Assembly (NCBI GenBank): GCA_018830285.1
Contig: JAHJSB010000010.1
Coordinates: 62,001 to 126,000, forward strand
Length of the DNA: 64,000 nucleotides
Source of the DNA: Alphaproteobacteria bacterium
GTDB taxonomy: Bacteria; Pseudomonadota; Alphaproteobacteria; Caulobacterales; Hyphomonadaceae
Direction: 5' to 3'
The stretch's first letter is position 1; every line of letters begins with the position of its first letter. A program made the position numbers and the translations under genes. Positions 1 to 64,000 of the stretch are shown here, one piece after another. The notes beneath the pieces are model-generated. The model worked only from the letters and a program-made list of their open reading frames with translations, ran no database searches and was not told the DNA's origin.

Positions 1-169
1 ATCTTGGCAAGGCTTAATACCATATAGATCGAAGTAATGGCACACAATACTCAAGACCGGATGTAAACAAGAATGTGGCGTGCGCATGCACTTCTAAGCA
101 ATTCGTCGCGGTTGCAGCAGGAGTGCAGGCGGCGTAAAGACTTTGTGACCCTTGCCACAGGAGATTCTC

Positions 170-1477
170 ATGGCTGATACGGCGGCTCCGGCGCAGGCCA
201 GAAATAGCGGATTTTTTACAACGCCGCTCGCGGATGCGGATCCGGAATTGTTCGCGGCGATCGCGGATGAACGCACGCGCCAGCAGCACCAGATCGAGCT
301 TATCGCGTCGGAAAACATCGTCTCGAAAGCGGTGCTTGAAGCGCAAGGGTCGATCCTGACGAACAAGTATGCCGAAGGCTATCCCGGCAAACGCTATTAT
401 GGCGGCTGCGAATTCGTGGATGTCGCCGAAAATCTCGCGATTGAGCGTGCGAAGGCGCTGTTCAGCTGCGGCTATGCCAACGTCCAGCCAAACTCAGGCA
501 GTCAGGCGAACCAGGGCGTCTTCCAGGCAATGATAAAGCCGGGCGACACGATCCTCGGCATGAGCCTCGATGCAGGTGGCCACCTGACGCATGGTGCCAA
601 GCCGAACCAGTCGGGCAAATGGTTCAATGCCGTCCAGTACGGTGTCAGCCGTGACGATGATCAGATCGACTTCGTCGAGGTCGAGCGTCTGGCGAAAGTC
701 CATCGTCCGCAAATGATCATCGCAGGTGGGTCTGCCTACCCGCGTCAGATCGATTTCAGGAAATTCCGCGAGATAGCAGACGAAGTCGGCGCGCTCTTCC
801 TTGTCGACATGGCGCACTTTGCCGGTCTCGTGGCAGGCGGCGTTCACCCGAACCCTCTGGAGCACTGCCACATCGCGACGACGACGACGCACAAGACCCT
901 TCGCGGACCGCGTGGCGGCATGATCCTCACAAATGACGAGGCCATGGCGAAGAAGATCAATTCGGCAATCTTCCCAGGGATACAGGGCGGCCCGCTTATG
1001 CACGTCATCGCAGCCAAGGCCGTCGCATTCGGTGAAGCTCTGAGGCCGGAATTCAAAGCCTACGCCGCACAGGTTGTCGCGAATGCGCAGGCGATGGCAG
1101 CCGCCTGCAAGTCGGGCGGATTGGACGTTGTCTCCGGCGGCACAGACACGCATCTCGCACTGATCGACCTGCGTCCGAAGAAGGTCACCGGTCGCGATGC
1201 CGAACACGCGCTCGAGCGGGCATTCATCACCTGCAACAAGAATGGCGTGCCATTCGACCCCGAAAAACCGACCATCACCAGCGGCATACGCGTTGGCTCG
1301 CCTGCTGGCACGACCCGCGGTTTTGGCGAGGAAGAGTTCACGCAGATCGGCGACTGGATCGGCGAAGTCGTCGGCGCGGTCGCAGCGGGTGAAAGCACAA
1401 TAGTCGAAGACAAGGTCCGCGCCGAGGTAAAGGCCCTGACAGCGCGATTCCCGATCTACAACGGCTTGGGAGCTTGA
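170..1477 (+). CDS. glyA: Serine hydroxymethyltransferase
   Basis: PLP enzyme that interconverts serine and glycine and charges tetrahydrofolate with a one-carbon unit in the cytosol. The 435-residue product has the family's usual length and carries the PLP-lysine motif [14 protein letters not shown], the early [10 protein letters not shown] motif and the [15 protein letters not shown] segment. I start at the ATG at 170 because ACAGGAG lies just upstream; the frame stays open from a TTG at 152. It is the first gene of a run with nrdR and the riboflavin genes, a common alphaproteobacterial order. The 169 bases upstream show no gene or clear riboswitch. Confidence 0.97.
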
Positions 1478-1483
1478 TGCGTT

Positions 1484-1954
1484 TTGCGCTGTCCGTTCTG
1501 TGGTTCTGAAAATACAGCCGTAAAGGACAGCCGATCGGCTGAGGACGACACTGCCGTGCGTCGCCGCCGCGTATGCGAAAGCTGCGGTGCGCGCTTCACG
1601 ACGTTCGAGCGGGTCCAGCTGCGAGAGATCGTCGTGATCAAGCGCGATGGCAAACGGTCGCTTTTCGAACGTGACAAGTTGTTCCGATCGATCTCAGTTG
1701 CCGTGCGCAAGCGGCCGGTGGACCGCGACCGGATTGACCAGATGGTGTCCGGCATCGTGCGCAAGCTTGAGAGTGGCGGCGAGTCGGAAGTGCCGTCGTC
1801 CCAGCTTGGCGAACTCGTCATGGAATCGCTGAAACGCGTCGATCCGGTTGGGTATGTCCGCTACGCCAGCGTGTATCGCGACTTCAAGGATCCGAGCGAT
1901 TTCGCCCAGTTCATCGAAAAGACCGCGCTCGAAGAAGATATCGACGAGTCATGA
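1484..1954 (+). CDS. nrdR: Transcriptional repressor NrdR
   Basis: Zinc-finger/ATP-cone repressor of ribonucleotide reductase genes. At 156 residues it has the expected length. The N-terminus shows the zinc ribbon (CPFC, then CESC about 28 residues later), followed by an ATP-cone over roughly residues 47-137. The only start that keeps the first zinc-binding cysteine is the TTG at 1484, six bases after the glyA stop and in the same frame. An ATG at 1477 overlapping that stop opens another frame of only about ten codons. GGGAG at 1468-1472 could serve the TTG. The 3' end overlaps the next gene in an ATGA junction. Confidence 0.95.
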
Positions 1955-2598
1955 GCGGTGTGAGGGTTACCCTCAAGATCGCGACCTCGCTTGATGCGCG
2001 CATTGCTCTTGCCGATGGCACCAGCCAGTGGATCACGACGAGCGGGTCCCGCGCCCGGGCCCATCAGATGCGCGCTGAGCATGACGCGGTCCTTGTCGGC
2101 ATCGGCACAGTGCTGGCGGACGATCCATTGCTGACCGCCCGCACGGTTCCGATGCCGAAGAAACAGCCCGTGCGCATCGTGGCTGATTCCCGCGGCCGAA
2201 CGCCGAAACATTCGCGGCTCGTCCAGTCCATTTCCAGTGGTCCGGTGGTTGTGGCCACGGCGGGCCGGCCGCAGGACATTCTCGCGGCTGGCGGTATCGA
2301 TATCTGGCGCTGCGGCAATGGTACGCGGGTCGACGTGTCAGCGCTCGTGCGCCGCGCAGAAGGCGAAGGGATCAGTTCCATCCTTCTGGAGGGAGGTGGC
2401 ACGCTGGCAGCGTCCTTCATACGGGCAGGGCTCGTTGACGAAATCGCATGGTTCCGCGCCCCGATCCTGATCGGAGGGGACGGCCTGCCGGCGCTTGGCG
2501 GCTTGGGGCTCGAGACCCTCGCCGCTGCGTCACGCTGGCGCCTTGTCGCTACGGAACGGATTGGAGATGACGTCCTCGACACTTATGTTCGAATTTAG
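1951..2598 (+). CDS. RibD-type pyrimidine reductase, reductase domain only
   Basis: NADPH-dependent reductase of the RibD C-terminal family, which reduces the ribosyl group of the riboflavin precursor 5-amino-6-ribosylamino-uracil phosphate. Its 215 residues begin directly with reductase features: [15 protein letters not shown], a [11 protein letters not shown] segment and the late [12 protein letters not shown] motif. A usual RibD is about 360 residues with an N-terminal zinc deaminase carrying HAE and PCxxxGxxxPC motifs; none of that is present here or upstream. The deaminase must therefore be encoded elsewhere (inference). It overlaps nrdR by four bases and precedes ribE, which supports a riboflavin role. 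Confidence 0.85.
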
Positions 2599-2627
2599 CA
2601 TAAGTCCCCCGAAGGATTATCCCAGCC

Positions 2628-3260
2628 ATGTTTACAGGACTTGTCACTGACGTCGGAACGGTCCGCAAGGCGGAGGCGCGCAACGGGCTTGTCCGGTTCG
2701 AAGTCGAGAGCGGATACCCGCTGGACTGCATCGCCATGGGCGCTTCCATCATGCATTCCGGCGTATGCCTTACGGTTGTCGACATGGGTCAGGGTGAGCG
2801 CGGGGCCTGGTTCGCAGTCGAGGCCGTTCCCGAGACCCTCTCGAAAACCGTACTGGGCGAATGGAAAGCTGGTTCGCGCGTCAATCTCGAGCAAAGCCTG
2901 AAACTGGGGGACGAACTTGGCGGGCATTTCGTGTTCGGTCATGTCGACGGCGTCGGGGAGGTCGTTTCCATCGTACCCGAAGGCCAAAGCTGGAGACTCA
3001 CCATCCGACCGCCGACGGCGATTGCACGCTATTTTGCCACCAAGGGCTCCGCCGCCATCAACGGAGTGTCGCTGACCGTGGCCGAAGCCTTGCCAAATGG
3101 TGATTTCGAACTGGCAATTATTCCCCACACTTGGGATGTCACAACACTGTCAGAGCTGGTACCCGGCGCACATGTGAACCTTGAGATCGATATGCTGGCG
3201 CGCTACGTGGCGCGCATGATTGGCGCTGATGCGCCGGAAGGACCTTCCAACTATGTCTGA
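2628..3260 (+). CDS. ribE: Riboflavin synthase alpha chain
   Basis: Dismutates two molecules of 6,7-dimethyl-8-ribityllumazine to riboflavin and the pyrimidine substrate. The 210-residue protein starts with the family signature MFTGLVTDVGTV and has two tandem lumazine-binding barrels (about residues 1-95 and 97-200), each with an MGASIMHSGVCLTV or KGSAAINGVSLTV type motif. GGAVHVDG-like HFVFGHVDGVGEV opens the second barrel. The start ATG follows a 29-base gap that carries GAAGGA. I see no FMN riboswitch in that gap. It overlaps the following gene by eight bases. Confidence 0.96.
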   Translation: MFTGLVTDVGTVRKAEARNGLVRFEVESGYPLDCIAMGASIMHSGVCLTVVDMGQGERGAWFAVEAVPETLSKTVLGEWKAGSRVNLEQSLKLGDELGGHFVFGHVDGVGEVVSIVPEGQSWRLTIRPPTAIARYFATKGSAAINGVSLTVAEALPNGDFELAIIPHTWDVTTLSELVPGAHVNLEIDMLARYVARMIGADAPEGPSNYV

Positions 3261-4380
3261 TGACTTCCACGCCGCGATCTCGTCGATCGATGAAATTATT
3301 GAAGATGCCCGCAATGGCCGGATGTATATTCTGGTCGACGCTGAGGATCGCGAAAATGAGGGTGACCTCATCATCCCGGCGACTTTCGCGACGCCTGAAC
3401 AGGTCAACTTCATGGCCCGCCATGGCCGCGGCCTGATTTGCCTCGCCATGACGCAGGAGCGCTCCCACACGCTGCATCTCGACATGATGACGCGAAACAA
3501 TCGTGAAAGCATGCAGACGGCCTTTACCGTGTCGATCGAGGCGAAAGAGGGCGTGACGACCGGCATATCCGCACACGACCGCGCGCATACCATCGCGGTC
3601 GCCATCGACCCCACTGCCGACCATGATGACATCGTCTCGCCCGGCCATGTCTTTCCGCTGGTCGCCAAGGATGGCGGCACACTGGTCCGCGCCGGCCATA
3701 CCGAAGCGGCCGTCGACATTTCGCGCATGGCTGGGCTCTACCCTGCTGGCGTCATCTGCGAAATCATGAACGAAGACGGCTCGATGGCCCGGCTGCCAGA
3801 CCTCGTCTCCTTCGCGCAGCTGCACAATCTCAAGATCGGCACGATTGCCGACCTGATCGCCTGGCGCCGTGAGAATGACCGCTTTCTCGAACGCCGTGTC
3901 GAATCGGTCCTGAACTCGACCTATGGGGGAGGCTTCAAAACAGTCTGCTTCCGCAACGCGCTCGACAATTCTGAATACATCGCCATCGTGCACGGCGAGA
4001 TCAAACCGGATTCGACGACGATCGTGCGGGTGCATCACCCCGACGTGCTCTCGGATATCCTGGGAGAGACCGGCCCGCGTCAGGGCCTGGTCGAAAAAGC
4101 CATGCGAATCATCGCCGAATCCGACGAGCCGGGCGTCATTGTCTTCGTCAATACGATGCGTCCCAATGTGCTGGCCGAGCGTCTTGGTTTGAAATCCGAC
4201 ACGCCCCGCGACCCGACGGCACCCCTGCGCGAATACGGTATCGGTGCCCAGATACTGCGTGAACTCGGTGTCCGGCGCATGACCTTCCTGTCCGATACGC
4301 AGCCGACCCGCGTTGCAGGGCTTGACGGATACGGCCTGACCATAGAGGGCTGGCGCCGCTTGAACGAGGAGACTAACTGA
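3253..4380 (+). CDS. ribB: 3,4-dihydroxy-2-butanone 4-phosphate synthase with degenerate GTP cyclohydrolase II domain (RibBA type)
   Basis: Makes the four-carbon riboflavin precursor from ribulose 5-phosphate. Residues 1-210 form an intact DHBP synthase domain with DAEDRENEGDL, RHGRGLICLAM, TGISAHDRAHT and RAGHTEAAVDISRMAG. Residues 215-375 resemble GTP cyclohydrolase II, but the zinc-binding CxDxxxxCxCG-type segment is absent, so this half is probably not catalytic (inference; such RibBA-like proteins are known in Alphaproteobacteria). I start at the ATG at 3253, overlapping the ribE stop; an in-frame ATG at 3220 would overlap 41 bases. Its stop overlaps the ribH start as TGATG. Confidence 0.9.
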   Translation: MSDDFHAAISSIDEIIEDARNGRMYILVDAEDRENEGDLIIPATFATPEQVNFMARHGRGLICLAMTQERSHTLHLDMMTRNNRESMQTAFTVSIEAKEGVTTGISAHDRAHTIAVAIDPTADHDDIVSPGHVFPLVAKDGGTLVRAGHTEAAVDISRMAGLYPAGVICEIMNEDGSMARLPDLVSFAQLHNLKIGTIADLIAWRRENDRFLERRVESVLNSTYGGGFKTVCFRNALDNSEYIAIVHGEIKPDSTTIVRVHHPDVLSDILGETGPRQGLVEKAMRIIAESDEPGVIVFVNTMRPNVLAERLGLKSDTPRDPTAPLREYGIGAQILRELGVRRMTFLSDTQPTRVAGLDGYGLTIEGWRRLNEETN

Positions 4381-4808
4381 TGGCGGACCGCGTCCTCATT
4401 GCCATTTCGAGATATTACAAACGCATCAGTGACGAGTTGGAACTGGGTGCGATGGCGGAACTGGAAGCTGCCGGCGCGAAAGTGACCGTCATGGAAGTGC
4501 CGGGCGCGTTCGAACTGCCGGGCCTGATCGCCATGGCAGCCGACAGTGGCCGCTTCGACGGCGCCGTGGCGCTCGGCTGCGTCATTCGTGGCGAGACGAC
4601 CCATTACGATTATGTTTGCGGCGAGAGCGCCCGCGGCCTGATGGACCTGATCGTCCAGCGCCGCCAGGCGGTCGGCTACGGCATCCTGACGGTCGAGAAT
4701 GAGGATCAGGCCTGGATCCGTGCTGACCGCAAGCAGAAGAACAAGGGCAAGGACGCCGCCGAGGCCTGCCTGTCCATGATCAAGTTCCGCAAGGAACTCA
4801 TTCGTTGA
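4380..4808 (+). CDS. ribH: 6,7-dimethyl-8-ribityllumazine synthase
   Basis: Condenses the pyrimidine intermediate with dihydroxybutanone phosphate to give lumazine, the substrate of RibE. The 142-residue protein shows RYYKRISDELELGA at the N-terminus, the PGAFELP motif and GCVIRGETTHYDYVC with its catalytic histidine. The shorter length fits single-domain RibH proteins of this class. It is translationally coupled to ribB (TGATG) and to nusB (the nusB TTG overlaps its TGA). Confidence 0.96.
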   Translation: MADRVLIAISRYYKRISDELELGAMAELEAAGAKVTVMEVPGAFELPGLIAMAADSGRFDGAVALGCVIRGETTHYDYVCGESARGLMDLIVQRRQAVGYGILTVENEDQAWIRADRKQKNKGKDAAEACLSMIKFRKELIR

Positions 4809-5284
4809 GCCAGCAGAAAATCCCGTTCGAAGTCATCCGCGCCCGGCGCGCCGGTGCCCGGCTGGCCGCCGTTCAAGCGCTCTATGAAATGGAGCAGACC
4901 AGCAAGTCGGCCAAAGCGACCATTCGCGGCTTCATGGATGACCGTCTCGGCATCGGCCCGGACGAGCAACCGATCGAGGAAGCCGACCCGGACCTGTTCA
5001 AGGCCATCCTCAACGCCGTCGTCGAACACCAGGCCGCCATCGACACCGCCATCCTGTCGCGCCTGTCCGACGGCTGGAAGTTGACCCGCCTCGACGCCAC
5101 GTCGCGGGCCATCCTGCGCGCCGGCGCAGCTGAATTCATCGTCCATCAGGAACTGTCAGAGGCGGTCATCCTCGACGAATATGTCTCGCTCGCGCATGAC
5201 TTTTTCGACGAGACCGAAGCCAAGTTCGTCAACGCCGTGCTGCAGAATGTCGGCCGCGACCTGCGGACAGGCTCCGCCGCCTAG
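4805..5284 (+). CDS. nusB: Transcription antitermination factor NusB
   Basis: RNA-binding partner of NusE in antitermination of rRNA transcription. The 159-residue helical protein has the conserved ARLAAVQALYEME start of the NusB fold and LDATSRAILRAGAAEF followed by ILDEYVSLAHDFFD near the end. A TTG overlapping the ribH stop is the start; the next ATG (residue 29) would remove helix 1. Its last four bases, CTAG, also hold the stop of the convergent epoxide hydrolase gene. Confidence 0.93.
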   Translation: MSQQKIPFEVIRARRAGARLAAVQALYEMEQTSKSAKATIRGFMDDRLGIGPDEQPIEEADPDLFKAILNAVVEHQAAIDTAILSRLSDGWKLTRLDATSRAILRAGAAEFIVHQELSEAVILDEYVSLAHDFFDETEAKFVNAVLQNVGRDLRTGSAA

Positions 5285-6450
5285 CCGGCCTCGCGGGCCC
5301 AGGCGCGCACATCTTCGACAAACAGGTCCGGCTTTTCCATTGCAGCGAAATGCCCGCCGCTGTCCATCTCGCTCCAGTGCGTAATGTTATAAGCCCGCTC
5401 GCACCAGCTCCGCGGCGGGGCCGGGTAAACTGCCTCGCCCGGAAAGTTCGCAAAGCCTGTCGGCGTCTCGCACCGCTTGCCTTCCGGCAGGCTGGCGACG
5501 CCTTCCTGGAACAATGCATTATAGTACCAGATGCTGGTCGCAATGGCGTCGTTGACGAGATAGATCATCACATTCGTCAGCAGCTGGTCTTTCGAATAGA
5601 CGCTGAACAGGTCACCATCCTCGAGGTCCGACCAGCCATGGAATTTCTCAATGATCCAGGCCGCTGTGCCCATGGGCGAGTCCATCAGGGCCATGGCCAG
5701 CGTCTGCGGCTTCGTCGCGTGCTCCATGAAATAGGCGCCCTCGCGCTGCATCGCGGCCTGCGACGTGCCGAGCCAGTCGGTCTCCGCCTGTGTTTCGGGT
5801 ACGGGCGGATTGGGCCGGAAGCCGATCATGTTGAGGTGAATGGCCTTGCACCCGCCCTTGCCGTCGATCGTGCCATGCTCATAGCCAAGCCAAGAGGTGA
5901 CAAGCCCGCCCCAGTCGCCGCCCTGCGCCAGATAGGTCTCGTAGCCCAGCACATCCTGCATCAGCGTGTTCCACAGATTCGCCGTCGCCCGCTGCCCCAT
6001 CGGGGAAGCCGGCTTCTCGGAAAAGCCATAGCCGGGCAGGGACGGGATGATCAGGTCGAACGCATCCTCGGCCTTGCCGCCATGCTTTGACGGGTAAGCG
6101 AGCGGGCCGATTGCCTCCCAGAATTCGAAGACCGACCCCGGCCAGCCATGCGTCAGCAGGAGAGGGCGGCTGCCGCCCGCTTCGCCAACGACATGCACGA
6201 AGTGGATGTCCATCCCGTCCACGTCCGCCTTGTAGCTCGGATAGCGGTTGAGATCGGTCTCTGCCTCGCGCCAGTCATAGCCGGTGAGCCAGTAGCGCTG
6301 CAGCTCCTTCATCACCGGTGTCGACATGCCATAGGCAAAGCCCTGCTCATTGGCGGGGGCCGGAAACCATTTGTAATTTTCGACGCGCTCGCGGATCGCC
6401 TGGATCGTCTTGTCGGGGATATCGATTCGAAACGGTTTTGCCTTGCTCAT
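5281..6450 (-). CDS. Epoxide hydrolase, microsomal-type (EHN domain, alpha/beta hydrolase)
   Basis: Opens epoxides to diols through a covalent ester on an aspartate. Residues 1-110 form the EHN cap region (FRIDIPDKTIQAIRERV). The alpha/beta hydrolase core has the oxyanion motif HGWPGS, the nucleophile motif GGDWGG and a C-terminal catalytic histidine in SGGHFAAMEKPD. At 389 residues it matches bacterial microsomal-type epoxide hydrolases. The start ATG at 6450 is preceded on its strand by GAGGA. It stands alone and runs convergent with nusB, sharing CTAG at 5281-5284. The physiological substrate cannot be read from the sequence. Confidence 0.88.
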   Translation of the reverse strand: MSKAKPFRIDIPDKTIQAIRERVENYKWFPAPANEQGFAYGMSTPVMKELQRYWLTGYDWREAETDLNRYPSYKADVDGMDIHFVHVVGEAGGSRPLLLTHGWPGSVFEFWEAIGPLAYPSKHGGKAEDAFDLIIPSLPGYGFSEKPASPMGQRATANLWNTLMQDVLGYETYLAQGGDWGGLVTSWLGYEHGTIDGKGGCKAIHLNMIGFRPNPPVPETQAETDWLGTSQAAMQREGAYFMEHATKPQTLAMALMDSPMGTAAWIIEKFHGWSDLEDGDLFSVYSKDQLLTNVMIYLVNDAIATSIWYYNALFQEGVASLPEGKRCETPTGFANFPGEAVYPAPPRSWCERAYNITHWSEMDSGGHFAAMEKPDLFVEDVRAWAREAG

Positions 6451-6518
6451 GCGCGTGTCCTCCTGCGCGTCACCATAGGCGCAATGGCGAGGTCAGGCGA
6501 GCCGGACGCAAGGGCAGG

Positions 6519-6860
6519 TCAGACCGAGAAACTCGTCCCGCAGCCGCAAGCAGCTGTTGCATTCGGATTGTTGATCTTGAACGCGGCACCGATCAGTTCG
6601 GTCGAAAAGTCGATCTCTGAGCCGCGCAGGAATTCGAGGCTCATCTCGTCAATCAGCACGTGGGCGCCGTCCCGCGCAACGACCAGGTCGTCTGCGTTTG
6701 CGGCATTGGCAAAGTCGAATTTGTAGGAAAAGCCGGAACATCCTCCCCCCTCGACAGAGACGCGCAGGAAATCGACGCCGTCCTGTTTTGCCAGAATCGC
6801 ATTAATCCGCTTGGCAGCGGAGGCGGACAGGGTCACATCAGGAACTGTTACGGTGCTCAT
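6519..6860 (-). CDS. erpA: Iron-sulfur cluster insertion protein ErpA/IscA family
   Basis: A-type carrier that delivers Fe-S clusters to apoproteins. The 113-residue product has the family cysteines in EGGGCSGFSYKF and the C-terminal CGCGTSF pair. I start at the ATG at 6860 (MSTVTVPDVTLS); a longer frame to 7004 would read back through the start of the divergent dgt gene and adds no domain. It is divergent from dgt, with 27 bases between the two starts, so the promoters must overlap. Confidence 0.93.
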   Translation of the reverse strand: MSTVTVPDVTLSASAAKRINAILAKQDGVDFLRVSVEGGGCSGFSYKFDFANAANADDLVVARDGAHVLIDEMSLEFLRGSEIDFSTELIGAAFKINNPNATAACGCGTSFSV

Positions 6861-6887
6861 GCGAACAAGATAGGGACTAATTGGTCG

Positions 6888-8060
6888 ATGGAAAAGAGAG
6901 CCGTGTTTGCGACCCGCTTCGAAGACAGCCGGGGACGCTATTTTGACGAGGCGCCATCTGCCACCCGCACGCCATTCCAGCGCGACCGCGACAGGATTGT
7001 CCATTCAACAGCGTTTCGCCGTCTGAAGCAGAAAACACAGGTATTCGTAGCCCATGAGGGCGACCATTACCGCACCCGCCTGACGCATTCCCTGGAAGTC
7101 GCCCAAATTGCCCGCAGCGTCGCCCGGACCCTTGGCCTCGATGAAGACCTCGCCGAAGCCATGGCGCTGGCGCATGATCTCGGCCATCCGCCTTTCGGGC
7201 ACGCCGGGGAAGACCAGCTCGACGAATGCATGAGGGCCTATGACGGCTTCGACCACAATGCCCAGACCCTGCGCATCGTGACCAAGCTGGAAGTGCGCTA
7301 TCCGGGCTTCGAAGGCCTGAACCTGAGCTGGGAAATGCTGGAAGGGCTGGTTAAGCACAATGGCCCTGTGACAGGTCCGGACACACCGATCAGCAGCCTT
7401 CCCGCCGCTTTCCGCGACTTTCATCACCTGGCTGACCTGGAACCTGACCAGTTTGCCGGCCCTGAAGCGCAGGTCGCCGCCCTGTCGGACGACATCGCTT
7501 ACAACAACCACGATATCGACGATGGCATCGCCTCGGGCCTGTTCACGATTGACGACCTGATGGACATTCCTGTCGTCGGCGAGCAATTTCGCGGCGTCCG
7601 GATCGAATATCCCCATTTGAGTGACCGGATGGTCACTTACGAGGCCGTTCGTCGCCTCATCGGCGTCTGGATCAATGACCTTACCGACGAGACACGCCGC
7701 CGCATCAAGCTCCACAAGCCTGCCAGTGCAGCCGACGTGCGCGCCATGGACGTGCCGCTGGTCGCCTTCTCGGCCGAGCTGGAGGCCCGTCAGCGCGCGC
7801 TCAGGGCCTTCCTCTACGAACGCATGTACAAGCACTACAAGGTCAATCGCATGCGCAGCCAGGCGAAACGCCTTCTGGCCGACCTGTTCAGCATCTTTCT
7901 CGCCGAACCCGAGACCCTGCCACCGCCATGGCGCCATGATGCCGAGCAGGTGCCCGACGCGCGCCGCGCCCGTATCGTCTGCGACTATATTGCGGGCATG
8001 ACCGATACGTTCGCCATGGAAGAACATCGGCGTCTTTTCGATGCCAGTGGCATGCGCTGA
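6888..8060 (+). CDS. dgt: Deoxyguanosinetriphosphate triphosphohydrolase-like protein
   Basis: HD-domain hydrolase removing triphosphate from dNTPs. The 390-residue protein has the Dgt N-terminal RDRDRIVHSTAFRRLKQKTQV motif, metal-binding HSLEV and AHDLGHPPFGHAGE segments, and the distal DDIAYNNHDIDDG motif. The start is set at the ATG at 6888, since an upstream extension in the same frame runs over erpA. In many relatives argS lies between dgt and the SPOR gene; here argS is absent from this spot. Confidence 0.92.
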   Translation: MEKRAVFATRFEDSRGRYFDEAPSATRTPFQRDRDRIVHSTAFRRLKQKTQVFVAHEGDHYRTRLTHSLEVAQIARSVARTLGLDEDLAEAMALAHDLGHPPFGHAGEDQLDECMRAYDGFDHNAQTLRIVTKLEVRYPGFEGLNLSWEMLEGLVKHNGPVTGPDTPISSLPAAFRDFHHLADLEPDQFAGPEAQVAALSDDIAYNNHDIDDGIASGLFTIDDLMDIPVVGEQFRGVRIEYPHLSDRMVTYEAVRRLIGVWINDLTDETRRRIKLHKPASAADVRAMDVPLVAFSAELEARQRALRAFLYERMYKHYKVNRMRSQAKRLLADLFSIFLAEPETLPPPWRHDAEQVPDARRARIVCDYIAGMTDTFAMEEHRRLFDASGMR

Positions 8061-8134
8061 CGGCCCTTTTCGCGCCTTTTTGCCATCATGAGCGGCTGCC
8101 CGAGACTGTGGAAAAGCCTTGATGTTCAAGCGTC

Positions 8135-8161
8135 ATTAACGAAACGCCCCCTAATATTAAC
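8135..8161. promoter_or_regulatory. Paired ATTAAC elements upstream of the SPOR gene
   Basis: ATTAAC occurs at 8135-8140 and again at 8156-8161, exactly 21 bases (two helical turns) apart, just upstream of the SPOR gene start at 8192. TTAAC is the half-site of the cell-cycle regulator CtrA in this class, but the usual spacing is TTAA-N7-TTAA, so assignment to CtrA is only a guess. Confidence 0.25.
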
Positions 8162-8191
8162 CTCAGAGAACAATACTGAAGGAAGTATTCC

Positions 8192-9052
8192 ATGGGCAGA
8201 TCGCGAAGCGAGAGGGGCAACTACGCGCCTTTTGACGATGACTACCGGGGATTCGAGATCCGCGATGATGAGACGGCCCGCGGCCCGCTGATCCTGGCGC
8301 TCGCTATCGGCGTACTGCTGGTTTTTGGCGCTGTTGTCTGGAACACTTACCGACAAGGCGTGCGTTCCAGCGGAGCGGGAATACCAAGCGTCATTGCAGA
8401 TGCGCAGCCCTACAAGCGCACGCCGGAGGATCGTGGCGGCGTTGCGGTTCCCGATACCGACAAGCGCTTTTATGACCAGATGGATGCGTCTGACCGGCCC
8501 GAATCCACGGACACAAGCATTGCCGATTTCGAAGATGCCCGCAGCACGGAATTCCTGCAGGGTGGGCCACCGATCGAGCTGCGTCCAGGCATCGAATCGG
8601 ATGCGGCAAATGAAACCGATCCTGAAAACGGCATGCCGAACATCGTCGCAGACCAGGTCCGCGCCCTTGCCAATCTCGACGAACGCCCTGCCGAATCGGA
8701 CGAAGATGTTGCGATTGCTTCGATAAACCCGGCGCCGATGCCGATGGCCGCCGGGCCCATGGTGAATTCGCAAGCCATGTCCGAGTTCGAATTCAGTGAT
8801 AACGGCGCATTCCTCGTGCAAATAGCGGCCTTTCGTTCGGAGGAAGCGGCCGAATCGGCTTGGCGCAAGGCGTCCGGGTCACGCCCTGATATCTACCGGG
8901 GCGCGTCGAAACATATCCAGCGGGCCGATCTCGGCGCCAAAGGTGTGTTTTACCGCTTGCGCGTCGGCGCCTTTGCCGAAAGATCGGAGGCGACGGCGTT
9001 CTGCACGACGCTGAAGTCCGCTGGAGAGAACTGCATTGTGGTGACTGGATAG
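8192..9052 (+). CDS. SPOR domain protein, single-pass inner-membrane
   Basis: Probable cell-division or envelope protein that binds denuded septal peptidoglycan through its C-terminal SPOR domain. Of 286 residues, the N-terminal 33 are charged and cytoplasmic, a membrane helix follows (about residues 31-50, LILALAIGVLLVFGAVVW), then an acidic linker, then the SPOR domain at about 205-286 (FLVQIAAFRSEEAA, then FYRLRVGAFAERSEA). GGAAG-like AAGGAAG precedes the ATG. It sits directly upstream of nagZ (one-base overlap), another peptidoglycan gene. Confidence 0.87.
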   Translation: MGRSRSERGNYAPFDDDYRGFEIRDDETARGPLILALAIGVLLVFGAVVWNTYRQGVRSSGAGIPSVIADAQPYKRTPEDRGGVAVPDTDKRFYDQMDASDRPESTDTSIADFEDARSTEFLQGGPPIELRPGIESDAANETDPENGMPNIVADQVRALANLDERPAESDEDVAIASINPAPMPMAAGPMVNSQAMSEFEFSDNGAFLVQIAAFRSEEAAESAWRKASGSRPDIYRGASKHIQRADLGAKGVFYRLRVGAFAERSEATAFCTTLKSAGENCIVVTG

Positions 9053-10089
9053 TGACGAAAGCTTGCATCCTTAGCGTCTCGGGTCCGAGACTGACTCCGG
9101 GTGAACGGATTCTCTTTTCCGCGCACGATCCGTGGGGCGTTATCCTCATGGGCCGTTCCTGCGTATCGAAAGCCCAGATCCGTCAGCTTGTCGCCGACAT
9201 TTGGGATGCGACAGGCCGGTCGACGCTGATCTTCATTGACCAGGAAGGCGGCCGCGTGGCTCGCCTGAAGGCACCGGAATGGCCGCTTTTTCCGCGCGGT
9301 GAAGACTATGCATCGATCTACCGGGAAGACCGGGAACGCGGAACCGAGGCCGCATGGCTCGGCCATCGCCTGATAGCGGCAGAACTCGCGTCCATGTCGA
9401 TCCATGCTGACTGTGCTCCCGTGGTCGATTTACCTGTGCCGGGCGGCCACGATGTGATTGGCGACCGCGCTTTCGGCACGGAACCCGATCAGGTTGCAGA
9501 CCTCGCCCGCGCTGCCCTCAAAGGGCTGGCAGACGGCGGTGTGGCCGGCGTTGTGAAACATATTCCCGGCCATGGCCGCTCGATGTCCGACAGCCATCTG
9601 GAACTGCCGCGCGTCACAGCTGGCGACAATGAACTCGCCAAGGATTTTGACGCATTCGCGCGCCTCGCGGATGCCCCGATGGCGATGACCGCCCATATCG
9701 CTTACGACGCCATCGATCCGGGTGTCGCGGCCACGCTGTCACAAAAGCTTATTCAGGGCATCATTCGCGAGCGAATCGGGTTTGATGGCCTGCTGATGAC
9801 GGATGATCTGGGGATGAAGGCTCTGGGCGGCAGCCTGACGACGCGTGCAGACGGTGCGATTGCTGCCGGCTGTGACGTGCTTCTGCATTGTTCGGGCTTC
9901 CTGTATGAGGCCGACTCCATCCTGGCTGAAATGACCGAAGTCGCTGAGGCTTCTCCTGTGCTCGCCGGAAAGGCGCGCGCACGCGCTGAGCGGGCCGAGG
10001 CATTGTCAACAGCACAGATGCCATTCGACGGTCAGGCAGGATGGGCCCGATTCCATGAACTCTTTCCTGAATTCAAGGCAATGGCATGA
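9052..10089 (+). CDS. nagZ: Beta-N-acetylhexosaminidase NagZ
   Basis: Glycoside hydrolase family 3 enzyme that removes N-acetylglucosamine from anhydromuropeptides during cytosolic peptidoglycan recycling. The 345-residue protein shows QEGGRVARL, the KHIPGHGRSMSDSH motif with the family-3 general acid histidine loop, and the nucleophile aspartate in LMTDDLGMKAL. The start is a GTG overlapping the SPOR gene's TAG. It overlaps scpA as ATGA. The SPOR-nagZ-scpA-scpB order is common in Alphaproteobacteria. Confidence 0.94.
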   Translation: MTKACILSVSGPRLTPGERILFSAHDPWGVILMGRSCVSKAQIRQLVADIWDATGRSTLIFIDQEGGRVARLKAPEWPLFPRGEDYASIYREDRERGTEAAWLGHRLIAAELASMSIHADCAPVVDLPVPGGHDVIGDRAFGTEPDQVADLARAALKGLADGGVAGVVKHIPGHGRSMSDSHLELPRVTAGDNELAKDFDAFARLADAPMAMTAHIAYDAIDPGVAATLSQKLIQGIIRERIGFDGLLMTDDLGMKALGGSLTTRADGAIAAGCDVLLHCSGFLYEADSILAEMTEVAEASPVLAGKARARAERAEALSTAQMPFDGQAGWARFHELFPEFKAMA

Positions 10090-10919
10090 GTGTTGACGCC
10101 ATTTCCATCGATGCGCTGTCGGCTGACGCGCAGGACGCTGAAGCGGGTGACATTTTCCGCGTCGATGTCGATGGCTATGAAGGTCCGCTACATCTCTTGC
10201 TGGAGCTGGCCCGGCGACAGAAGGTCGACCTGCTTCACCTGTCGATCCTCGACCTGGCAATCCAGTATCTCGGCTTTATCGAGGATGCGAAATCGAAGCG
10301 AATGGACCTGGCAGCCGATTATTTGCTGATGGCGTCCTGGCTCGCCTTCATGAAATCGCGCCTCCTGTTGCCGAAACCGGAAAAGCCCGATGAAGACGAG
10401 CCGTCGGGCGAGGAAATGGCTGAACGGCTGGCATTTCGCCTGAAGCGTCTCGACGCCATGCGCACGGCCGTTCTCGAACTCGAATCCGGTCCGGTCCTCA
10501 ACAATGTGATCTTCCTGCGCGGCCTGCCGGAACAGCCGCGCGTGGTGAAGCATACAGAATTCAAGGCGTCGCTCTACGACCTGACCCAGGCGTTCGGCAC
10601 AATCCGTGACCGCAGGGAAAAGCAAGCGCCGCACAGGATCGAGCAGCAACTCGTTCTGCCGTTGGAACTTGCGCGTACGACGCTCCGGGCACTTAGGGCA
10701 CAACTGAACCAGTGGTCGAGCCTGGATGAGATCCGGATTTCGATGACCGATGTGGACCCTCTGCTGCCACAGCGTTCAATCACAGCAAGTGTGTTTGCTG
10801 CGGCACTCGAGCTCGCACGTGATGGCGAAGTCGATGTGCGCCAGGACGCCCACTTTGCGCCACTATACCTACGTAATGCAGGAACCAACCCCGGGGAGGG
10901 CAGGGATGCAACCGCTTGA
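10086..10919 (+). CDS. scpA: Segregation and condensation protein A
   Basis: Kleisin subunit that bridges SMC heads in the bacterial condensin. The 277-residue product has the ScpA opening FRVDVDGYEGPLHLLLELAR and QKVDLLHLSILDLAIQY, the AADYLLMASWLAFMKSRLLLP helix, and a C-terminal winged-helix SMC-binding segment (VFAAALELARDGEVDV). Start ATG overlaps the nagZ stop; its 3' end overlaps scpB by 14 bases, indicating coupled translation. Confidence 0.94.
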   Translation: MSVDAISIDALSADAQDAEAGDIFRVDVDGYEGPLHLLLELARRQKVDLLHLSILDLAIQYLGFIEDAKSKRMDLAADYLLMASWLAFMKSRLLLPKPEKPDEDEPSGEEMAERLAFRLKRLDAMRTAVLELESGPVLNNVIFLRGLPEQPRVVKHTEFKASLYDLTQAFGTIRDRREKQAPHRIEQQLVLPLELARTTLRALRAQLNQWSSLDEIRISMTDVDPLLPQRSITASVFAAALELARDGEVDVRQDAHFAPLYLRNAGTNPGEGRDATA

Positions 10920-11952
10920 GAAGTTTGAAATGATGGAAGATTCACCAGAAGAGACGCGGGATCCCTTGGCCCAGTTGTCCTTCGCCTACAAACGGTCCGA
11001 AGCGGATCTTGCGGGCGGCGTCGAGGAGGCCCTGTCTGAGGGTATCCGGCGCGCCGAGGCGGTTCTGTTCGCTGCGGGTGAGCCGCTGTCGGCGGAACAG
11101 ATCGCAGAAATCCTGCCGCACGGCGTCGAGTCGGGCGAAGTGCTGATGGCTCTGCGCGCCATGTACGCAAATCGCGGTGTGAACCTGGTCGAAGTCGCCA
11201 ATAAATGGCGCTTCCAGACCGCCACCGACCTTACCTACCTGTTCGTCGAAGAGCGTCAGGTCCAGAAGAAGCTTGGACAGGCTGCGCTCGAAACGCTGGC
11301 CATCATTGCCTATGGCCAGCCGGTGACGCGCGCCGAAGTCGAGGCCGTTCGCGGCGTGGCCGTTGCGAAGACGACGATCGACACGCTGATGGAAGCCGGC
11401 TGGGTCAAGATCAAGGGCCGGCGCAAGACTCCGGGCCAGCCGATGACCTATGGCACTACCGATGCCTTCCTTGAGCATTTCGGCCTCGAAAGCCTCGACA
11501 CCTTACCGGGCAAGGCCGATCTTGCGGCGGAAGGATTGCTGTCAGACGTAATCCCGTCCGGCGTCCAGATGCCGGATGAGGAAGCCCTCAACGAGGAAGA
11601 CGTTCTCATTCAGGACGCATCTGATGTCGAAGCGATCGATGCCTTTGTGACGGACTACATGGACGTCGAAGACGCGCCTGCGACGGAAGTCGAAGCCGAT
11701 TCTGAAGCGATGATAGAGGATGTCCCTGCAGAAAATGCGGATGAAGCGCTCGCGGTCGCCTGCTCGCAGGACGAAGAGGATGAGGCGGATGACAGCGCCG
11801 TTAGCGTCTTCGCCTATCTCAAGCCGCGTCCGCGTGCCACCGAAGACGAGGATGAGTTCGATCGCGCCCGCGTCAAGGCGGCCGTTATCCAGCTTGCTGC
11901 CACACCGCGTGAACCGGAACGGCCCATGACTGATTGGGACGATGAGGAATAA
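10906..11952 (+). CDS. scpB: Segregation and condensation protein B with long acidic tail
   Basis: Partner of ScpA and SMC. Residues about 40-205 form the two winged helices of ScpB (AEAVLFAAGEPLSAEQIAE, then LETLAIIAYGQPVTRAEVE and VKIKGRRKTPGQPMTYGTT). I start at the ATG at 10906, which has GGGGAGGG just upstream; an in-frame ATG at 10876 is possible. The protein is 348 residues against about 190-240 for typical ScpB; the extra C-terminal 130 residues are strongly acidic (many Glu/Asp) and low in complexity. tatABC, which often follows scpB in this class, is not present. Confidence 0.92.
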   Translation: MQPLEKFEMMEDSPEETRDPLAQLSFAYKRSEADLAGGVEEALSEGIRRAEAVLFAAGEPLSAEQIAEILPHGVESGEVLMALRAMYANRGVNLVEVANKWRFQTATDLTYLFVEERQVQKKLGQAALETLAIIAYGQPVTRAEVEAVRGVAVAKTTIDTLMEAGWVKIKGRRKTPGQPMTYGTTDAFLEHFGLESLDTLPGKADLAAEGLLSDVIPSGVQMPDEEALNEEDVLIQDASDVEAIDAFVTDYMDVEDAPATEVEADSEAMIEDVPAENADEALAVACSQDEEDEADDSAVSVFAYLKPRPRATEDEDEFDRARVKAAVIQLAATPREPERPMTDWDDEE

Positions 11953-12111
11953 GCGTCACTTGTTTGAGACGTGACCGTGCAAACGATCGGGCAGAGGGTG
12001 TGAGCTGGCCGCAGGCGGCAGTGCAAGGCGGGTACATTCATCCGCTCAGGCGGGCATGATATTTTTTTGCATGACCGTTGGTCACGAGGGCAAGAGGCGC
12101 GGGATGCAATC

Positions 12112-13389
12112 ATGACAGTGGCTATGGAGCACCAGGCTGCCCGTACGGTTTCCGCGAGGGAAATCGGCTGCTTCCTGCTCCTTTTTGTCGTTCTGCTCGG
12201 GCCGGCACTTATCAACGCGTTTCCCCTCGTCATGGAAGACTCCATTGCCTATTCCGGTCAGGGGCCCCACTGGATGCGCGGAAAATCCGCAGCTGTTCTG
12301 GTCGCCCTTCCTTACAGGCTTGCGGGTTACTGGGCGCTGCCCCTGATCAATTGCGCCATGAACGCGGCGGCGTGGATTCTCCTGGTCCGCATATTCTCAA
12401 TCCGGCCGAACCCGTTTCTCGTCCTCCTGTTGGCGTGCGTCAGTCTCCAGCCACTTTATGCAAGCGCCGTCCTGGTCGATGCCTGGTTCTTCCCGGCGGT
12501 CGTGCTGTTGCTATCGGCCGGCAGGTTGCCGCCGGTTTTTGTCGGTGCGCTCGCCGGCCTCCTTCTGTCCAGTCACGGCTCCGGACATGTCATGGCGTGT
12601 GTTTTTGCCATCCTGGCGGCAGGTCTGTGCAGGTCTCACCGGCTGGTGCTTGCCGCTTTGGTGGCTGCCATTATCGCCTTTGGGTTCAATCTTCTTCTGG
12701 ACTCCGCCTACGCCACGAACCAGCCGCGTCTGGCAAAGACATTTCCGGCGGCGCGTGCCTTTTCCGTCCAGCCTGAACTACTGGCGCGCGAGGCCGAACG
12801 GTCAGGTGACCCGATGATGGCGGAAGCCGCAGGGATTCTGCGCGAGCTGGAGAAAGACCCGGCCTTGAGCGCGCGCCGCGATCTGTTTTGGGATATCTGG
12901 AAACAAACCGAGGGTCGTTTCGACCTGGCGAAGTTCGAACAGGAACATGCCGGTTCCATCATCCGTGACGCGTTCGTCTATCGCCCCTTCGGGCTCCTGC
13001 TTTCGATCGGGAAGGATTATACCAGCTTCTATGGTCCGGATACCCGGTTGGATTTCCAGCCGGTCCTCTCCGAACCTTTCCCATCCGGCTTTGACGCATC
13101 CTTGCAGGCCGAAGGGTTTTTCATGGGGCCCGCCGTCCGCCACGTCGCGACCGCCTTGCGCTACGCCTGTTATCTGACGTTTCTCGTATCGCTGTGGTTC
13201 GGTTGGCGCGTGGCGCCAGCCAGCTTGCGCAAGGTGATTGCCGGCGCGGTACTCCTGCTGATAGCCAACGATGCCATGTTCGCTATCCTGTCCGGGCCGC
13301 CCGACCGCTATCATCATCGCGCCCTGCCTTTGTTGGCCGCAGCCGCACTTCTGCTCTTGTCGCAGCGCCGGGCAATCAAGCCGCTTTAA
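12112..13389 (+). CDS. Uncharacterised polytopic membrane protein, possibly GT-C-like
   Basis: I do not recognise the family. The 425-residue protein has about nine or ten hydrophobic segments (first at residues 17-36) and a soluble part at about 215-300. After the first membrane helix comes NAFPLVMEDSIAY, an acidic pair followed by Tyr in the position where GT-C glycosyltransferases carry their catalytic loop; this makes a lipid-linked glycosyltransferase fold conceivable but unproven. A late GPPDRYHHRALP loop lies before the last helix. The start ATG at 12112 is chosen over an upstream TTG at 12067. It is a lone gene between scpB and a convergent DUF1287 gene. Confidence 0.6.
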   Translation: MTVAMEHQAARTVSAREIGCFLLLFVVLLGPALINAFPLVMEDSIAYSGQGPHWMRGKSAAVLVALPYRLAGYWALPLINCAMNAAAWILLVRIFSIRPNPFLVLLLACVSLQPLYASAVLVDAWFFPAVVLLLSAGRLPPVFVGALAGLLLSSHGSGHVMACVFAILAAGLCRSHRLVLAALVAAIIAFGFNLLLDSAYATNQPRLAKTFPAARAFSVQPELLAREAERSGDPMMAEAAGILRELEKDPALSARRDLFWDIWKQTEGRFDLAKFEQEHAGSIIRDAFVYRPFGLLLSIGKDYTSFYGPDTRLDFQPVLSEPFPSGFDASLQAEGFFMGPAVRHVATALRYACYLTFLVSLWFGWRVAPASLRKVIAGAVLLLIANDAMFAILSGPPDRYHHRALPLLAAAALLLLSQRRAIKPL

Positions 13390-13394
13390 GCGCT

Positions 13395-14003
13395 TCACGT
13401 TGCGACGGGCGGCTCGAACCTAAAGCGACGCTCATCGTCGAACTGGCCAAGAATATCGTCCTCGGCGGTTCCTGCACCAATATTGTGAATCACATAATTG
13501 TGGCCCATCGGCGTCACCTTGTTCGAAACGATGCCGATATGCGGCAGCCGCCCATTCAGCCGCATCGTATAGAGGTCTCCAGCTTGCCAGTCGGCCAGCG
13601 TATCCGGCACGGCAAGCTCGGTCCCATGCCGGCGGAAATAGGTTTCGAGGTTCGGCACGCGGCGATGGTCGATATTCCTGTCCGGCCGCGTCAGGCCCCA
13701 AATCTGCGGGTAAGTGCTGAACGCCGCGCCCATATCGTCGTGAACAGCAGATTGCAGGTCGAAGGCAAACGCATCGCGATACGCCCTGACGACAACATCC
13801 GTGCAAACCCCGCGATCGCGGGGAACGTCACCATTCGGATAGGCGAGACTGACATAGGCGGGGTCGTAGGCGCGCGTGATTCCGATCTGGCTGCGTACCG
13901 CGGCGATGAGGCGGGACTCCCAGGGGACCAGACGCTCGCCAAGAACGCTCGGAACGAGGGGCAGGGCCACAAGGCCGGAGAGTGCGGCGCGTCGTGTGAT
14001 CAT
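13395..14003 (-). CDS. DUF1287 protein, exported by a Tat-like signal
   Basis: Probable periplasmic hydrolase of the DUF1287 family, which has an NlpC/P60-like arrangement; function is not established. The 202-residue product begins MITRRAALSGLVALPLVPS, a short twin-arginine-like signal. Conserved features are YVSLAYPNGDVPRDRGVCTD with the candidate catalytic cysteine, GRLPHIGIVS with a histidine, and HNIGAGT. It ends six bases from the convergent membrane-protein gene. Confidence 0.75.
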   Translation of the reverse strand: MITRRAALSGLVALPLVPSVLGERLVPWESRLIAAVRSQIGITRAYDPAYVSLAYPNGDVPRDRGVCTDVVVRAYRDAFAFDLQSAVHDDMGAAFSTYPQIWGLTRPDRNIDHRRVPNLETYFRRHGTELAVPDTLADWQAGDLYTMRLNGRLPHIGIVSNKVTPMGHNYVIHNIGAGTAEDDILGQFDDERRFRFEPPVAT

Positions 14004-14117
14004 TGCCTGAAAGGATCATCCCGATGCGGCAGGATTAGGTCAAAAATGGTGCGCAAAGGGGCTGGCTATGGACCTGCCGCCCCCTTGCCACGCCCAGCGG
14101 ACCCACACGCCACCCCG

Positions 14118-14789
14118 TCAGAACCCTTTCAAAACCGCTATTTCGTCGATATCAGCCCGCTCCGCGCGCAGCGAGTTGACCGGATGATCGGCGTCCGGAA
14201 TGCCAATGGCCATGCCGCACCAGACCATTTCGCTCTCGCCCAGATCGAAATGCTCCTTCAGCATCGGGCGAAGTATTCCCCAGCATTCCTGCATGCATGT
14301 CCCCCATCCGCGTTCCTCGGCGAGCAACGCCAGCGTCTGCAGATACATGCCCGTATGGCCCCACTGGCCATGGCCCATACGCTCGTCAATCACAATGAAT
14401 ACGGCGACCGGCGCTCCAAAGAAGCGGAAATTATTGGCGAACCAGGCGATGCGTGCGGCGCGGTCGGCCTTGGGGATATCCAGCGCTTGATACATCATCT
14501 CTCCTACACGCCGCCGGCGCGCTTCATGCGGCTCCCACAGGTCTTTGGGATAGATGGGCCGGTCGGTCGGCTGTCCCGCCGGGCTGTCCTTCAGGACACC
14601 AGCCGCCTTGCCGATCACTTCGTCTTTCGCCGCCCCCGTCACCACAATCACCCGCCACGGCTGCGTATTCCCCCCCGAAGGCGCGCGCTGCGCAGCGGTC
14701 AGCCAGGCGCGGATATCGGCTTCTGACAGGGGATCGGGTTTGAAGGCCCGCGTTGATATGCGTTGCGCGACGGCTGTTGAAACATCCAT
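14118..14789 (-). CDS. Nitroreductase family protein
   Basis: FMN-dependent NAD(P)H oxidoreductase fold. The 223-residue protein has the flavin-binding opening RISTRAFKPDPLSE, AAQRAPSGGNTQPW and the later ERGWGTCMQECWG and GMAIGIPDADHPVN segments typical of the family. Two starts are possible: ATG at 14789, with GGGAGG seven bases upstream, or ATG at 14804 within the hairpin that contains this ribosome site. I prefer 14789. It lies downstream of the P450 gene on the same strand, with the strong hairpin at 14791-14824 in between. The substrate is unknown. Confidence 0.87.
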   Translation of the reverse strand: MDVSTAVAQRISTRAFKPDPLSEADIRAWLTAAQRAPSGGNTQPWRVIVVTGAAKDEVIGKAAGVLKDSPAGQPTDRPIYPKDLWEPHEARRRRVGEMMYQALDIPKADRAARIAWFANNFRFFGAPVAVFIVIDERMGHGQWGHTGMYLQTLALLAEERGWGTCMQECWGILRPMLKEHFDLGESEMVWCGMAIGIPDADHPVNSLRAERADIDEIAVLKGF

Positions 14790-14790
14790 G

Positions 14791-14824
14791 AAAAAGCCTC
14801 CCATCAGGATCTGATGGGAGGCTT
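14791..14824 (-). terminator. 13-bp hairpin with T-run: P450 terminator containing the nitroreductase ribosome site
   Basis: Arms at 14794-14806 and 14812-14824 pair perfectly (13 bp) around a 5-base loop, and on the minus strand the hairpin runs into TTTTT at 14795-14791. That is a textbook intrinsic terminator for the P450 gene, whose stop lies at 14856. The GGGAGG that would be the Shine-Dalgarno of the nitroreductase (start 14789) is part of the 3' arm. Read-through transcripts would therefore have the site hidden. Confidence 0.8.
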
Positions 14825-14855
14825 ATCAGGCTTTGCGCGGCGTCAGCCAACACGC

Positions 14856-16187
14856 TTATTTAGGGTGGCAGATCACCGGCATCCACGTGTAGCCTTTCAC
14901 GAAGGCACCGGACGTGAACGATGGCTCGTCCAGCACTTCAATATGGCTGAAGCGTTCCATGATTTCTTGCCACAGGATCTGCAGCTGCAGTTCGGCCAAG
15001 CGGTTGCCAACGCAGCGGTGGATACCGAAGCCGAACGAGATGTGCCGACGGGCGTTTTCCCGGTCGATGATGAAATCGTTCGGGCGGTCCCAGAACCGTT
15101 CGTCACGGTTGCCGGAAACATACCACATGGCAATCTGATCGCCTGTCTTGATCGTCTTGCCGTGCATTTCCACATCTTCCAGCGCTGTACGGCGCATGAA
15201 AGCGAGCGGAGTCTGCCAGCGGATCGTTTCCGATACCATGTTCGGGATCAGCGAAGGGTCGGCCTTCAGCTTCTCGTATTCAGACGGGAACTTGTTGAGC
15301 GCGTAGACCGAACCGGTCATCGAGTTGCGCGTCGTGTCGTTGCCGCCAACGATCAGCAGAATCACGTTGCCCAGCAGTTCCATCGGGGTCAGGTTGCGGG
15401 TCTTCTCACCATGGGCGAGCAGGCTGATAAGGTCGTTCTTGACGGGAGCGGCCTGGCGTTCCTGGTACAGGCCCATGAACGCGGTCAGGCATTCCATCAT
15501 TTCCTGTTTCCACTGCGCCTCGCCCCCGGGGCAGATGTCGGGATTGTTCATGTTGGTGGAAACGTCCGACCAGCGGGTCAGGTCGCGCCGGCGCTCGAAC
15601 GGATAATCGAACAGCGTCGCCAGCATCATCGTTGTCAGTTCGACCGATACCTTGTCGACCCAGTCGAAGGGTTCGCCGACCGGCAGGGAATCCAGAAGAC
15701 CCTGGGTGCGCGAACGGATTAGGGGCTCATAATCCTTGAGCATGTTCGGCGCGACGGCAGGCTGCACCGTGCGGCGCTGTTCGGAATGGCGCGGTTCGTC
15801 CATCGCGATGAACATCGGCATCTCGAAATCTTCGAGCGGCTGGCCAAGCGTGATACCGCCATGCTCCCAGCTGGACGAGAAGCGCTTGTGATCGACATCA
15901 ATGGCCATGATGTCTTCGTAGCGTGTCACCGACCAGTAGGGGCCGACAAAACTGTCTGGTGTGAAGTGGAGTGGGTCTTCATTCCGCAGGCGTTCCAGGC
16001 GGTCCCAATACTTGCCCTGGCGCCAGATTTCGGGATCGACAAAGTCGAACGTTTCAATGTCGAGTGTCGAGGCTGGCGGCACCTCTTCGCCAACCCGGAG
16101 GTAGCCGGGGTGAAGTGGCTCGCGATCCGAGACTTTCGGACGTTCAAGTGCGGGATGGTCAAAGGTCTGTGCTGTATCGGCAGCCAT
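14856..16187 (-). CDS. Cytochrome P450, CYP153-like
   Basis: Haem monooxygenase; CYP153 members hydroxylate the terminal carbon of medium-chain alkanes or fatty acids (family knowledge). Of 443 residues, I see the I-helix oxygen motif LIVGGNDTTRNSMTG, the ETIRWQTPLAFMRRTA K-helix region and the haem loop SFGFGIHRCVGNRLAE with ligand Cys392. The loop and I-helix read like CYP153. Start ATG at 16187 is preceded by GGAGGAAG on its strand. No ferredoxin or ferredoxin reductase is nearby, so electron partners must come from elsewhere. Confidence 0.88.
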   Translation of the reverse strand: MAADTAQTFDHPALERPKVSDREPLHPGYLRVGEEVPPASTLDIETFDFVDPEIWRQGKYWDRLERLRNEDPLHFTPDSFVGPYWSVTRYEDIMAIDVDHKRFSSSWEHGGITLGQPLEDFEMPMFIAMDEPRHSEQRRTVQPAVAPNMLKDYEPLIRSRTQGLLDSLPVGEPFDWVDKVSVELTTMMLATLFDYPFERRRDLTRWSDVSTNMNNPDICPGGEAQWKQEMMECLTAFMGLYQERQAAPVKNDLISLLAHGEKTRNLTPMELLGNVILLIVGGNDTTRNSMTGSVYALNKFPSEYEKLKADPSLIPNMVSETIRWQTPLAFMRRTALEDVEMHGKTIKTGDQIAMWYVSGNRDERFWDRPNDFIIDRENARRHISFGFGIHRCVGNRLAELQLQILWQEIMERFSHIEVLDEPSFTSGAFVKGYTWMPVICHPK

Positions 16188-16260
16188 GTTTCTTCCTCCG
16201 GTGCGTCCCCATACGGGGCCCCAAGTTTGATGTCCTGGATACGATACCATGGCGAGAATG

Positions 16261-16284
16261 AAAAAACCATGACGCAGGCGTCAT
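16261..16284 (-). terminator. Hairpin plus T-run behind the DUF2244 gene
   Basis: ATGACG and CGTCAT pair around CAGG at 16269-16284, and on the minus strand the hairpin is followed by GGTTTTTT. It sits 22 bases past the stop of the DUF2244 gene, as an intrinsic terminator would. The full ATGACGC-N2-GCGTCAT symmetry, 82 bases upstream of the P450 start, could alternatively be an operator. Confidence 0.65.
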
Positions 16285-16305
16285 TTATTTTTGGTAACTA
16301 TCAAT

Positions 16306-16794
16306 TCAGGCTGGATGGCGTTCTGCGCGAGCCTCCTGGAGGGCTGTGCGGATCGCAATGGACAGCGACTTTCGCTCGGGGCAGGTCAGGAACCGCCCGA
16401 TAACATAGGCGGTCCGGCCGTGCTCGATTCGCAACCAGCTTGTTGGGCTCAGGGGTTCATCAAGCTCCACCCGCGTGAACGCCGAGGGTAGGTCGACGCT
16501 TTTTTCGGATCCATCCGCTGCCCGATGGCGCAGCTGCATCGTCTTTGCTGTCACGATCACCCGCGTCTGCTCGCGTTGCTGCCGGAACGACGCCCGAAAT
16601 GCAATGTAGACCGCTAGTGCATCAAGCCCGAAAAAACCGACAACTGGAAAGGCGCCCATGGACAGGAATGCCACGCCGCAGGCAAAGCTGGCGACGCCGA
16701 CGACCGTCATCAAGACCGCAAAGCCTCGCGGGCTAAGTGACCGGTTGGGGGTCAGCACGGCATCAAAGTAGATGACTTCGTCGATCTCTTTCAT
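16306..16794 (-). CDS. DUF2244 membrane protein
   Basis: Small integral membrane protein of the DUF2244 family, function unknown. The 162 residues start with MKEIDEVIYFDAVLTPNRSLSP, then two close membrane helices at about 24-66 (FAVLMTVVGVASFACGVAF and VVGFFGLDALAVYIAF), then a soluble C-terminal part with FRQQREQTRVIVT and FGRFL-like VIGRFLTCPERKSL. It is divergent from nth, which it often neighbours in related genomes (recollection, not checked). Confidence 0.8.
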   Translation of the reverse strand: MKEIDEVIYFDAVLTPNRSLSPRGFAVLMTVVGVASFACGVAFLSMGAFPVVGFFGLDALAVYIAFRASFRQQREQTRVIVTAKTMQLRHRAADGSEKSVDLPSAFTRVELDEPLSPTSWLRIEHGRTAYVIGRFLTCPERKSLSIAIRTALQEARAERHPA

Positions 16795-16851
16795 ACAAGG
16801 ATAATAGTCGCGACCTTGCGCGGCGCAAAGTGCGACTTAAACACATCCATC

Positions 16852-17604
16852 ATGCCTCGTGACAAACCCCTCCCGTCCCCGCGCAAGAAAAGCCGGGCGC
16901 CCAGGACAATCGGCCTGACGCGCGCGACGGAGCTCTATGAGGCCCTTGCGCAGGACAGACCGGAGCCGCGCACGGAACTGAACTTCACAAGCCCATTCAC
17001 GCTTGTCGTTGCTGTTGCGCTTTCCGCACAGGCAACAGACGTGGGCGTCAACAAGGCGACGGCCGAGCTGTTTGCCGTCGCCGACACGCCCGAGAAGATG
17101 GTGGCCTTGGGAGAAGAAGGCGTTGCCGAACACATCAGGACAATCGGTCTTTGGCGGAACAAGGCTAGAAACGTGATCGCCCTGAGCCAGATGTTGATCG
17201 AAAAATTCGATGGCGTCGTACCCAGTACGCGGGACGAATTACAGCAATTGCCAGGTGTCGGCCGGAAAACGGCAAATGTTGTGCTGAACGAAGCCTTCGG
17301 TGTTCCGACGATCGCGGTGGACACGCACGTGTTTCGTGTGTCGAATCGTACCGGCCTCGCGCCAGGTAAAACACCCGAACAGGTCGAAGCCGGGCTGGAG
17401 CGGACCACCCCGAAGCAATTCAAGTATGGGGCGCATCACTGGCTGATCCTGCACGGCCGTTATGTGTGCAAGGCGCAAACCCCGGAATGCTGGCACTGCG
17501 CCATTGCGCACCTGTGTAAATACACGCCAAAGACGCCTGATCCTGCGACCGTCTCGAAATTGGGGCCTCGGAGCGATGCATCGCCGCGTAAAACCGGAAT
17601 GTGA
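16852..17604 (+). CDS. nth: Endonuclease III
   Basis: DNA glycosylase/AP lyase for oxidised pyrimidines in base excision repair. The 250-residue protein has the helix-hairpin-helix LPGVGRKTANVV with the catalytic lysine, the catalytic aspartate in VDTHVFRVSNR and a complete 4Fe-4S loop with spacing C-x6-C-x2-C-x5-C ending at CKYTP. I start at the ATG at 16852; an in-frame upstream start at 16816 only adds residues with no motif. Divergent from the DUF2244 gene. Confidence 0.95.
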   Translation: MPRDKPLPSPRKKSRAPRTIGLTRATELYEALAQDRPEPRTELNFTSPFTLVVAVALSAQATDVGVNKATAELFAVADTPEKMVALGEEGVAEHIRTIGLWRNKARNVIALSQMLIEKFDGVVPSTRDELQQLPGVGRKTANVVLNEAFGVPTIAVDTHVFRVSNRTGLAPGKTPEQVEAGLERTTPKQFKYGAHHWLILHGRYVCKAQTPECWHCAIAHLCKYTPKTPDPATVSKLGPRSDASPRKTGM

Positions 17605-17707
17605 CATATCTGCCAGCCAGTTCGCCTGCCACCAGCTGGCCACAATTCCATAACGACTTGGTCACGAAATGCCGCGAAACGGGTCTCCGAAGAATAGGAG
17701 CCTCGTC

Positions 17708-18481
17708 ATGTCCAAGCGCAATCGCCCATTATCTATTGCCGCCCTTGCCAGCGTCGCCATGCTTGGTGGCAACGCAGCCGTCGCCCAAGATAATGACGGC
17801 TGGAGCGGTGAGGCCGCATTCAGTGCAGGCTATACGACCGGGAACACCGAAACCACAGATCTCGGGCTTGGCATTGATGTCGCGCGCGAGCAGGGCGTCT
17901 GGACTTATGAATTCGTGGCTGACGGTGAATATGGAGAGCAGGACGGTGTCGAAAGCCGGAACCGGTATTTCCTTTCCGGGGATGTTGATCGCCAGCTCAA
18001 TGATAAGCTGTTTGCGTTCGGCCGGACATCGTATGAAGTCGACCAGTTCACAGGCTTCGACAGCCGCACGTTCGTGGGTGGTGGCGTCGGCTATCACATC
18101 TACGACAGTGAACAGACCAAATGGACAGTGCGGGCTGGTCCGGGCGTAAAGATCGACGAAGTAAAGCGCATTGTCACCACGGATTCGGTGGGCGCGGCGC
18201 TCATCATTCCAGCAGAAACAGTTTCGTCATTTGGTGCAGTTGCCCGTTCTGCGTTTGGTCACAAACTCAACGACAATGTCAAATTCACCAATGAGACCGA
18301 CGTACTGTATGGTGAAACATCGACGCAAATCGAAAACATGGTTGCCCTGACGGCATCTGTTTCAAGCGCCATATCAGCACGCATGTCGTTCAATGTCCGC
18401 TATGATACGAATCCTGCCGAAGGCTTTGAGGACACTGATACAGCCCTGAAGGTCGCACTCGTCTATGGATTCGGCAAATAA
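17708..18481 (+). CDS. DUF481 outer-membrane beta-barrel protein
   Basis: Predicted salt-stress-type outer-membrane protein of the DUF481 (YdiY) family. The 257-residue precursor has a signal peptide (cleavage probably after AAVAQ near residue 29), then alternating beta strands: GEAAFSAGYTTGNTETTDLG opens the barrel and LKVALVYGFGK closes it. The start at 17708 follows TAGGAG; an ATG at 17669 is in frame but lacks a ribosome site and would bury the signal peptide. It converges on another outer-membrane protein gene six bases away. Confidence 0.82.
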   Translation: MSKRNRPLSIAALASVAMLGGNAAVAQDNDGWSGEAAFSAGYTTGNTETTDLGLGIDVAREQGVWTYEFVADGEYGEQDGVESRNRYFLSGDVDRQLNDKLFAFGRTSYEVDQFTGFDSRTFVGGGVGYHIYDSEQTKWTVRAGPGVKIDEVKRIVTTDSVGAALIIPAETVSSFGAVARSAFGHKLNDNVKFTNETDVLYGETSTQIENMVALTASVSSAISARMSFNVRYDTNPAEGFEDTDTALKVALVYGFGK

Positions 18482-18486
18482 ACGGG

Positions 18487-19110
18487 TTAGCGCGAGAAGT
18501 CAGGCCGCCAGCGCATCGAAACGAAGAAATTGTAGCTGCGGTTTATGCCGTCGATGTCCCCGATACTGGACTCGACGGTCTGGTCTGAGAACGAGAAGTT
18601 CTCGAAGCCCAAGCCGACTCTGAGTTTCGAATTGATGTGGTAAGTCGAGCCAGCAAAAACATTGCCGTACGTGCTGATGTTCGTGTCGTTGCGGATGACG
18701 ATGAGATCCGGATTGATGTCGGCAGGGCCTTTGAAGTTGAAGTCCAGGATCCCGCCACCGACACCGATACCACTGAATGGACGCAGTTTCCTTTCCTGTC
18801 GGAAATCCCGGAACAGGTGGAGGCCCAGCGCACGCGCGTCGAAATCACCCTTGGTGGTCAATGCGCCATTCAGGCCGGTAATCTTGGCCCATCGCCGCGA
18901 ATACCCGGCTTCAACGCGCCATACGTCCGAGAAGCGGTAACCCACCGCGCCGCCGAATTCCCGGCTGGCCGAAAAATGACTATTGTTCTGATCGTTGATC
19001 GCACCATAACCTCGAAAGGCAAGGTAGAGCCCATCGTCCTCCAGGGCCTGCGCCTGGGCTATTCCGGCAAATCTTAAAACGGCCGTAGCTGAGCGTGCAG
19101 CTCTCATCAT
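18487..19110 (-). CDS. Outer-membrane beta-barrel protein (OmpA/OmpX-like barrel)
   Basis: About 207 residues with the pattern of an eight-strand barrel: GLYLAFRGYGAIND at the N-terminus, RFSDVWRVEAGYSRRW, PFSGIGVGGGILDFNF in the middle and YNFFVSMRWRPDFSR at the end. The signal peptide is weak: from MMRAARSATAV the hydrophobic core is short and interrupted by Arg, though AQAQA makes a good cleavage site. The start is uncertain (19110 or 19143). No specific function can be assigned. Confidence 0.65.
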   Translation of the reverse strand: MMRAARSATAVLRFAGIAQAQALEDDGLYLAFRGYGAINDQNNSHFSASREFGGAVGYRFSDVWRVEAGYSRRWAKITGLNGALTTKGDFDARALGLHLFRDFRQERKLRPFSGIGVGGGILDFNFKGPADINPDLIVIRNDTNISTYGNVFAGSTYHINSKLRVGLGFENFSFSDQTVESSIGDIDGINRSYNFFVSMRWRPDFSR

Positions 19111-19184
19111 CAGGCAGCGCGTCGAAGGGCGCGAATAGCGCACTGAACGGCTCTCAGACGCGTGTCGAAGTTACCGACCCTTTC

Positions 19185-20063
19185 CTATGAACCGGATTTG
19201 AGACGCCGCGCAACGGCGCACGCCATCATTGTTCCCAGTTCCGGCCCTTCGAGGGGATAGAGGTAAGGTTCGATCAGTTCCAGTTCCATGAGCAGCAAAC
19301 GCCCGTCCGGGCCTCTCAGCATATCGACCCGCCCGTAGAGCGGCACATCGTCAAGCGTGGAGATGACAGATGTGGCGGCCGCAAGATCTTCAGGTGACGG
19401 CGAGATGGCTAGCTCCGTGCCGCCATATGCCGACTGAATGCGGTAATCCCCCGGAGCAGCTCTTTTGAGCAAGGCATGGCAGAACGCGCCATCGACGAAG
19501 ATGAAACTGATTTCGCCCTCGTCCTGGATCATCTTCAGAAAAGGTTGGACCATCATTGCGTGCGTCATTTCAGGAATTGGGTCGCCGCGCTTCAGGCGGT
19601 GCTGGTCCGCCGCGCCGGCACCGATCTGCCGCTTGAACACAAGATCGTCGCTTCCGAGTTCATCAAACGCCGCCGCCGCGCGTTCTGGTGTCGCCGCGTC
19701 GAGCCAGAGTGTCGGAATCAGTTTGGCTCCCTTGGCCTCCATTTCCCTGAGATAGGTCTTGCGGCTGTTCCAGCGCACGAGTGCGGCGCTGTTGAACAAA
19801 GTCGTGAGGGCGCCGATCCGTTCCAGAGTGTTCAGGAATTCGTCGATCCTGTCCCAGTAGTCCCAAGTCGTTCCGATAATGGCGGCGTCGAATGATGACC
19901 AGTCAACGTATGGGTCATCCCAGGCCAGGTCGTGCAGGCTCATGCCAAGTGCCGCGAAGGGCGGGGCCAGCGCATCCATCATGTAGTCATGCTCAAACGC
20001 GTCGCTGCGACGTGCCGGAGACCCGGGCAGGGTGACGCGGGATGAGAGGAATGCGATCTTCAT
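19185..20063 (-). CDS. ATP-grasp domain protein (RimK/DcsG-like)
   Basis: A 292-residue protein with an ATP-grasp ligase layout: an N-terminal alpha/beta lobe (MKIAFLSSRVTLPGS), the central LVFKRQIGAGAADQHRLKRG loop with the ATP-binding lysine, MVQPFLKMIQDEGEISFIFVDG (the acidic hinge), and the metal-binding YGRVDMLR...LLLMELELIEPYL segment. Similar proteins are annotated as RimK-like or cycloserine-type ligases, but the acceptor substrate is unknown. It is divergent from the PfkB kinase gene. Confidence 0.75.
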   Translation of the reverse strand: MKIAFLSSRVTLPGSPARRSDAFEHDYMMDALAPPFAALGMSLHDLAWDDPYVDWSSFDAAIIGTTWDYWDRIDEFLNTLERIGALTTLFNSAALVRWNSRKTYLREMEAKGAKLIPTLWLDAATPERAAAAFDELGSDDLVFKRQIGAGAADQHRLKRGDPIPEMTHAMMVQPFLKMIQDEGEISFIFVDGAFCHALLKRAAPGDYRIQSAYGGTELAISPSPEDLAAATSVISTLDDVPLYGRVDMLRGPDGRLLLMELELIEPYLYPLEGPELGTMMACAVARRLKSGS

Positions 20064-20146
20064 CGTCGCCGTTTAGCATGACGCGTGGTTGCGTCCAGCG
20101 GCCTTGTCTGGCAATCGGCGGGTTTGGAATTCAAGGCAAAGTAATC

Positions 20147-21145
20147 ATGACCTCCACCCGTTTTGACGTTGTCGGCTTGGGCAATGCGATTGTTGACGTT
20201 CTGTCGCGTGCAGATGATGCCTTCCTTGAAGAGTGGGGCATCCAGAAAAACGCGATGAACCTGATCGAGGAGCCGCGCGCCCACGCCCTGACGGCTGCTG
20301 CAAAAAACCCCATCATCACGTCGGGCGGTAGCGGCGCGAACACCATTGCCGGCATCGCAAGCTTCGGCGGAACTGCGGCCTATATCGGCAAGACGGCAAA
20401 TGATGACCTCGGGCGGCAGTTCCGTGCCGAGATGGCAAGTACAGGTGTGCCATTCGCAACCCATCCGCTCGACACCGGTCCGGCAACCGCGCGCAGCATC
20501 ATCTTTGTCAATGAAGACGGCGCGCGCAGCATGAACACGTTCCTTGGCGCGTCGGTCCTGTTTTCGAAGGATGACGTCGACGAAGAGGTCGTGCGCTCAG
20601 GCAAAATTCTCTATCTGGAAGGCTACCTGTTCGACAAGGATGACGCGAAGACGGCCTTCATCCATGCGTCCGAAATCGCTAAGGCGTCCGGACGCCTCGT
20701 GGCGCTGACGCTTTCCGACAGTTTCTGCGTCGATCGTCACCGCGACAGTTTTCTGCACCTTGTTCAGGGGCATGTGGATATCCTGTTTGCCAATGAAGAA
20801 GAGCTTTTGTCGCTTTATCAGACGCGAGATTTCGACGACGCCATATCGCGCTTGCAGGCCGACACGGCGATCGCTGCGGTCACAAGAAGTGAAAAGGGCT
20901 CTGTCGTCATCGGCGACGGTGACCCGATTGTCGTGGCAGCTGAACCCGTAGACAAAGTTGTCGACACGACCGGGGCTGGCGACCAGTACGCGGCAGGGTT
21001 CCTTTTCGGATACGCAAAGGGACTGCCGCTTGCGACCTGCGCGCGTCTCGGCCATATCGCCGCCGCCGAAGTGATCAGCCATTTTGGACCGCGTCCGGAA
21101 GTTTCGCTTGCCGGTCTTGCCGTTGCGGCAGGCATCGAAGCCTAG
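20147..21145 (+). CDS. PfkB-family carbohydrate kinase, adenosine-kinase-like
   Basis: Phosphorylates a sugar or nucleoside with ATP. The 332-residue protein begins FDVVGLGNAIVDVLS, has the substrate loop SGGSGANTIAGIASFGG and the second PfkB signature DTTGAGDQYAAGFLFGYAKG with the catalytic aspartate. The N-terminal pattern and length match alphaproteobacterial proteins annotated as adenosine kinase, but ribokinase-like activity is not excluded. The start is the ATG at 20147. Its TAG shares CTAG (21142-21145) with the stop of the convergent isomerase gene. Confidence 0.85.
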   Translation: MTSTRFDVVGLGNAIVDVLSRADDAFLEEWGIQKNAMNLIEEPRAHALTAAAKNPIITSGGSGANTIAGIASFGGTAAYIGKTANDDLGRQFRAEMASTGVPFATHPLDTGPATARSIIFVNEDGARSMNTFLGASVLFSKDDVDEEVVRSGKILYLEGYLFDKDDAKTAFIHASEIAKASGRLVALTLSDSFCVDRHRDSFLHLVQGHVDILFANEEELLSLYQTRDFDDAISRLQADTAIAAVTRSEKGSVVIGDGDPIVVAAEPVDKVVDTTGAGDQYAAGFLFGYAKGLPLATCARLGHIAAAEVISHFGPRPEVSLAGLAVAAGIEA

Positions 21146-21735
21146 GCGAGCATTCGTTCGACATAGTCCAGACGGTCATGACCGAAGAAAAGCTCGTCTC
21201 CGACGAGAAAGCTCGGCGCACCGAATACACCGCGCGCCACGGCTTCCTCCGTATTGGCGCGTAGCTTGTCTTTCGCCGCGTCTGAAGCTGCCAGCGCCGC
21301 GATCTGATCCGCGTCGAACCCGTTCGCAGAACACATCGTAGCGACAGCGGCCTTGTCGGATGGGTCTAGCGTGTCCGGTTGTCCCCAGCATGCATGGAAG
21401 CAGGTCGTAATAAACCTGATCTGTTCACTCGGGTCTGGCTCGAGCCCGATGGTCGCCCTGATCAATCCGAGCGTGTTCATCGGAAAGGCGGGATTGGAAT
21501 GGAAGGGCAACCCAATGTGTTCGGCGCATCGAAGGATGTCGCGGTTCATGTAAGCGCCCTTGGCGGGCACCATCCCGGGCGGCCGATTCCCGGTTGCCTG
21601 CATGACTCCGCCCAGGAACATGGGCCTGAAGACCAGCGTCGCGCCGGTCCTTTCAGCCACGCCTTGCGCAACGGGGAGCGCGAGATAGGCTGTCGGACTC
21701 ACATAGTCGAAAAAGAACTCGAACGACTTTGTCAT
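21142..21735 (-). CDS. 2-hydroxychromene-2-carboxylate isomerase family (DsbA/GST-kappa fold)
   Basis: Thioredoxin-fold isomerase of the HCCA family, used in aromatic degradation in some bacteria. The 197-residue protein opens FEFFFDYVSPTAYLAL, with Ser at the GSH-activating position, has MFLGGVMQATGNRPP and ends with GVFGAPSFLVGDELFFGHDRL, the cis-proline loop and family tail. It is divergent from an HxlR regulator gene (68 bases between starts), so control by that regulator is likely (inference). Confidence 0.85.
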   Translation of the reverse strand: MTKSFEFFFDYVSPTAYLALPVAQGVAERTGATLVFRPMFLGGVMQATGNRPPGMVPAKGAYMNRDILRCAEHIGLPFHSNPAFPMNTLGLIRATIGLEPDPSEQIRFITTCFHACWGQPDTLDPSDKAAVATMCSANGFDADQIAALAASDAAKDKLRANTEEAVARGVFGAPSFLVGDELFFGHDRLDYVERMLA

Positions 21736-21756
21736 GCTTTGCTCCCGAATCGTGCT

Positions 21757-21777
21757 TAAGTGCTGTTTCGGAACTTA
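21757..21777. promoter_or_regulatory. Inverted repeat TAAGT-N11-ACTTA, candidate HxlR operator
   Basis: Five-base arms TAAGT (21757-21761) and ACTTA (21773-21777) lie midway between the divergent isomerase and HxlR genes. Position favours an operator; the arms are short, so chance is possible. Confidence 0.35.
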
Positions 21778-21803
21778 GTGGACTTCAGGTGGACGTGTCA
21801 CGC

Positions 21804-22142
21804 ATGAAATGGTCAGAACTTTCAGATAATTGGTGTCCGGTCGCGCGGACGCTTTCGGTCTTCGGGGACCGGTGGACCCTGCTCATCCTGCGGGACTGTT
21901 TCCTGGGCCTGTCGCGGTTCGAACAATTTGCCGGGTCGAGCGGCATGACGCGCCATATTCTTGCCGATAGGCTGAAAAGACTTGTCGAGGCCGGCGTGCT
22001 CGCCAAGCAATCCTACTCCGACGCGCCGAAGCGCTACGATTACGTTCTCACGGAAAAGGGGCAGGAACTTGCTCCGGCCATGATGACACTTCGCGATTGG
22101 GGAAAGAAGCATTTGCCCGTCCGAAGGGCGACGGCAAACTGA
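21804..22142 (+). CDS. HxlR-family winged-helix regulator
   Basis: A 112-residue DNA-binding protein. It has the HxlR signature CPVARTLSVFGDRWTLLILRD, followed by the recognition-helix region GMTRHILADRLKRLVEAGVL and the wing YDYVLTEKGQEL. I start at the ATG at 21804 (MKWSELSDN); the frame is open further upstream into the promoter region. HxlR proteins often sense redox or electrophiles through cysteines; Cys10 in NWCPVA is the candidate. Likely controls the divergent isomerase and itself. Confidence 0.85.
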   Translation: MKWSELSDNWCPVARTLSVFGDRWTLLILRDCFLGLSRFEQFAGSSGMTRHILADRLKRLVEAGVLAKQSYSDAPKRYDYVLTEKGQELAPAMMTLRDWGKKHLPVRRATAN

Positions 22143-22152
22143 CTTTCCCGAC

Positions 22153-23457
22153 CTAGAGAATGAATTTCGAGAGGTCGGCATTGCCAGCCAGGCTGGCGAC
22201 GCGTTCGTTCACGTAGTCCGCCGTTATGACGATCGTTTCGCCCGACTTGTCCGGCGCATCGAAACTGATTTCGTCAAGCAGACGTTCCAGAACCGTCTGC
22301 AACCGGCGCGCGCCGATGTTTTCGACTGAATTGTTCACAGCCTCGGCAAGGTCGGCCAGGCGATCAATCGCGGCGTCCTCGAATTCCAGCGTGACGTTCT
22401 CAGCCGCCATCAGCGCCTGGTATTGCTTGATCAGGCTGGCTTCCGGTTCAACGAGGATGCGGCGCAGGTCATCGCGTGACAGAGGTTCGAGTTCGACCCG
22501 GATTGGCAGGCGGCCCTGAAGCTCAGGCAGAAGATCAGAAGGTTTCGACAGGTGAAAGGCGCCGGATGCGATGAACAGGATATGGTCCGTCTTCACGGCG
22601 CCGCGTTTCGTTGACACCGTCGTGCCCTCGATCAGCGGCAGCAGATCGCGCTGAACCCCTTCGCGGCTGACGTCGGCGCCGCCCTGTCCCTTGCGGACCG
22701 CGACCTTGTCGATCTCGTCCAGGAACACGATTCCGTCTTCTTCCACCGAATGCACTGCCTCGCGAACGATGGCATCTTCATCGAGCAGGCGATCGGCCTC
22801 TTCCTCCAGCAGCGGGCGATAGGCGTCCTGAACCGTGGTGCGGACACGCTTGCTGCGCCCTCCCATGGCCTTTCCCAGGATGTCAGACAGGTTGATCATC
22901 CCCATCGATCCGCCTTGGCCTGGAATATCAAGCATCTGCATCGGGTTTGCGGTATCCGAAAAGTCGATGTCCACCGGCTTGTCGTCCAGCTCCCCGGACC
23001 GCAACTTGCGCCGGAACGCCTCGCGCGTCGATGCCTGTGCGTCTTCACCGACCAGTGCATCAAGCAGGCGCTCTTCGGCCGCGTCCTTGGCCTGCTGGGA
23101 CACGCCAGCGCGCTTCTGTTCGCGGATCATGCCGATCGCGGCCTCGACCAGGTCGCGAATAATCTGTTCGACATCGCGGCCGACATAACCGACTTCGGTG
23201 AACTTGGTGGCTTCAACTTTCAGGAAGGGTGCATTGGCGAGCTTGGCGAGCCGGCGAGAAACTTCAGTCTTGCCCACGCCCGTCGGCCCGATCATCAGGA
23301 TGTTCTTGGGCGTAATTTCGTTGCGCAGCGATTCAGGCGCCTGTTTGCGGCGCCAGCGGTTGCGCAGGGCGATTGCGACGGCGCGTTTAGCCCCGTTCTG
23401 TCCGACAATGTGCCGATCAAGCTCGGCGACGATTTCGCGGGGAGTCAGGTTTTGCAT
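22153..23457 (-). CDS. hslU: ATP-dependent protease ATPase subunit HslU
   Basis: AAA+ unfoldase that feeds substrates to HslV. The 434-residue protein has Walker [16 protein letters not shown], the [16 protein letters not shown] pore-loop region, an intermediate I-domain (about 110-230), Walker [12 protein letters not shown] and a C-terminal ...LSKFIL tail, the form HslU uses to dock on HslV. It lies 43 bases downstream of hslV on the same strand, the normal arrangement. Confidence 0.97.
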
Positions 23458-23500
23458 GCGGGTCTTTCAGGAAGTAATGGTGTGCCGGCGCCAGGACAGG

Positions 23501-24058
23501 TCAGATATCGAGTGTCTCGAGCGTGAAATTTGCATTGGTATAGACACAGATGTCAGCAGCGATCTGCATCGCCTTGCGTCCGATGACTTCGGCATCCTCT
23601 TCGTATTCATAGAGGCCGCGCGCTGCTGCGAGGGCAAAATTGCCGCCTGATCCGACAGCGACCACGTTATGCTCAGGCTCAAGCACATCACCGGCACCAG
23701 TGATCACGAGCGTGATGTCCTTGTCAGCCACGATCAGAAGAGCTTCAAGTTTTTGTAAGTATTTTTCGGTCCGCCAGTCCTTCGCGAGTTCGACGGCTGC
23801 CCGCTGAAGCTGCCCGGGATGGCGCTCGAGTTTCGCCTCCAAACGCTCGAACAGTGTGAATGCGTCGGCAGTCGCACCGGCAAACCCTGCGAGGATGTCG
23901 CCCCCTGCGATGCGCCGCACCTTGCGTGCGTTTCCCTTCATGATCGTCTGTCCCATCGAGACTTGGCCGTCACTCAGAATCGCCAGCTTGCCCGATTTCC
24001 GGACGGCAAGGATCGTCGTGCCATGCCAGACCGCATCAGATTTTGTATCGTGTTTCAT
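23501..24058 (-). CDS. hslV: ATP-dependent protease subunit HslV
   Basis: Threonine protease of the ClpYQ complex. The 185-residue precursor carries a 13-residue N-terminal propeptide ending HG, after which [11 protein letters not shown] provides the catalytic N-terminal threonine (Thr14). GDGQVSMG-like [10 protein letters not shown] and the [14 protein letters not shown] loop are conserved. The propeptide is longer than the very short one in E. coli, but similar extensions are normal in this class. First gene of the hslVU pair. Confidence 0.96.
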
Positions 24059-24109
24059 GCTCCCAGATGTGGCCGATTAGGCACGCCGGCGCAAGACATC
24101 CGAATTCAT

Positions 24110-24145
24110 CTGTCATGTGTTAGCCGAGTGTCACAGAACTGTCGC
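24110..24145 (+). promoter_or_regulatory. Candidate Pho box (PhoB site) upstream of pstC
   Basis: A perfect CTGTCAT heptamer stands at 24110-24116. GTGTCAC at 24128-24134 and CTGTCGC at 24139-24145 form a two-repeat box with the 11-base period of PhoB sites (each matches 6 of 7 consensus bases). The pair ends 45 bases before the pstC ATG. A GATAAT at 24166-24171 could be the -10 element. The upstream heptamer is 18 bases from the pair, out of the 11-base register. Confidence 0.65.
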
Positions 24146-24190
24146 GGATCACCTTTAAGGGGGGCGATAATAACGGGGAATTCGGACTGG

Positions 24191-25606
24191 ATGGTTCAAC
24201 AGCTTGGCCATTTGCCCATGGGTTGGTTGATGCTTGCATTGCTCGCAATGCTCGCGTCAGGCGCCTTTTTCGTGGGCCGCGTCCAGGCGGCACGGTTTTC
24301 GGGGCCCGGGTCCGCGCGCGTCCACTCAAGACCCAATTATCATGGCTACTACGTTGCGATGTGGACCTTCGTCCCGGCAATGGTTGTGGCGCTCGGCTAT
24401 GGTCTCTTCGGCGATGGCCTCGTCCGGTCCATGCTTTCGAGCGAGTTGCCGGCCAATTTCCAGGACATGCCGCGCGTCGAGCTCGACGTGTACCTGAACT
24501 CGATCGCACGCGCCGCATTCCATCATGGCTATTCCGGCGCAGACCGCGTTTTCTCGGCGATCACGAACCGGTTCCTGGAACTTCAGGGACTTATCAAGGC
24601 GTCGACGATTGTGCTTGCCTTGGTCTGTGCAGCCACAGGATTCCTGCTGGCGCGCCGCCGTGTCGCACCAGGCTTCCGGGCGCGCAATCGCGTGGAAGGC
24701 GGAATTGAGATATTCTTGTTCCTGTGTGCCGCCATAGCGATCGCGACGACGATCGGGATTGTTGCGTCACTCCTTTATGAAAGCCTTCGCTTCTTCGCGG
24801 AGATACCGTTCTGGGACTTTCTGTTTGGCACGCGCTGGAACGCGCAAACGAGCGCCGAATTCGGGGCTCTGCCACTGTTCTTCGGAACGTTCATGATCGC
24901 GCTGATCGCGATGCTGATCGCCGCGCCCGTCGGCCTGTTTGCGGCGATTTACCTGTCAGAGTATGCGGGGCCGAAAGTTCGCGGCTGGGTCAAGCCGATC
25001 CTCGAGATTCTCGCGGGCATCCCGACGGTCGTCTATGGTTTCTTCGCCTTGCTCGTGGTCGCGCCAGCAATCCGCTCAGTCGCCATATGGATCAACACGA
25101 CACTGATTTCGACAGGGCTGGCGAGCGAGCCACTGCTGGCCGCGCAGCCGACGAGCGCACTTGCGGCGGGCCTTGTGATGGGCATCATGGTGATCCCGTT
25201 CGTGTCATCCCTTTCCGATGATGTGATCAACGCTGTGCCGCAAACATTGCGCGATGCAGCCTATGCAATGGGCGCGACAAAATCGGAGACCGTCAAGCAT
25301 GTGGTTCTGCCGGCTGCGCTGCCAGGCATCATTGCATCACTTCTTCTGGCGGTTTCGCGCGCCATCGGTGAAACGATGATCGTGGTCATGGCGGCTGGCC
25401 AGCGCGCCCGCATCTCAGCTGACCCCACAGCCGACCTGACTACGATCACGGTCCAGATCGTGGCCCTGCTTACCGGTGAGACGGAGTTTGACAGCCCAAA
25501 AACCCTGTCCGCTTTCGCCCTCGGCTTGGTCCTTTTCGTTGTTACGCTATTCTTCAACCTGATCGCCCTCCGGGTCGTCCAGAAGTATCGTGAAAAATAT
25601 GACTGA
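24191..25606 (+). CDS. pstC: Phosphate ABC transporter permease PstC
   Basis: Inner-membrane permease half of the high-affinity phosphate importer. Of 471 residues, the C-terminal 260 are the binding-protein-dependent permease domain, with the EAA-like loop AAYAMGATKSETVKHVVLPAALPGI and surrounding helices. The N-terminal 200 residues add two or three helices and a periplasmic stretch, longer than E. coli PstC (319 residues) but usual for alphaproteobacterial PstC. I start at the ATG at 24191, the first after the Pho box. pstS is not adjacent. It overlaps pstA by eight bases. Confidence 0.93.
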   Translation: MVQQLGHLPMGWLMLALLAMLASGAFFVGRVQAARFSGPGSARVHSRPNYHGYYVAMWTFVPAMVVALGYGLFGDGLVRSMLSSELPANFQDMPRVELDVYLNSIARAAFHHGYSGADRVFSAITNRFLELQGLIKASTIVLALVCAATGFLLARRRVAPGFRARNRVEGGIEIFLFLCAAIAIATTIGIVASLLYESLRFFAEIPFWDFLFGTRWNAQTSAEFGALPLFFGTFMIALIAMLIAAPVGLFAAIYLSEYAGPKVRGWVKPILEILAGIPTVVYGFFALLVVAPAIRSVAIWINTTLISTGLASEPLLAAQPTSALAAGLVMGIMVIPFVSSLSDDVINAVPQTLRDAAYAMGATKSETVKHVVLPAALPGIIASLLLAVSRAIGETMIVVMAAGQRARISADPTADLTTITVQIVALLTGETEFDSPKTLSAFALGLVLFVVTLFFNLIALRVVQKYREKYD

Positions 25607-27179
25607 CGTCGCTCCAGCCCCCTTCAGGAATGAGAAAGCGCTGCGCCGGCTAAAGAAGCGGCGTGCGGCTGACGCGCGTTTCAGGCTGTACGGCCTGTCT
25701 GCAATCGCCTTCGCTTTGCTGGCACTGTCGGTGCTTGTCGCGTCAATTGGCTTTCAGGCCATTTCTGCTGCGACATATCACAAGGTGGGCTTCGACGTTG
25801 TTCTCGACCCGGCCGTGATTGCCCCGAAAGGCAAGGACACGCCTGCGGATATTTCACGCAACGTGGATGGTTTTTACGCGCTCATCCGCTCAAATCTTCA
25901 AGGTACCTTTCCCGAAGCAGCCGAAGATCGCATGGCCACACGCCAACTGGGTGATCTGGTTACACGTCTTGCCGTCTTGCCAACGGCGAAATGGGTGTCT
26001 GAAAACCCCACGCAGATCGGCCAGGCGGCAACGATCAAGGTACCACTCAGTGACGATCTCGACCTCTATCTCAAGGGTGCTGTTTCGAAAGAATTCCGTC
26101 TCCGACTGGGAGACATCAGCGCGGTTACGGAAGCTGCGCCTCGGCAAGTGCGCCTGACAGGAGATGGCGCGTTCAAGGCGCTTCAGTCCCTTATCGCTGT
26201 GCAGCGTCAGGAAGTGGGCGATGCGGTCGATGCGCGATCGATTCTGATCTCTGCGGGTTCAACGACCGGACGTATCATGAGCTTGGACGCTGACGCAGCC
26301 GAGGTGACGCTTCTGACCGGCTCGGCAACCGATTTCAGCAATGTCCGTCCAACGGCACGGATGATTGAGCTGCCTGAAACAGAACGAAATGTGTCAGACC
26401 TCCAGATTGCATGGACCCTTGCCCTCAAGGATAAGGGACGCGTTTCGCGAGTGCCCCACACAAGTCTTCTTACCCACACAGACAGCACGTATCCCGAATT
26501 GGCTGGCGCACTTGCGGCAATCGTCGGGTCACTGCTCACCATGATGGTGACGGCATTTATTGCCATTCCTATAGGTATATTTGCCTCGGTCTATCTGGAG
26601 GAGTTCGCGCCCCGCAACCGTCTGACCGAGATCATCGAAGTCAACATCAACAATCTCGCAGCTGTTCCGTCGATTGTGTTCGGCCTACTTGGCGCTGCCG
26701 TGTTTCTCGGCTTCTTCGGCCTGCCACGGTCGGCGCCTTTGGTCGGTGGTCTCGTGCTGGCGCTTCTGACGCTGCCCACGATTATTATTGCGTCCCGCGC
26801 GGCATTGAAGTCGGTGCCACCTTCGATTCGCGCCGCAGCGCTCGCCGTCGGCGCCTCGAAAATGCAGTCCGTCTTTCATCACGTACTGCCTGTAGCCGGG
26901 CCAGGGATATTCACCGGCGCGATCCTCGGAATGGCCAGGGCACTGGGCGAGACCGCGCCGTTGCTGTTGATTGGCATGGTGGCGTTCGTGGCGGATGTGC
27001 CGGTCGGTCCAACAGATGAAGCGACGGCGCTTCCCGTGCTCATCTACAGCTGGTCAACAAATGCGGAGCGTGCCTGGGAACCGATGACAGCAGCCGTCAT
27101 CGTCATCCTTCTGATGTTCCTGATTACGATGAACGGCATTGTCGTCTTGCTGCGGCGGCGGTTTGAGCGGAGATGGTAA
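25599..27179 (+). CDS. pstA: Phosphate ABC transporter permease PstA with N-terminal DUF3333 region
   Basis: Second permease subunit. The 526-residue protein has one N-terminal membrane helix (about residues 33-55), a large periplasmic DUF3333-like region (about 60-290) and the permease domain at about 300-520, with the EAA-type [24 protein letters not shown] loop. E. coli PstA has 296 residues, so the extra domain is the main difference; it is common in Alphaproteobacteria. The start is the ATG at 25599 (a GTG at 25590 is also in frame). The stop overlaps the pstB start as TAATG. Confidence 0.92.
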
Positions 27180-28009
27180 TGGAAACCACTATGACAGAGA
27201 GCCGCGACGTGTCGGCGGCAGGGATCACCATGGACGAGACGCAAGGCCTTACCTTTCCACGGATCGAGTGCAAGAACATCGATGTTTTCTACGGTGACAA
27301 GCAGGCGATCTTCGATATCTCCCTGCCGATTCCTGATCGTTCCGTCACGGCGCTGATCGGTCCGTCCGGGTGCGGCAAGTCAACCTTCCTGCGTTGCCTG
27401 AACCGGATGAATGACACGATCGAGTCCTGCAAGGTAACCGGCGAAATCATCATGGACGGGGAGAATATCAACGACCCGGACATCGACCCAGTTCTGCTTC
27501 GGTCGCGCGTCGGCATGGTGTTCCAGAAACCGAATCCGTTTCCGAAGTCGATCTATGACAACATCGCTTATGGTCCACGCATTCACGGACTGGCCGCATC
27601 TCGCGAAGACCTCGACGCGATTGTCGAAAAAAGTCTTCGCCGGGCCGGTCTTTGGGACGAAGTCAAAGATCGTTTGACGTCGCCCGGTAACAGCCTCTCC
27701 GGCGGTCAACAGCAGCGCTTGTGCATCGCCCGCGCCATCGCGGTGAGACCGGAAGTGATCCTCATGGACGAGCCATGTTCAGCGCTTGACCCTGTCGCAA
27801 CCGCGCGCATTGAAGAACTCATCGACGAATTGCGCAAGCGTTACTGTATCGTCATCGTGACTCACTCAATGCAGCAGGCGGCCCGTGTGTCGCAACGCAC
27901 CGCCTTCTTCCATCTGGGCGAACTTGTCGAAATGGGTGAAACTGACCAGATTTTCACCAATCCACGGGAACGCCGAACCGAGGATTACATCACTGGTAGG
28001 TTCGGCTAG
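27179..28009 (+). CDS. pstB: Phosphate ABC transporter ATPase PstB
   Basis: ATPase that powers phosphate import. It has Walker [20 protein letters not shown], the PstB Q-loop [16 protein letters not shown], signature [14 protein letters not shown], Walker [14 protein letters not shown] and the switch histidine [12 protein letters not shown]. The product is 276 residues from the ATG at 27179; an ATG six bases earlier is in frame, but CGGAG is well spaced only for 27179. PhoU follows ten bases after its stop. Confidence 0.96.
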
Positions 28010-28019
28010 GGTCTAGAGC

Positions 28020-28712
28020 ATGTCTGATCATATTGTTTCTGCTTTCACGGAAGAACTCGACAAGCTCGCGGCGGATATCCTCCGCATGGGCGGTATCGTC
28101 GAGACGATGATCCTGGATGCCTGCGCGGCGGTGAACAAGAACGACGTGGACGGTGCACGCGATGTGGTCGCGCGTGACGAGCAGGTCGACAAGATTGAAG
28201 CCGATGTGGAGCGGCAGATCGTCAGCCTGATCGCCCGTCGCCAACCCATGGCGCATGACCTTCGTGCCGTCTTTTCCGCATTGAAAGTGGTGGGCGAACT
28301 CGAACGTATCGGCGACCTGTCAAAGAACATTGCCAAACGCACGCAGCGGCTGGACGAGAATGTCGGGGCGTCGATGCGCAAGGGCATCTATCGCATGGCC
28401 AGCCCGGTTTCGCGGCAGCTCAACATGGTTCTGGATGCTTACGCGACGGGCAACGCCGCAGCCGCAAAAGCTGTCTGGGAAGGCGACGAAGACATCGACC
28501 AGCACTACAACTCGCTGTTCCGGGAAATGCTCACCTATATGATCGAAGACCCCCGGACGATTGGGGCAGGAGCGCACATGCTGTTCATGGCCAAGAACCT
28601 TGAACGCATAGGCGATCACTGCACGAATATTGCCGAGTTCGTATACTTTCAGGCAACCGGGGAATACCTCTTGTCAACCGACCGACCGAAGACCCCCCAT
28701 TTGGACGGCTGA
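28020..28712 (+). CDS. phoU: Phosphate-specific transport system regulator PhoU
   Basis: Peripheral membrane regulator linking Pst activity to PhoR/PhoB signalling. The 230-residue protein consists of two three-helix repeats, each with the metal-binding E/DxxxD motif: RDEQVDKIEADVERQIVSLI in the first and EGDEDIDQHYNSLFREML in the second; GELERIGDLSKNIAKR and KNLERIGDHCTNIAEFV are the matching third helices. It lies between pstB and phoB in the standard order. Confidence 0.96.
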   Translation: MSDHIVSAFTEELDKLAADILRMGGIVETMILDACAAVNKNDVDGARDVVARDEQVDKIEADVERQIVSLIARRQPMAHDLRAVFSALKVVGELERIGDLSKNIAKRTQRLDENVGASMRKGIYRMASPVSRQLNMVLDAYATGNAAAAKAVWEGDEDIDQHYNSLFREMLTYMIEDPRTIGAGAHMLFMAKNLERIGDHCTNIAEFVYFQATGEYLLSTDRPKTPHLDG

Positions 28713-28735
28713 CGGCCGTTTACGAGGAATACAGA

Positions 28736-29422
28736 ATGAAACCTTTCGTGCTCATCGCAGAAGACGAGAGCGCCGTCTCTGAACTGTTGCTCTACAACCT
28801 CCAGAAGGAAGACTACGAAGTCGCCATCGCGGCGGATGGCGAAGAAGCATTGATGATGATCGATGAACGTGCGCCAGACCTGATCCTTCTCGACTGGATG
28901 CTTCCCAAGGTCAGCGGCATCGAAGTGTGCCGGCGCATTCGAAGCGGTGGCGCCAATCCAAATATGCCAATCATCATGCTCACCGCGCGCGGCGAAGAAA
29001 GCGACCGAATTCGCGGGCTTGATACGGGCGCAGACGATTACGTCACCAAACCCTTCTCGACCACTGAGCTGATGGCGCGTGTGCGTGCTGTGCTAAGGCG
29101 TATTCGCCCCGGGCTCAAGGAAGACAAAATATCGGTGGGCGACATTGTCATCGACCGCGTCGCGCACCGCGTCATGCGTGATGACGGGGAGATCCACCTC
29201 GGCCCGACCGAATTCCGCCTGCTCGACTATTTCATGCAGCATCCGGGGCGTGTGTTCTCACGCGAGCAGTTGCTGGATACGGTTTGGGGATCGGATGTGT
29301 ATGTCGAAGCCCGTACAGTCGATGTACATGTCGGCCGCCTGCGCAAGGCGCTCCGGCAGGACGGCGGCGAGGATCCCATCCGCACCGTCCGCTCTGCTGG
29401 CTACGCTCTTCGCGGAGACTAG
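28736..29422 (+). CDS. phoB: Phosphate regulon response regulator PhoB
   Basis: OmpR-type regulator that binds Pho boxes when phosphorylated. The receiver domain (1-120) has the acidic pair EDE, phospho-acceptor aspartate in LILLDWMLPKVSG, the threonine in IIMLTARG and the lysine in DDYVTKPFS. The C-terminal winged helix (about 135-228) includes LGPTEFRLLDYFMQHPGRVFSREQLL. AGGAAT precedes the ATG. The sensor gene phoR is not in the operon. Its TAG shares CTAG with the convergent hydrolase gene. Confidence 0.95.
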   Translation: MKPFVLIAEDESAVSELLLYNLQKEDYEVAIAADGEEALMMIDERAPDLILLDWMLPKVSGIEVCRRIRSGGANPNMPIIMLTARGEESDRIRGLDTGADDYVTKPFSTTELMARVRAVLRRIRPGLKEDKISVGDIVIDRVAHRVMRDDGEIHLGPTEFRLLDYFMQHPGRVFSREQLLDTVWGSDVYVEARTVDVHVGRLRKALRQDGGEDPIRTVRSAGYALRGD

Positions 29423-30123
29423 AAAATCTCGTTCAGGAAATCGCTGAGCGATGCGAAACTGCGCCGGTCGGCATCGGCATTGTAGACTGTACCCATATCG
29501 GCGTCATTTGCGCCGAGCGTTGTGAACGCGTGCATGGACTGTCCATGCGCATGAAGTTGCCAGTCGGCACCGGCGCCGTCCATTTCCTTCGCGATCGCCA
29601 GGACATCCTGCGGCGTGGCCATCGGGTCCTGCCAGCCGTGCTCGATGAGCACTTTCGCTTTGATCGTGGGGGAAGGGAGGTTTTCCGCAGGTCGGAACAG
29701 GCCATGGAACGAGCAAACGCCCAAAACATCATGGCCGGCGCGCGCCATGTCGAGAACGCTAAGTCCGCCAAAGCAATAGCCTATGGCGGCTGCCTTGCTG
29801 CCATCCTGGCCATCCTGGGCCTTTGCGGCAGCCAGGCCGCCAGCGAGGCGTTTCTGAAGCTCTGCGCGGTCGCCAACGAGCGGATTCATCAGGGCCTGGC
29901 ATTCCTCGACACTCGTGCCGCGCTTGCCCTTGCCGTAAACATCCATGGCAAAAGCCGCATATCCGAGCTTGTCGGCAACAAGCTGGGCCTTTTGGCGTTC
30001 ATTGTCGCCAAGACCGCCCCAAGCATGCGCGATCACGACGAGCGGCACATTCGATTTCCCGGCTGGACGGACAAAGAAGCCCTCATACGGTTTGCCATCT
30101 ACCTGATAATCAACTGCGCTCAT
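29419..30123 (-). CDS. Dienelactone hydrolase family protein
   Basis: Alpha/beta hydrolase with a cysteine nucleophile. The 234-residue protein shows IAHAWGGLGDNERQKAQ, nucleophile motif IGYCFGG, the acid in HGWQDPMATPQD and the histidine in HGQSMHAFT. The ATG at 30123 has AGAGG about nine bases upstream; an ATG at 30132 is also in frame. No aromatic-degradation genes are adjacent, so the substrate is open. It converges with phoB on CTAG at 29419-29422. Confidence 0.85.
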   Translation of the reverse strand: MSAVDYQVDGKPYEGFFVRPAGKSNVPLVVIAHAWGGLGDNERQKAQLVADKLGYAAFAMDVYGKGKRGTSVEECQALMNPLVGDRAELQKRLAGGLAAAKAQDGQDGSKAAAIGYCFGGLSVLDMARAGHDVLGVCSFHGLFRPAENLPSPTIKAKVLIEHGWQDPMATPQDVLAIAKEMDGAGADWQLHAHGQSMHAFTTLGANDADMGTVYNADADRRSFASLSDFLNEIF

Positions 30124-30263
30124 CTGTTTCATCCTCTTGTTGTTTCTGTGGCCAGATACACGACATTCACTGCTGCGTTTCAAGCCCGGCAGCGATTAGT
30201 ATGCGCTTTCTAGACTTCTATCTTATTTCTGGCCCCATCGGACAACCACGAAGGAGCCACACA

Positions 30264-31118
30264 ATGGCAAAGTCGAAAGCGAAAACAAAAACCAAGACCC
30301 AGGCGAAAGCCCAGAAGATCGGCAAGGCCATTGAGGCCAATTCCGCCGACATGGCGCACAAAATCTGGCTCGCAGGCGTCGGCGCCTACGGCAAGGCCTA
30401 TGACAGCGCACTGGCTGGTGCGAATGTCCTGAACACGCAGTCTGCCGATGTCTTCGAAGACCTCGTCAAGCGTGGCGCTGAAATTGAAAACGATGTTCGC
30501 TCACGCCTCGGCGGCGACGAACGCGTTCTCAAGGCTGGCCAGCAAATGGCCAAGGCAGCCGCTGGTGCCCGTGAATTCCAGGTACAGGCCCGCGACCAGT
30601 TCGAATCCCGGATGGATCGCATGCGCGACCTGCTCGGCGTCAAGGGACTCGGCACCAAGGGCGAGAAGATCCATAAGAAGCTTGAAAAGCTTGAGGACGA
30701 AGTGTCCGAGATCGCCGCAAAGGCAAAGGCCTTCAAGGGCGACGTGAACCTCAAGGCACGCCTCTCGCGCCTTACCGCCGAGATTGAGGCCGTTGCGGGC
30801 GAAACGGGCGCAGAAGTTGCCAAGACTGCTAAAAAGGCTGCCAAGAAGACGTCTGCCGCCGTCAAGCACGCCGTCGCCCCCAAGGCCGACACCAAGGTCA
30901 AAGGCAAAGCAAAGGCGACTGTCGCTGATGACCTCTCGAAGATCACAGGCGTCGGTCCCGCGCTTGTGAAGAAGCTGACAGCTGAAGGCATCACGACCTA
31001 CGCCCAGATCGCCGCTCTCAAGAAAGCTGATATCGACGCCCTCGACGAGAAGATCGGCGCACGCGGACGGATCACCCGGAACGCCTGGGTGAAGCAGGCA
31101 AAAGCCCTGATGAAATAG
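30264..31118 (+). CDS. PhaF/PhaI-like phasin fused to a helix-hairpin-helix domain
   Basis: Polyhydroxyalkanoate granule protein of 284 residues. Residues 1-125 match the PhaF/PhaI phasin family: a lysine-rich start, then AHKIWLAGVGAYGKAYD and VFEDLVKRGAEIE. A coiled-coil helix covers about 130-180, an Ala/Lys-rich linker 183-220 (like the histone-H1-like tail of pseudomonad PhaF), and residues 221-284 form a helix-hairpin-helix unit (LSKITGVGPALVKKLTAEGI, then TRNAWVKQAKALMK). Such a unit usually contacts DNA. AAGGAG precedes the ATG. The gene heads the PHA block, and a hairpin follows at 31132. The fusion suggests a granule-to-nucleoid tether (inference). Confidence 0.85.
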   Translation: MAKSKAKTKTKTQAKAQKIGKAIEANSADMAHKIWLAGVGAYGKAYDSALAGANVLNTQSADVFEDLVKRGAEIENDVRSRLGGDERVLKAGQQMAKAAAGAREFQVQARDQFESRMDRMRDLLGVKGLGTKGEKIHKKLEKLEDEVSEIAAKAKAFKGDVNLKARLSRLTAEIEAVAGETGAEVAKTAKKAAKKTSAAVKHAVAPKADTKVKGKAKATVADDLSKITGVGPALVKKLTAEGITTYAQIAALKKADIDALDEKIGARGRITRNAWVKQAKALMK

Positions 31119-31131
31119 GGCCGACGAGACG

Positions 31132-31162
31132 GATGGGCGGCTTCAGAACGAAGCTGCCCATC
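31132..31162. terminator. 13-bp hairpin between convergent phasin and PhaD-like genes
   Basis: Arms 31132-31144 and 31150-31162 pair over 13 positions (one G-T) around loop AGAAC. It lies 13 bases after the phasin stop and four bases from the stop of the convergent regulator, so it could terminate both transcripts. The following T-run is weak (TTCT) on the plus strand and absent on the minus strand. Confidence 0.55.
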
Positions 31163-31165
31163 TTC

Positions 31166-31798
31166 TCATGCAAGCGTGCCTTCATAGTGGTCAATCATTC
31201 GGGAGAGCGCGCCGAAGCCGGCTTCGCCCATATATGGCACGATCAGGCACATCACTTGGAACACGGTCTTGTGGATCAGGCTGGGGCCGTCATGCACCTC
31301 GTTCCCGATGGAGTCATTGGCCAGCCAGAACGTGATCGACATCATGACCTGGTCCGTCAGCGCCGCCTTGAGGCGCGGATCGAGTTGCAGCACATCGCTC
31401 TCGGCGAGATCATGCAGCACGCGCGTGATGGTCCGGCGCTTTTCGGCAACGAGTGCGCGGAACCGGACAGCAAGGTCAGGATAGCGGTCAAGCAGGACGC
31501 CGAGGTCGCGGTAGAAGAAGCGGAAATCGTAGATCTCTTCGAGAATAATATAGAGGTAGACCCAATTGTCCTCGATGGACGTCACGCCGCCCTTGGAGCC
31601 CCGCAGGATGACGCGCATCTCGTCCTCGAAGGCGCCGAACAAGGTCCGGATGATCGCGTCCTTGCCCTTGAAATGGTAGTAAAGGTTACCCGGACTGATT
31701 TCGAGTGCATTTGAAATATCGACAGCCGTCTGCGGTGCTTCACCTTCCTGATTGAAGAGAAGCAGGCTGGTTTGAAGGATGCGATCGCGCGTTTTCAT
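31166..31798 (-). CDS. phaD: TetR-family regulator, PhaD-like
   Basis: DNA-binding regulator of 210 residues. It opens MKTRDRILQTSLLLFNQEGE and has the helix-turn-helix TAVDISNALEISPGNLYYHF followed by KGKDAIIRTLF, which resembles pseudomonad PhaD, the activator of medium-chain-length PHA genes. The C-terminal ligand domain (about 60-210) includes FRFFYRDLGVLLDRYPDL. I start at the ATG at 31798; the frame runs to 31831 without a better ribosome site. It is divergent from phaC, with 158 bases between the starts, and converges on the phasin gene, so it probably controls both (inference). Confidence 0.82.
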   Translation of the reverse strand: MKTRDRILQTSLLLFNQEGEAPQTAVDISNALEISPGNLYYHFKGKDAIIRTLFGAFEDEMRVILRGSKGGVTSIEDNWVYLYIILEEIYDFRFFYRDLGVLLDRYPDLAVRFRALVAEKRRTITRVLHDLAESDVLQLDPRLKAALTDQVMMSITFWLANDSIGNEVHDGPSLIHKTVFQVMCLIVPYMGEAGFGALSRMIDHYEGTLA

Positions 31799-31840
31799 GG
31801 CTCTACTTGCATTTTGGCACGCAAATATCACTATGGAACG

Positions 31841-31858
31841 AATATTGTTTCAAATATT
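31841..31858. promoter_or_regulatory. AATATT-N6-AATATT, candidate PhaD operator
   Basis: Two AATATT hexamers (31841-31846 and 31853-31858), each itself palindromic, are separated by GTTTCA in the space between the divergent phaD-like and phaC genes. Centre-to-centre spacing is 12 bases. TetR-type regulators usually bind such symmetrical sites in divergent promoters. A looser TTGC-N10-GCAA symmetry lies at 31807-31824. Confidence 0.4.
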
Positions 31859-31956
31859 ACAAGTCTCTCTTTCCGGAATCGAAAGGGAAAACAACTAAGT
31901 CGGCGGCGCGGGCACAGGTGTCAGCGGAAGACCGGCGCATACAGGGAGGAGCGAAA

Positions 31957-33645
31957 ATGCCGACACCACAGGAAGAGATTGCCAGGAATGCTGCCGAAAG
32001 CACGACGGCGCTGAACCCGCTCATGGGCGGCATAAACCGGCAGGAACTGCTGGGCGCCGTCGCCATGATGCTGCGGTCCACCATGACAAACCCGCTCACA
32101 ACCGCGAAGACCGCCGGCAAGATAACGGCTGAAAACGCCAAGATCCTGATCGGCAAGTCGGATCGCAAGTCAAACCGCAAGGACCGCCGCTTCCAGGACC
32201 CGGCCTGGGAACACAATCCGTTCTACAAGCGCGGCATGCAGGCCTATCTCGCTACCCAGGAGCACCTCAATGAATGGGTTGGCGACCTCAAGATGAACGA
32301 GCTTGAGCACGCGCGGGCCAAATTTGTGATGGGCATGATCACGGATGCGATGGCGCCAACCAATACGCTGATCGGAAATCCTGCCGCCACCAAGCGCGTC
32401 GTCGATTCCGGCGGCATGTCGCTCCTGAAAGGGCTGCAGAACCTTTATACGGACCTCACGAAAAACGGCGGCATGCCGTCTCAGGTCGACAAGCGTCCGT
32501 TCAAGGTCGGCGAAAACCTTGCCACGTCCAAAGGGTCGGTCGTCTGGAAGAACGATCTTCTGGAACTGATCCAGTATGCGCCCACGAGCGAAAAGGTTCA
32601 CAAGATACCGATCCTGATCATCCCGCCGCAGATCAACAAATACTATGCCAACGACCTGACCCCCCAAGCATCGATCGTGCAATTCCTGCTGTCCCAGGAC
32701 CTGCAGCCGTTCATCGTGTCCTGGCGGAATCCGACCAAGGAACATGCAGAGTGGGGCCTTACCGACTATGTCGACAGCCTCATCCAGGCCAGCGAAGTCA
32801 TTCGCAAGATCACCAAGTCGTCCAAGATCAATGTGGGCGGAGCCTGCTCAGGCGGTATCACTACGGCAACTTTCGCAAGCCTTTTGGCCGCCGCCGATGA
32901 CAAGCGCATCAATGCATTGACATTCATGGTCTGCGTCCTCGACCCGAAGCGCGACGACAGTGACCTCGGTCAGATCGTCTCCGACGGCAGCCTCGAGATC
33001 GCCCGCAAATATTCAAAACGAAAGGGAATCCTGAAGGGCGACGATCTCGCCCGCATGTTCGCCTGGATGCGCCCGAACGACCTGATCTGGAACTATGTGG
33101 TCAACAACTACCTGATGGGCGAAGACCCGCCACCATATGACGTTCTCTTCTGGAACAATGACACGACGAACCTGCCGGCCCAGTTGCATTCGGATTTTCT
33201 GGATTTCGGCATGACGCAACCTTTCGCCAATCCCGGCAAGGTCGATATCGCCGGACACAAGGCCGATCTCACCAAGGTCACGTGCGATTCGTTTGTTGTT
33301 GCCGGTCTCACCGATCACATCACGCCGTGGAAGGCCTGCTATCGCACGCCATCACTTCTCGGATCGAAGAATATTGAGTTTGTCCTGTCTTCGAGCGGTC
33401 ACCTCCAATCCCTCATCAACCCGCCCGGAAACCCGAAAGCCAAGTATTTCGCCAGTTCTGAGATCAAGCCGACCGCTGATGAGTGGGCTGCGACGGCTGA
33501 AGAGCATGCCGGATCCTGGTGGCCGCGCTGGGGTGCCTGGCTAAAGGAGCGTTCGGGCGCGCTGAAGGTGTCACCCAAGTCTTGTGGCAGCGAGGCATTC
33601 CCTCCACTTTATGCGGCACCGGGCAAGTACGTCTTTGACGAATAG
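31957..33645 (+). CDS. phaC: Polyhydroxyalkanoate synthase
   Basis: Polymerises 3-hydroxyacyl-CoA into PHA on the granule surface. The 562-residue enzyme has the lipase-box-like GGACSGG with catalytic Cys297, the aspartate in LTDHITPWKACYR and the histidine in SSSGHLQSLINPP, with PWRNP-like VSWRNPTKEHAEWGL before the active site. GxCxG with a single subunit fits class I or II; the neighbourhood (phasin of the PhaF type, PhaD, PhaZ) favours class II-like (inference). AGGGAGGA stands before the ATG at 31957. Confidence 0.95.
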   Translation: MPTPQEEIARNAAESTTALNPLMGGINRQELLGAVAMMLRSTMTNPLTTAKTAGKITAENAKILIGKSDRKSNRKDRRFQDPAWEHNPFYKRGMQAYLATQEHLNEWVGDLKMNELEHARAKFVMGMITDAMAPTNTLIGNPAATKRVVDSGGMSLLKGLQNLYTDLTKNGGMPSQVDKRPFKVGENLATSKGSVVWKNDLLELIQYAPTSEKVHKIPILIIPPQINKYYANDLTPQASIVQFLLSQDLQPFIVSWRNPTKEHAEWGLTDYVDSLIQASEVIRKITKSSKINVGGACSGGITTATFASLLAAADDKRINALTFMVCVLDPKRDDSDLGQIVSDGSLEIARKYSKRKGILKGDDLARMFAWMRPNDLIWNYVVNNYLMGEDPPPYDVLFWNNDTTNLPAQLHSDFLDFGMTQPFANPGKVDIAGHKADLTKVTCDSFVVAGLTDHITPWKACYRTPSLLGSKNIEFVLSSSGHLQSLINPPGNPKAKYFASSEIKPTADEWAATAEEHAGSWWPRWGAWLKERSGALKVSPKSCGSEAFPPLYAAPGKYVFDE

Positions 33646-33682
33646 CGCGCCCAACGTGCCGCACAGACCAAGGAACCAGCTC

Positions 33683-34525
33683 ATGGCCGCAACTGAACCG
33701 CGCCCAAGAATCACGATGCAGGATATTGACGGCGTCATGCTGCGTACGGCCTTCTGGGCTGCCCGGCAGGATGAGGGCAAGCGTCCGCTCCTGTTCTTTA
33801 ACGGAATCGGCGCCAACCTTGAGCTGACCCACGCCCTTGGCGACATGTTTCCCGATCGCGACATCATCACCTTCGATGTGCCGGGCGTTGGCAAGAGTCC
33901 GGTCACCCAATGGCCATACCGGCCATGGATGCTGGCTCGCTGGGCCCGCAAGCTGCTCGACCAGTTCGGAATCGATGAGGTCGACGTGATGGGTGTTTCC
34001 TGGGGCGGGGCGCTCGCCCAGCAGTTCGCCTTCCAGTATCGTAACCGCGTCGGCAAACTCATCCTCTGCGCCACCACGGCCGGCATGACCATGATCCCCG
34101 GTAAACCCAAGTCGCTCTCCAAGATGGTTGATGCCCGCCGTTACACCGATCCGAACTATATGCAGGACAATTTCTCGACGCTCTACGGCGACGAGGCAGA
34201 CGCGCAGGCTGGCGAGCATATTACCCGCCTGATGCCGCCCGATCCGAAGGGCTATGTCTTCCAGCTTCTGGCCTTTGTCGGCTGGTCAAGCCTGCCATTC
34301 ATCCGCTTCCTGCGCATGCCTGCGCTCGTGATGATGGGTGACAACGACTCGATTGTGCCGGTGGCCAATGGCCACATCCTGAAAGTGGCGCTGCCGAATT
34401 CGCGACTCCACATTGTGGAGGGCGGTGGCCACTTGTTTTTGGTGACCCGGGCAGACGAGACCGCCAGCGTCATCCGTGGCTTCCTCGAAGAACCGCACGA
34501 ATTTCAGGGCAAGGCGGCGGCCTAG
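33683..34525 (+). CDS. phaZ: Alpha/beta hydrolase, PhaZ-like intracellular PHA depolymerase
   Basis: Probable hydrolase of stored polymer. The 280-residue protein has LLFFNGIGANLELT (oxyanion region), the lipase box GVSWGG, the acid in MMGDNDSIVPV and the histidine in GGGHLFLVTRA. These match medium-chain-length PHA depolymerase PhaZ of pseudomonads, where it also sits directly behind phaC. The start is the ATG at 33683, 37 bases after the phaC stop, behind AAGGAA. Its TAG shares CTAG with the convergent ligase gene. Confidence 0.83.
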   Translation: MAATEPRPRITMQDIDGVMLRTAFWAARQDEGKRPLLFFNGIGANLELTHALGDMFPDRDIITFDVPGVGKSPVTQWPYRPWMLARWARKLLDQFGIDEVDVMGVSWGGALAQQFAFQYRNRVGKLILCATTAGMTMIPGKPKSLSKMVDARRYTDPNYMQDNFSTLYGDEADAQAGEHITRLMPPDPKGYVFQLLAFVGWSSLPFIRFLRMPALVMMGDNDSIVPVANGHILKVALPNSRLHIVEGGGHLFLVTRADETASVIRGFLEEPHEFQGKAAA

Positions 34526-36099
34526 ATCGCCATCAGGTCATCGGCCAGTTTCTGGACTGCCGCATAATCGATCTTGCCCGTCCCGAGAACGGCAATCTCC
34601 GGAACATGGAATACCCGTCGTGGAACGGACAGTTCGGGAACACCATGGTTCTTGGCCCAGGCGAGTATGTCAGCCCGATTACAGTCTTCTGAATCACTCA
34701 GCAGGATGATTTGTTCGCCTTTACGCGGGTCGGGCATGGCGACGGCTGCGTGCAGGTTTTCAGGCCATACGGCGCTGGCACAATTCTCCACCACAGCCAA
34801 TGACACCATCTCGCCACCAATCTTTGCGAACCGTTTTACGCGGCCCATGATCCGAATGAAGCCCTCATCGTCGATCGCAACAATGTCGCCCGTATCGTGC
34901 CAGCCGCCTTCGGGCCGCTCCAGCACGCCTGGTCGGGATGGCCTCAGGTAGCCAAGCATGATGTTCGGGCCGCGTATCTGAAGCCGACCGCCATCAACAA
35001 TGCCATCAACAGGGATCAACATCGATTCCATGTCGGCCATCAGCTGTCCGACTGTGCCCGGCTTGTTATGCTCCCATTGATTAGCAGCTACGACGGGCGA
35101 TGCTTCCGTCGCCCCATAACCTTCCAGAATTTCGATTTCGAACTTCCGGCGAACCAGCGCACGCGTCTCGTCTTTCACGCGCTCTGCTCCGCATACGGCT
35201 AGCCGTACCGAGCTCATGTCGCCGTCGGCGCCGGTCCGGGCATATTGGGAGATGAACGTATCTGTCGCCAGAAGGATTGTTGACCCATTGATCCGTATAC
35301 GTTTCACGATCTCGCGTGGCTGCAGGGGCGTCGGGTGGAACATGACCTGGACGCCTGCCACGATTGGCAGGATGGCGCCGACTGTCAGGCCGAAGCAGTG
35401 AAACGTCGGCAGGGGATTGAACACCTTGTCGGTTTCTGCGCTCAGACCGATATGCGCGCGTACTTGTTCGACATTGGCCATGACATTTTCGTGGCTCAGG
35501 ACGACACCCTTGGGCTCGCCTTCTGTGCCGGACGTAAACAAGATAACAGCGGGTGATTTGTATCGCGGCTTGGAACGAAACAAGCCAGGCATGATGGGCC
35601 CCAGTGCCGCCGCAACCTTGTTTCCCAGCGTAAGTGCCTCTCGGACGTCTTCCAGGTAAACGATCTCGGCAACTTTGCTCAGATCGGCAATCAGGGCTTC
35701 GAGGCCTCCGAGTTCGACAAACTTGTGGGCCGTGACGATCCGTTTGACGCCAGCAGCCGTCATGGCTGCTTTGAGGTTCGCCGAGCCCGCCGTGAAGTTC
35801 AGCATGGCCGGAGTGCGCCCATATGCACTGAGCGCATAGAAGGCGATGACCGCGCCGGCGCCGGTGGGCAGCATGACGCCGACGGATTCGCCGCGCGATG
35901 TGCCTTTTTTCAGGGCCGCTCCGAGACCGAACGCGGCGCGAATGATGTCCTTGTAGGATAGCTCTCGCTCGTCCCCGTCGACGACGATCACCTTCTCCGC
36001 GCCAAACTCCTGCTTGGCGCGGAGAAGGGCTGAAAACAGGTCGATATGTGTGCGGGCGGGCTTGTAGGGAATCGGAGAAGGGATGGTCACGTTGTTCAT
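34522..36099 (-). CDS. AMP-dependent acyl-CoA/acyl-ACP ligase (Aas C-terminal-like)
   Basis: Adenylates a fatty or other organic acid and transfers it to a thiol. The 525-residue protein has the P-loop-like [53 protein letters not shown] and a late catalytic lysine in [11 protein letters not shown]. The overall form is close to the ligase half of the bifunctional Aas protein. The start ATG at 36099 is preceded by AAGGG on its strand; the frame is open to 36477, but that reaches into lipA. Its position beside the PHA genes suggests it supplies acyl-CoA (inference). Confidence 0.85.
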
Positions 36100-36123
36100 C
36101 AGTGGCCCTTTGACTTCGTGAGG

Positions 36124-36191
36124 AGTGAACTCACTTTTGCAACATTTTGTCACGTAAGGGCCTTTGTGCAACTGATAATGCAAGTTTGCAT
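36124..36191. promoter_or_regulatory. Inverted repeats in the divergent ligase/lipA promoter region
   Basis: Two symmetrical sites lie in the 150 bases between the divergent starts: AGTGA-AC-TCACT at 36124-36135 and ATGCAA-GT-TTGCAT at 36178-36191. TGCAA also occurs near 36138 and 36167, so the motif appears four times within about 55 bases when the palindrome arms are counted. This looks like clustered operators for a fatty-acid or lipoate-responsive factor; the regulator is unknown. Confidence 0.45.
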
Positions 36192-36249
36192 ATGCAGTCT
36201 GCGCGGCATTTCCCTTGATGAATCGCCTGCTCGCGTCCATCTTCCGCGA

Positions 36250-37221
36250 ATGGCAACACTCATCGATCTCACGCCGTCCGGGCGCAAGCACCGGCATCCT
36301 GAAAAGCAGGCTCGCCCTGACACACCGATATTGCGCAAGCCGGACTGGATACGCGTCAAGGCGCCGACTTCGGCAGGCTATGCCGCAACGCGCGATATCG
36401 TTAAGTCCAATGGACTCATCACAGTCTGCCAGGAGGCAAGCTGCCCCAATATCGGTGAGTGCTGGGAAAAGAAGCACGCCACGATGATGATTCTGGGCGA
36501 TGTTTGCACCCGTGCATGTTCATTTTGCAATGTCTCCACGGGCAAGCCGACGGCGGGTGTGGATGCCGACGAGCCGAGACGCGTCGGCGACGCCGTCGCG
36601 GAAATGGGCCTCGAGCACGTCGTCATCACGTCAGTAGATCGAGACGACCTCGAAGATGGGGGCGCGATGCACTTCGTCCACGTTATCAAAGCTATCCGCT
36701 CGGCCTCTCCCGGCACGACGATCGAGATCCTGACACCGGATTTCCTGCGCAAGGATGGTTGGGAAAACAGGGTCATCGATGCTCGGCCCGATGTGTTCAA
36801 TCACAACCTCGAAACCGTGCCGCGCCTTTATCTGAAGATCCGCCCGGGCGCGCGCTACTTCCACTCGCTTCGCTTGCTGCAGAAGGTTAAGGACCGCGAC
36901 CCGTCGCAATTCACCAAGTCAGGACTGATGGTCGGCCTCGGCGAGACCAAGGAAGAGGTCATGCAGGTTATGGACGACATGCGGTCTGCCGGCGTCGATT
37001 TTCTCACCATCGGCCAATACCTGCAGCCGACGCGCAAGCACGCGGCGATTGACCGGTTTGTCCCACCTGAAGAATTCAAGGCACTTGAAGAAATCGCGCG
37101 CGCCAAGGGCTTCCTCATGGTCTCGGCCACGCCGCTCACGCGCTCCAGCTATCATGCCGGGGAAGACTTCGCCCTTATGCGTGCCGCCCGTGAAGCCAAG
37201 CTCGCGGGCCTGCCAGCTTAA
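36250..37221 (+). CDS. lipA: Lipoyl synthase
   Basis: Radical SAM enzyme that inserts two sulfurs into octanoyl groups on lipoyl domains. The 323-residue protein has the auxiliary cluster cysteines in [16 protein letters not shown], the radical SAM motif [10 protein letters not shown] (C-x3-C-x2-C) and the C-terminal RSSYHAGE with the cluster-binding serine. The start is the ATG at 36250; a longer open frame reaches back to 36046 over the ligase start. The following COQ10-like gene starts two bases after its stop. Confidence 0.97.
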
Positions 37222-37222
37222 A

Positions 37223-37699
37223 ATGCCCCGGTTCTCAAAATCGGTCCGCGTGCCTTACTCAACCACGCAGGCATTCGATCTCGTATCGGACGTTGCCCGC
37301 TATCCGGAATTCATCAAGTGGATCACGGCGCTGCGCGTGTCTGAACATCGTGTCGATGAATCCGGGGTCCGGCATTGCCGCGGCGATGCCGTCGTGGGGT
37401 TCAAAGGGTTCGTTGAGCGTTTCTCGACCACGGTCACGGCAGATGTCAGCGAAGGCGCGGTTATCGCCAGCTTGATCAAAGGGCCATTCAGGCATTTGAA
37501 AGCGGAATGGGCGATCGTGCCATTGGAGCGGGGAGGCTGCGATATTGCACTCCAGATCAATTACGAATTCCGCAACGTGCTCATCGCGATGCTGGCAGCC
37601 GCCAACCACGACATCGCCGTCGACCGGATCATGAGTGCGTTTCTCTCGGAAGCGCATAAGCGCTACGCAGATGCGCCTAACGCATCTGCACCTGGATAA
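37223..37699 (+). CDS. COQ10/RatA-like START-domain protein
   Basis: A 158-residue helix-grip protein of the polyketide cyclase/COQ10 family, expected to bind ubiquinone or a related lipid and support respiration. It shows RVPYSTTQAFDLVSDVARYPEF at the N-terminus (conserved start of the fold) and INYEFRNVLIAMLAAANHDI near the C-terminus. The lipA-coq10-cinA neighbourhood is conserved in Alphaproteobacteria. Toxin-like annotation (RatA) is common for this family but not supported here by any antitoxin gene. It overlaps convergent cinA by 23 bases. Confidence 0.85.
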   Translation: MPRFSKSVRVPYSTTQAFDLVSDVARYPEFIKWITALRVSEHRVDESGVRHCRGDAVVGFKGFVERFSTTVTADVSEGAVIASLIKGPFRHLKAEWAIVPLERGGCDIALQINYEFRNVLIAMLAAANHDIAVDRIMSAFLSEAHKRYADAPNASAPG

Positions 37700-38168
37700 G
37701 GCTCAACGCCGTCTCGATGGATGCCAGCCGCACTTCGGACCGGCCAACGTCTCCCAGCTGCAACATTTCATGCACCACGGCGCGGTTTTCGCGGGCACAC
37801 GCAACATGCACGGTGCCGACCGGTTTCATGCGCGTACCGCCGCCGGGGCCGGCGACGCCGGTGATGGCGACAGCGATATTCGCCCGGCTCGCCTCGAGCG
37901 CGCCTTCGGCCATCATGCGCGCAACCGGCTCTGACACGGCACCATAATCGGCGATTACATCGCCCGCGATGCCGAGCATTTCTTCCTTCGCCCGGTTCGT
38001 ATAGGTGACGAAACCGCGTTCGAAGACGGCGGACGAACCGGGAATGTCGGTGAGCAGGGCGGCGAGCAGGCCGCCAGTGCAGCTTTCAGCGGTGCATATC
38101 TTCAAGCGTGCCCGTTCGGCATCGTCGAGGATCAGCATAGCGAGATTTCTGAGGCGGGCTGGAAACAT
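37677..38168 (-). CDS. CinA C-terminal domain protein (nicotinamide-nucleotide amidohydrolase)
   Basis: Deamidates nicotinamide mononucleotide in pyridine-nucleotide recycling. The 163-residue single-domain protein shows the hallmark TAESCTGGLLAALLTDIPGS, FERGFVTYTNRAKEEMLG and AITGVAGPGGGTRMKPVGTVHVA. It lacks the N-terminal MoaB-like half found in full CinA, as is usual in this class. It begins nine bases after ispDF on the same strand. A shorter start at residue 11 is possible. Confidence 0.92.
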   Translation of the reverse strand: MFPARLRNLAMLILDDAERARLKICTAESCTGGLLAALLTDIPGSSAVFERGFVTYTNRAKEEMLGIAGDVIADYGAVSEPVARMMAEGALEASRANIAVAITGVAGPGGGTRMKPVGTVHVACARENRAVVHEMLQLGDVGRSEVRLASIETALSLIQVQMR

Positions 38169-38177
38169 GGCGTGAGA

Positions 38178-39320
38178 CTAGCGCGCAGCAACCAAAGGCA
38201 CCAGCACCGCGATGGCCTCTGCGGCAATTCCCTCGCGTCGCCCGGTGAAGCCGAGCCCTTCCGTGGTCGTCGCCTTGACGCTGACAGCCGACAGCGGAAG
38301 GCCCAGCAGTTCAGCCGTGCGGACCCGCATCGCCTCGCGATGTGGTTTTACTTTTGGCGCTTCGCAGATCACCGTGATGTCGCAACTCGACACGGCATAG
38401 CCTTCGGTCTCGGCCAATCGCACCGATTCCTTCAGGAAGATCGCGCTGTCCGCATTCTTCCAGCGCTCGTCTGAGGGTGGGAAATGGTCCCCGATGTCGC
38501 CCAGTGCGACCGCGCCAAGAATCGCATCCGTCAGCGCGTGCCAGGCGGCATCGGCATCGGAATGCCCTTTCAGCTTGGCGTCATGCGGGATCGCCACACC
38601 ACACAGCGTGACATGATCGCCCGGCTCGAAGGCATGAACGTCAAATCCCTTGCCGATGCGAGGAATGGCGCAGACCGGTCTCAACAGACGAGCGAGCATG
38701 TCAAAATCCTCGGGAAACGTAATCTTGTGAAGGCGCTCGTCGCCGGGAATGAGTTCGACCCGCGCGCCGGTAGCTTCCATTGCTGCAAGGTCGTCCACGA
38801 GATCGGCGCCTGCCGCGTCGAGCGCCGAACGAATGGCACCCAACCGGAACGCTTGAGGTGTCTGGACCCGGAACAGGCCGTCGCGGGGCACAGTCAACAG
38901 CTTGCCCTCAAGCGAGGTTTTCAAGGCATCGGAAACGGGTAGGGCAGGGGCGACAGCATCGGCCCCGTCCATGGCCTTCAGGAGCGAAGAAATAATCATC
39001 TGGCTGAGACCGGGCCTTGCCGCATCGTGGATCAGGACGGGCGTGTCCGGTGGCAGGTCGAGAACGGCCAGCCCATTGCGCACGGACTGGGTTCGCGAGG
39101 GACCGCCCGGCACCCATACTACCCCCTCACCACACCCTTCGGTTTCCCCGCCGATGGACGCGACGACCACGATCGGACCCACTTGTGGGTGCTCGCGGAA
39201 GGCCTCGATCGACCAGTCAAGCACCTGTCGGCCCAGAAGGGTCTCGAATTGCTTGGGCCCGGCGCGCCCTGAGCGCGCCCCTTTGCCTCCCGCAACAATT
39301 ATTGCAGCTGCCAATGTCAT
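38178..39320 (-). CDS. ispDF: Bifunctional IspD/IspF of the MEP isoprenoid pathway
   Basis: Fuses the MEP cytidylyltransferase (residues about 1-220) to the MECDP synthase (about 222-380), two non-consecutive steps of isoprenoid synthesis. IspD is seen in [15 protein letters not shown] and [11 protein letters not shown]; IspF in [14 protein letters not shown], with metal-binding Asp and His, and [19 protein letters not shown]. The fusion is typical of Alpha- and Epsilonproteobacteria. The start is the ATG at 39320; the frame stays open to 39614 over the dusB start, which I reject. Confidence 0.96.
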
Positions 39321-39440
39321 GCCCGGCTTTCTAGGCGAGACCAGCAATTCTGGCCATAGGTCATTGCAAAGCCGCTTTTTTGCATAGCTGCGCGTCTTTT
39401 GTGCACTTGCGAAGAGGCAAAAAGTCAGAACTATAGAAAC

Positions 39441-40430
39441 ATGACTGATTTTAAGGCACCCCAAGTCTGGCTCGCCCCCATGTCGGGAGCAACTGACGCG
39501 CCGATGCGCCGGCAAGCCGTTCGCTTCGGCGCGCCCGCTGTTGTGTCTGAAATGGTTGCCAGTGAAACGCTCGCGTCTGAGCGGCCAGACATGGTTCGCC
39601 GCACCTGCCGCCACGAAGGCGAAGGCTATTGGATCGTCCAGCTCGCCGCGCGCCGTCCTGCAGATATGTATACAGGCGCAGCATTGATGCGGGATGCCGG
39701 TGTGGACGTCATCGACATCAATATGGGCTGCCCCTCCAAACAGGTCACAGGTGGCCAGTCAGGGTCGGCCCTGATGCAGGATATCCCGCTGGCAACCCGC
39801 ATCATCGAATCGGCCCTCGACGGCGCTCAGGGTATACCCGTCACGCTCAAGATGCGTCTGGGTTGGGATGACGACAACCTGAACGCGCCCGAACTCGCCA
39901 GCATCGCTGAGGCTTTGGGCGTCCGCATGATCACTGTCCATGGTCGGACCCGCTGCCAGTTTTACACAGGCACGGCCAATTGGGCTGCTGTTCGTGACAC
40001 CGTCAACGCCGTTTCGCTTCCTGTGATCGTCAACGGGGATATCAATTCCTTGGGCGATGCTGAAGCTGCGCTCGCTGCGTCTGGCGCCCATGGCGTGATG
40101 ATCGGTCGTGCCGCCATGGGCCGGCCTTGGCTGGCTGGTGAAATCGCCGCCGGGCTGGCAGATACGTCCTTCGCCACGCCAAGTCTCGCCGCACAATTCG
40201 ACAGCCTTTCCGAACAGATCCGTGACTCGGTCGCCTTGTACGGCGCCCCCCTCGGGACGAGGATGGTTCGCAAGCATGTTTCTGCCGCCATCGACACCCT
40301 GGATATCCCGCTGGCGCCTGCCCGACGGCGATCACTGCGCGCCGAACTGTGCCGGATAGCCGATCCTGACCAGCTTATCGTCTCTCTGGAGACACTCTAT
40401 TTGAAACCCCAACGGCTTGAGGCAGCTTGA
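39441..40430 (+). CDS. dusB: tRNA-dihydrouridine synthase, DusB/NifR3 type
   Basis: Flavoenzyme that reduces uridines in tRNA D-loops. The 329-residue protein has [15 protein letters not shown], the [20 protein letters not shown] loop with the catalytic cysteine, [15 protein letters not shown] and [12 protein letters not shown]. It is the first gene before ntrB, as nifR3 is in rhizobia and Azospirillum. The start is the ATG at 39441. ntrB follows two bases after the stop. Confidence 0.95.
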
Positions 40431-40432
40431 AC

Positions 40433-41503
40433 ATGGCACCCTTGGCAACCCTGAAACCGCCCATGCTTGGTGAACTCTCGCCCGTCGCACTTGTCCTGAT
40501 CGATGCGCGCCGCCGTATCCTGGAGGCCAATCCCGCTGCGGAGTCTCTATTGAAGATGTCCCGTCGGGCATTGGCCGGTCGTCCATTGAGCGAAGTTATC
40601 TATCACGACTCACCTCTGTTCGAACTCGTTGATCGCGCACAACGTCAGGCAGGGGATATCACCGCGCCGGGTACGCCAGTGTCCGGTCCCGGCATGCACA
40701 CACGGGCGATTTGCGACGTCCGGGTTCGAAGTGCTGACGGGGGCGCGTTCGTCATTGCGCTTTCCGAAACACCTTCCAGGGAAAGCAGTGATTCGGTCGC
40801 AGGCGCAGCAGGGTTCGGGCGGATACTGGGGCATGAAGTCAAAAACCCACTGGCGGGCATAATCGGTGCGGCGCAGCTGCTTGATCGGCAAGGGCAACCA
40901 GACCAAGCCGAACTGCTCGACATCATCAAGGACGAAGCGCGGCGGATCGAGCGACTGGTCAACCGGTTGTCAGCGTTCGAGCTGTTTTCAGCGCCGCGAA
41001 TGCACCCGCTCAATATTCACGCGCTGATCGACAAGATCATTGCCGCGGAACGTGCCGCAATTGGTACCAATGTAACGTTTCAGCGCGAGTTCGACCCGTC
41101 TTTGCCGGACATAATCGGCGATGCTGATCACCTGCAGCAGGCGTTTCACAATATCATTCGGAATGCGGCCGAAGCGGCTATCGACGGTGGCACACGGGGG
41201 CAGGTGACAATCCGTACGGCCTATGCCGCCGGTCTCTCAATGAAGCAGGCCCGTCTTGGCGCCGGTTTGCGCAGGGCGATGCTCGTATCGATCGAAGACG
41301 ATGGCCTCGGCATTCCGCGTGAGCGTCAGGCAACAATATTCGATGTTTTTCAAAGTTCAAAGTCGGGCGCCCGTGGGTTGGGCCTTTCGATTGTCAGTGA
41401 AGTCGTCACAGCGCATGGCGGGCAAATCAGGGTAGACAGCGAACCGGGCAAGACCCGATTCACCGTGCTGCTGCCTCTTGGAGACGGAGCAGACCATGGC
41501 TGA
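40433..41503 (+). CDS. ntrB: Nitrogen regulation histidine kinase NtrB
   Basis: Cytosolic sensor kinase partner of NtrC, controlled by PII. The 356-residue protein has an N-terminal PAS domain (about 10-120), the H-box ILGHEVKNPLAGIIGAA with the phospho-acceptor histidine, the N-box AFHNIIRNAAEA and G-boxes EDDGLGIP and GLGLSIVSEVVTAHGG. The start is the ATG at 40433; a TTG at 40427 overlapping the dusB stop is in frame. It overlaps ntrC by eight bases. Confidence 0.93.
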   Translation: MAPLATLKPPMLGELSPVALVLIDARRRILEANPAAESLLKMSRRALAGRPLSEVIYHDSPLFELVDRAQRQAGDITAPGTPVSGPGMHTRAICDVRVRSADGGAFVIALSETPSRESSDSVAGAAGFGRILGHEVKNPLAGIIGAAQLLDRQGQPDQAELLDIIKDEARRIERLVNRLSAFELFSAPRMHPLNIHALIDKIIAAERAAIGTNVTFQREFDPSLPDIIGDADHLQQAFHNIIRNAAEAAIDGGTRGQVTIRTAYAAGLSMKQARLGAGLRRAMLVSIEDDGLGIPRERQATIFDVFQSSKSGARGLGLSIVSEVVTAHGGQIRVDSEPGKTRFTVLLPLGDGADHG

Positions 41504-42872
41504 AAAGACAGTCCTTCTAGCGGAAGATGATGCGAGCATCCGGTTGATCGTCAACCAGACCCTCGTTGCAGCAGGCTACGACGTGCGGGCGACCAGTTCG
41601 ACCGACGCTCTGGAAAGGTGGGTCCGAAACGGTGAGGGCGACGTCGTCGTAACTGACGTGTACCTTGGAGAGACGTCGATCTTTGATCTCTTGCCATCGT
41701 TGAAACTGGCGCGGCCAGAACTCCCCTTCATCGTCATGAGTGGCCAGAACACGATCCTGACAGCGGCCTCTGCCGCCGAACATGGCGCGTTTGATTATTT
41801 GCCCAAGCCGTTCGACATTGACGTTTTGTCCAGCCTCGTTCAGCGCGCGCTCAAGTCCGCACCAAAATCGACGAGTCGCTCGATCAATCCGGAAGCACAG
41901 AAAGCGATCAGCGACGCCGGCCTTCCGCTGATTGGTCGTTCTGACGCGATGCAGGAAGTCTACCGGATTATCGCGAAAGTGATGAATACCGAACTCACTG
42001 TCCTGATCGAAGGCGAGAGTGGGACTGGCAAGGAGCTCGCTGCCCGGGCAATCCACCAATTGGGCGCCTCGAAGGCTGGCAAGTTCGTTGCCCTCGATCT
42101 AGCGGCTTTGCCGGCAAGCGAGATCAACAAGGAGCTCTTCGGCAATAGTGACGAAGGCGGCGCGGTTCATCTCAAGGGCGGCACGCTCTACCTGGATGAA
42201 ATCGGCGACCTGCCCGCTGAAGCACAGACCCAGCTTGTCAAACTGCTGAGAGACTCGAGCGGCGCGCGTCTAATCGCATCAACCCGGCGCAACCTTGGTC
42301 GTCTCGTGGAAGAAGGCCGTTTTCGCGAGGACCTGTATTACCGTCTGAATGTCGTCCGATTGACCATGCCGCCCCTCAGGTTGCGCAAGGAAGACATTCC
42401 GGAACTCGCCCGAGCCTTTCTGATCCGGGCTCAACGACAAGGGCTGTCAGCCAAAACGCTCGACAAATCGGCTCTGGACCTGCTCACCGCTTATGACTGG
42501 CCGGGCAATGTCAGGGAACTGGAGAACCTGATTCTCCGTCTGGCGGTCTTGAGCCCGGACGAAGCCATCACGCTACGTGATGTCGAGCGGGAACTCAGGG
42601 CAGGGGCCAGCGAGCAAAAAGGCGTCAGCGGCGGTCTTGAAAAAGACGTTGAGACATTGCTGCACCGGTACGTCATGGGAGACTTGATCGCTGGCGGAGA
42701 TGCCGATGATTCTTCAGTATATTCTCGTGTTATAGACCAGGTCGAACGACCGCTGATCAAGCTTGCCCTGTCCGTCACCGCTGGCAACAAGGTTAAGGCG
42801 GCACAGTTGCTCGGAATGAACCGGAACACGCTCAGAGCGAAGATCAACGCCCTTGGAATTGCAGAAGACTGA
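41496..42872 (+). CDS. ntrC: Nitrogen regulator NtrC lacking the GAFTGA loop
   Basis: Response regulator of 458 residues. The receiver (1-120) has the acceptor aspartate in VVTDVYLGETS and lysine in YLPKPFDID. The AAA+ domain (about 145-380) has Walker A GESGTGKELAARAI, Walker B GGTLYLDEIGDLP and arginine-finger region RFREDLYYRLN; a Fis-type helix-turn-helix (AAQLLGMNRNTLRAKINALG) ends it. Where sigma-54 activators carry GAFTGA, this protein reads LFGNSDEGGAVHLKGG, so the loop is deleted. Rhodobacter capsulatus NtrC is known to lack it and to work with sigma-70. The start overlaps ntrB. Confidence 0.93.
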   Translation: MAEKTVLLAEDDASIRLIVNQTLVAAGYDVRATSSTDALERWVRNGEGDVVVTDVYLGETSIFDLLPSLKLARPELPFIVMSGQNTILTAASAAEHGAFDYLPKPFDIDVLSSLVQRALKSAPKSTSRSINPEAQKAISDAGLPLIGRSDAMQEVYRIIAKVMNTELTVLIEGESGTGKELAARAIHQLGASKAGKFVALDLAALPASEINKELFGNSDEGGAVHLKGGTLYLDEIGDLPAEAQTQLVKLLRDSSGARLIASTRRNLGRLVEEGRFREDLYYRLNVVRLTMPPLRLRKEDIPELARAFLIRAQRQGLSAKTLDKSALDLLTAYDWPGNVRELENLILRLAVLSPDEAITLRDVERELRAGASEQKGVSGGLEKDVETLLHRYVMGDLIAGGDADDSSVYSRVIDQVERPLIKLALSVTAGNKVKAAQLLGMNRNTLRAKINALGIAED

Positions 42873-42929
42873 TTGACGGCAAGCTAAACCGTGCTTTTAG
42901 TGCACCACTGTTGCTGAACCGCCACGAAC

Positions 42930-45278
42930 GTGTGGCGCAAAAGCAACGGGGCCGGGGTGGCCACTGTAGAGCAACGTCGAGTGTCAAACACATTGAGCCA
43001 GCAGGCAACGAAGGCAAGCTGGGCCCTTTTCGAGGGCCTCTTTATCATTGCTGCGCTCGTTGCTGTGTTTGCCACATTCATCGCGATCTCTGGCGTCGAT
43101 CCGGATAATCCTACCGCGGGCGCGACGCCGTGGCTGCTGGCATTGAATTTCGTCGTGATCATCGTGCTTGCGATGATCGTGGTGCGAGAATATCTCGCCA
43201 TCCAGGTCAGCGGTCGCGGGGAAGGCAAGGGGCGCCTGGCCAAGCGCTTCGTCCTCCTGTTCGGGTTCTCCGCACTTATACCGGCCATGATCGTGGCGCT
43301 GTTTATTGGCGCGTTCATTTCTCGCGGTCTCGACAACTGGCTCGGTGAGCGAGTCGATACGATCATGGAAAAGAATGCCCAGATCTTTCAGGACTATGTC
43401 GATAATTTCGAAAGCACCCTGGACGTAGATCTGCGTCTCGCTGCCCTGGATATCGAAAACTTCGCGCGTGACGTGAAGGCATCGCTGGCGGAAAGCGGCG
43501 AGAATGATGAAATCAATGCCGACAGCCTGTCCAAGGATGCATCCAAGGCATTCACGGATGGCTTGCGGTCGGAACTGGGGTTTCGCGATTTTCTCACGAT
43601 TGCCGTACTCGGCCGGGACGGCGTCGAACTCATCGCGGAACAAAGCGTTCAGCAACCGATCCTTGTGCCGCCGCCGCAGTCGGCATTCGACGAGGCAAAT
43701 ACAGGCAACATCGCTACCACACTTTATGAGAACAGGGGTATCGCGACGGCATTGATCCGTATCGAAGAGCCACTCGACGGATACATCTACGCGGTCAAGA
43801 ATTTCGATAAGAATGCCGCCGTTCAATTGCGCGAAGCTGAAGCGGCACTTGCGCAGTACAAAAATGCGAAGCGCCGCAGTGGACGCCTGCAGTATATCTT
43901 TGCGATTGGCTATTCTCAGATTGCCGCGCTCATTCTCCTGCTGGCCGGCCGCCTTGGCCTCGAAGCCGCAGGGCGAATTACGGGACCGATTGGACGTCTA
44001 GCCGTTGCCGCGCACACGGTTCGTGATGGGGACCTCACCGTGCGAGTGCCTGTATCCGGCCCGCGAGACGAGGTCTACGCGCTCACCAATTCCTTCAATG
44101 CGATGACCGAGCAACTGGCTGAGCAGCGAAATGCCCTGATCCGGGCGCGGGAAGACGAGGAAGACCGTCGGAAGTTTGTCGAGACATTGCTGGCTGAAGT
44201 GAGTGCGGGCGTTATCCGTATGGATGGCGAGATGATCGTGACTCTGGCCAACCGGTCAGCCGCTGATGTGCTGGGCGTCGAGGAGATTTTGCCCGGCCAG
44301 ACCCTGGATGCAATCGCACCATTGTTCGAGAGGTATGCGCGCGACACGCTTGAACGCACCGCACCGGTTGATGCCTCGATTGATCTGAACATTAATGGTG
44401 AGGTTCGTCACATCCGCTTGAAAACAGCGCCGGATCCGGCCGGCGGCTGTGTCCTCACCTTTGACGACACAACCGGCTTGGTGAACGCACAACGGCAACT
44501 CGCATGGCGCGACGTGGCCAGACGGATTGCGCACGAAATTCGTAACCCATTGACGCCCATCATGTTGTCAACCGAACGCATTCGTCGTCGCTATGCCAGC
44601 GTGATTGACGATTCAGATGGTGTGTTTGATCGCTGTATCGAAACCATCCTTCGGCAAGTCGGCGATATCGGCCGGATGGTCGAGGAGTTCTCCTCGTTTG
44701 CGCGGATGCCCAAGCCCAACGTAGCGCCGTTCAACATGCGATCACTACTCCAAGGCGCCGGCTTCTCGCAAAGCATGGTGTCGCCTGATGTCGAGATCGA
44801 CTTCGAGACAAATTCCGAGGGTGCGGTGTACCGAGGCGACGAGCGCCTGCTCGGGCAGGCCTTTGGAAATCTCCTGAAGAATGCTGCGGAAGCGATTGAA
44901 GGACTGCCGGAAGACGCCGACATTGATGGCAACATCCGCGTCGTCTTGTCGGAAGATGCAAAGGGTGTTGAAGTTACGATTGAGGACAATGGTCCGGGAT
45001 TTCCGGAGGCCGTCCGAGATCGTCTGCTGGAGCCCTATGTCACGACGCGCGAGAAGGGCACAGGCCTTGGCCTGGCGATCGTCCACCGCATCATCGCAGA
45101 TCATGGCGGATCAATTTCACTCCAGAACCGCCTGGACGGCCTGAGCGGCGCGCGCGTGCGCGTCTGGCTGCCCGCAAGGGGTGCTGATACGGGCGACGAA
45201 GATGCCGCATCAGACGGCACTCATTCCCAAAATTCTCCCTTAAATGATCGTGTAGAGGAGCCGGCACCATGGCGTTAG
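42930..45278 (+). CDS. ntrY: Nitrogen regulation transmembrane histidine kinase NtrY
   Basis: Membrane sensor kinase of 782 residues paired with NtrX. Membrane helices at about 33-55, 68-90, 108-131 and 320-345 enclose a periplasmic sensor region (about 132-318); then come HAMP (RITGPIGRLAVAAHTVRDGD), PAS, the H-box RRIAHEIRNPLTPIMLS and ATPase boxes (AFGNLLKNAAEAI, GTGLGLAIVHRIIADHGG). The start is uncertain: GTG codons at 42930, 42957 and 42981 are all in frame, none with a strong ribosome site. It overlaps ntrX by ten bases. Confidence 0.93.
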   Translation: MWRKSNGAGVATVEQRRVSNTLSQQATKASWALFEGLFIIAALVAVFATFIAISGVDPDNPTAGATPWLLALNFVVIIVLAMIVVREYLAIQVSGRGEGKGRLAKRFVLLFGFSALIPAMIVALFIGAFISRGLDNWLGERVDTIMEKNAQIFQDYVDNFESTLDVDLRLAALDIENFARDVKASLAESGENDEINADSLSKDASKAFTDGLRSELGFRDFLTIAVLGRDGVELIAEQSVQQPILVPPPQSAFDEANTGNIATTLYENRGIATALIRIEEPLDGYIYAVKNFDKNAAVQLREAEAALAQYKNAKRRSGRLQYIFAIGYSQIAALILLLAGRLGLEAAGRITGPIGRLAVAAHTVRDGDLTVRVPVSGPRDEVYALTNSFNAMTEQLAEQRNALIRAREDEEDRRKFVETLLAEVSAGVIRMDGEMIVTLANRSAADVLGVEEILPGQTLDAIAPLFERYARDTLERTAPVDASIDLNINGEVRHIRLKTAPDPAGGCVLTFDDTTGLVNAQRQLAWRDVARRIAHEIRNPLTPIMLSTERIRRRYASVIDDSDGVFDRCIETILRQVGDIGRMVEEFSSFARMPKPNVAPFNMRSLLQGAGFSQSMVSPDVEIDFETNSEGAVYRGDERLLGQAFGNLLKNAAEAIEGLPEDADIDGNIRVVLSEDAKGVEVTIEDNGPGFPEAVRDRLLEPYVTTREKGTGLGLAIVHRIIADHGGSISLQNRLDGLSGARVRVWLPARGADTGDEDAASDGTHSQNSPLNDRVEEPAPWR

Positions 45279-46657
45279 ATATTCTGGTTGTTGATGACGA
45301 ACCCGATATTCGTGAACTCGTCTCTGGCGTGTTGAGCGACGAGGGCTATTCCGTTCGGACGGCCGACACGGCAGAGCATGCACTTGAAGAAGTGCGCATA
45401 CGGACGCCGCGCCTTGTTGTTCTGGATGTCTGGCTGCAGGGAAGCCAGATGGATGGCCTCTCGCTGCTCAAGTATCTAAAATCGATCGATCCATTCCTTC
45501 CGGTCATTGTGATAAGTGGGCACGGCAACATCGAAACGGCGGTCGCAGCGATCCGGCGCGGCGCCTATGACTTTATCGAAAAGCCGTTCAAAACAGACAG
45601 GCTTCTGCACCTCATTGAGCGGGCAATCGAGTCCGCTGCGTTGAAGTATGAAAACGCAGCTTTGAGAAATCGGGCGGGGGAAGACGAACACTGGATCGGC
45701 AACAGTCAGGCCGCCGCCAACCTGCGGGCATCAATTGACAAGGTTGCTCCCACCAACTCACGCGTCATGATCAATGGACCAGCGGGCGTCGGAAAAGAGC
45801 TCGCAGCCCGGCTCATCCATCGCAATTCGCTTCGCGAGACTGGCCCTTTTGTAGTTGTAAATGCTGCGAGCATTGCCCCCGACCAAATGGAAAGTGCGCT
45901 CTTTGGAGAAGAAGACGAACAAGGCCGAACGGTGCGTGTCGGTTTGTTCGAAAAAGCGCACAATGGGACGCTGCTTCTTGATGAAGTGGCTGACATGCCC
46001 TTGGGCACGCAGAACAAGATTTTACGGGTACTGACGGAACAACGGTTCCAGCGCGTCGGCGGGCGTTCAGATGTCAGCGTGGACGTGCGCGTAATGTCGG
46101 CGACGACCAAGGATCTCCGAATTGAAATTGAGGAAGGAAACTTCCGGGAAGATCTCTTCTATCGGCTGAGTGTTGTTCCGCTCAGGGTTCCCTCACTGGC
46201 GGAGCGCCGTGACGACATCACCGATCTCGTCAGCTATTTCACCGACCGCATTTCGGATTCATCCGGTCTGACGCCGCGCGCGTTTTCTGCTGAAGCGATG
46301 GCAGTGCTGCAATCCATGGATTGGCCGGGCAATATTCGGCAACTTCGGAATGTCGTAGAACGTATTCTCATACTCTCGCCGTCGGATGCCAGCCGGCCCG
46401 TGAGTGTCGACGAATTACCACGCGACACGGCCGCAGGCACCATGCAGAACGCTAAGGGCGGCTCGGCTGAACTTGTCGGGCTTTCCTTGCGTGACGCCCG
46501 GGAACAGTTTGAACGGGAGTATCTCGCACTTCAGATCACCCGTTTTAACGGAAATATTTCCAGAACGGCTGAATTCATTGGAATGGAACGCTCCGCATTG
46601 CACAGAAAATTAAAGGCTTTGGGCGTAGCCTCCGGTCTTTCTCGTCAGGACGTCTAA
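45269..46657 (+). CDS. ntrX: Nitrogen/redox response regulator NtrX, GAFTGA absent
   Basis: Response regulator of 462 residues partnering NtrY. The receiver has VVDDEPDIRE, the aspartate in LVVLDVWLQGSQ and the lysine in DFIEKPFKTD. The AAA+ domain has GPAGVGKELAARLIH, GTLLLDEVADMP and FREDLFYRLSVV; a Fis helix-turn-helix (TAEFIGMERSALHRKLKALG) is at the end. The GAFTGA loop is replaced by EEDEQGRTVRVGLFEKAH, so direct sigma-54 activation is unlikely. The start ATG at 45269 overlaps ntrY. trkA follows 24 bases after its stop. Confidence 0.93.
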   Translation: MALDILVVDDEPDIRELVSGVLSDEGYSVRTADTAEHALEEVRIRTPRLVVLDVWLQGSQMDGLSLLKYLKSIDPFLPVIVISGHGNIETAVAAIRRGAYDFIEKPFKTDRLLHLIERAIESAALKYENAALRNRAGEDEHWIGNSQAAANLRASIDKVAPTNSRVMINGPAGVGKELAARLIHRNSLRETGPFVVVNAASIAPDQMESALFGEEDEQGRTVRVGLFEKAHNGTLLLDEVADMPLGTQNKILRVLTEQRFQRVGGRSDVSVDVRVMSATTKDLRIEIEEGNFREDLFYRLSVVPLRVPSLAERRDDITDLVSYFTDRISDSSGLTPRAFSAEAMAVLQSMDWPGNIRQLRNVVERILILSPSDASRPVSVDELPRDTAAGTMQNAKGGSAELVGLSLRDAREQFEREYLALQITRFNGNISRTAEFIGMERSALHRKLKALGVASGLSRQDV

Positions 46658-46681
46658 ATGACTGTCGAAAGGCAATAAGAG

Positions 46682-48055
46682 ATGCGCGTACTTATTTGCG
46701 GCGCAGGCCGCGTCGGGCATGGGATTGCCAGGCGGTTGGCGCGAGAAAAGCACGATATTACGATCATTGATGAAAACGCAGACCTTGTGGATCAGGTGTC
46801 TACGGATCTCGACGTTCGTGGCGTGACGGGGCATGCCGCACACCCAGACGTGCTCAAGCGATCAGGCGCAGCGGACTGCGAGATGATCATCGCCGTCACG
46901 CATTTCGACGAAATCAATATGGTGATCTGCCAGATTGCCCACACGCTGTTTTCCGTGCCTTACAAGATCGCGCGGGTCCGAGATCAATCGTATATTGATC
47001 CGGCATGGAAGAACATTTTTTCCCGTGAGGGCCTGCCAATCGACATGGTGATCTCGCCCGAGGTTGAAGTGGGCGAGGCCATCCTTCAGCGCTTCCGCAC
47101 GCCCGGAGCCGTGATGAGCGCGACCTTCGGCAAGGGGAAGGTCAAGCTTCTCGGCCTGGAAATTGATGCCAAGAGTCCGCTGCTCGACACGCCTGTCGAC
47201 CAGATTCGGGGCCTGTTCCCAGATCTTTCGGCTCGCATCGTCGGAATTGGCCGGAACGACGTCGTGCGCGCACCGAGGTCAACAGATGTCCTGAAGCCCG
47301 AAGACCGCGCCTACATTGCCGTGCTCGACAGTCACGCGGACCGCCTGACGTCGATATTCAATCGCGACAATGAGCGCCTCGATCACGTGGTCATTGTGGG
47401 CGGCGGAAACGTCGGGCTCTACGTGGCACAGGCGCTCGAGCGCGAGAGCAACATTCGTATCCGTCTCGTGGAATCAAGCTCAAGTCGTGCCGACGCGGCT
47501 GTCGCAGGCCTCAAAAGGACGATCGTCATCCAGGGTGACGGGCTAAGCCCCGAAATACTCGCTGAAGCCGGCGCTCCCAAGGCCGACTTTGTCATTGCGA
47601 TTACCAATGATGATAAGACCAACCTGCTGATCTGCAATCTTGCCAAAAGGGCAGGGGCCAAACGCGCCCTTGCACTGGTGAACGCACCCGAACTGGCCGA
47701 GCTTGCCCGCGACATGCGCGTGGATGCCGTGCTCGATCCGCGGGCCCTCACCGTTTCACAAATCCTGCTGCGTATGCGCAGGGGCCGAATTCTGGGACTT
47801 CAGTCCATCGAGGACGGACTGGCCGAAGTGGCCGAAGGGATCACGCTCGAGTCATCATCGCTCATCGGGAAAACACTTGGCTACGATGATCTCCCTGACG
47901 GTGTAACTGCAGCCGCCGTGATCCGGGACGGAAACGTCATAATTGCCGGGCCTGACGTTACCGTGCAGGCCGAGGACCACCTGATAATCTTCTACGAGGA
48001 AAGCATGGTCCGAAAAGTCGAGAAATACTTCCGGGTCAGTCCGGACTTCTTCTGA
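46682..48055 (+). CDS. trkA: Trk potassium uptake protein TrkA
   Basis: Cytosolic NAD-binding gating subunit of the Trk potassium transporter. The 457-residue protein has two tandem RCK_N/RCK_C units: the first Rossmann motif is MRVLICGAGRVGHGIARRL, the second VVIVGGGNVGLYVAQALE, each followed by a small C-terminal RCK domain. The ntrX-trkA-trkH order is common in this class. Start ATG with AAGAG upstream. Confidence 0.95.
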   Translation: MRVLICGAGRVGHGIARRLAREKHDITIIDENADLVDQVSTDLDVRGVTGHAAHPDVLKRSGAADCEMIIAVTHFDEINMVICQIAHTLFSVPYKIARVRDQSYIDPAWKNIFSREGLPIDMVISPEVEVGEAILQRFRTPGAVMSATFGKGKVKLLGLEIDAKSPLLDTPVDQIRGLFPDLSARIVGIGRNDVVRAPRSTDVLKPEDRAYIAVLDSHADRLTSIFNRDNERLDHVVIVGGGNVGLYVAQALERESNIRIRLVESSSSRADAAVAGLKRTIVIQGDGLSPEILAEAGAPKADFVIAITNDDKTNLLICNLAKRAGAKRALALVNAPELAELARDMRVDAVLDPRALTVSQILLRMRRGRILGLQSIEDGLAEVAEGITLESSSLIGKTLGYDDLPDGVTAAAVIRDGNVIIAGPDVTVQAEDHLIIFYEESMVRKVEKYFRVSPDFF

Positions 48056-48059
48056 CGTC

Positions 48060-49466
48060 ATGAATTATGCGTCCATCGTTCGGGTTCTGGCGTTCATCAT
48101 GCTTATTCTGGCAGGAAGCGCGCTACTGCCGACGCTCGTTGCGGCAATCGCGGGTGAGACAGATCAGGTTGTCGCGTTTCTCGTTATGGCGACAAGCATT
48201 GCCGTCCTGGCCAGCAGCGTGTTGCTCCTAACGCCCAAACCCGCACGAAAAGCGCGACCATCCGATGCCTTGGCGGTAGTGATCATATTGTGGTTTGTTG
48301 CGCCGTGCGCCGCAGCGCTGCCGTTTGTTCTGGGCGTGGCTGACCGTTCAATACTGCATGCAATCCACGAGGCAGCCTCCTGCCTGACGACAACCGGCCA
48401 CACAGTCGTCCTGACGGAAGGAAGGTCGTGGCCCGCCAGCCTTGTTGTCTGGCGCGGCGTGTTGCACATTTTCGGCGGACTTGCGTCGATTACGACTGCA
48501 GCCAGTGTGCTGGCCGCCATCAATCTTGGCGGGCCTGGTATTCACCGGACGGTCTTGTTCACCGTGCCTGAAACCAGCTTTTTTGATGCCGTTCCCCGCG
48601 TCGCGCGCGCGGTATTTGCGATGATGGCCATTTGTATTATCGTTCTGCTGGGACTTCTCATCATGGCGGGCGTCCCATTTCCCAGAGCGCTTGGAGATTC
48701 GGTAAGCGCCATTACGACCGGCTTGGTTGATCCCTATGCATTGGGCCGACACGCACTGCCGCCATTCCCCAATTTGATTCTCGGAGTAGGATTGATCATC
48801 GGAGCTCTCGGTCTAGCCGTTTGGCTGCCCCTGAAAGACAGAAAGCCTCGTGCGGCGTTCATGGACCCCGAAACACTTATGTTTTTGTTCCTTGTCGCCG
48901 TCTTCGCCGCCTTGGTGATTCCCCTCGGGATATCGCTCGGAGACGGCGTTGCGTGGGCTTTGTCCGACCTGTCCACCTCGGGTCTGACATTCACCAATTC
49001 GCCGGTCCGGGACGCGATACCGCTTCCCATCCTTGTGCTTCCGTCCCTTATCGGTGGATCGGCTCTGTCGGCAGCGGGCGGCGTCAAAATCACGAGGCTG
49101 ATCGTGCTGGGGCGTCGCGCAGGTCAGGAATTCCGTCAGCTTGGCTACAGGCGATCGGTGCTGGGATTCCGTTTCAGGGACCGGGATCTCGACGAGCGAA
49201 GCGTTATCGGTGTGTGGGTGTATCTGATTGCCTACATCGTTGCTGTTTTCGTTATAATGATCGGTTTTAGCTTCCTGAACCTGCCTTTCGAAGACACGAT
49301 CCGCCTCGCGATCGGTGGCCTCACCAATTCCGGGGCGCTCCTGCTGGGCCATACGGATCAGTTGGACGGGGGCGCGACGAGTCTGCTTATTCTGTCGATG
49401 TTGCTCGGCAGATTGGAGATTTTGGCAGTAATTCCGGCCCTTTCTCCGAGTTTTTGGCGCGGATAA
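48060..49466 (+). CDS. trkH: Trk/Ktr potassium channel subunit TrkH
   Basis: Integral membrane pore protein of the potassium uptake system, 468 residues, with about ten membrane helices. Selectivity-filter loops are visible: ASCLTTTGHTV, AITTGLVDPY, DLSTSGLTF and LTNSGALLLG; the last family loop is LSMLLGRLEILAVIPALSP with a conserved GRLE. It starts five bases after trkA. Confidence 0.93.
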   Translation: MNYASIVRVLAFIMLILAGSALLPTLVAAIAGETDQVVAFLVMATSIAVLASSVLLLTPKPARKARPSDALAVVIILWFVAPCAAALPFVLGVADRSILHAIHEAASCLTTTGHTVVLTEGRSWPASLVVWRGVLHIFGGLASITTAASVLAAINLGGPGIHRTVLFTVPETSFFDAVPRVARAVFAMMAICIIVLLGLLIMAGVPFPRALGDSVSAITTGLVDPYALGRHALPPFPNLILGVGLIIGALGLAVWLPLKDRKPRAAFMDPETLMFLFLVAVFAALVIPLGISLGDGVAWALSDLSTSGLTFTNSPVRDAIPLPILVLPSLIGGSALSAAGGVKITRLIVLGRRAGQEFRQLGYRRSVLGFRFRDRDLDERSVIGVWVYLIAYIVAVFVIMIGFSFLNLPFEDTIRLAIGGLTNSGALLLGHTDQLDGGATSLLILSMLLGRLEILAVIPALSPSFWRG

Positions 49467-49549
49467 GCAGTGTTCGCACTTGCACAATTGCGCCAATCCA
49501 TTTAGTTCGCGACACATAACAAGAACAATAGCAGGAATGGCCATCTCCC

Positions 49550-49798
49550 ATGTCTTCCGAGAAAAAACAAAACTTGCAGGATACGTTCCTGAATGCTGTC
49601 AGAAAATCACGAACGCCGCTGACGGTGTTTTTGGTGAATGGTGTAAAGCTGCAAGGCGTGGTTACTTGGTTTGACAACTTCTGTGTCCTGCTCCGCGGTG
49701 ACGGTCGTCCACCCCAGCTTGTTTACAAGCACGCAATTTCAACGATTGCTCCAAGCGCCCCTGTCCAATTGTTCGATGAAGAGTTGGAGGGGCAATAG
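49550..49798 (+). CDS. hfq: RNA chaperone Hfq
   Basis: Hexameric Sm-like protein that pairs small RNAs with mRNAs. The 82-residue product has the nearly invariant [20 protein letters not shown] (Sm1) and [10 protein letters not shown] (Sm2) motifs, with [19 protein letters not shown] between them. It has a short acidic tail, as in other Alphaproteobacteria. hflX starts seven bases after its stop, the usual hfq-hflX order. Confidence 0.98.
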
Positions 49799-49804
49799 GT
49801 CCCC

Positions 49805-51124
49805 TTGAACGACAAGCTCATTGATCGTTTGCCAGAGCCGGAGATTGCCGGCGCGGTCATTCCTTGGTTTTCACCTGTAAATCGTCCGACTGAAGAGCGG
49901 ATGCAAGAAACGGCTGGCTTGGTTGAAGCACTGGGCTGCGAACTTGCATTTGTTCACGCAGACCACGTCCGAAAAGTGAATTCGTCTGTGCTCTTCTCCG
50001 GCGGTTTGCTGGATCGATTTGCCGACGACCTTGAAGAACACAATTGCACAATTGCGGTCGTGGATGGTGCGCTCACGCCGGTTCAGCAGAGAAACCTGGA
50101 AACGCGTCTGGGTGTCAAAGTCATCGACCGGACCGGCTTGATTCTGGAGATTTTCGGGCTGCGAGCCCGCACAAAGGAAGGCAGGCTGCAGGTAGAGCTT
50201 GCGCGACTTTTGTATGAGCGCTCCAGACTGGTCCGCACATGGACGCACCTCGAACGACAACGGGGAGGCGGCGGATTCCTGTCCGGTCCGGGTGAAAGCC
50301 AACTCGAATCCGACCGCCGGATGTTGGATGACAAGATCGTTCGGTTGCGTCGTGACCTCGAAGATGTTCGCCGCACGCGAGCGGTCCAGCGTGCCGGAAG
50401 GAAGCGGGGCGGTAAGCCTGTAATCGCGCTCGTCGGCTATACGAACTCAGGCAAATCGACTCTGTTCAACCGGCTCTCGGGCGCCAAGGTCTTCGCCAAG
50501 GACATGCCGTTCGCAACGCTTGACCCAACGATCCGCCGCATCGACCTACCCACGCTCGGGGAGGCGGCGCTCATCGACACTGTCGGATTTATCACGGACT
50601 TGCCAACCCATCTTATCGACAGCTTCAAGGCGACTCTCGAAGAAGCGATGCAGGCCGACCTGCTGGTTCATGTCAGGGATCGGTCCAGCGCCGCCGACGT
50701 GGAACAGGCAAAGGACGTCGACATCGTGCTTGCGCGACTGGAGAAAGAGACAGGACTCCCGCTCCCGCCCATGATCGAAGCATGGAACAAGTCTGATATC
50801 CTGCCGCCCCAGCGTTTCGAGGCACTAGAGATAGCGGCAAAGGGCAACACCGAAACGCCCGCAGTGCTGGTTTCTGCTCTGCAGGGGAGGGGAATGGACG
50901 CCCTGCTTCATCAGATTGAACGTGCCCTGCTTCGTGGGGCACGAGACGTGGCTGTGACCCTGAGCCCTCAGGATGGACGTGCTCGCGCATGGCTTCACAG
51001 TCATGGAGACGTCAACGCGGAAACCAACCTTAGCGATGGACGTGTCGCGCTTAGCGTTCGCCTTCCGATCGATCGTGTCGGCCAGTTCCAGGCTGAGTTC
51101 CCGAATATCGGGATTGATGACTAG
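49805..51124 (+). CDS. hflX: GTPase HflX
   Basis: Ribosome-splitting GTPase. The 439-residue protein has an N-terminal domain including RLQVELARLLYERSRL and GGGGFLSGPGESQLE, then the G-domain: G1 GYTNSGKSTLFN, G3 IDTVGFITDLP and G4 WNKSDIL. A TTG at 49805 just after the hfq stop is the start; the next ATG is at residue 33. Its TAG shares CTAG (51121-51124) with the stop of convergent mazG. Confidence 0.95.
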   Translation: MNDKLIDRLPEPEIAGAVIPWFSPVNRPTEERMQETAGLVEALGCELAFVHADHVRKVNSSVLFSGGLLDRFADDLEEHNCTIAVVDGALTPVQQRNLETRLGVKVIDRTGLILEIFGLRARTKEGRLQVELARLLYERSRLVRTWTHLERQRGGGGFLSGPGESQLESDRRMLDDKIVRLRRDLEDVRRTRAVQRAGRKRGGKPVIALVGYTNSGKSTLFNRLSGAKVFAKDMPFATLDPTIRRIDLPTLGEAALIDTVGFITDLPTHLIDSFKATLEEAMQADLLVHVRDRSSAADVEQAKDVDIVLARLEKETGLPLPPMIEAWNKSDILPPQRFEALEIAAKGNTETPAVLVSALQGRGMDALLHQIERALLRGARDVAVTLSPQDGRARAWLHSHGDVNAETNLSDGRVALSVRLPIDRVGQFQAEFPNIGIDD

Positions 51125-51948
51125 TCTGTGGCCTTCTCGGCGCGTTTGACGCGCTGCCAGTAAGCCTCCTGTTCGTCCAATCCCAAATCGGCAAACCTCA
51201 CGCCGTCTGCCGTGGCTTCTGCTTCCATGGCCCGGAATCTCCGTTCGAACTTCGCGTTGGCCCGGCGTAACGCCTTCTCAGGATCGACATCAAGACGACG
51301 ACTCAGATTGGCCGCGACAAACAGAAGGTCGCCAAGTTCATCTTCGATGTCGTCCCTGATGCCCGATTGGATGGCATCGCGGACTTCCTGGGTTTCTTCG
51401 GTCAGCTTGTCGAAAATTGGCTCTGCCTCTGTCCAGTCAAACCCAACGCGCGCCGCACGGTTCTGCAGTTTCTCCGCCCGCAGCAATGCTGGAAGCGATA
51501 TGGCAACGCCATCAAGTGCACTGGGGCTCACATGGCTTGCCTTGTTCGCGCGCTCGTCTGCCTTGATGCGCTCCCAGGCACGCGTTTGTTCAGCGGCTGA
51601 ACGATTGTCCGGAGACTCAAATACATGCGGGTGTCGTCGCACCATTTTATCTGCGATCCCGTTCGTGACATCGACGATGTCGAAAACGCCGTCTTCGGCA
51701 GCCATCTGGCTATGGAAAACGACCTGGAAAAGCAGGTCTCCAAGCTCCTCCTTGAGATCAGCCATGTCGCCACGCTCAATCGCATCAGCCACTTCATAGG
51801 CTTCTTCGATCGTGTAGGGGGCTATCGTCGCAAAAGTCTGTTCAATATCCCATGGGCACCCCGACACGGGGGTGCGCAGCTTGGACATTACGTCGATCAG
51901 TTTGAGAAAAGCGTGGGCAGAGGAGGGCATATCGAGTGAGGCTGTCAT
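51121..51948 (-). CDS. mazG: Nucleoside triphosphate pyrophosphohydrolase MazG
   Basis: Hydrolyses (d)NTPs to monophosphates, house-cleaning of the nucleotide pool. The 275-residue protein has the classical RTPVSGCPWDIEQT and TIEEAYEVADAIE with the metal-binding EExx motif and a second MazG half with TEETQEVRDAIQSG and DEELGDLLF-like EDELGDLLFVAANL. AGGAG lies six bases before the ATG at 51948; an ATG at 51954 is too close to it. Convergent with hflX on CTAG. Confidence 0.94.
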   Translation of the reverse strand: MTASLDMPSSAHAFLKLIDVMSKLRTPVSGCPWDIEQTFATIAPYTIEEAYEVADAIERGDMADLKEELGDLLFQVVFHSQMAAEDGVFDIVDVTNGIADKMVRRHPHVFESPDNRSAAEQTRAWERIKADERANKASHVSPSALDGVAISLPALLRAEKLQNRAARVGFDWTEAEPIFDKLTEETQEVRDAIQSGIRDDIEDELGDLLFVAANLSRRLDVDPEKALRRANAKFERRFRAMEAEATADGVRFADLGLDEQEAYWQRVKRAEKATD

Positions 51949-51954
51949 TGTCAT

Positions 51955-52228
51955 CTCCTAGCGCAGGTGCTCGATGCCGAAAAGACGCGAGCGAACCGGC
52001 CTTGATAAACGTCGATACAATTGAGGTTTGGGGCACCACGACATCACGTCATGTCTTACAGGTTCGTTCCCGCGCAACGTATGGCCCTTGATGCATTTGC
52101 CGTCAGCGTGGAAGAGTGTGTTGTGGACCAAGCGATTCCGGGCGGATTGTCTGCATTCGCGAACCAAGTAGGATTTCTTAGCTGATGCCTTACCCCATAC
52201 GTCTGAATGAGCATCGGCAGGTGGCAGC
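51955..52228. other. 274-base intergenic stretch without a recognisable gene
   Basis: Between mazG and the SMP-30 gene. The minus strand keeps a frame open across it (to about 52338), but the translation matches nothing I know, is rich in Arg/His/Cys and runs into the SMP-30 gene. Base composition is slightly less GC-rich than the neighbours. It should hold the promoters for both divergent genes; I see no clear hairpin or operator. Confidence 0.4.
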
Positions 52229-53110
52229 ATGTTGATGACACCTGAATGCGTGGCGCCGACCGGATGCGCTTTGGGGGAGGGACCAGTTTGGAGTCCCTCC
52301 GAGGGCTTCCTCTGGTGGGTCGATATCAAGCGGGCCAAGCTGCACCGCTATAATCCAAAGACGGGAAATACAAGGCGCTATGACTTGCCGATCCGCGCCA
52401 GTGCTATCGCGATGCACGACGGCTGTCTTTTGATGGCAGGTGATCAGGAAATCGGCCTCTATGATCCCGCCACCGAAGCCTACGAACGCTGGTGCAAGCT
52501 CGACGCGGAACCAGAAACGAATCGAACGAATGATGGCGGCGTGGCGCCGGACGGCTCGTTTTGGTTCGGCACGATGGATGACCGGGAAAAAGACGCACAA
52601 GGCGGCTATTTCCGTTTATCAGGAGATCGCCAGATCAGCCAGTTGCGGCTTCCTTCCGTCATGATCACCAACACGATGCAATTCTCACCGGATGGTCGGA
52701 CATTCTACACATGCGACAGCGCAGAACAGGAAATTCTGGCCTTTGACTATGACGCCGATACGGGGGGGCTGACGGGCCGCCGCGTGTTTGCGTCGACATA
52801 TGAGTTCGGTGGCTACCCGGATGGCTCAACCATCGATTCCGAAGGCTGTCTCTGGACCTGCCTTTGGGATGCCTCTCGGGTCGTAAGGTACCGGCCTGAT
52901 GGCAGCGTCGACCAGGTCATCACGCTAGCTGCACCACGACCGACTTCCTGTACCTTCGGTGGAGATGACCTGAAAACCCTGTTCATTACGACTGCGCGTG
53001 TGGGCATGAGTTTCCCGGCGCTCGATTCGCGCCCTCTCTCAGGCAGCCTGTTCGCGATTTCCGTTGACGTTCCCGGTTTGCCAGCCCGGCAGTTTGGCGT
53101 GGCCAGCTAG
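52229..53110 (+). CDS. SMP-30/gluconolactonase family protein
   Basis: Six-bladed beta-propeller lactonase, expected to open a sugar lactone using a divalent metal. The 293-residue protein has the metal-ligand glutamate in ALGEGPVWSPSEGFLWWVD, NDGGVAPDGSFWFGTMDD and ITNTMQFSPDGRTFYTCDS (ligand Asn and Asp), and GYPDGSTIDSEGCLW. AGGTGGCAGC precedes the start; ATG at 52229 or 52235. No sugar dehydrogenase or transporter is next to it. Confidence 0.88.
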   Translation: MLMTPECVAPTGCALGEGPVWSPSEGFLWWVDIKRAKLHRYNPKTGNTRRYDLPIRASAIAMHDGCLLMAGDQEIGLYDPATEAYERWCKLDAEPETNRTNDGGVAPDGSFWFGTMDDREKDAQGGYFRLSGDRQISQLRLPSVMITNTMQFSPDGRTFYTCDSAEQEILAFDYDADTGGLTGRRVFASTYEFGGYPDGSTIDSEGCLWTCLWDASRVVRYRPDGSVDQVITLAAPRPTSCTFGGDDLKTLFITTARVGMSFPALDSRPLSGSLFAISVDVPGLPARQFGVAS

Positions 53111-53276
53111 GTGGCGCGCATTGAGGGGATGGGGTGAAGTATCTGCTCGTGGTGGAATCACCCTTGCACACGCCGCTTTTCAGCCTCACATGCCTTCACA
53201 AATGAGCGTATGCACTTTAACCGTGGACGAGGCGGATCAAAACCGCTAACCCCCCGCCTTTCAAGAAAGTGTCGAA

Positions 53277-53486
53277 ATGGCCGACAAGGACAAGAAAAAA
53301 CGCGTAGGACCCGTGACCTTCGTGCGCCAGGTGCGCGCAGAGGGAAACAAGGTGACATGGACGACTCGCCCTGAAACTATTCAGGCGTCGATATTCGTGG
53401 TCATCATGTCGGTTCTCATCGCCTTGTTTCTCTTTGCCGCTGATTCGGTCATCAGCATGGCTGTCAAAGCAATTACCGGCCTGTAG
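53277..53486 (+). CDS. secE: Preprotein translocase subunit SecE
   Basis: Essential small subunit of the SecYEG channel. The 69-residue protein has the amphipathic VTFVRQVRAEGNKVTWTTRP segment and one membrane helix at about residues 38-60 (SIFVVIMSVLIALFLFA), the normal short form. It is followed by nusG with 42 bases between. No tRNA-Trp gene precedes it. Confidence 0.95.
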   Translation: MADKDKKKRVGPVTFVRQVRAEGNKVTWTTRPETIQASIFVVIMSVLIALFLFAADSVISMAVKAITGL

Positions 53487-53528
53487 ATGCAGGCCGAACA
53501 ACACGTATTCAAGGAGCGCGCAGGCCCT

Positions 53529-54071
53529 ATGGCTGAAGCCAAATGGTATATCGTCCACGCTTATTCGAACTTCGAAAAGAAGGTCGCCGCCTCGATTCTC
53601 GAGCAGGCGGAGCGTAAGGGACTGTCCGACCTCATCGAGGACATTCAGGTTCCGACTGAGGAAGTCGTCGAGGTCGCACGCGGCAAGAAAAAGACCGTCG
53701 AGCGCCGCTTTTTTCCCGGCTACGTGCTTATGAAAGCGCAAATGAGCGACGACGTGTACCACTTGGTCAAGGACACGCCGAAAGTGTCCGGCTTTCTTGG
53801 TTCGGACGGCGGCAAAAAGCCTCTCCCGGTTCGCCAGCGCGAAGTCGACCGTATCCTCGGCTCGTCTACTGACTCGGCAGAAGAACGTCCGCGGCCCAAG
53901 ATATCGTTCGAAATTGGTGAGCAGGTTCAGGTCAATGACGGTCCGTTCCAGGGGTTCGAGGGCGCTGTCGAGGAAATCGACGAAGCCAACGGGCGTCTGA
54001 AGGTCACCGTATCAATATTCGGGCGCGGAACGCCGGTTGATCTGGAGTTCGACCAGGTTGCGAAGATCTGA
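53529..54071 (+). CDS. nusG: Transcription termination/antitermination protein NusG
   Basis: Binds RNA polymerase and links it to Rho and the ribosome. The 180-residue product has the NGN domain (KWYIVHAYSNFEKKVAASI, RRFFPGYVLMKAQM) and a KOW domain near the C-terminus (VQVNDGPFQGFEGAVEEID). The start is set at the ATG at 53529, with AAGGAG upstream; an in-frame ATG at 53487 right after secE is less likely. The ribosomal genes rplK-rplA that usually follow are missing here. Confidence 0.95.
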   Translation: MAEAKWYIVHAYSNFEKKVAASILEQAERKGLSDLIEDIQVPTEEVVEVARGKKKTVERRFFPGYVLMKAQMSDDVYHLVKDTPKVSGFLGSDGGKKPLPVRQREVDRILGSSTDSAEERPRPKISFEIGEQVQVNDGPFQGFEGAVEEIDEANGRLKVTVSIFGRGTPVDLEFDQVAKI

Positions 54072-54096
54072 TTCGCGAGGATAGCAGTTTCCGGCG

Positions 54097-54119
54097 TCCT
54101 GACGCTTGAATCGTCAGGA
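54097..54119. repeat. Perfect 8-bp inverted repeat between nusG and tRNA-His
   Basis: TCCTGACG (54097-54104) and CGTCAGGA (54112-54119) form a perfect stem with a seven-base loop, 26 bases after the nusG stop. There is no T-run on either strand, so it is not a standard intrinsic terminator; it might be a processing or Rho-related structure. Confidence 0.5.
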
Positions 54120-54144
54120 ATTGGGCTGTATCTCCCAGCAGTAG

Positions 54145-54221
54145 GCCGCCTTAGCTCAGTTGGTTAGAGCGCTGGTTTGTGGAACCAGAGGTCCTCCGTT
54201 CAAACCGGAGAGGCGGTACCA
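54145..54221 (+). tRNA. tRNA-His (anticodon GTG)
   Basis: Clover-leaf with acceptor GCCGCCT/AGGCGGT, D-stem GCTC/GAGC, anticodon stem CTGGT/ACCAG with loop TTGTGGA (anticodon GTG) and T-arm CTCCG/CGGAG with loop TTCAAAC; CCA is encoded. The first pair is G1-T72 and the discriminator is A73, not the G-1:C73 pair seen in most bacteria. This is the known alphaproteobacterial form of tRNA-His. Confidence 0.97.
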
Positions 54222-54323
54222 TTCTCTGCTATCTATCAGGTAGATATGATATTGCTGGCAGGATTTGACGAACATGTCACAATCTGTTGCAATTGGGTCG
54301 CGCTGGTCGAAAAATACCGCGCG

Positions 54324-54364
54324 ATTTGGTGTTTGAGTGTGTGAAACCACTCGCAGCGCCAAAT
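54324..54364 (+). other. Stem-loop in the leader of the ompA-like gene
   Basis: ATTTGGTG (54324-54331) pairs with CGCCAAAT (54357-54364), enclosing a second stem GAGTG/CACTC. It is followed by AAAAAA and lies about 90 bases before the ATG at 54457. It may be a 5'-leader structure; no T-run follows, so termination is unlikely. Confidence 0.4.
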
Positions 54365-54456
54365 AAAAAAGTTTAACAGGAACCATGCGCAACGATGCGC
54401 GTATGAACCTGCGGTCGAGGACAATCCCGTCATTCGGCACAAGAAGGGGATCGAGT

Positions 54457-55629
54457 ATGAAAAAAACTCTTATGTGCGCGACAGCCGCGGCCGCGTTTGC
54501 GTCTGCTGGAATGGTCGCTCAAGCTGAAGAAGGTTGGTACGGCCGCGCCGATGCAACTTACGCGTTTGATGGTCGTCTGGACCACGATCCGGTAACACAG
54601 AACGTTATCGGTTCACTGGGCAGCAGCTCGGACGTCGAAGAAGCATGGGGCGGAGATGTCGGCCTGGGTTATGGCCTCGACAACGGAATTCGTATCGAAG
54701 GCGTTCTCGGATACAGCAGTGGCGACCTGAGCGTTCCTTCCGACGTGAACGGCGTCTTGGCAGGCGCAGTCTCAAATCCACGCGGTAATCTTCAGACGAC
54801 CGACCTGATGCTTAACGGCATTTATGATTTCAACCGCGCAGGTGCTTTCCAGCCTTACGTCGGTCTCGGTATCGGCGCTGTTCGCGCCAAGGCCAAGGCA
54901 AGCAATCTTGCGTTCGCAACGGGAACAGACCTGTCTGCGGCGAATGGCTTTTCCGGATCAGATACCGGTCTGGCTTACCAGGGATTGCTCGGCTTCGGCT
55001 ACAAGCTCAGCGAAAAGCTTACCATGGATGTCGGCTACAAGTATTTTGTGGCTGAGGAACTCGACCTCGACGGCGTCCACGGCGGCATTGGTTACGAAGG
55101 CGATCTGACCAAGCATTCTGCTACGGTTGGCCTTCGTTATGCGTTTGGCGCAACACCGCCACCTCCGCCACCTCCGCCACCGCCGCCACCTCCTCCGCCA
55201 CCACCTCCGCCACCGCCACCACCTCCGCCGCCACCACCTCCGACGACGGAAACGGTTGCTCCTGAAGTTGTGTGTGCAGGCTTGAACCAGAACTTCGTTG
55301 TCTACTTCGAGTGGGACAAAGCTGATCTGACAAGCCAGGCTGCTGCGGTTATCGACCAGGCGGTTGCCAACATCACCGCAGGTGCCGGTTGTGCGCCAAG
55401 TGCCGTGTCTATCGCTGGTCACACTGATACGTCGGGCGCCAGCGCCTACAACGCGCAGCTGTCGCAGCGCCGCGCAGACATCGTGGCTTCGGCTCTCGTG
55501 TCACGTGGTGTTGACGCAACGCTCATCACCGAGACGGCTAAAGGCGAAACAGATCTCGCCAAAGCCACGCGTGATGGTGTTCGTGAACCTCTGAACCGTC
55601 GTTCGGTGGTTGAGATCACCGTGCAGTAA
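54457..55629 (+). CDS. OmpA-family outer-membrane protein with polyproline linker
   Basis: Structural porin-like protein that anchors the outer membrane to peptidoglycan. Of 390 residues, 1-22 are a signal peptide (cleavage after AQA), about 23-230 an eight-strand barrel (EGWYGRADATYAFDG at the start, HSATVGLRYAFG at the end), 234-262 a run of 29 prolines, and about 270-390 an OmpA C-terminal domain with FVVYFEWDKADLT and GHTDTSGASAYNAQLSQRRAD, the peptidoglycan-binding site. A strong terminator follows. Long proline runs stall ribosomes and need EF-P (general knowledge). Confidence 0.93.
   Translation: MKKTLMCATAAAAFASAGMVAQAEEGWYGRADATYAFDGRLDHDPVTQNVIGSLGSSSDVEEAWGGDVGLGYGLDNGIRIEGVLGYSSGDLSVPSDVNGVLAGAVSNPRGNLQTTDLMLNGIYDFNRAGAFQPYVGLGIGAVRAKAKASNLAFATGTDLSAANGFSGSDTGLAYQGLLGFGYKLSEKLTMDVGYKYFVAEELDLDGVHGGIGYEGDLTKHSATVGLRYAFGATPPPPPPPPPPPPPPPPPPPPPPPPPPPPPTTETVAPEVVCAGLNQNFVVYFEWDKADLTSQAAAVIDQAVANITAGAGCAPSAVSIAGHTDTSGASAYNAQLSQRRADIVASALVSRGVDATLITETAKGETDLAKATRDGVREPLNRRSVVEITVQ
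55156..55242 (+). repeat. CCN triplet repeat coding for 29 prolines
   Basis: Twenty-nine consecutive proline codons using a mixture of CCG, CCA and CCT, with no CCC. The mixed codons argue against simple slippage of one triplet, but short repeated blocks such as CCACCTCCG recur, so length variation between strains is plausible. Confidence 0.9.
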
Positions 55630-55649
55630 CGGATCTACACCCAAGATTT

Positions 55650-55683
55650 AAACGGCCCGGCAAACAGCCGGGCCGTTTTTGTT
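55650..55683 (+). terminator. Intrinsic terminator of the ompA-like gene
   Basis: AAACGGCCCGGC (55650-55661) and GCCGGGCCGTTT (55667-55678) pair perfectly around AAACA and run into a T-rich tail, 20 bases after the stop codon. It is the clearest plus-strand terminator in the window. Confidence 0.92.
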
Positions 55684-55740
55684 TGTGCTGCCAACGGCCG
55701 CCCACTTGCCCCGCATCGTTACCTATGAAACCAAGTAGCC

Positions 55741-57000
55741 ATGAACGATCTATCGAGACTGACGAACGAAGATAAAGCCGCGCGCGAGCGCATTGGTTCT
55801 GCTGCCGCTGACATGCTGGCGCGCACCTGCGCCTGGTCCGACATGAATACAGGCAGCTGGAATATAGAGGGACTGAATATCTTTTCCGGTGTTCTCGCCA
55901 ATGCGTTTTCCGAACTTGACGCGGATATCCGGCTCCAGGAAGCACCAGGTTTCGAAACGATCGACTCGTCGGGCAATATCCAGACTATTCACACCGCACC
56001 AATTTTGCGTGCATCGGCGCGCACGTCAGCCCCCGTTCAGGTTGTTCTGACCGGGCACTACGATACCGTGTTTCCGAAAGGCACTTTCGAAGGCGTGACG
56101 GACCTTGGCGATGGTCGCTTCAACGGGCCAGGACTTGCCGACATGAAAGGCGGGCTTTGTGTTATGCTGGAAGCCCTGAAGGCATTTGAGGCCGGACCAT
56201 TTCGTGATCGCCTTGGCTACCAGATCGTGGTCACGCCCGATGAGGAAATCGGCAATCATGCAAGCTCGGCAGCACTGACTGAAGCGGCTAGGTCTGGCGC
56301 TCATATCGGCATGACCTATGAGCCCGCAATGGATACCGGTGCGATGGCAGGCGGACGCAAAGGCTCGGCCGTATTCGACATTGTGCTGCACGGAAAAGCT
56401 GCGCACGCGGGCAGAGCCAAGGAAGAAGGACGAAGCGCGATTGAAGCGGCTGCTGAACTGGTCGTCGCATTGGAAGGACTCAATGGCAAACGTGACGGCG
56501 TGACGTTCAATGTCGGGACGATCGAAGGCGGCAGCGCTGTCAATATTGTGCCCGACCTGGCCATCGTCCGATTTGGGGCACGCGCACCGGACGCTGCAGC
56601 CGCAACCTGGGCAACGGCTGCGGTCGACCGGCTCTTTGGGCAGGCGACGTCCAGGCCCGGCATATCTGGCCATGTTCACGGCGGATTCTATCGCCCCCCA
56701 AAACCGCGGAACACTGCGCAGCAGGCCATATTCGCAGCGGTCCATGCTACGGGTCAGGCAATCGGTCTGAATCTCGAATTTGTTGATACAGGCGGTGTCT
56801 GCGAAGGAAACAACATCTTTGCTGCTGGCGTACCCAATGTTGATACGCTCGGCGTTCGAGGCGGCCGGATTCACTCGCACGAAGAATTCGTCGTGACCGA
56901 GAGCTTTGCAGAGCGTGCTACCCTGTCGGCGCTGCTTTTGAATCGTCTGGCAGACGGACGCATGGATGGTCCACGCATCAAGGCGATGATGGAGAACTGA
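55741..57000 (+). CDS. M20-family metallohydrolase heading the AST operon
   Basis: Zinc hydrolase of 419 residues with the carboxypeptidase G2/ArgE-type layout: GHYDTVF (His, Asp ligands), GPGLADMKGG (bridging Asp), TPDEEIG (catalytic Glu pair), HGKAAHAGRA in the lid domain and HSHEEFV near the end (last ligand). It sits one base upstream of astA in the arginine succinyltransferase operon. That position, and the lack of an astE gene in the run, suggest it removes succinate from succinylglutamate (inference). Other N-acyl amino-acid substrates are possible. Confidence 0.82.
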   Translation: MNDLSRLTNEDKAARERIGSAAADMLARTCAWSDMNTGSWNIEGLNIFSGVLANAFSELDADIRLQEAPGFETIDSSGNIQTIHTAPILRASARTSAPVQVVLTGHYDTVFPKGTFEGVTDLGDGRFNGPGLADMKGGLCVMLEALKAFEAGPFRDRLGYQIVVTPDEEIGNHASSAALTEAARSGAHIGMTYEPAMDTGAMAGGRKGSAVFDIVLHGKAAHAGRAKEEGRSAIEAAAELVVALEGLNGKRDGVTFNVGTIEGGSAVNIVPDLAIVRFGARAPDAAAATWATAAVDRLFGQATSRPGISGHVHGGFYRPPKPRNTAQQAIFAAVHATGQAIGLNLEFVDTGGVCEGNNIFAAGVPNVDTLGVRGGRIHSHEEFVVTESFAERATLSALLLNRLADGRMDGPRIKAMMEN

Positions 57001-57001
57001 G

Positions 57002-58042
57002 ATGTCCAGCGCCTATGTCATGCGCCCGTCGAGACTTGATGATTTTGATGCACTGATGGACCTCGCCCGTCAATCAGGGCCCGGATTTACAAGTTTGCCC
57101 GTCGATGAATCCATCCTGCGCGAGCGCCTGGAGAAGTCGGAACGCGCGTTCAACGGCCTCCAGAAGCGCATTGAGTATGGTAAATACCTGCTCATGATGG
57201 AGAATGTCGGCACTGGCGAAGTCGTGGGTTGCTCGGCAGTCAAAGCCGGCACCGGAATAGACCAGCCATTTTTCAACTATCGCGTCATTACGCTCGCCCA
57301 AGCCAGCCATGCTGCGGGCAACATGCGTTTCGATATGGATGCGTTGATTCTGACGAATGAATATGTCGGCTACACCGAAGTCGGTACGCTATTCCTGAAG
57401 CCCGAGCATCGGGGTGGCGGCGCTGGACGGCTCGCGGCTCAGTCGCGCTACCTGTTGATGGCCGCAGCACCTGAAAGGTTCAGCAACCACGTGCTGGCCG
57501 AACTGCGCGGCGTCGTGGACGACGATGGACGGTCGCCATTCTGGGAATGTCTCGGACGTCATTTCTTCCGTATGGATTTCACCGAGGCTGACCGCCTTTC
57601 GGCGACCACCGACAACCAGTTCATCCTCGATCTCATGCCAAAATACCCGATCTATGTGGATCTCTTGCCGCCGGAGGCGCGCGAGGTCATCGGCCGCTGT
57701 CATTCCGAAGGTGTCGGAGCCTACAAATTGTTGCAATGGGAAGGATTCCAGTTCGACCGCACTGTCGATATTTTCGACGGTGGGCCATTGGTTGCGGCGC
57801 AGCGCCGACACCTTAGAACCATTCAGGAAAGCCGGATCGTGACGCTCAAGGCAGGAGACGTGTCTGGCCGCGCCGATGCAAAGCAGGGGCTCGTGTCCAG
57901 CAATGTGCTCCCCGATTTCCGCGTATCACTCGCGACAATGGCAGTCGACGATGACAATGTCGCGACCCTGTCACCCTCCATCATCGAAGCCCTTCAATTG
58001 AAGCCGGGCGCTGAAGCGCGCATCTGGCTACGGAGCAAGTAA
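57002..58042 (+). CDS. astA: Arginine N-succinyltransferase
   Basis: Transfers succinyl from succinyl-CoA to arginine, first step of the AST catabolic pathway. The 346-residue protein has the family start MRPSRLDDFDALMDLARQ, the ERLEKSERAF segment, TLFLKPEHRGGGAGRLAAQSR with the acyl-CoA loop, and ELRGVVDDDGRSPFWECLG. It follows the M20 gene directly and its stop overlaps the astD start. Confidence 0.95.
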   Translation: MSSAYVMRPSRLDDFDALMDLARQSGPGFTSLPVDESILRERLEKSERAFNGLQKRIEYGKYLLMMENVGTGEVVGCSAVKAGTGIDQPFFNYRVITLAQASHAAGNMRFDMDALILTNEYVGYTEVGTLFLKPEHRGGGAGRLAAQSRYLLMAAAPERFSNHVLAELRGVVDDDGRSPFWECLGRHFFRMDFTEADRLSATTDNQFILDLMPKYPIYVDLLPPEAREVIGRCHSEGVGAYKLLQWEGFQFDRTVDIFDGGPLVAAQRRHLRTIQESRIVTLKAGDVSGRADAKQGLVSSNVLPDFRVSLATMAVDDDNVATLSPSIIEALQLKPGAEARIWLRSK

Positions 58043-59496
58043 TGGCAACTGGCGTCTATATTGACGGTAAATGGTCTAAAGGCAGTGGTACGCGTTTTGA
58101 AAACACTTGTCCGGCAACAGGCGAGAAAGTGTGGGAAGGCAACTCTGCTGGCCCGGACGAGGTAAACGCTGCGGTCAGCTCGGCGCGCAAAGCCTTTGCA
58201 CATTGGTCGAGATTGCCACAGGGCGACCGAACGGCAGTCCTCGAACGGTACGCCGAGGAAATCGCAAAGCGAACGGACTCCATTGCGACCACCATTAGTC
58301 GCGATATGGGCAAGGTTCTCTGGGAGACCCGCGCCGAGGCCGCAACAATGAAAGCAAAAGTCGCTGTGTCTATCGCCGCGCAGAACGAGCGTGCGGGTTC
58401 GAAATTTGAAATGGCGGCATTTGGGTCGTCCCACCTGACACATCGTGCTCACGGCGTGATGGCTGTATTCGGACCTTTCAATTTTCCCGGTCACCTGCCC
58501 AATGGACACATCGTGCCTGCGCTACTCGCCGGGAACACCTGCGTCTTCAAACCATCGGAACTCGCACCCGGCGTTGCGACGCACATGGCCGAGGCATTCG
58601 AAGCGGCGGGCCTGCCGGAAGGCTGCCTCAACATCGTGCATGGTACCCGTGAGACCGGGGGAGCCCTCCTCAACGCAGACATCAACGGTCTGCTGTTCAC
58701 CGGCTCGGCCAACACCGGCGTCTTCTTCCACAAGCATTTTGCAGGCCGCCCGGAAGTCATTCTCGCGCTGGAGATGGGCGGAAATAATCCGCTCATCATA
58801 TGGGATCCCGCAAGTGTAGAAGCGGCTGCCGACATCGCGGCCCAATCCGCTTTTCTGACGACGGGGCAACGCTGTTCCTGCGCGCGCAGGATAATCCTGC
58901 CTGAAGGCAAGTTCGGCGACGATGTCCTGGAGGCAATCATTGCGCGCGCCAAGGCCATCAAGATTGGGGCGTGGGACGAAGAAGGCGTGTTTATGGGTCC
59001 ACTCGTCTCTGAGGCCGCCGCGCAAGCTGCAACAGACTTCCAGATGATGCTCTCAAAGGCTGGCGGAAAATCGCTCCGCCGTCTCAAGCGCATGGACCGG
59101 GGTGGTGGATTCGTGACCGCTGGGGTCATCGACGTGACAGAAGCGCACCATATACCAGACGAAGAGCTTTTCGGGCCGCTGATGCAGGTCGTCAGGGTCA
59201 AGACTTTCGACGAAGCGCTGCAACGCGCTAACGCGACACGCTTTGGTCTCTCCGGTGGCTTGGTCAGCGACGACGATGCGCTTTGGGTCAAGGCGCACAG
59301 GGAAATGCGGGCAGGCATTCTCAACCGCAACAGGCCAACAGCGGGCGCCAGTGGGGCAATGCCATTCGGCGGCCCCGGTCTGTCCGGCAACTTCCGGCCT
59401 GGGGCGTATTACGCCGCGGACTATTGCGCGTGGCCACAAGCGAGCCAGGTATCTGACAAAGCTGAACGCATGGGTGCGCAAGGCTTCCCCCAATGA
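58042..59496 (+). CDS. astD: N-succinylglutamate 5-semialdehyde dehydrogenase
   Basis: NAD-dependent aldehyde dehydrogenase for the fourth AST step. The 484-residue protein has the cofactor region FGPFNFPGHLPNGHIVPAL, FTGSANTG, the general base LEMGGNNPL and catalytic cysteine TTGQRCSCARR, and the AstD-typical RPTAGASGAMPFGGPGLSGN near the end. It overlaps astA by one base and astB by four. Confidence 0.95.
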   Translation: MATGVYIDGKWSKGSGTRFENTCPATGEKVWEGNSAGPDEVNAAVSSARKAFAHWSRLPQGDRTAVLERYAEEIAKRTDSIATTISRDMGKVLWETRAEAATMKAKVAVSIAAQNERAGSKFEMAAFGSSHLTHRAHGVMAVFGPFNFPGHLPNGHIVPALLAGNTCVFKPSELAPGVATHMAEAFEAAGLPEGCLNIVHGTRETGGALLNADINGLLFTGSANTGVFFHKHFAGRPEVILALEMGGNNPLIIWDPASVEAAADIAAQSAFLTTGQRCSCARRIILPEGKFGDDVLEAIIARAKAIKIGAWDEEGVFMGPLVSEAAAQAATDFQMMLSKAGGKSLRRLKRMDRGGGFVTAGVIDVTEAHHIPDEELFGPLMQVVRVKTFDEALQRANATRFGLSGGLVSDDDALWVKAHREMRAGILNRNRPTAGASGAMPFGGPGLSGNFRPGAYYAADYCAWPQASQVSDKAERMGAQGFPQ

Positions 59497-60812
59497 CCGC
59501 TTTTGAAGTGAATTTCGATGGCCTGATCGGTCCGTCGCACAATTATGGTGGCCTGTCAGATGGCAACCTCGCGAGTGCCACGCATGCGGGGGCTGTCTCC
59601 AACCCGCGTGAAGCGGCCCTGCAGGGCCTCGAAAAGATGCGGACAATGCTGCGGGCAGGCCTCGTCCAAGGCGTCCTGCCACCCTTGCCTCGGCCAAACT
59701 TTGATTTCCTCGTCTCGGCAGGTTTCAGAGGCACTGATGCCCAGATCATCGAAGCTGCCGCTCGGCTGGCACCGCATCTGCTCAAGACCGCCTATTCAGC
59801 CAGCAACATGTGGACGGCAAATGCTGCAACAGTATCCCCGTCAGCGGACACGTCAGATGGCCGCCTTCACTTCACGACAGCAAACCTGTCGACGATGCTT
59901 CATCGCAGTATCGAGCATCCGGATACGACAGCGACGCTGATCTCGCTTTTCGACAATGAAGACCATTTTGCCGTGCATTCGGCGCTTCCGATGCACCCCG
60001 ATTTTGCCGACGAGGGCGCCGCCAACCATGTACGTCTTTGTGCCGAGCATGGCGCAGCTGGCGTCGAGCTGTTTGTATTCGGCCGGTTGGCTGGAGAAAA
60101 CGCGGCCGGGTTTCCGGCCCGCCAAAGCCGCCTGGCAAGTGAATCTATTGTGCGCGGCCATGGTCTGGACACCTCTCGTTCGTTACTGTTGCGCCAATCC
60201 GTCGACGCGATCGATGCGGGCGCATTCCACAATGATGTCGTCTGCGTCGGCGCGCTGGATACGCTGTTCTTTCATGAGATGGCCTTCCAGGACACCAAGG
60301 GCGCGCTCGCAGCCATCCGGCAAGCGGCTGAAGGCCTGTTTGAATTGAAACCGGTCATGGTGCCCGATGCGGAAGTCCCGATCTCCGATGCGATCCGGTC
60401 CTATTTGTTCAATTCTCAACTGGTCCAGATGCCCGGCGAGGACCGCCTGGTTCTGGTCGCGCCGACTGAATCCCAGGAAATGGAATCGTCCCGCGTATTC
60501 TGCGAAAAAATGGTCTCGGGAAACGGCCCGATCGGTCGCGTTGAATATGTCGATGTCCGCCAGTCCATGCGCAATGGCGGCGGCCCGGCGTGCCTGCGCC
60601 TCCGTGTCGTGATGACTGAGGCTGAAGTAAATGCCTGTCATCAGGGCGTGCTTCTGGACGAGGAAGCCATCGATGAGCTTCAGGACGTCGTCCGGGCGAC
60701 CTACCGGGACCGTCTGGCGCCATCCGATCTTGCCGATCCGGTTTTCGCAGACGAATGCCGCGCAGCGCGGGAACAATTGCTGGCCGTCCTTGACCTTGAG
60801 TCACTCGCCTGA
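59493..60812 (+). CDS. astB: N-succinylarginine dihydrolase
   Basis: Converts succinylarginine to succinylornithine, releasing ammonia and carbon dioxide. The 439-residue protein has the hallmark NFDGLIGPSHNYGGLSDGN, MWTANAATVSPSADT, HNDVVCVGALDTLFFHE and the catalytic cysteine in RNGGGPACLRLRV. The start overlaps astD in an ATGA junction. maiA follows after 17 bases with AGGAG. Confidence 0.96.
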   Translation: MTAFEVNFDGLIGPSHNYGGLSDGNLASATHAGAVSNPREAALQGLEKMRTMLRAGLVQGVLPPLPRPNFDFLVSAGFRGTDAQIIEAAARLAPHLLKTAYSASNMWTANAATVSPSADTSDGRLHFTTANLSTMLHRSIEHPDTTATLISLFDNEDHFAVHSALPMHPDFADEGAANHVRLCAEHGAAGVELFVFGRLAGENAAGFPARQSRLASESIVRGHGLDTSRSLLLRQSVDAIDAGAFHNDVVCVGALDTLFFHEMAFQDTKGALAAIRQAAEGLFELKPVMVPDAEVPISDAIRSYLFNSQLVQMPGEDRLVLVAPTESQEMESSRVFCEKMVSGNGPIGRVEYVDVRQSMRNGGGPACLRLRVVMTEAEVNACHQGVLLDEEAIDELQDVVRATYRDRLAPSDLADPVFADECRAAREQLLAVLDLESLA

Positions 60813-60829
60813 ACGACAGGAGATAAAGC

Positions 60830-61477
60830 ATGCTGAAACTCTATGACTATTGGCGGTCGTCGGCAGCTTACAGGGTGCGTATTGCGCTGAACCTGAAAGA
60901 GGCGCGATACGAGAATGTGCCCGTGAACATCACACCCGGACAGGACGAGCAATTGCAGGACACCTATCGGCTCGTCAATCCTCAGATGCGCGTACCGTCC
61001 ATCGAAGTAGACGGCCACATCGCCGGACAATCTCTGGCCATCATCGAATGGATTGACGAGACCATGCCGGGGCCCGCCTTGCTGCCCAAAGAACCTTGGG
61101 TGCGTCTTCAGGCGCGCGCCTTCGCGGACACGATCGCTTGTGACATCCATCCCCTGAACAACCTGTCGGTACTCGCCGCGTTGAGGCAGGACTTTGGCGC
61201 AGACGATGCCGCAGTGAAGGATTGGTATCACGATTGGATCAGGCGCGGTTTCCTTGCGCTTGAATCGATTGCACAGGACCTGCCTCAGACAAGCCTGTTG
61301 TTTGGTGACGAACCGACGATCGCGGAAATCTGTCTCGTGCCCCAGGTCGCCAACGCAAGGCGATTCGATATGGACCTGTCCGACTATCCCCGCCTTGTTG
61401 AAGTCGATGCAGCCTGCCGCGAAATCTCGGCGTTCGCGCGCGCGGCACCCGAATCGCAAACCCGGCCTTCAGCCTAG
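60830..61477 (+). CDS. maiA: Maleylacetoacetate isomerase / zeta-class glutathione transferase
   Basis: Glutathione-dependent isomerase of tyrosine and phenylalanine breakdown. The 215-residue protein has the zeta-class LYDYWRSSAAYRVRIALN (with SSAAY in place of the usual SSCS), NPQMRVPSIEVDG and the C-terminal GDEPTIAEICLVPQV. The usual partners (fumarylacetoacetase, homogentisate dioxygenase) are not adjacent; it may be carried by the AST operon. The TAG shares CTAG with the stop of a convergent gene. Confidence 0.87.
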   Translation: MLKLYDYWRSSAAYRVRIALNLKEARYENVPVNITPGQDEQLQDTYRLVNPQMRVPSIEVDGHIAGQSLAIIEWIDETMPGPALLPKEPWVRLQARAFADTIACDIHPLNNLSVLAALRQDFGADDAAVKDWYHDWIRRGFLALESIAQDLPQTSLLFGDEPTIAEICLVPQVANARRFDMDLSDYPRLVEVDAACREISAFARAAPESQTRPSA

Positions 61478-62307
61478 TTTTCGTCTTCGGCCCGTTTCGC
61501 ATCCGTATCGCCGGGGCGACGAATGTCGATGATCTCGACTTCCTCCAGTGAGCCAAGCGGCTCAGCCGTTTTGGCAACGTTTGCCTCCAGCCACGCTGTA
61601 AGGCCCGCGAGGTTCTCGCCGCCGATAGGCGTGTCTTGCGCTACGATCATCATACCGTCTTGACGACCGATTCTGACGATCGGCTGGCAGGTATCTGCCG
61701 TGTCATATTGGTCAGGACAGTAGGCCATGAGGGTATCAGGCGCCGATGGCACAAGCGCTACAGCCGGAAACGGTGCGGTCGCTCCCTTGGCTCGCGTAAG
61801 CCGGAGGAAGCCGCCGAACCGGGCACGAAGTGCTTCGTCGCTCGTCAACGACGAAAGCATTTCCGAGGGGAGGGCGTGGTCTGTCGCTATGACGAAGGCG
61901 CGCCCACGATTATTCGTACCCACATAGGCCCGAAACGCCGCGGCCAAGTCGGTTGCTTCGTCCCCACTGCGATAAAGAGGCGCGTAGACCGGGCCGATCA
62001 ATGACAAGGTTTCGGCGAGCCGCCCCGACTGCTCTTTGGCGCGGTTTGTCTGGGCTAAAAGGTCCGCTTCCGATCGCGGATCCAAACCGGTGCCCGGTCC
62101 AACGAGGATGACATCGACGGCCCAGCCGTCTTTCCAGACAGGCGCCGGAGATTCGGCAGGAAGGGCGGCCCAACTATCGGTCGTGCGATAGTCAAACGTC
62201 GGCAAGGCGATAGGGACTCCGGGCATGAAAAACGTCCGGTAAGCCCACGGTCCCAATCCGATACCAAGAATGACCAGAATCCCGAGAATCAAAAACACGC
62301 GCTTCAT
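61474..62307 (-). CDS. Uncharacterised membrane-anchored protein (DUF3089-like at best)
   Basis: I do not recognise this family with confidence. The 277-residue protein has a single N-terminal membrane helix (about residues 4-24, FLILGILVILGIGLGPWAY) and a soluble domain with GWAVDVILVGPGTGLDPRSE, GRAFVIATDHALPSEML and a C-terminal EEVEIIDIRRPGD. The alternation of strands and helices hints at an alpha/beta hydrolase-like fold related to DUF3089, but no clear nucleophile elbow is seen. It starts at the ATG at 62307 and converges with maiA. Confidence 0.5.
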   Translation of the reverse strand: MKRVFLILGILVILGIGLGPWAYRTFFMPGVPIALPTFDYRTTDSWAALPAESPAPVWKDGWAVDVILVGPGTGLDPRSEADLLAQTNRAKEQSGRLAETLSLIGPVYAPLYRSGDEATDLAAAFRAYVGTNNRGRAFVIATDHALPSEMLSSLTSDEALRARFGGFLRLTRAKGATAPFPAVALVPSAPDTLMAYCPDQYDTADTCQPIVRIGRQDGMMIVAQDTPIGGENLAGLTAWLEANVAKTAEPLGSLEEVEIIDIRRPGDTDAKRAEDEN

Positions 62308-62333
62308 CTGGGGTCCTGACGCCTCTCTTGCTT

Positions 62334-62717
62334 TCAGGCGGGCGTGGAGAGCGCGGCCTTCAGTCCGGAATAGTTCGGTTGGTCGATAGACAACTGGGCA
62401 ATAGTGGTCGTTTTGAGATGCGCGAACAAGCCGGGTGTTGCAGCGTCCATTTCGCCGCCTCGAATGCGGGCGCACAGGTTCCGGTTCATGGCGTCGACCG
62501 ACGCGTTCATGTCAGTATCAAGGATTGCACGGAGTCCCGCCGCCTCGGCGGATTCTGCAGCCGGACGCTGTTCGAGTTCCCGCAACAAGGTAGCGAGCAC
62601 GTTCGACGCGACCCGGGCATGGAACGCCGCGTGGCCAGTGAGTTGCGGCGCGGCTGCGTCGTCGATAAACGACTTTACCGCTGCGATGAGTTCGGAAGGT
62701 GAGGGGGCGTCATGCAT
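62334..62717 (-). CDS. DUF6285-type small protein
   Basis: A 127-residue, mostly helical protein (ELIAAVKSFIDDAAAPQLTG, FHARVASNVLATLLREL, AHLKTTTIAQLSIDQPNYSG) of the type that accompanies acyl-CoA-linked aminoglycoside-phosphotransferase-like genes. Its start lies one base after the stop of the phosphotransferase gene on the same strand, so the two are a unit. Function is unknown. Confidence 0.65.
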   Translation of the reverse strand: MHDAPSPSELIAAVKSFIDDAAAPQLTGHAAFHARVASNVLATLLRELEQRPAAESAEAAGLRAILDTDMNASVDAMNRNLCARIRGGEMDAATPGLFAHLKTTTIAQLSIDQPNYSGLKAALSTPA

Positions 62718-62718
62718 G

Positions 62719-63720
62719 TCAGATCGCCTTTTCGAGGAGGTTCAGGAGATCGATCTCCGTTTCCGACACGCGCCTGCCAATGGCCGCGCGCTCGACACTG
62801 GGGTCACCACCCGACCGGAAAGCTTCATACATGATCATGCACATGATGCCCCATTTGAGGCTACCCATCGTTTCCCACCAGTCGATTTCGCGGGGATCGA
62901 AACGTGTACCGCCAGCTGCCGCATAGGCGGCGAGCAATTCGTCCAGATCGCCAAATCCGCCAACCCGATGCGCGATCTGGCCGAACCGCCAGGAGTTGAC
63001 GCAAATCCAGGCAATGTCTTCGCGTGGGTCGCCAATGTGGGCGAGCTCCCAGTCCAGAACGGATGCAAGACCCTGTTCATCGACGATCAAGTTCCCGAGT
63101 CGAAAGTCGCCATGCACCAGCACCGGTGGTTGAGGTGCGGGTTCATTCGCCTTCAGCCAGGCAAAGGCCAGTTCGAATACCGGACGCGGTAGGTCAAAGG
63201 TGCGATAGATGGTTTCGTACTTCTTGATCTGGTCGGCGCCATCGCTCCGCGGCAAGTCGGGAAGCGTGTCGAGTTCCACCGCGTGAATGCCAGCAAGCGC
63301 TTCGCCACATTGTTTCGCAAGCACGGGACGTGCTGCCTTGTAGGCGTCGTCGCGCAAGATCTTCCGCCCCAGCGTTTCGCCTGCTATGCGGTGCATGATG
63401 AAGGCCTCGCCTACATCGCTTCCCGGCTCAAACACGCCCAGCACGCCCGGCACAGGTACGCCCGCCATGTCGGCACAGGCGAGCAGTGCGGATTCGGTTC
63501 GCAGCGTGATTGCTTCGGACGACCGCGCAACCGATTCGCCACCTGGTGCGCGCCGAAGAATAAGCCGGTGTGTTGCGCCGCCATCCACAACTTCGAACGC
63601 CCACGTTTCCTGGCTTGCACCACCGGACAATCGCTTTAAATCAGCAATACGCGCCGTATCGCCAAAATCGCGACGCGCCCAGCTTTCCAAAGCTCTTTCA
63701 ATTTGATCATTACTTCCCAT
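62719..63720 (-). CDS. Phosphotransferase family protein (APH/ACAD10-like)
   Basis: A 333-residue kinase-fold protein. It has RLSGGASQETWAFEV (nucleotide loop), the catalytic loop VLVHGDFRLGNLIVDE and metal motif VLDWELAHIGDPREDIAW, as in choline/aminoglycoside kinases and the ACAD10 kinase domain. In bacteria such genes accompany acyl-CoA dehydrogenases and CoA ligases, suggesting a role in hydroxyacyl metabolism; none is adjacent here. The start ATG at 63720 is chosen by the RLSGGAS domain position; the frame stays open to 63987 over a divergent gene. Confidence 0.8.
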   Translation of the reverse strand: MGSNDQIERALESWARRDFGDTARIADLKRLSGGASQETWAFEVVDGGATHRLILRRAPGGESVARSSEAITLRTESALLACADMAGVPVPGVLGVFEPGSDVGEAFIMHRIAGETLGRKILRDDAYKAARPVLAKQCGEALAGIHAVELDTLPDLPRSDGADQIKKYETIYRTFDLPRPVFELAFAWLKANEPAPQPPVLVHGDFRLGNLIVDEQGLASVLDWELAHIGDPREDIAWICVNSWRFGQIAHRVGGFGDLDELLAAYAAAGGTRFDPREIDWWETMGSLKWGIMCMIMYEAFRSGGDPSVERAAIGRRVSETEIDLLNLLEKAI

Positions 63721-63802
63721 CTTGGCCACAATTGCGCGGAACAAGGGGCTCGCCAAGGTATTACCCCGAGGAACCTTGCGGATCGACAATGGGAGGGGCC
63801 AG

Positions 63803-64000
63803 ATGGCTCGACGGAAAGACCACCACGACGGGCTATTGCTGCCTGACAAACCGCACCCCAAAAGCCTGTTCGTATGGCTCAGGGGCCGGTTTTTCGCAGG
63901 CATGGTCATCGCCGCACCGATCGCGGTTACGTTCCTGATCCTGCAATTCCTGATTAGCGAGATCGACAAGCGCGTCGTCCCGCTCATTCCGGCGGCCCTG
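63803..64000 (+). CDS. DUF502 membrane protein, truncated by the window end
   Basis: The first 66 residues of a DUF502-family protein. GGGAGGGG precedes the ATG at 63803. The visible part has KSLFVWLRGRFFAGMVIAAP leading into a membrane helix (about 30-50) with PIAVTFLILQFLI, then IDKRVVPLIPAAL, all typical of the family start. Function is unknown. The remaining C-terminal part lies beyond the window. It is divergent from the phosphotransferase gene. Confidence 0.8.
   Translation, partial: MARRKDHHDGLLLPDKPHPKSLFVWLRGRFFAGMVIAAPIAVTFLILQFLISEIDKRVVPLIPAAL

What the first reader, a model, noticed from the sequence alone, without database searches (positions are those of the whole stretch)
5281..61477. 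Six convergent gene pairs all end on a shared CTAG
At 5281-5284 (nusB / epoxide hydrolase), 21142-21145 (PfkB / isomerase), 29419-29422 (phoB / dienelactone hydrolase), 34522-34525 (phaZ / ligase), 51121-51124 (hflX / mazG) and 61474-61477 (maiA / uncharacterised) both genes use TAG and overlap by exactly four bases, the tetranucleotide CTAG. Four tetramers could serve a 4-base convergent stop overlap (CTAG, TTAG, CTAA, TTAA), yet all six are CTAG. These make up more than half of the convergent junctions in the window and leave no room for terminators between the genes, so the transcripts must overlap or end inside the opposing gene.
Basis: seen in the sequence. Interest (0 to 1): 0.7.

Follow-up and report, generated by a model that had tools for sequence, protein, structure and literature searches.

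The report
Ordinary shared stops of converging genes
Six pairs of genes that run towards each other share their last four letters, CTAG; this is a known and common way for neighbouring bacterial genes to end, and CTAG is the form a GC-rich genome would mostly be expected to use, so it is tidy but ordinary.

Summary
At all six places two opposite-strand ORFs end on the same CTAG, all twelve genes look real, and six of ten convergent junctions called in the window are of this kind. That CTAG itself is special is not supported. Four bases is the shortest possible convergent stop overlap, and its outer bases are the third bases of the two last sense codons, so a genome rich in C at third positions and fairly rich in TAG mostly gives CTAG. 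In a 793-kb sample (22% of this Hyphomonas genome) 28 of 118 convergent junctions overlap by four bases, 25 of them CTAG. Orthologous junctions keep the overlap but drift among CTAG, CTAA, TTAG and TTAA. Three AT-rich alphaproteobacteria use TTAA in 5 of 7 and E. coli K-12 in 3 of 3. PMC2174442 already lists the four tetramers. The window is locally rich (6 of 10 against 22 of 108). A CTAG excess remains over all six composition models tried, smallest with the most generous (P = 0.017; 0.07 without the window). No clear hairpin signature was found.

The parts
5281..5284 (.). CTAG shared by nusB (4805-5284, +) and epoxide hydrolase-like gene (5281-6450, -)
   Evidence: ORFs; NusB PF01029 and EHN PF06441; 4-base overlap in 15 of 24 loci with the partner and in 4 of 4 near kin, CTAG x2, CTAA x2
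21142..21145 (.). CTAG shared by PfkB-family kinase gene (20042-21145, +) and DsbA-like thioredoxin-fold gene (21142-21735, -)
   Evidence: ORFs; PF00294 and PF01323; partner not found in the fetched regions of the four near kin or G022; in 19 loci with the partner, own included: overlap 4 in 6, overlap 10 in 8, gap in 5
29419..29422 (.). CTAG shared by a PhoB-like response regulator gene (28736-29422, +) and dienelactone hydrolase-like gene (29419-30183, -)
   Evidence: ORFs; PF00072/PF00486 and PF01738; 4-base overlap in 21 of 28 loci with the partner
34522..34525 (.). CTAG shared by alpha/beta hydrolase gene (33584-34525, +) and AMP-binding ligase gene (34522-36477, -)
   Evidence: ORFs; PF00561 and PF00501; CTAG in 2 of 4 near kin, 3-base gap in the other 2
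51121..51124 (.). CTAG shared by hflX (49805-51124, +) and mazG (51121-51954, -)
   Evidence: ORFs; HflX domains and MazG; 4-base overlap in 7 of 21 family-wide loci with the partner and in 4 of 4 near kin
61474..61477 (.). CTAG shared by glutathione S-transferase-like gene (60830-61477, +) and an uncharacterised gene (61474-62475, -)
   Evidence: ORFs; GST domains; partner without Pfam match, found in 40 of 41 Hyphomonas genomes, own included; 4-base overlap in 2 of 4 near kin and in G022

Best explanation
These are ordinary minimum-length convergent gene overlaps. Geometry, from the genetic code: overlaps of 1, 2, 3 and 5 bases between two convergent stop codons are impossible, 4 is possible only as YTAR (CTAG, CTAA, TTAG, TTAA), and longer ones need particular codons in the other gene. 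The first base of the tetramer is the third base of the + gene's last sense codon, and the last base is the complement of the third base of the - gene's last sense codon. A genome with much C at third positions and fairly many TAG stops therefore gives mostly CTAG without any preference for the palindrome. Origin (inferred; in line with the published stop-codon-mutation model): a gene that ends in YTAR already carries an in-frame stop for the opposing strand; when the neighbour's own stop is lost or shifted, its frame can be caught there. The state then lasts (inferred), since a hit on the central TA removes both stops at once, while changes between C and T at the ends only move it among the four tetramers (such differences between species are shown).
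For: Own genome sample (793 kb, 118 convergent junctions): 28 overlap by 4, 8 by more, 35 have gaps of 0-20. C share of C+T is 0.73 at third positions and 0.80 before the stop of genes outside these overlaps; TAG is 0.61 of TAG+TAA. No significant dependence between the two ends of the tetramer in the own genome (Fisher P = 0.14) or among orthologous junctions (P = 0.28), though numbers are small. Orthologous junctions: 49 of 92 loci with the partner have the 4-base overlap: 34 CTAG, 11 CTAA, 2 TTAG, 2 TTAA, the own four included. Four near kin: 16 of 20 comparisons 4-base, 10 CTAG, 3 CTAA, 3 TTAG; the other four have gaps of 1-3 bases, with the - gene still ending on CTAG in three of those four. 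Three AT-rich alphaproteobacteria: outer base C in 3 of 14 against 52 of 56 in the own sample. E. coli K-12, 100 kb: 3 of 11 annotated convergent pairs overlap by 4, all TTAA. A random incoming frame at tandem gene ends would stop at exactly 4 in 70 of 1032 cases, at 5-30 in 159 and past 30 in 803, so survivors at 4 fit removal of long overlaps.
Against: The CTAG share in the own genome (25 of 28) stays above all six composition models tried: P = 0.017 with the most generous (0.70), 5e-5 with plain third positions (0.53). One AT-rich genome (G145) gave one CTAG, and the sphingomonad loci, with C share 0.74, gave no CTAG in 3. Counts outside Hyphomonas are small. In G022, a more distant genus mate, 4 of the 5 comparable pairs have gaps (24 to 744 bases) and only one the 4-base overlap, so the state is not kept throughout the genus. 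The capture step was not watched happening; only neighbouring states were seen.
Confidence: 0.86

Rival explanations
1. CTAG is kept as a functional two-way signal: a site that sets where converging RNA polymerases or ribosomes stop, or an RNA-level coupling of the two genes.
For: CTAG excess over all six composition models tried, P from 1e-8 to 0.017. CTAG is rare in the window (26 against 72 expected), and 6 of its 26 copies sit at these junctions. Head-on polymerase collisions end convergent transcripts in E. coli (passages of PMC13082048), and arfA antisense RNA regulates mscL (passages of PMC10070815), a pair sharing TTAA in E. coli K-12.
Against: Tetramers interchange between species. 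No significant dependence between the two ends. RNA folding around the 28 junctions is no stronger than in gene interiors at 50 nt (P 0.75 and 0.22), whereas other short convergent junctions show a mild excess. Rarity of CTAG in coding DNA is expected in part because TAG in frame is a stop (inference).
Confidence: 0.07
2. Selection for compactness packs convergent genes to the minimum, so the excess of 4-base overlaps is adaptive compression rather than a by-product of capture and loss of long overlaps.
For: 28 junctions at exactly 4 against 35 spread over gaps 0-20 and 8 longer overlaps. Lillo and Krakauer discuss compression for overlaps (passages and section 16 of PMC2174442).
Against: The same genome keeps many convergent gaps: of the 37 junctions without overlap among the 58, 14 exceed 60 bases. 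A genus mate (G022) has only 3 of 43. Capture plus removal of long overlaps explains the spike without a benefit.
Confidence: 0.2
3. Gene-calling artefact: one stop of several pairs is mis-annotated.
For: High-GC genomes carry long false antisense ORFs (general knowledge); my caller missed 16 of 100 annotated E. coli 3' ends, all of genes of 543 bases or less.
Against: 11 of 12 proteins have Pfam matches and the twelfth is conserved. 10 of 10 proteins from five of the other CTAG pairs of the genome match Pfam.
Confidence: 0.01

Closest known systems
4-bp convergent (tail-to-tail) gene overlap, tetramers CTAA/TTAA/CTAG/TTAG (Lillo and Krakauer 2007, PMC2174442)
   Same: Same geometry and same four tetramers; the paper reports a jump at length 4 for convergent overlaps pooled from 58 prokaryotes and, for E. 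coli overlaps longer than 4, agreement with origin by stop-codon mutation (passages and section 16 seen).
   Different: The passages I read do not give the split between the four tetramers or tie it to third-position composition; here CTAG dominates.
mscL/arfA in E. coli (PMC10070815)
   Same: Convergent pair; 4-base stop overlap in K-12.
   Different: Shares TTAA; has a reported stem-loop in the arfA 3' coding part and antisense regulation (passages); nothing of the kind is shown for the Hyphomonas pairs.
Bidirectional terminators at convergent genes, such as ynaJ-uspE in E. coli (PMC13082048 and works cited there)
   Same: A possible way for transcripts to end where there is no intergenic space.
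   Different: There a hairpin positions the collision (passages); no clear hairpin excess at the 4-base junctions.

Membership tests
4-bp convergent stop overlap | Two real genes on opposite strands, tail to tail | tested here: met
4-bp convergent stop overlap | Overlap of exactly four bases made of both stop codons, tetramer YTAR | tested here: met
4-bp convergent stop overlap | Tetramer free to vary among the four forms, following base composition | tested here: met
   Varies among relatives; follows composition broadly, with small numbers outside Hyphomonas and a residual CTAG excess in the own genome
Hairpin-positioned bidirectional terminator | RNA hairpin near the junction on one or both strands | tested here: inconclusive
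   28 junctions against 442 gene-interior sites, no excess at 50 nt (P 0.75, 0.22); at 80 and 150 nt the + strand P is 0.08 and 0.07, the - strand 1.0 and 0.20
Hairpin-positioned bidirectional terminator | Transcript 3' ends focused at the junction | not testable with these tools
   No transcript data on hand
Antisense-coupled convergent pair (mscL/arfA type) | One transcript regulates the other | not testable with these tools
   No expression data

The most novel reading that the evidence does not exclude
In this Hyphomonas lineage CTAG, otherwise rare in its genes, is being favoured as a two-way stop at the tails of convergent genes beyond what codon and stop usage give, as a cheap replacement for intergenic terminators.
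Probability: 0.08. Interest if true: 0.45.

Novelty: already known. Interest (0 to 1): 0.15.

Why it matters
It largely settles a natural question about a striking pattern: the identity of the shared tetramer is mostly read from codon third positions and stop usage, so it should not be taken as a signal by itself. The useful remainder is that such junctions offer a clean set of naturally varying sites (CTAG, CTAA, TTAG, short gaps at the same gene pair across related species) on which the fate of converging transcripts without intergenic space could be measured.

Tried and rejected
Stop usage as the only null: rejects chance strongly (P about 1e-8 for 25 of 28), but it is the wrong null, since the outer bases are also codon third positions. 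Six composition models were tried; I lean on the most generous, and give all six in the observation check. Palindrome preference: tested as dependence between the two ends; not significant. Hairpin terminators: consensus scans of three stretches of the window that hold the six junctions gave 18, 28 and 15 sites against shuffle means of 15.2, 16.6 and 14.0, and folding at the junctions gave no clear excess. Gene-calling artefact: rejected. Papers: searches; judged by the titles and abstract starts listed (lists capped at 8 to 20), none besides PMC2174442 was about CTAG at convergent stops, and subscription journals are mostly not held. Passages were read of PMC2174442, PMC10070815, PMC4161906 and PMC13082048, and section 16 of PMC2174442; others were seen in search listings only.

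Limits of the counts: my gene caller is a simple Markov caller; on 100 kb of E. coli K-12 it found 84 of 100 annotated 3' ends (pseudogenes, genes cut by the ends and one 33-base nested gene left out of the 100), missing genes of 543 bases or less, and 2 of the 3 annotated 4-base overlaps. The genome sample is 793 kb of 3.56 Mb, not the whole genome, and in two short contigs of it (L041, L052) no gene was called. In one search only 30 loci per search were read, the best ones (of 38 to 41 genomes with a match); for one of them (L149) the partner match is weak. The groups of loci include the hflX junction on which they were chosen, so I draw no rate from them; their raw counts are Hyphomonas 20 of 32, Maricaulis and kin 2 of 12, sphingomonads 3 of 26, rhodobacters 7 of 23, Thiomonas and kin 0 of 2. 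One search (a similarity search meant to find an E. coli control) gave nothing used. One search was superseded, because many loci lay on the reverse strand.

Full report
What is there. The window is bases 62001-126000 of contig 3 of a 3.56-Mb, 65-contig genome. Its genus is very likely Hyphomonas: contigs of its same-genus relatives G049, G044 and G052 have the exact lengths of contigs of H. johnsonii MHS-2, H. chukchiensis and Hyphomonas sp. BRH_c22. Eleven of twelve proteins match Pfam families; the twelfth, 61474-62475 on the minus strand, is found in 40 of 41 Hyphomonas genomes searched, own included. In the window my caller finds ten convergent junctions, six of them CTAG.

How often. In the window plus 40 other stretches of the same genome (793 kb) there are 118 convergent junctions; 28 overlap by exactly four bases, 8 by more, and 35 have gaps of 0 to 20 bases. 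Without the window it is 22 of 108. The window is thus locally rich (Fisher P = 0.011), but it was chosen for that; the same region in four near kin is rich too (19 of 46), as shared descent would give. Two other Hyphomonas samples gave 7 of 32 and 3 of 43, and eight alphaproteobacteria of other families 0 to 4 out of 10 to 19 junctions each. Ten of ten proteins from five of the other CTAG pairs match Pfam.

Why four. From the code alone: stop codons end in A or G while their complements begin with C or T, so overlaps of 1 to 3 are impossible; an overlap of 5 would need a stop to begin where the other's complement has A. At 4 both stops share a central TA, which TGA cannot do, leaving YTAR. 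Reading an incoming opposite frame into 344 tandem gene ends in each of three phases, it stops at exactly 4 in 70 of 1032 cases, at 5-30 in 159, at 31-100 in 314 and later in 489. Real junctions are 28 at 4 and 8 longer. Long overlaps are evidently removed (pressure against them is also stated in the abstract start of PMC2478687, listing); the 4-base state is the shortest landing place. The landing step itself is inference.

Why CTAG. The first base of the tetramer is the third base of one gene's last sense codon and at the same time fixes the third base of the other gene's stop. In this genome C makes up 0.73 of C+T at third positions and 0.80 of C+T before the stops of genes outside these overlaps; TAG is 0.61 of TAG+TAA. 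Six models of the expected CTAG share run from 0.37 (stop usage alone) through 0.53 (third positions) to 0.70 (last-codon base and stop usage together); 25 of 28 (0.89) is seen, with P from 1e-8 through 5e-5 to 0.017, and without the window (19 of 22) from 2e-6 through 0.0011 to 0.073. So most of the effect is composition, and some excess is left. The two ends show no significant dependence on one another in the own genome (P = 0.14) or among orthologous junctions (P = 0.28), which gives no support to a preference for the palindrome, though the test is weak at these numbers.

Related genomes. For four of the six junctions I read the best 30 loci each. Of 92 loci that hold both partners, 49 have the 4-base overlap: 34 CTAG, 11 CTAA, 2 TTAG, 2 TTAA, the own four included. 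The phoB junction is 4-base in 21 of 28; nusB in 15 of 24; hflX in 7 of 21 (family-wide); pfkB in 6 of 19, with 8 of 19 overlapping by ten bases instead. In four near kin, five of the six pairs can be compared (the sixth lacks the partner there): 16 of 20 are 4-base (10 CTAG, 3 CTAA, 3 TTAG) and the other four have gaps of one to three bases. In G022, further off, only one of those five is 4-base and four have gaps. The state is kept among near kin and recurs across the genus; the letters drift. In three of the four near-kin gap cases the minus gene still ends on CTAG just downstream, so a small shift of the plus gene's end could join them again (inference).

Other compositions. The outer base is C in 3 of 14 places in three AT-rich alphaproteobacteria (GC 29-40%), in 6 of 14 in rhodobacterial loci (GC 48%), in 1 of 2, 2 of 2 and 2 of 2 in G080, G082 and G092 (GC 55-70%), in 4 of 4 in Maricaulis and kin, in 10 of 14 and 6 of 6 in two other Hyphomonas, and in 52 of 56 in the own sample. 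Against the rule stand one CTAG in the most AT-rich genome and the sphingomonad loci (3 of 6 at GC 64%, no CTAG). G101 and G121 had no 4-base overlap. In 100 kb of E. coli K-12, three of eleven annotated convergent pairs overlap by four, all TTAA.

Transcripts. There is indeed no space between the genes. Terminator-like matches in the window are near the shuffled count in two of three stretches and above it in one (28 against 16.6). Around the 28 junctions folding energy equals that of gene interiors at 50 nt (P 0.75, 0.22), with a weak tendency on the plus strand at longer windows (0.08, 0.07), while other short convergent junctions fold slightly more. How these transcripts end is open: Rho, polymerase collision (PMC13082048, passages) or read-through into the neighbour are all possible and untested here.

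Known or new. Lillo and Krakauer (PMC2174442; passages and section 16) list the same four tetramers, report the jump at length four for convergent overlaps pooled from 58 prokaryotes and find longer convergent overlaps of E. coli in agreement with a stop-codon-mutation origin. I saw no statement there, in the passages read, of how the four tetramers divide; the composition rule given here is simple arithmetic on codon positions. I file the finding as already known, with an ordinary explanation.

Noticed in passing
37677-37699: A 23-base convergent overlap (37223-37699 + / 37677-38138 -) kept at exactly 23 bases in four of four near Hyphomonas kin, although the stop codons themselves vary; in G022 the pair has a 6-base gap.
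   Followed up: partly
window 20147-21145 / 21142-21735 in relatives L114, L117, L120-L122, L124, L125, L127: The pfkB/dsbA-like junction has a 10-base convergent overlap (YTACGCCTGA or TCACGCCTGA) in 8 of 19 loci with the partner: another recurrent short state in the same phase as 4.
   Followed up: partly
55650-55678: A strong intrinsic-terminator-like hairpin (12 pairs, then T-rich) just after the gene ending at 55629, in contrast to the 4-base junctions.
   Followed up: no
38178-39614: One ORF carries both IspD and YgbB (IspF-type) domains, a fused isoprenoid-pathway gene.
   Followed up: no
whole window: CTAG occurs 26 times against 72 expected from dinucleotides; 10 of the 26 are at the ends of called genes, 6 of these shared by two genes.
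   Followed up: partly
sphingomonad loci L240-L274 (subset): 10 of 26 convergent junctions called with overlaps longer than four bases; may be a caller artefact of pooling species.
   Followed up: no
61474-62475: Uncharacterised gene without Pfam match, found in 40 of 41 Hyphomonas genomes, own included; the others at 37-69% identity.
   Followed up: partly
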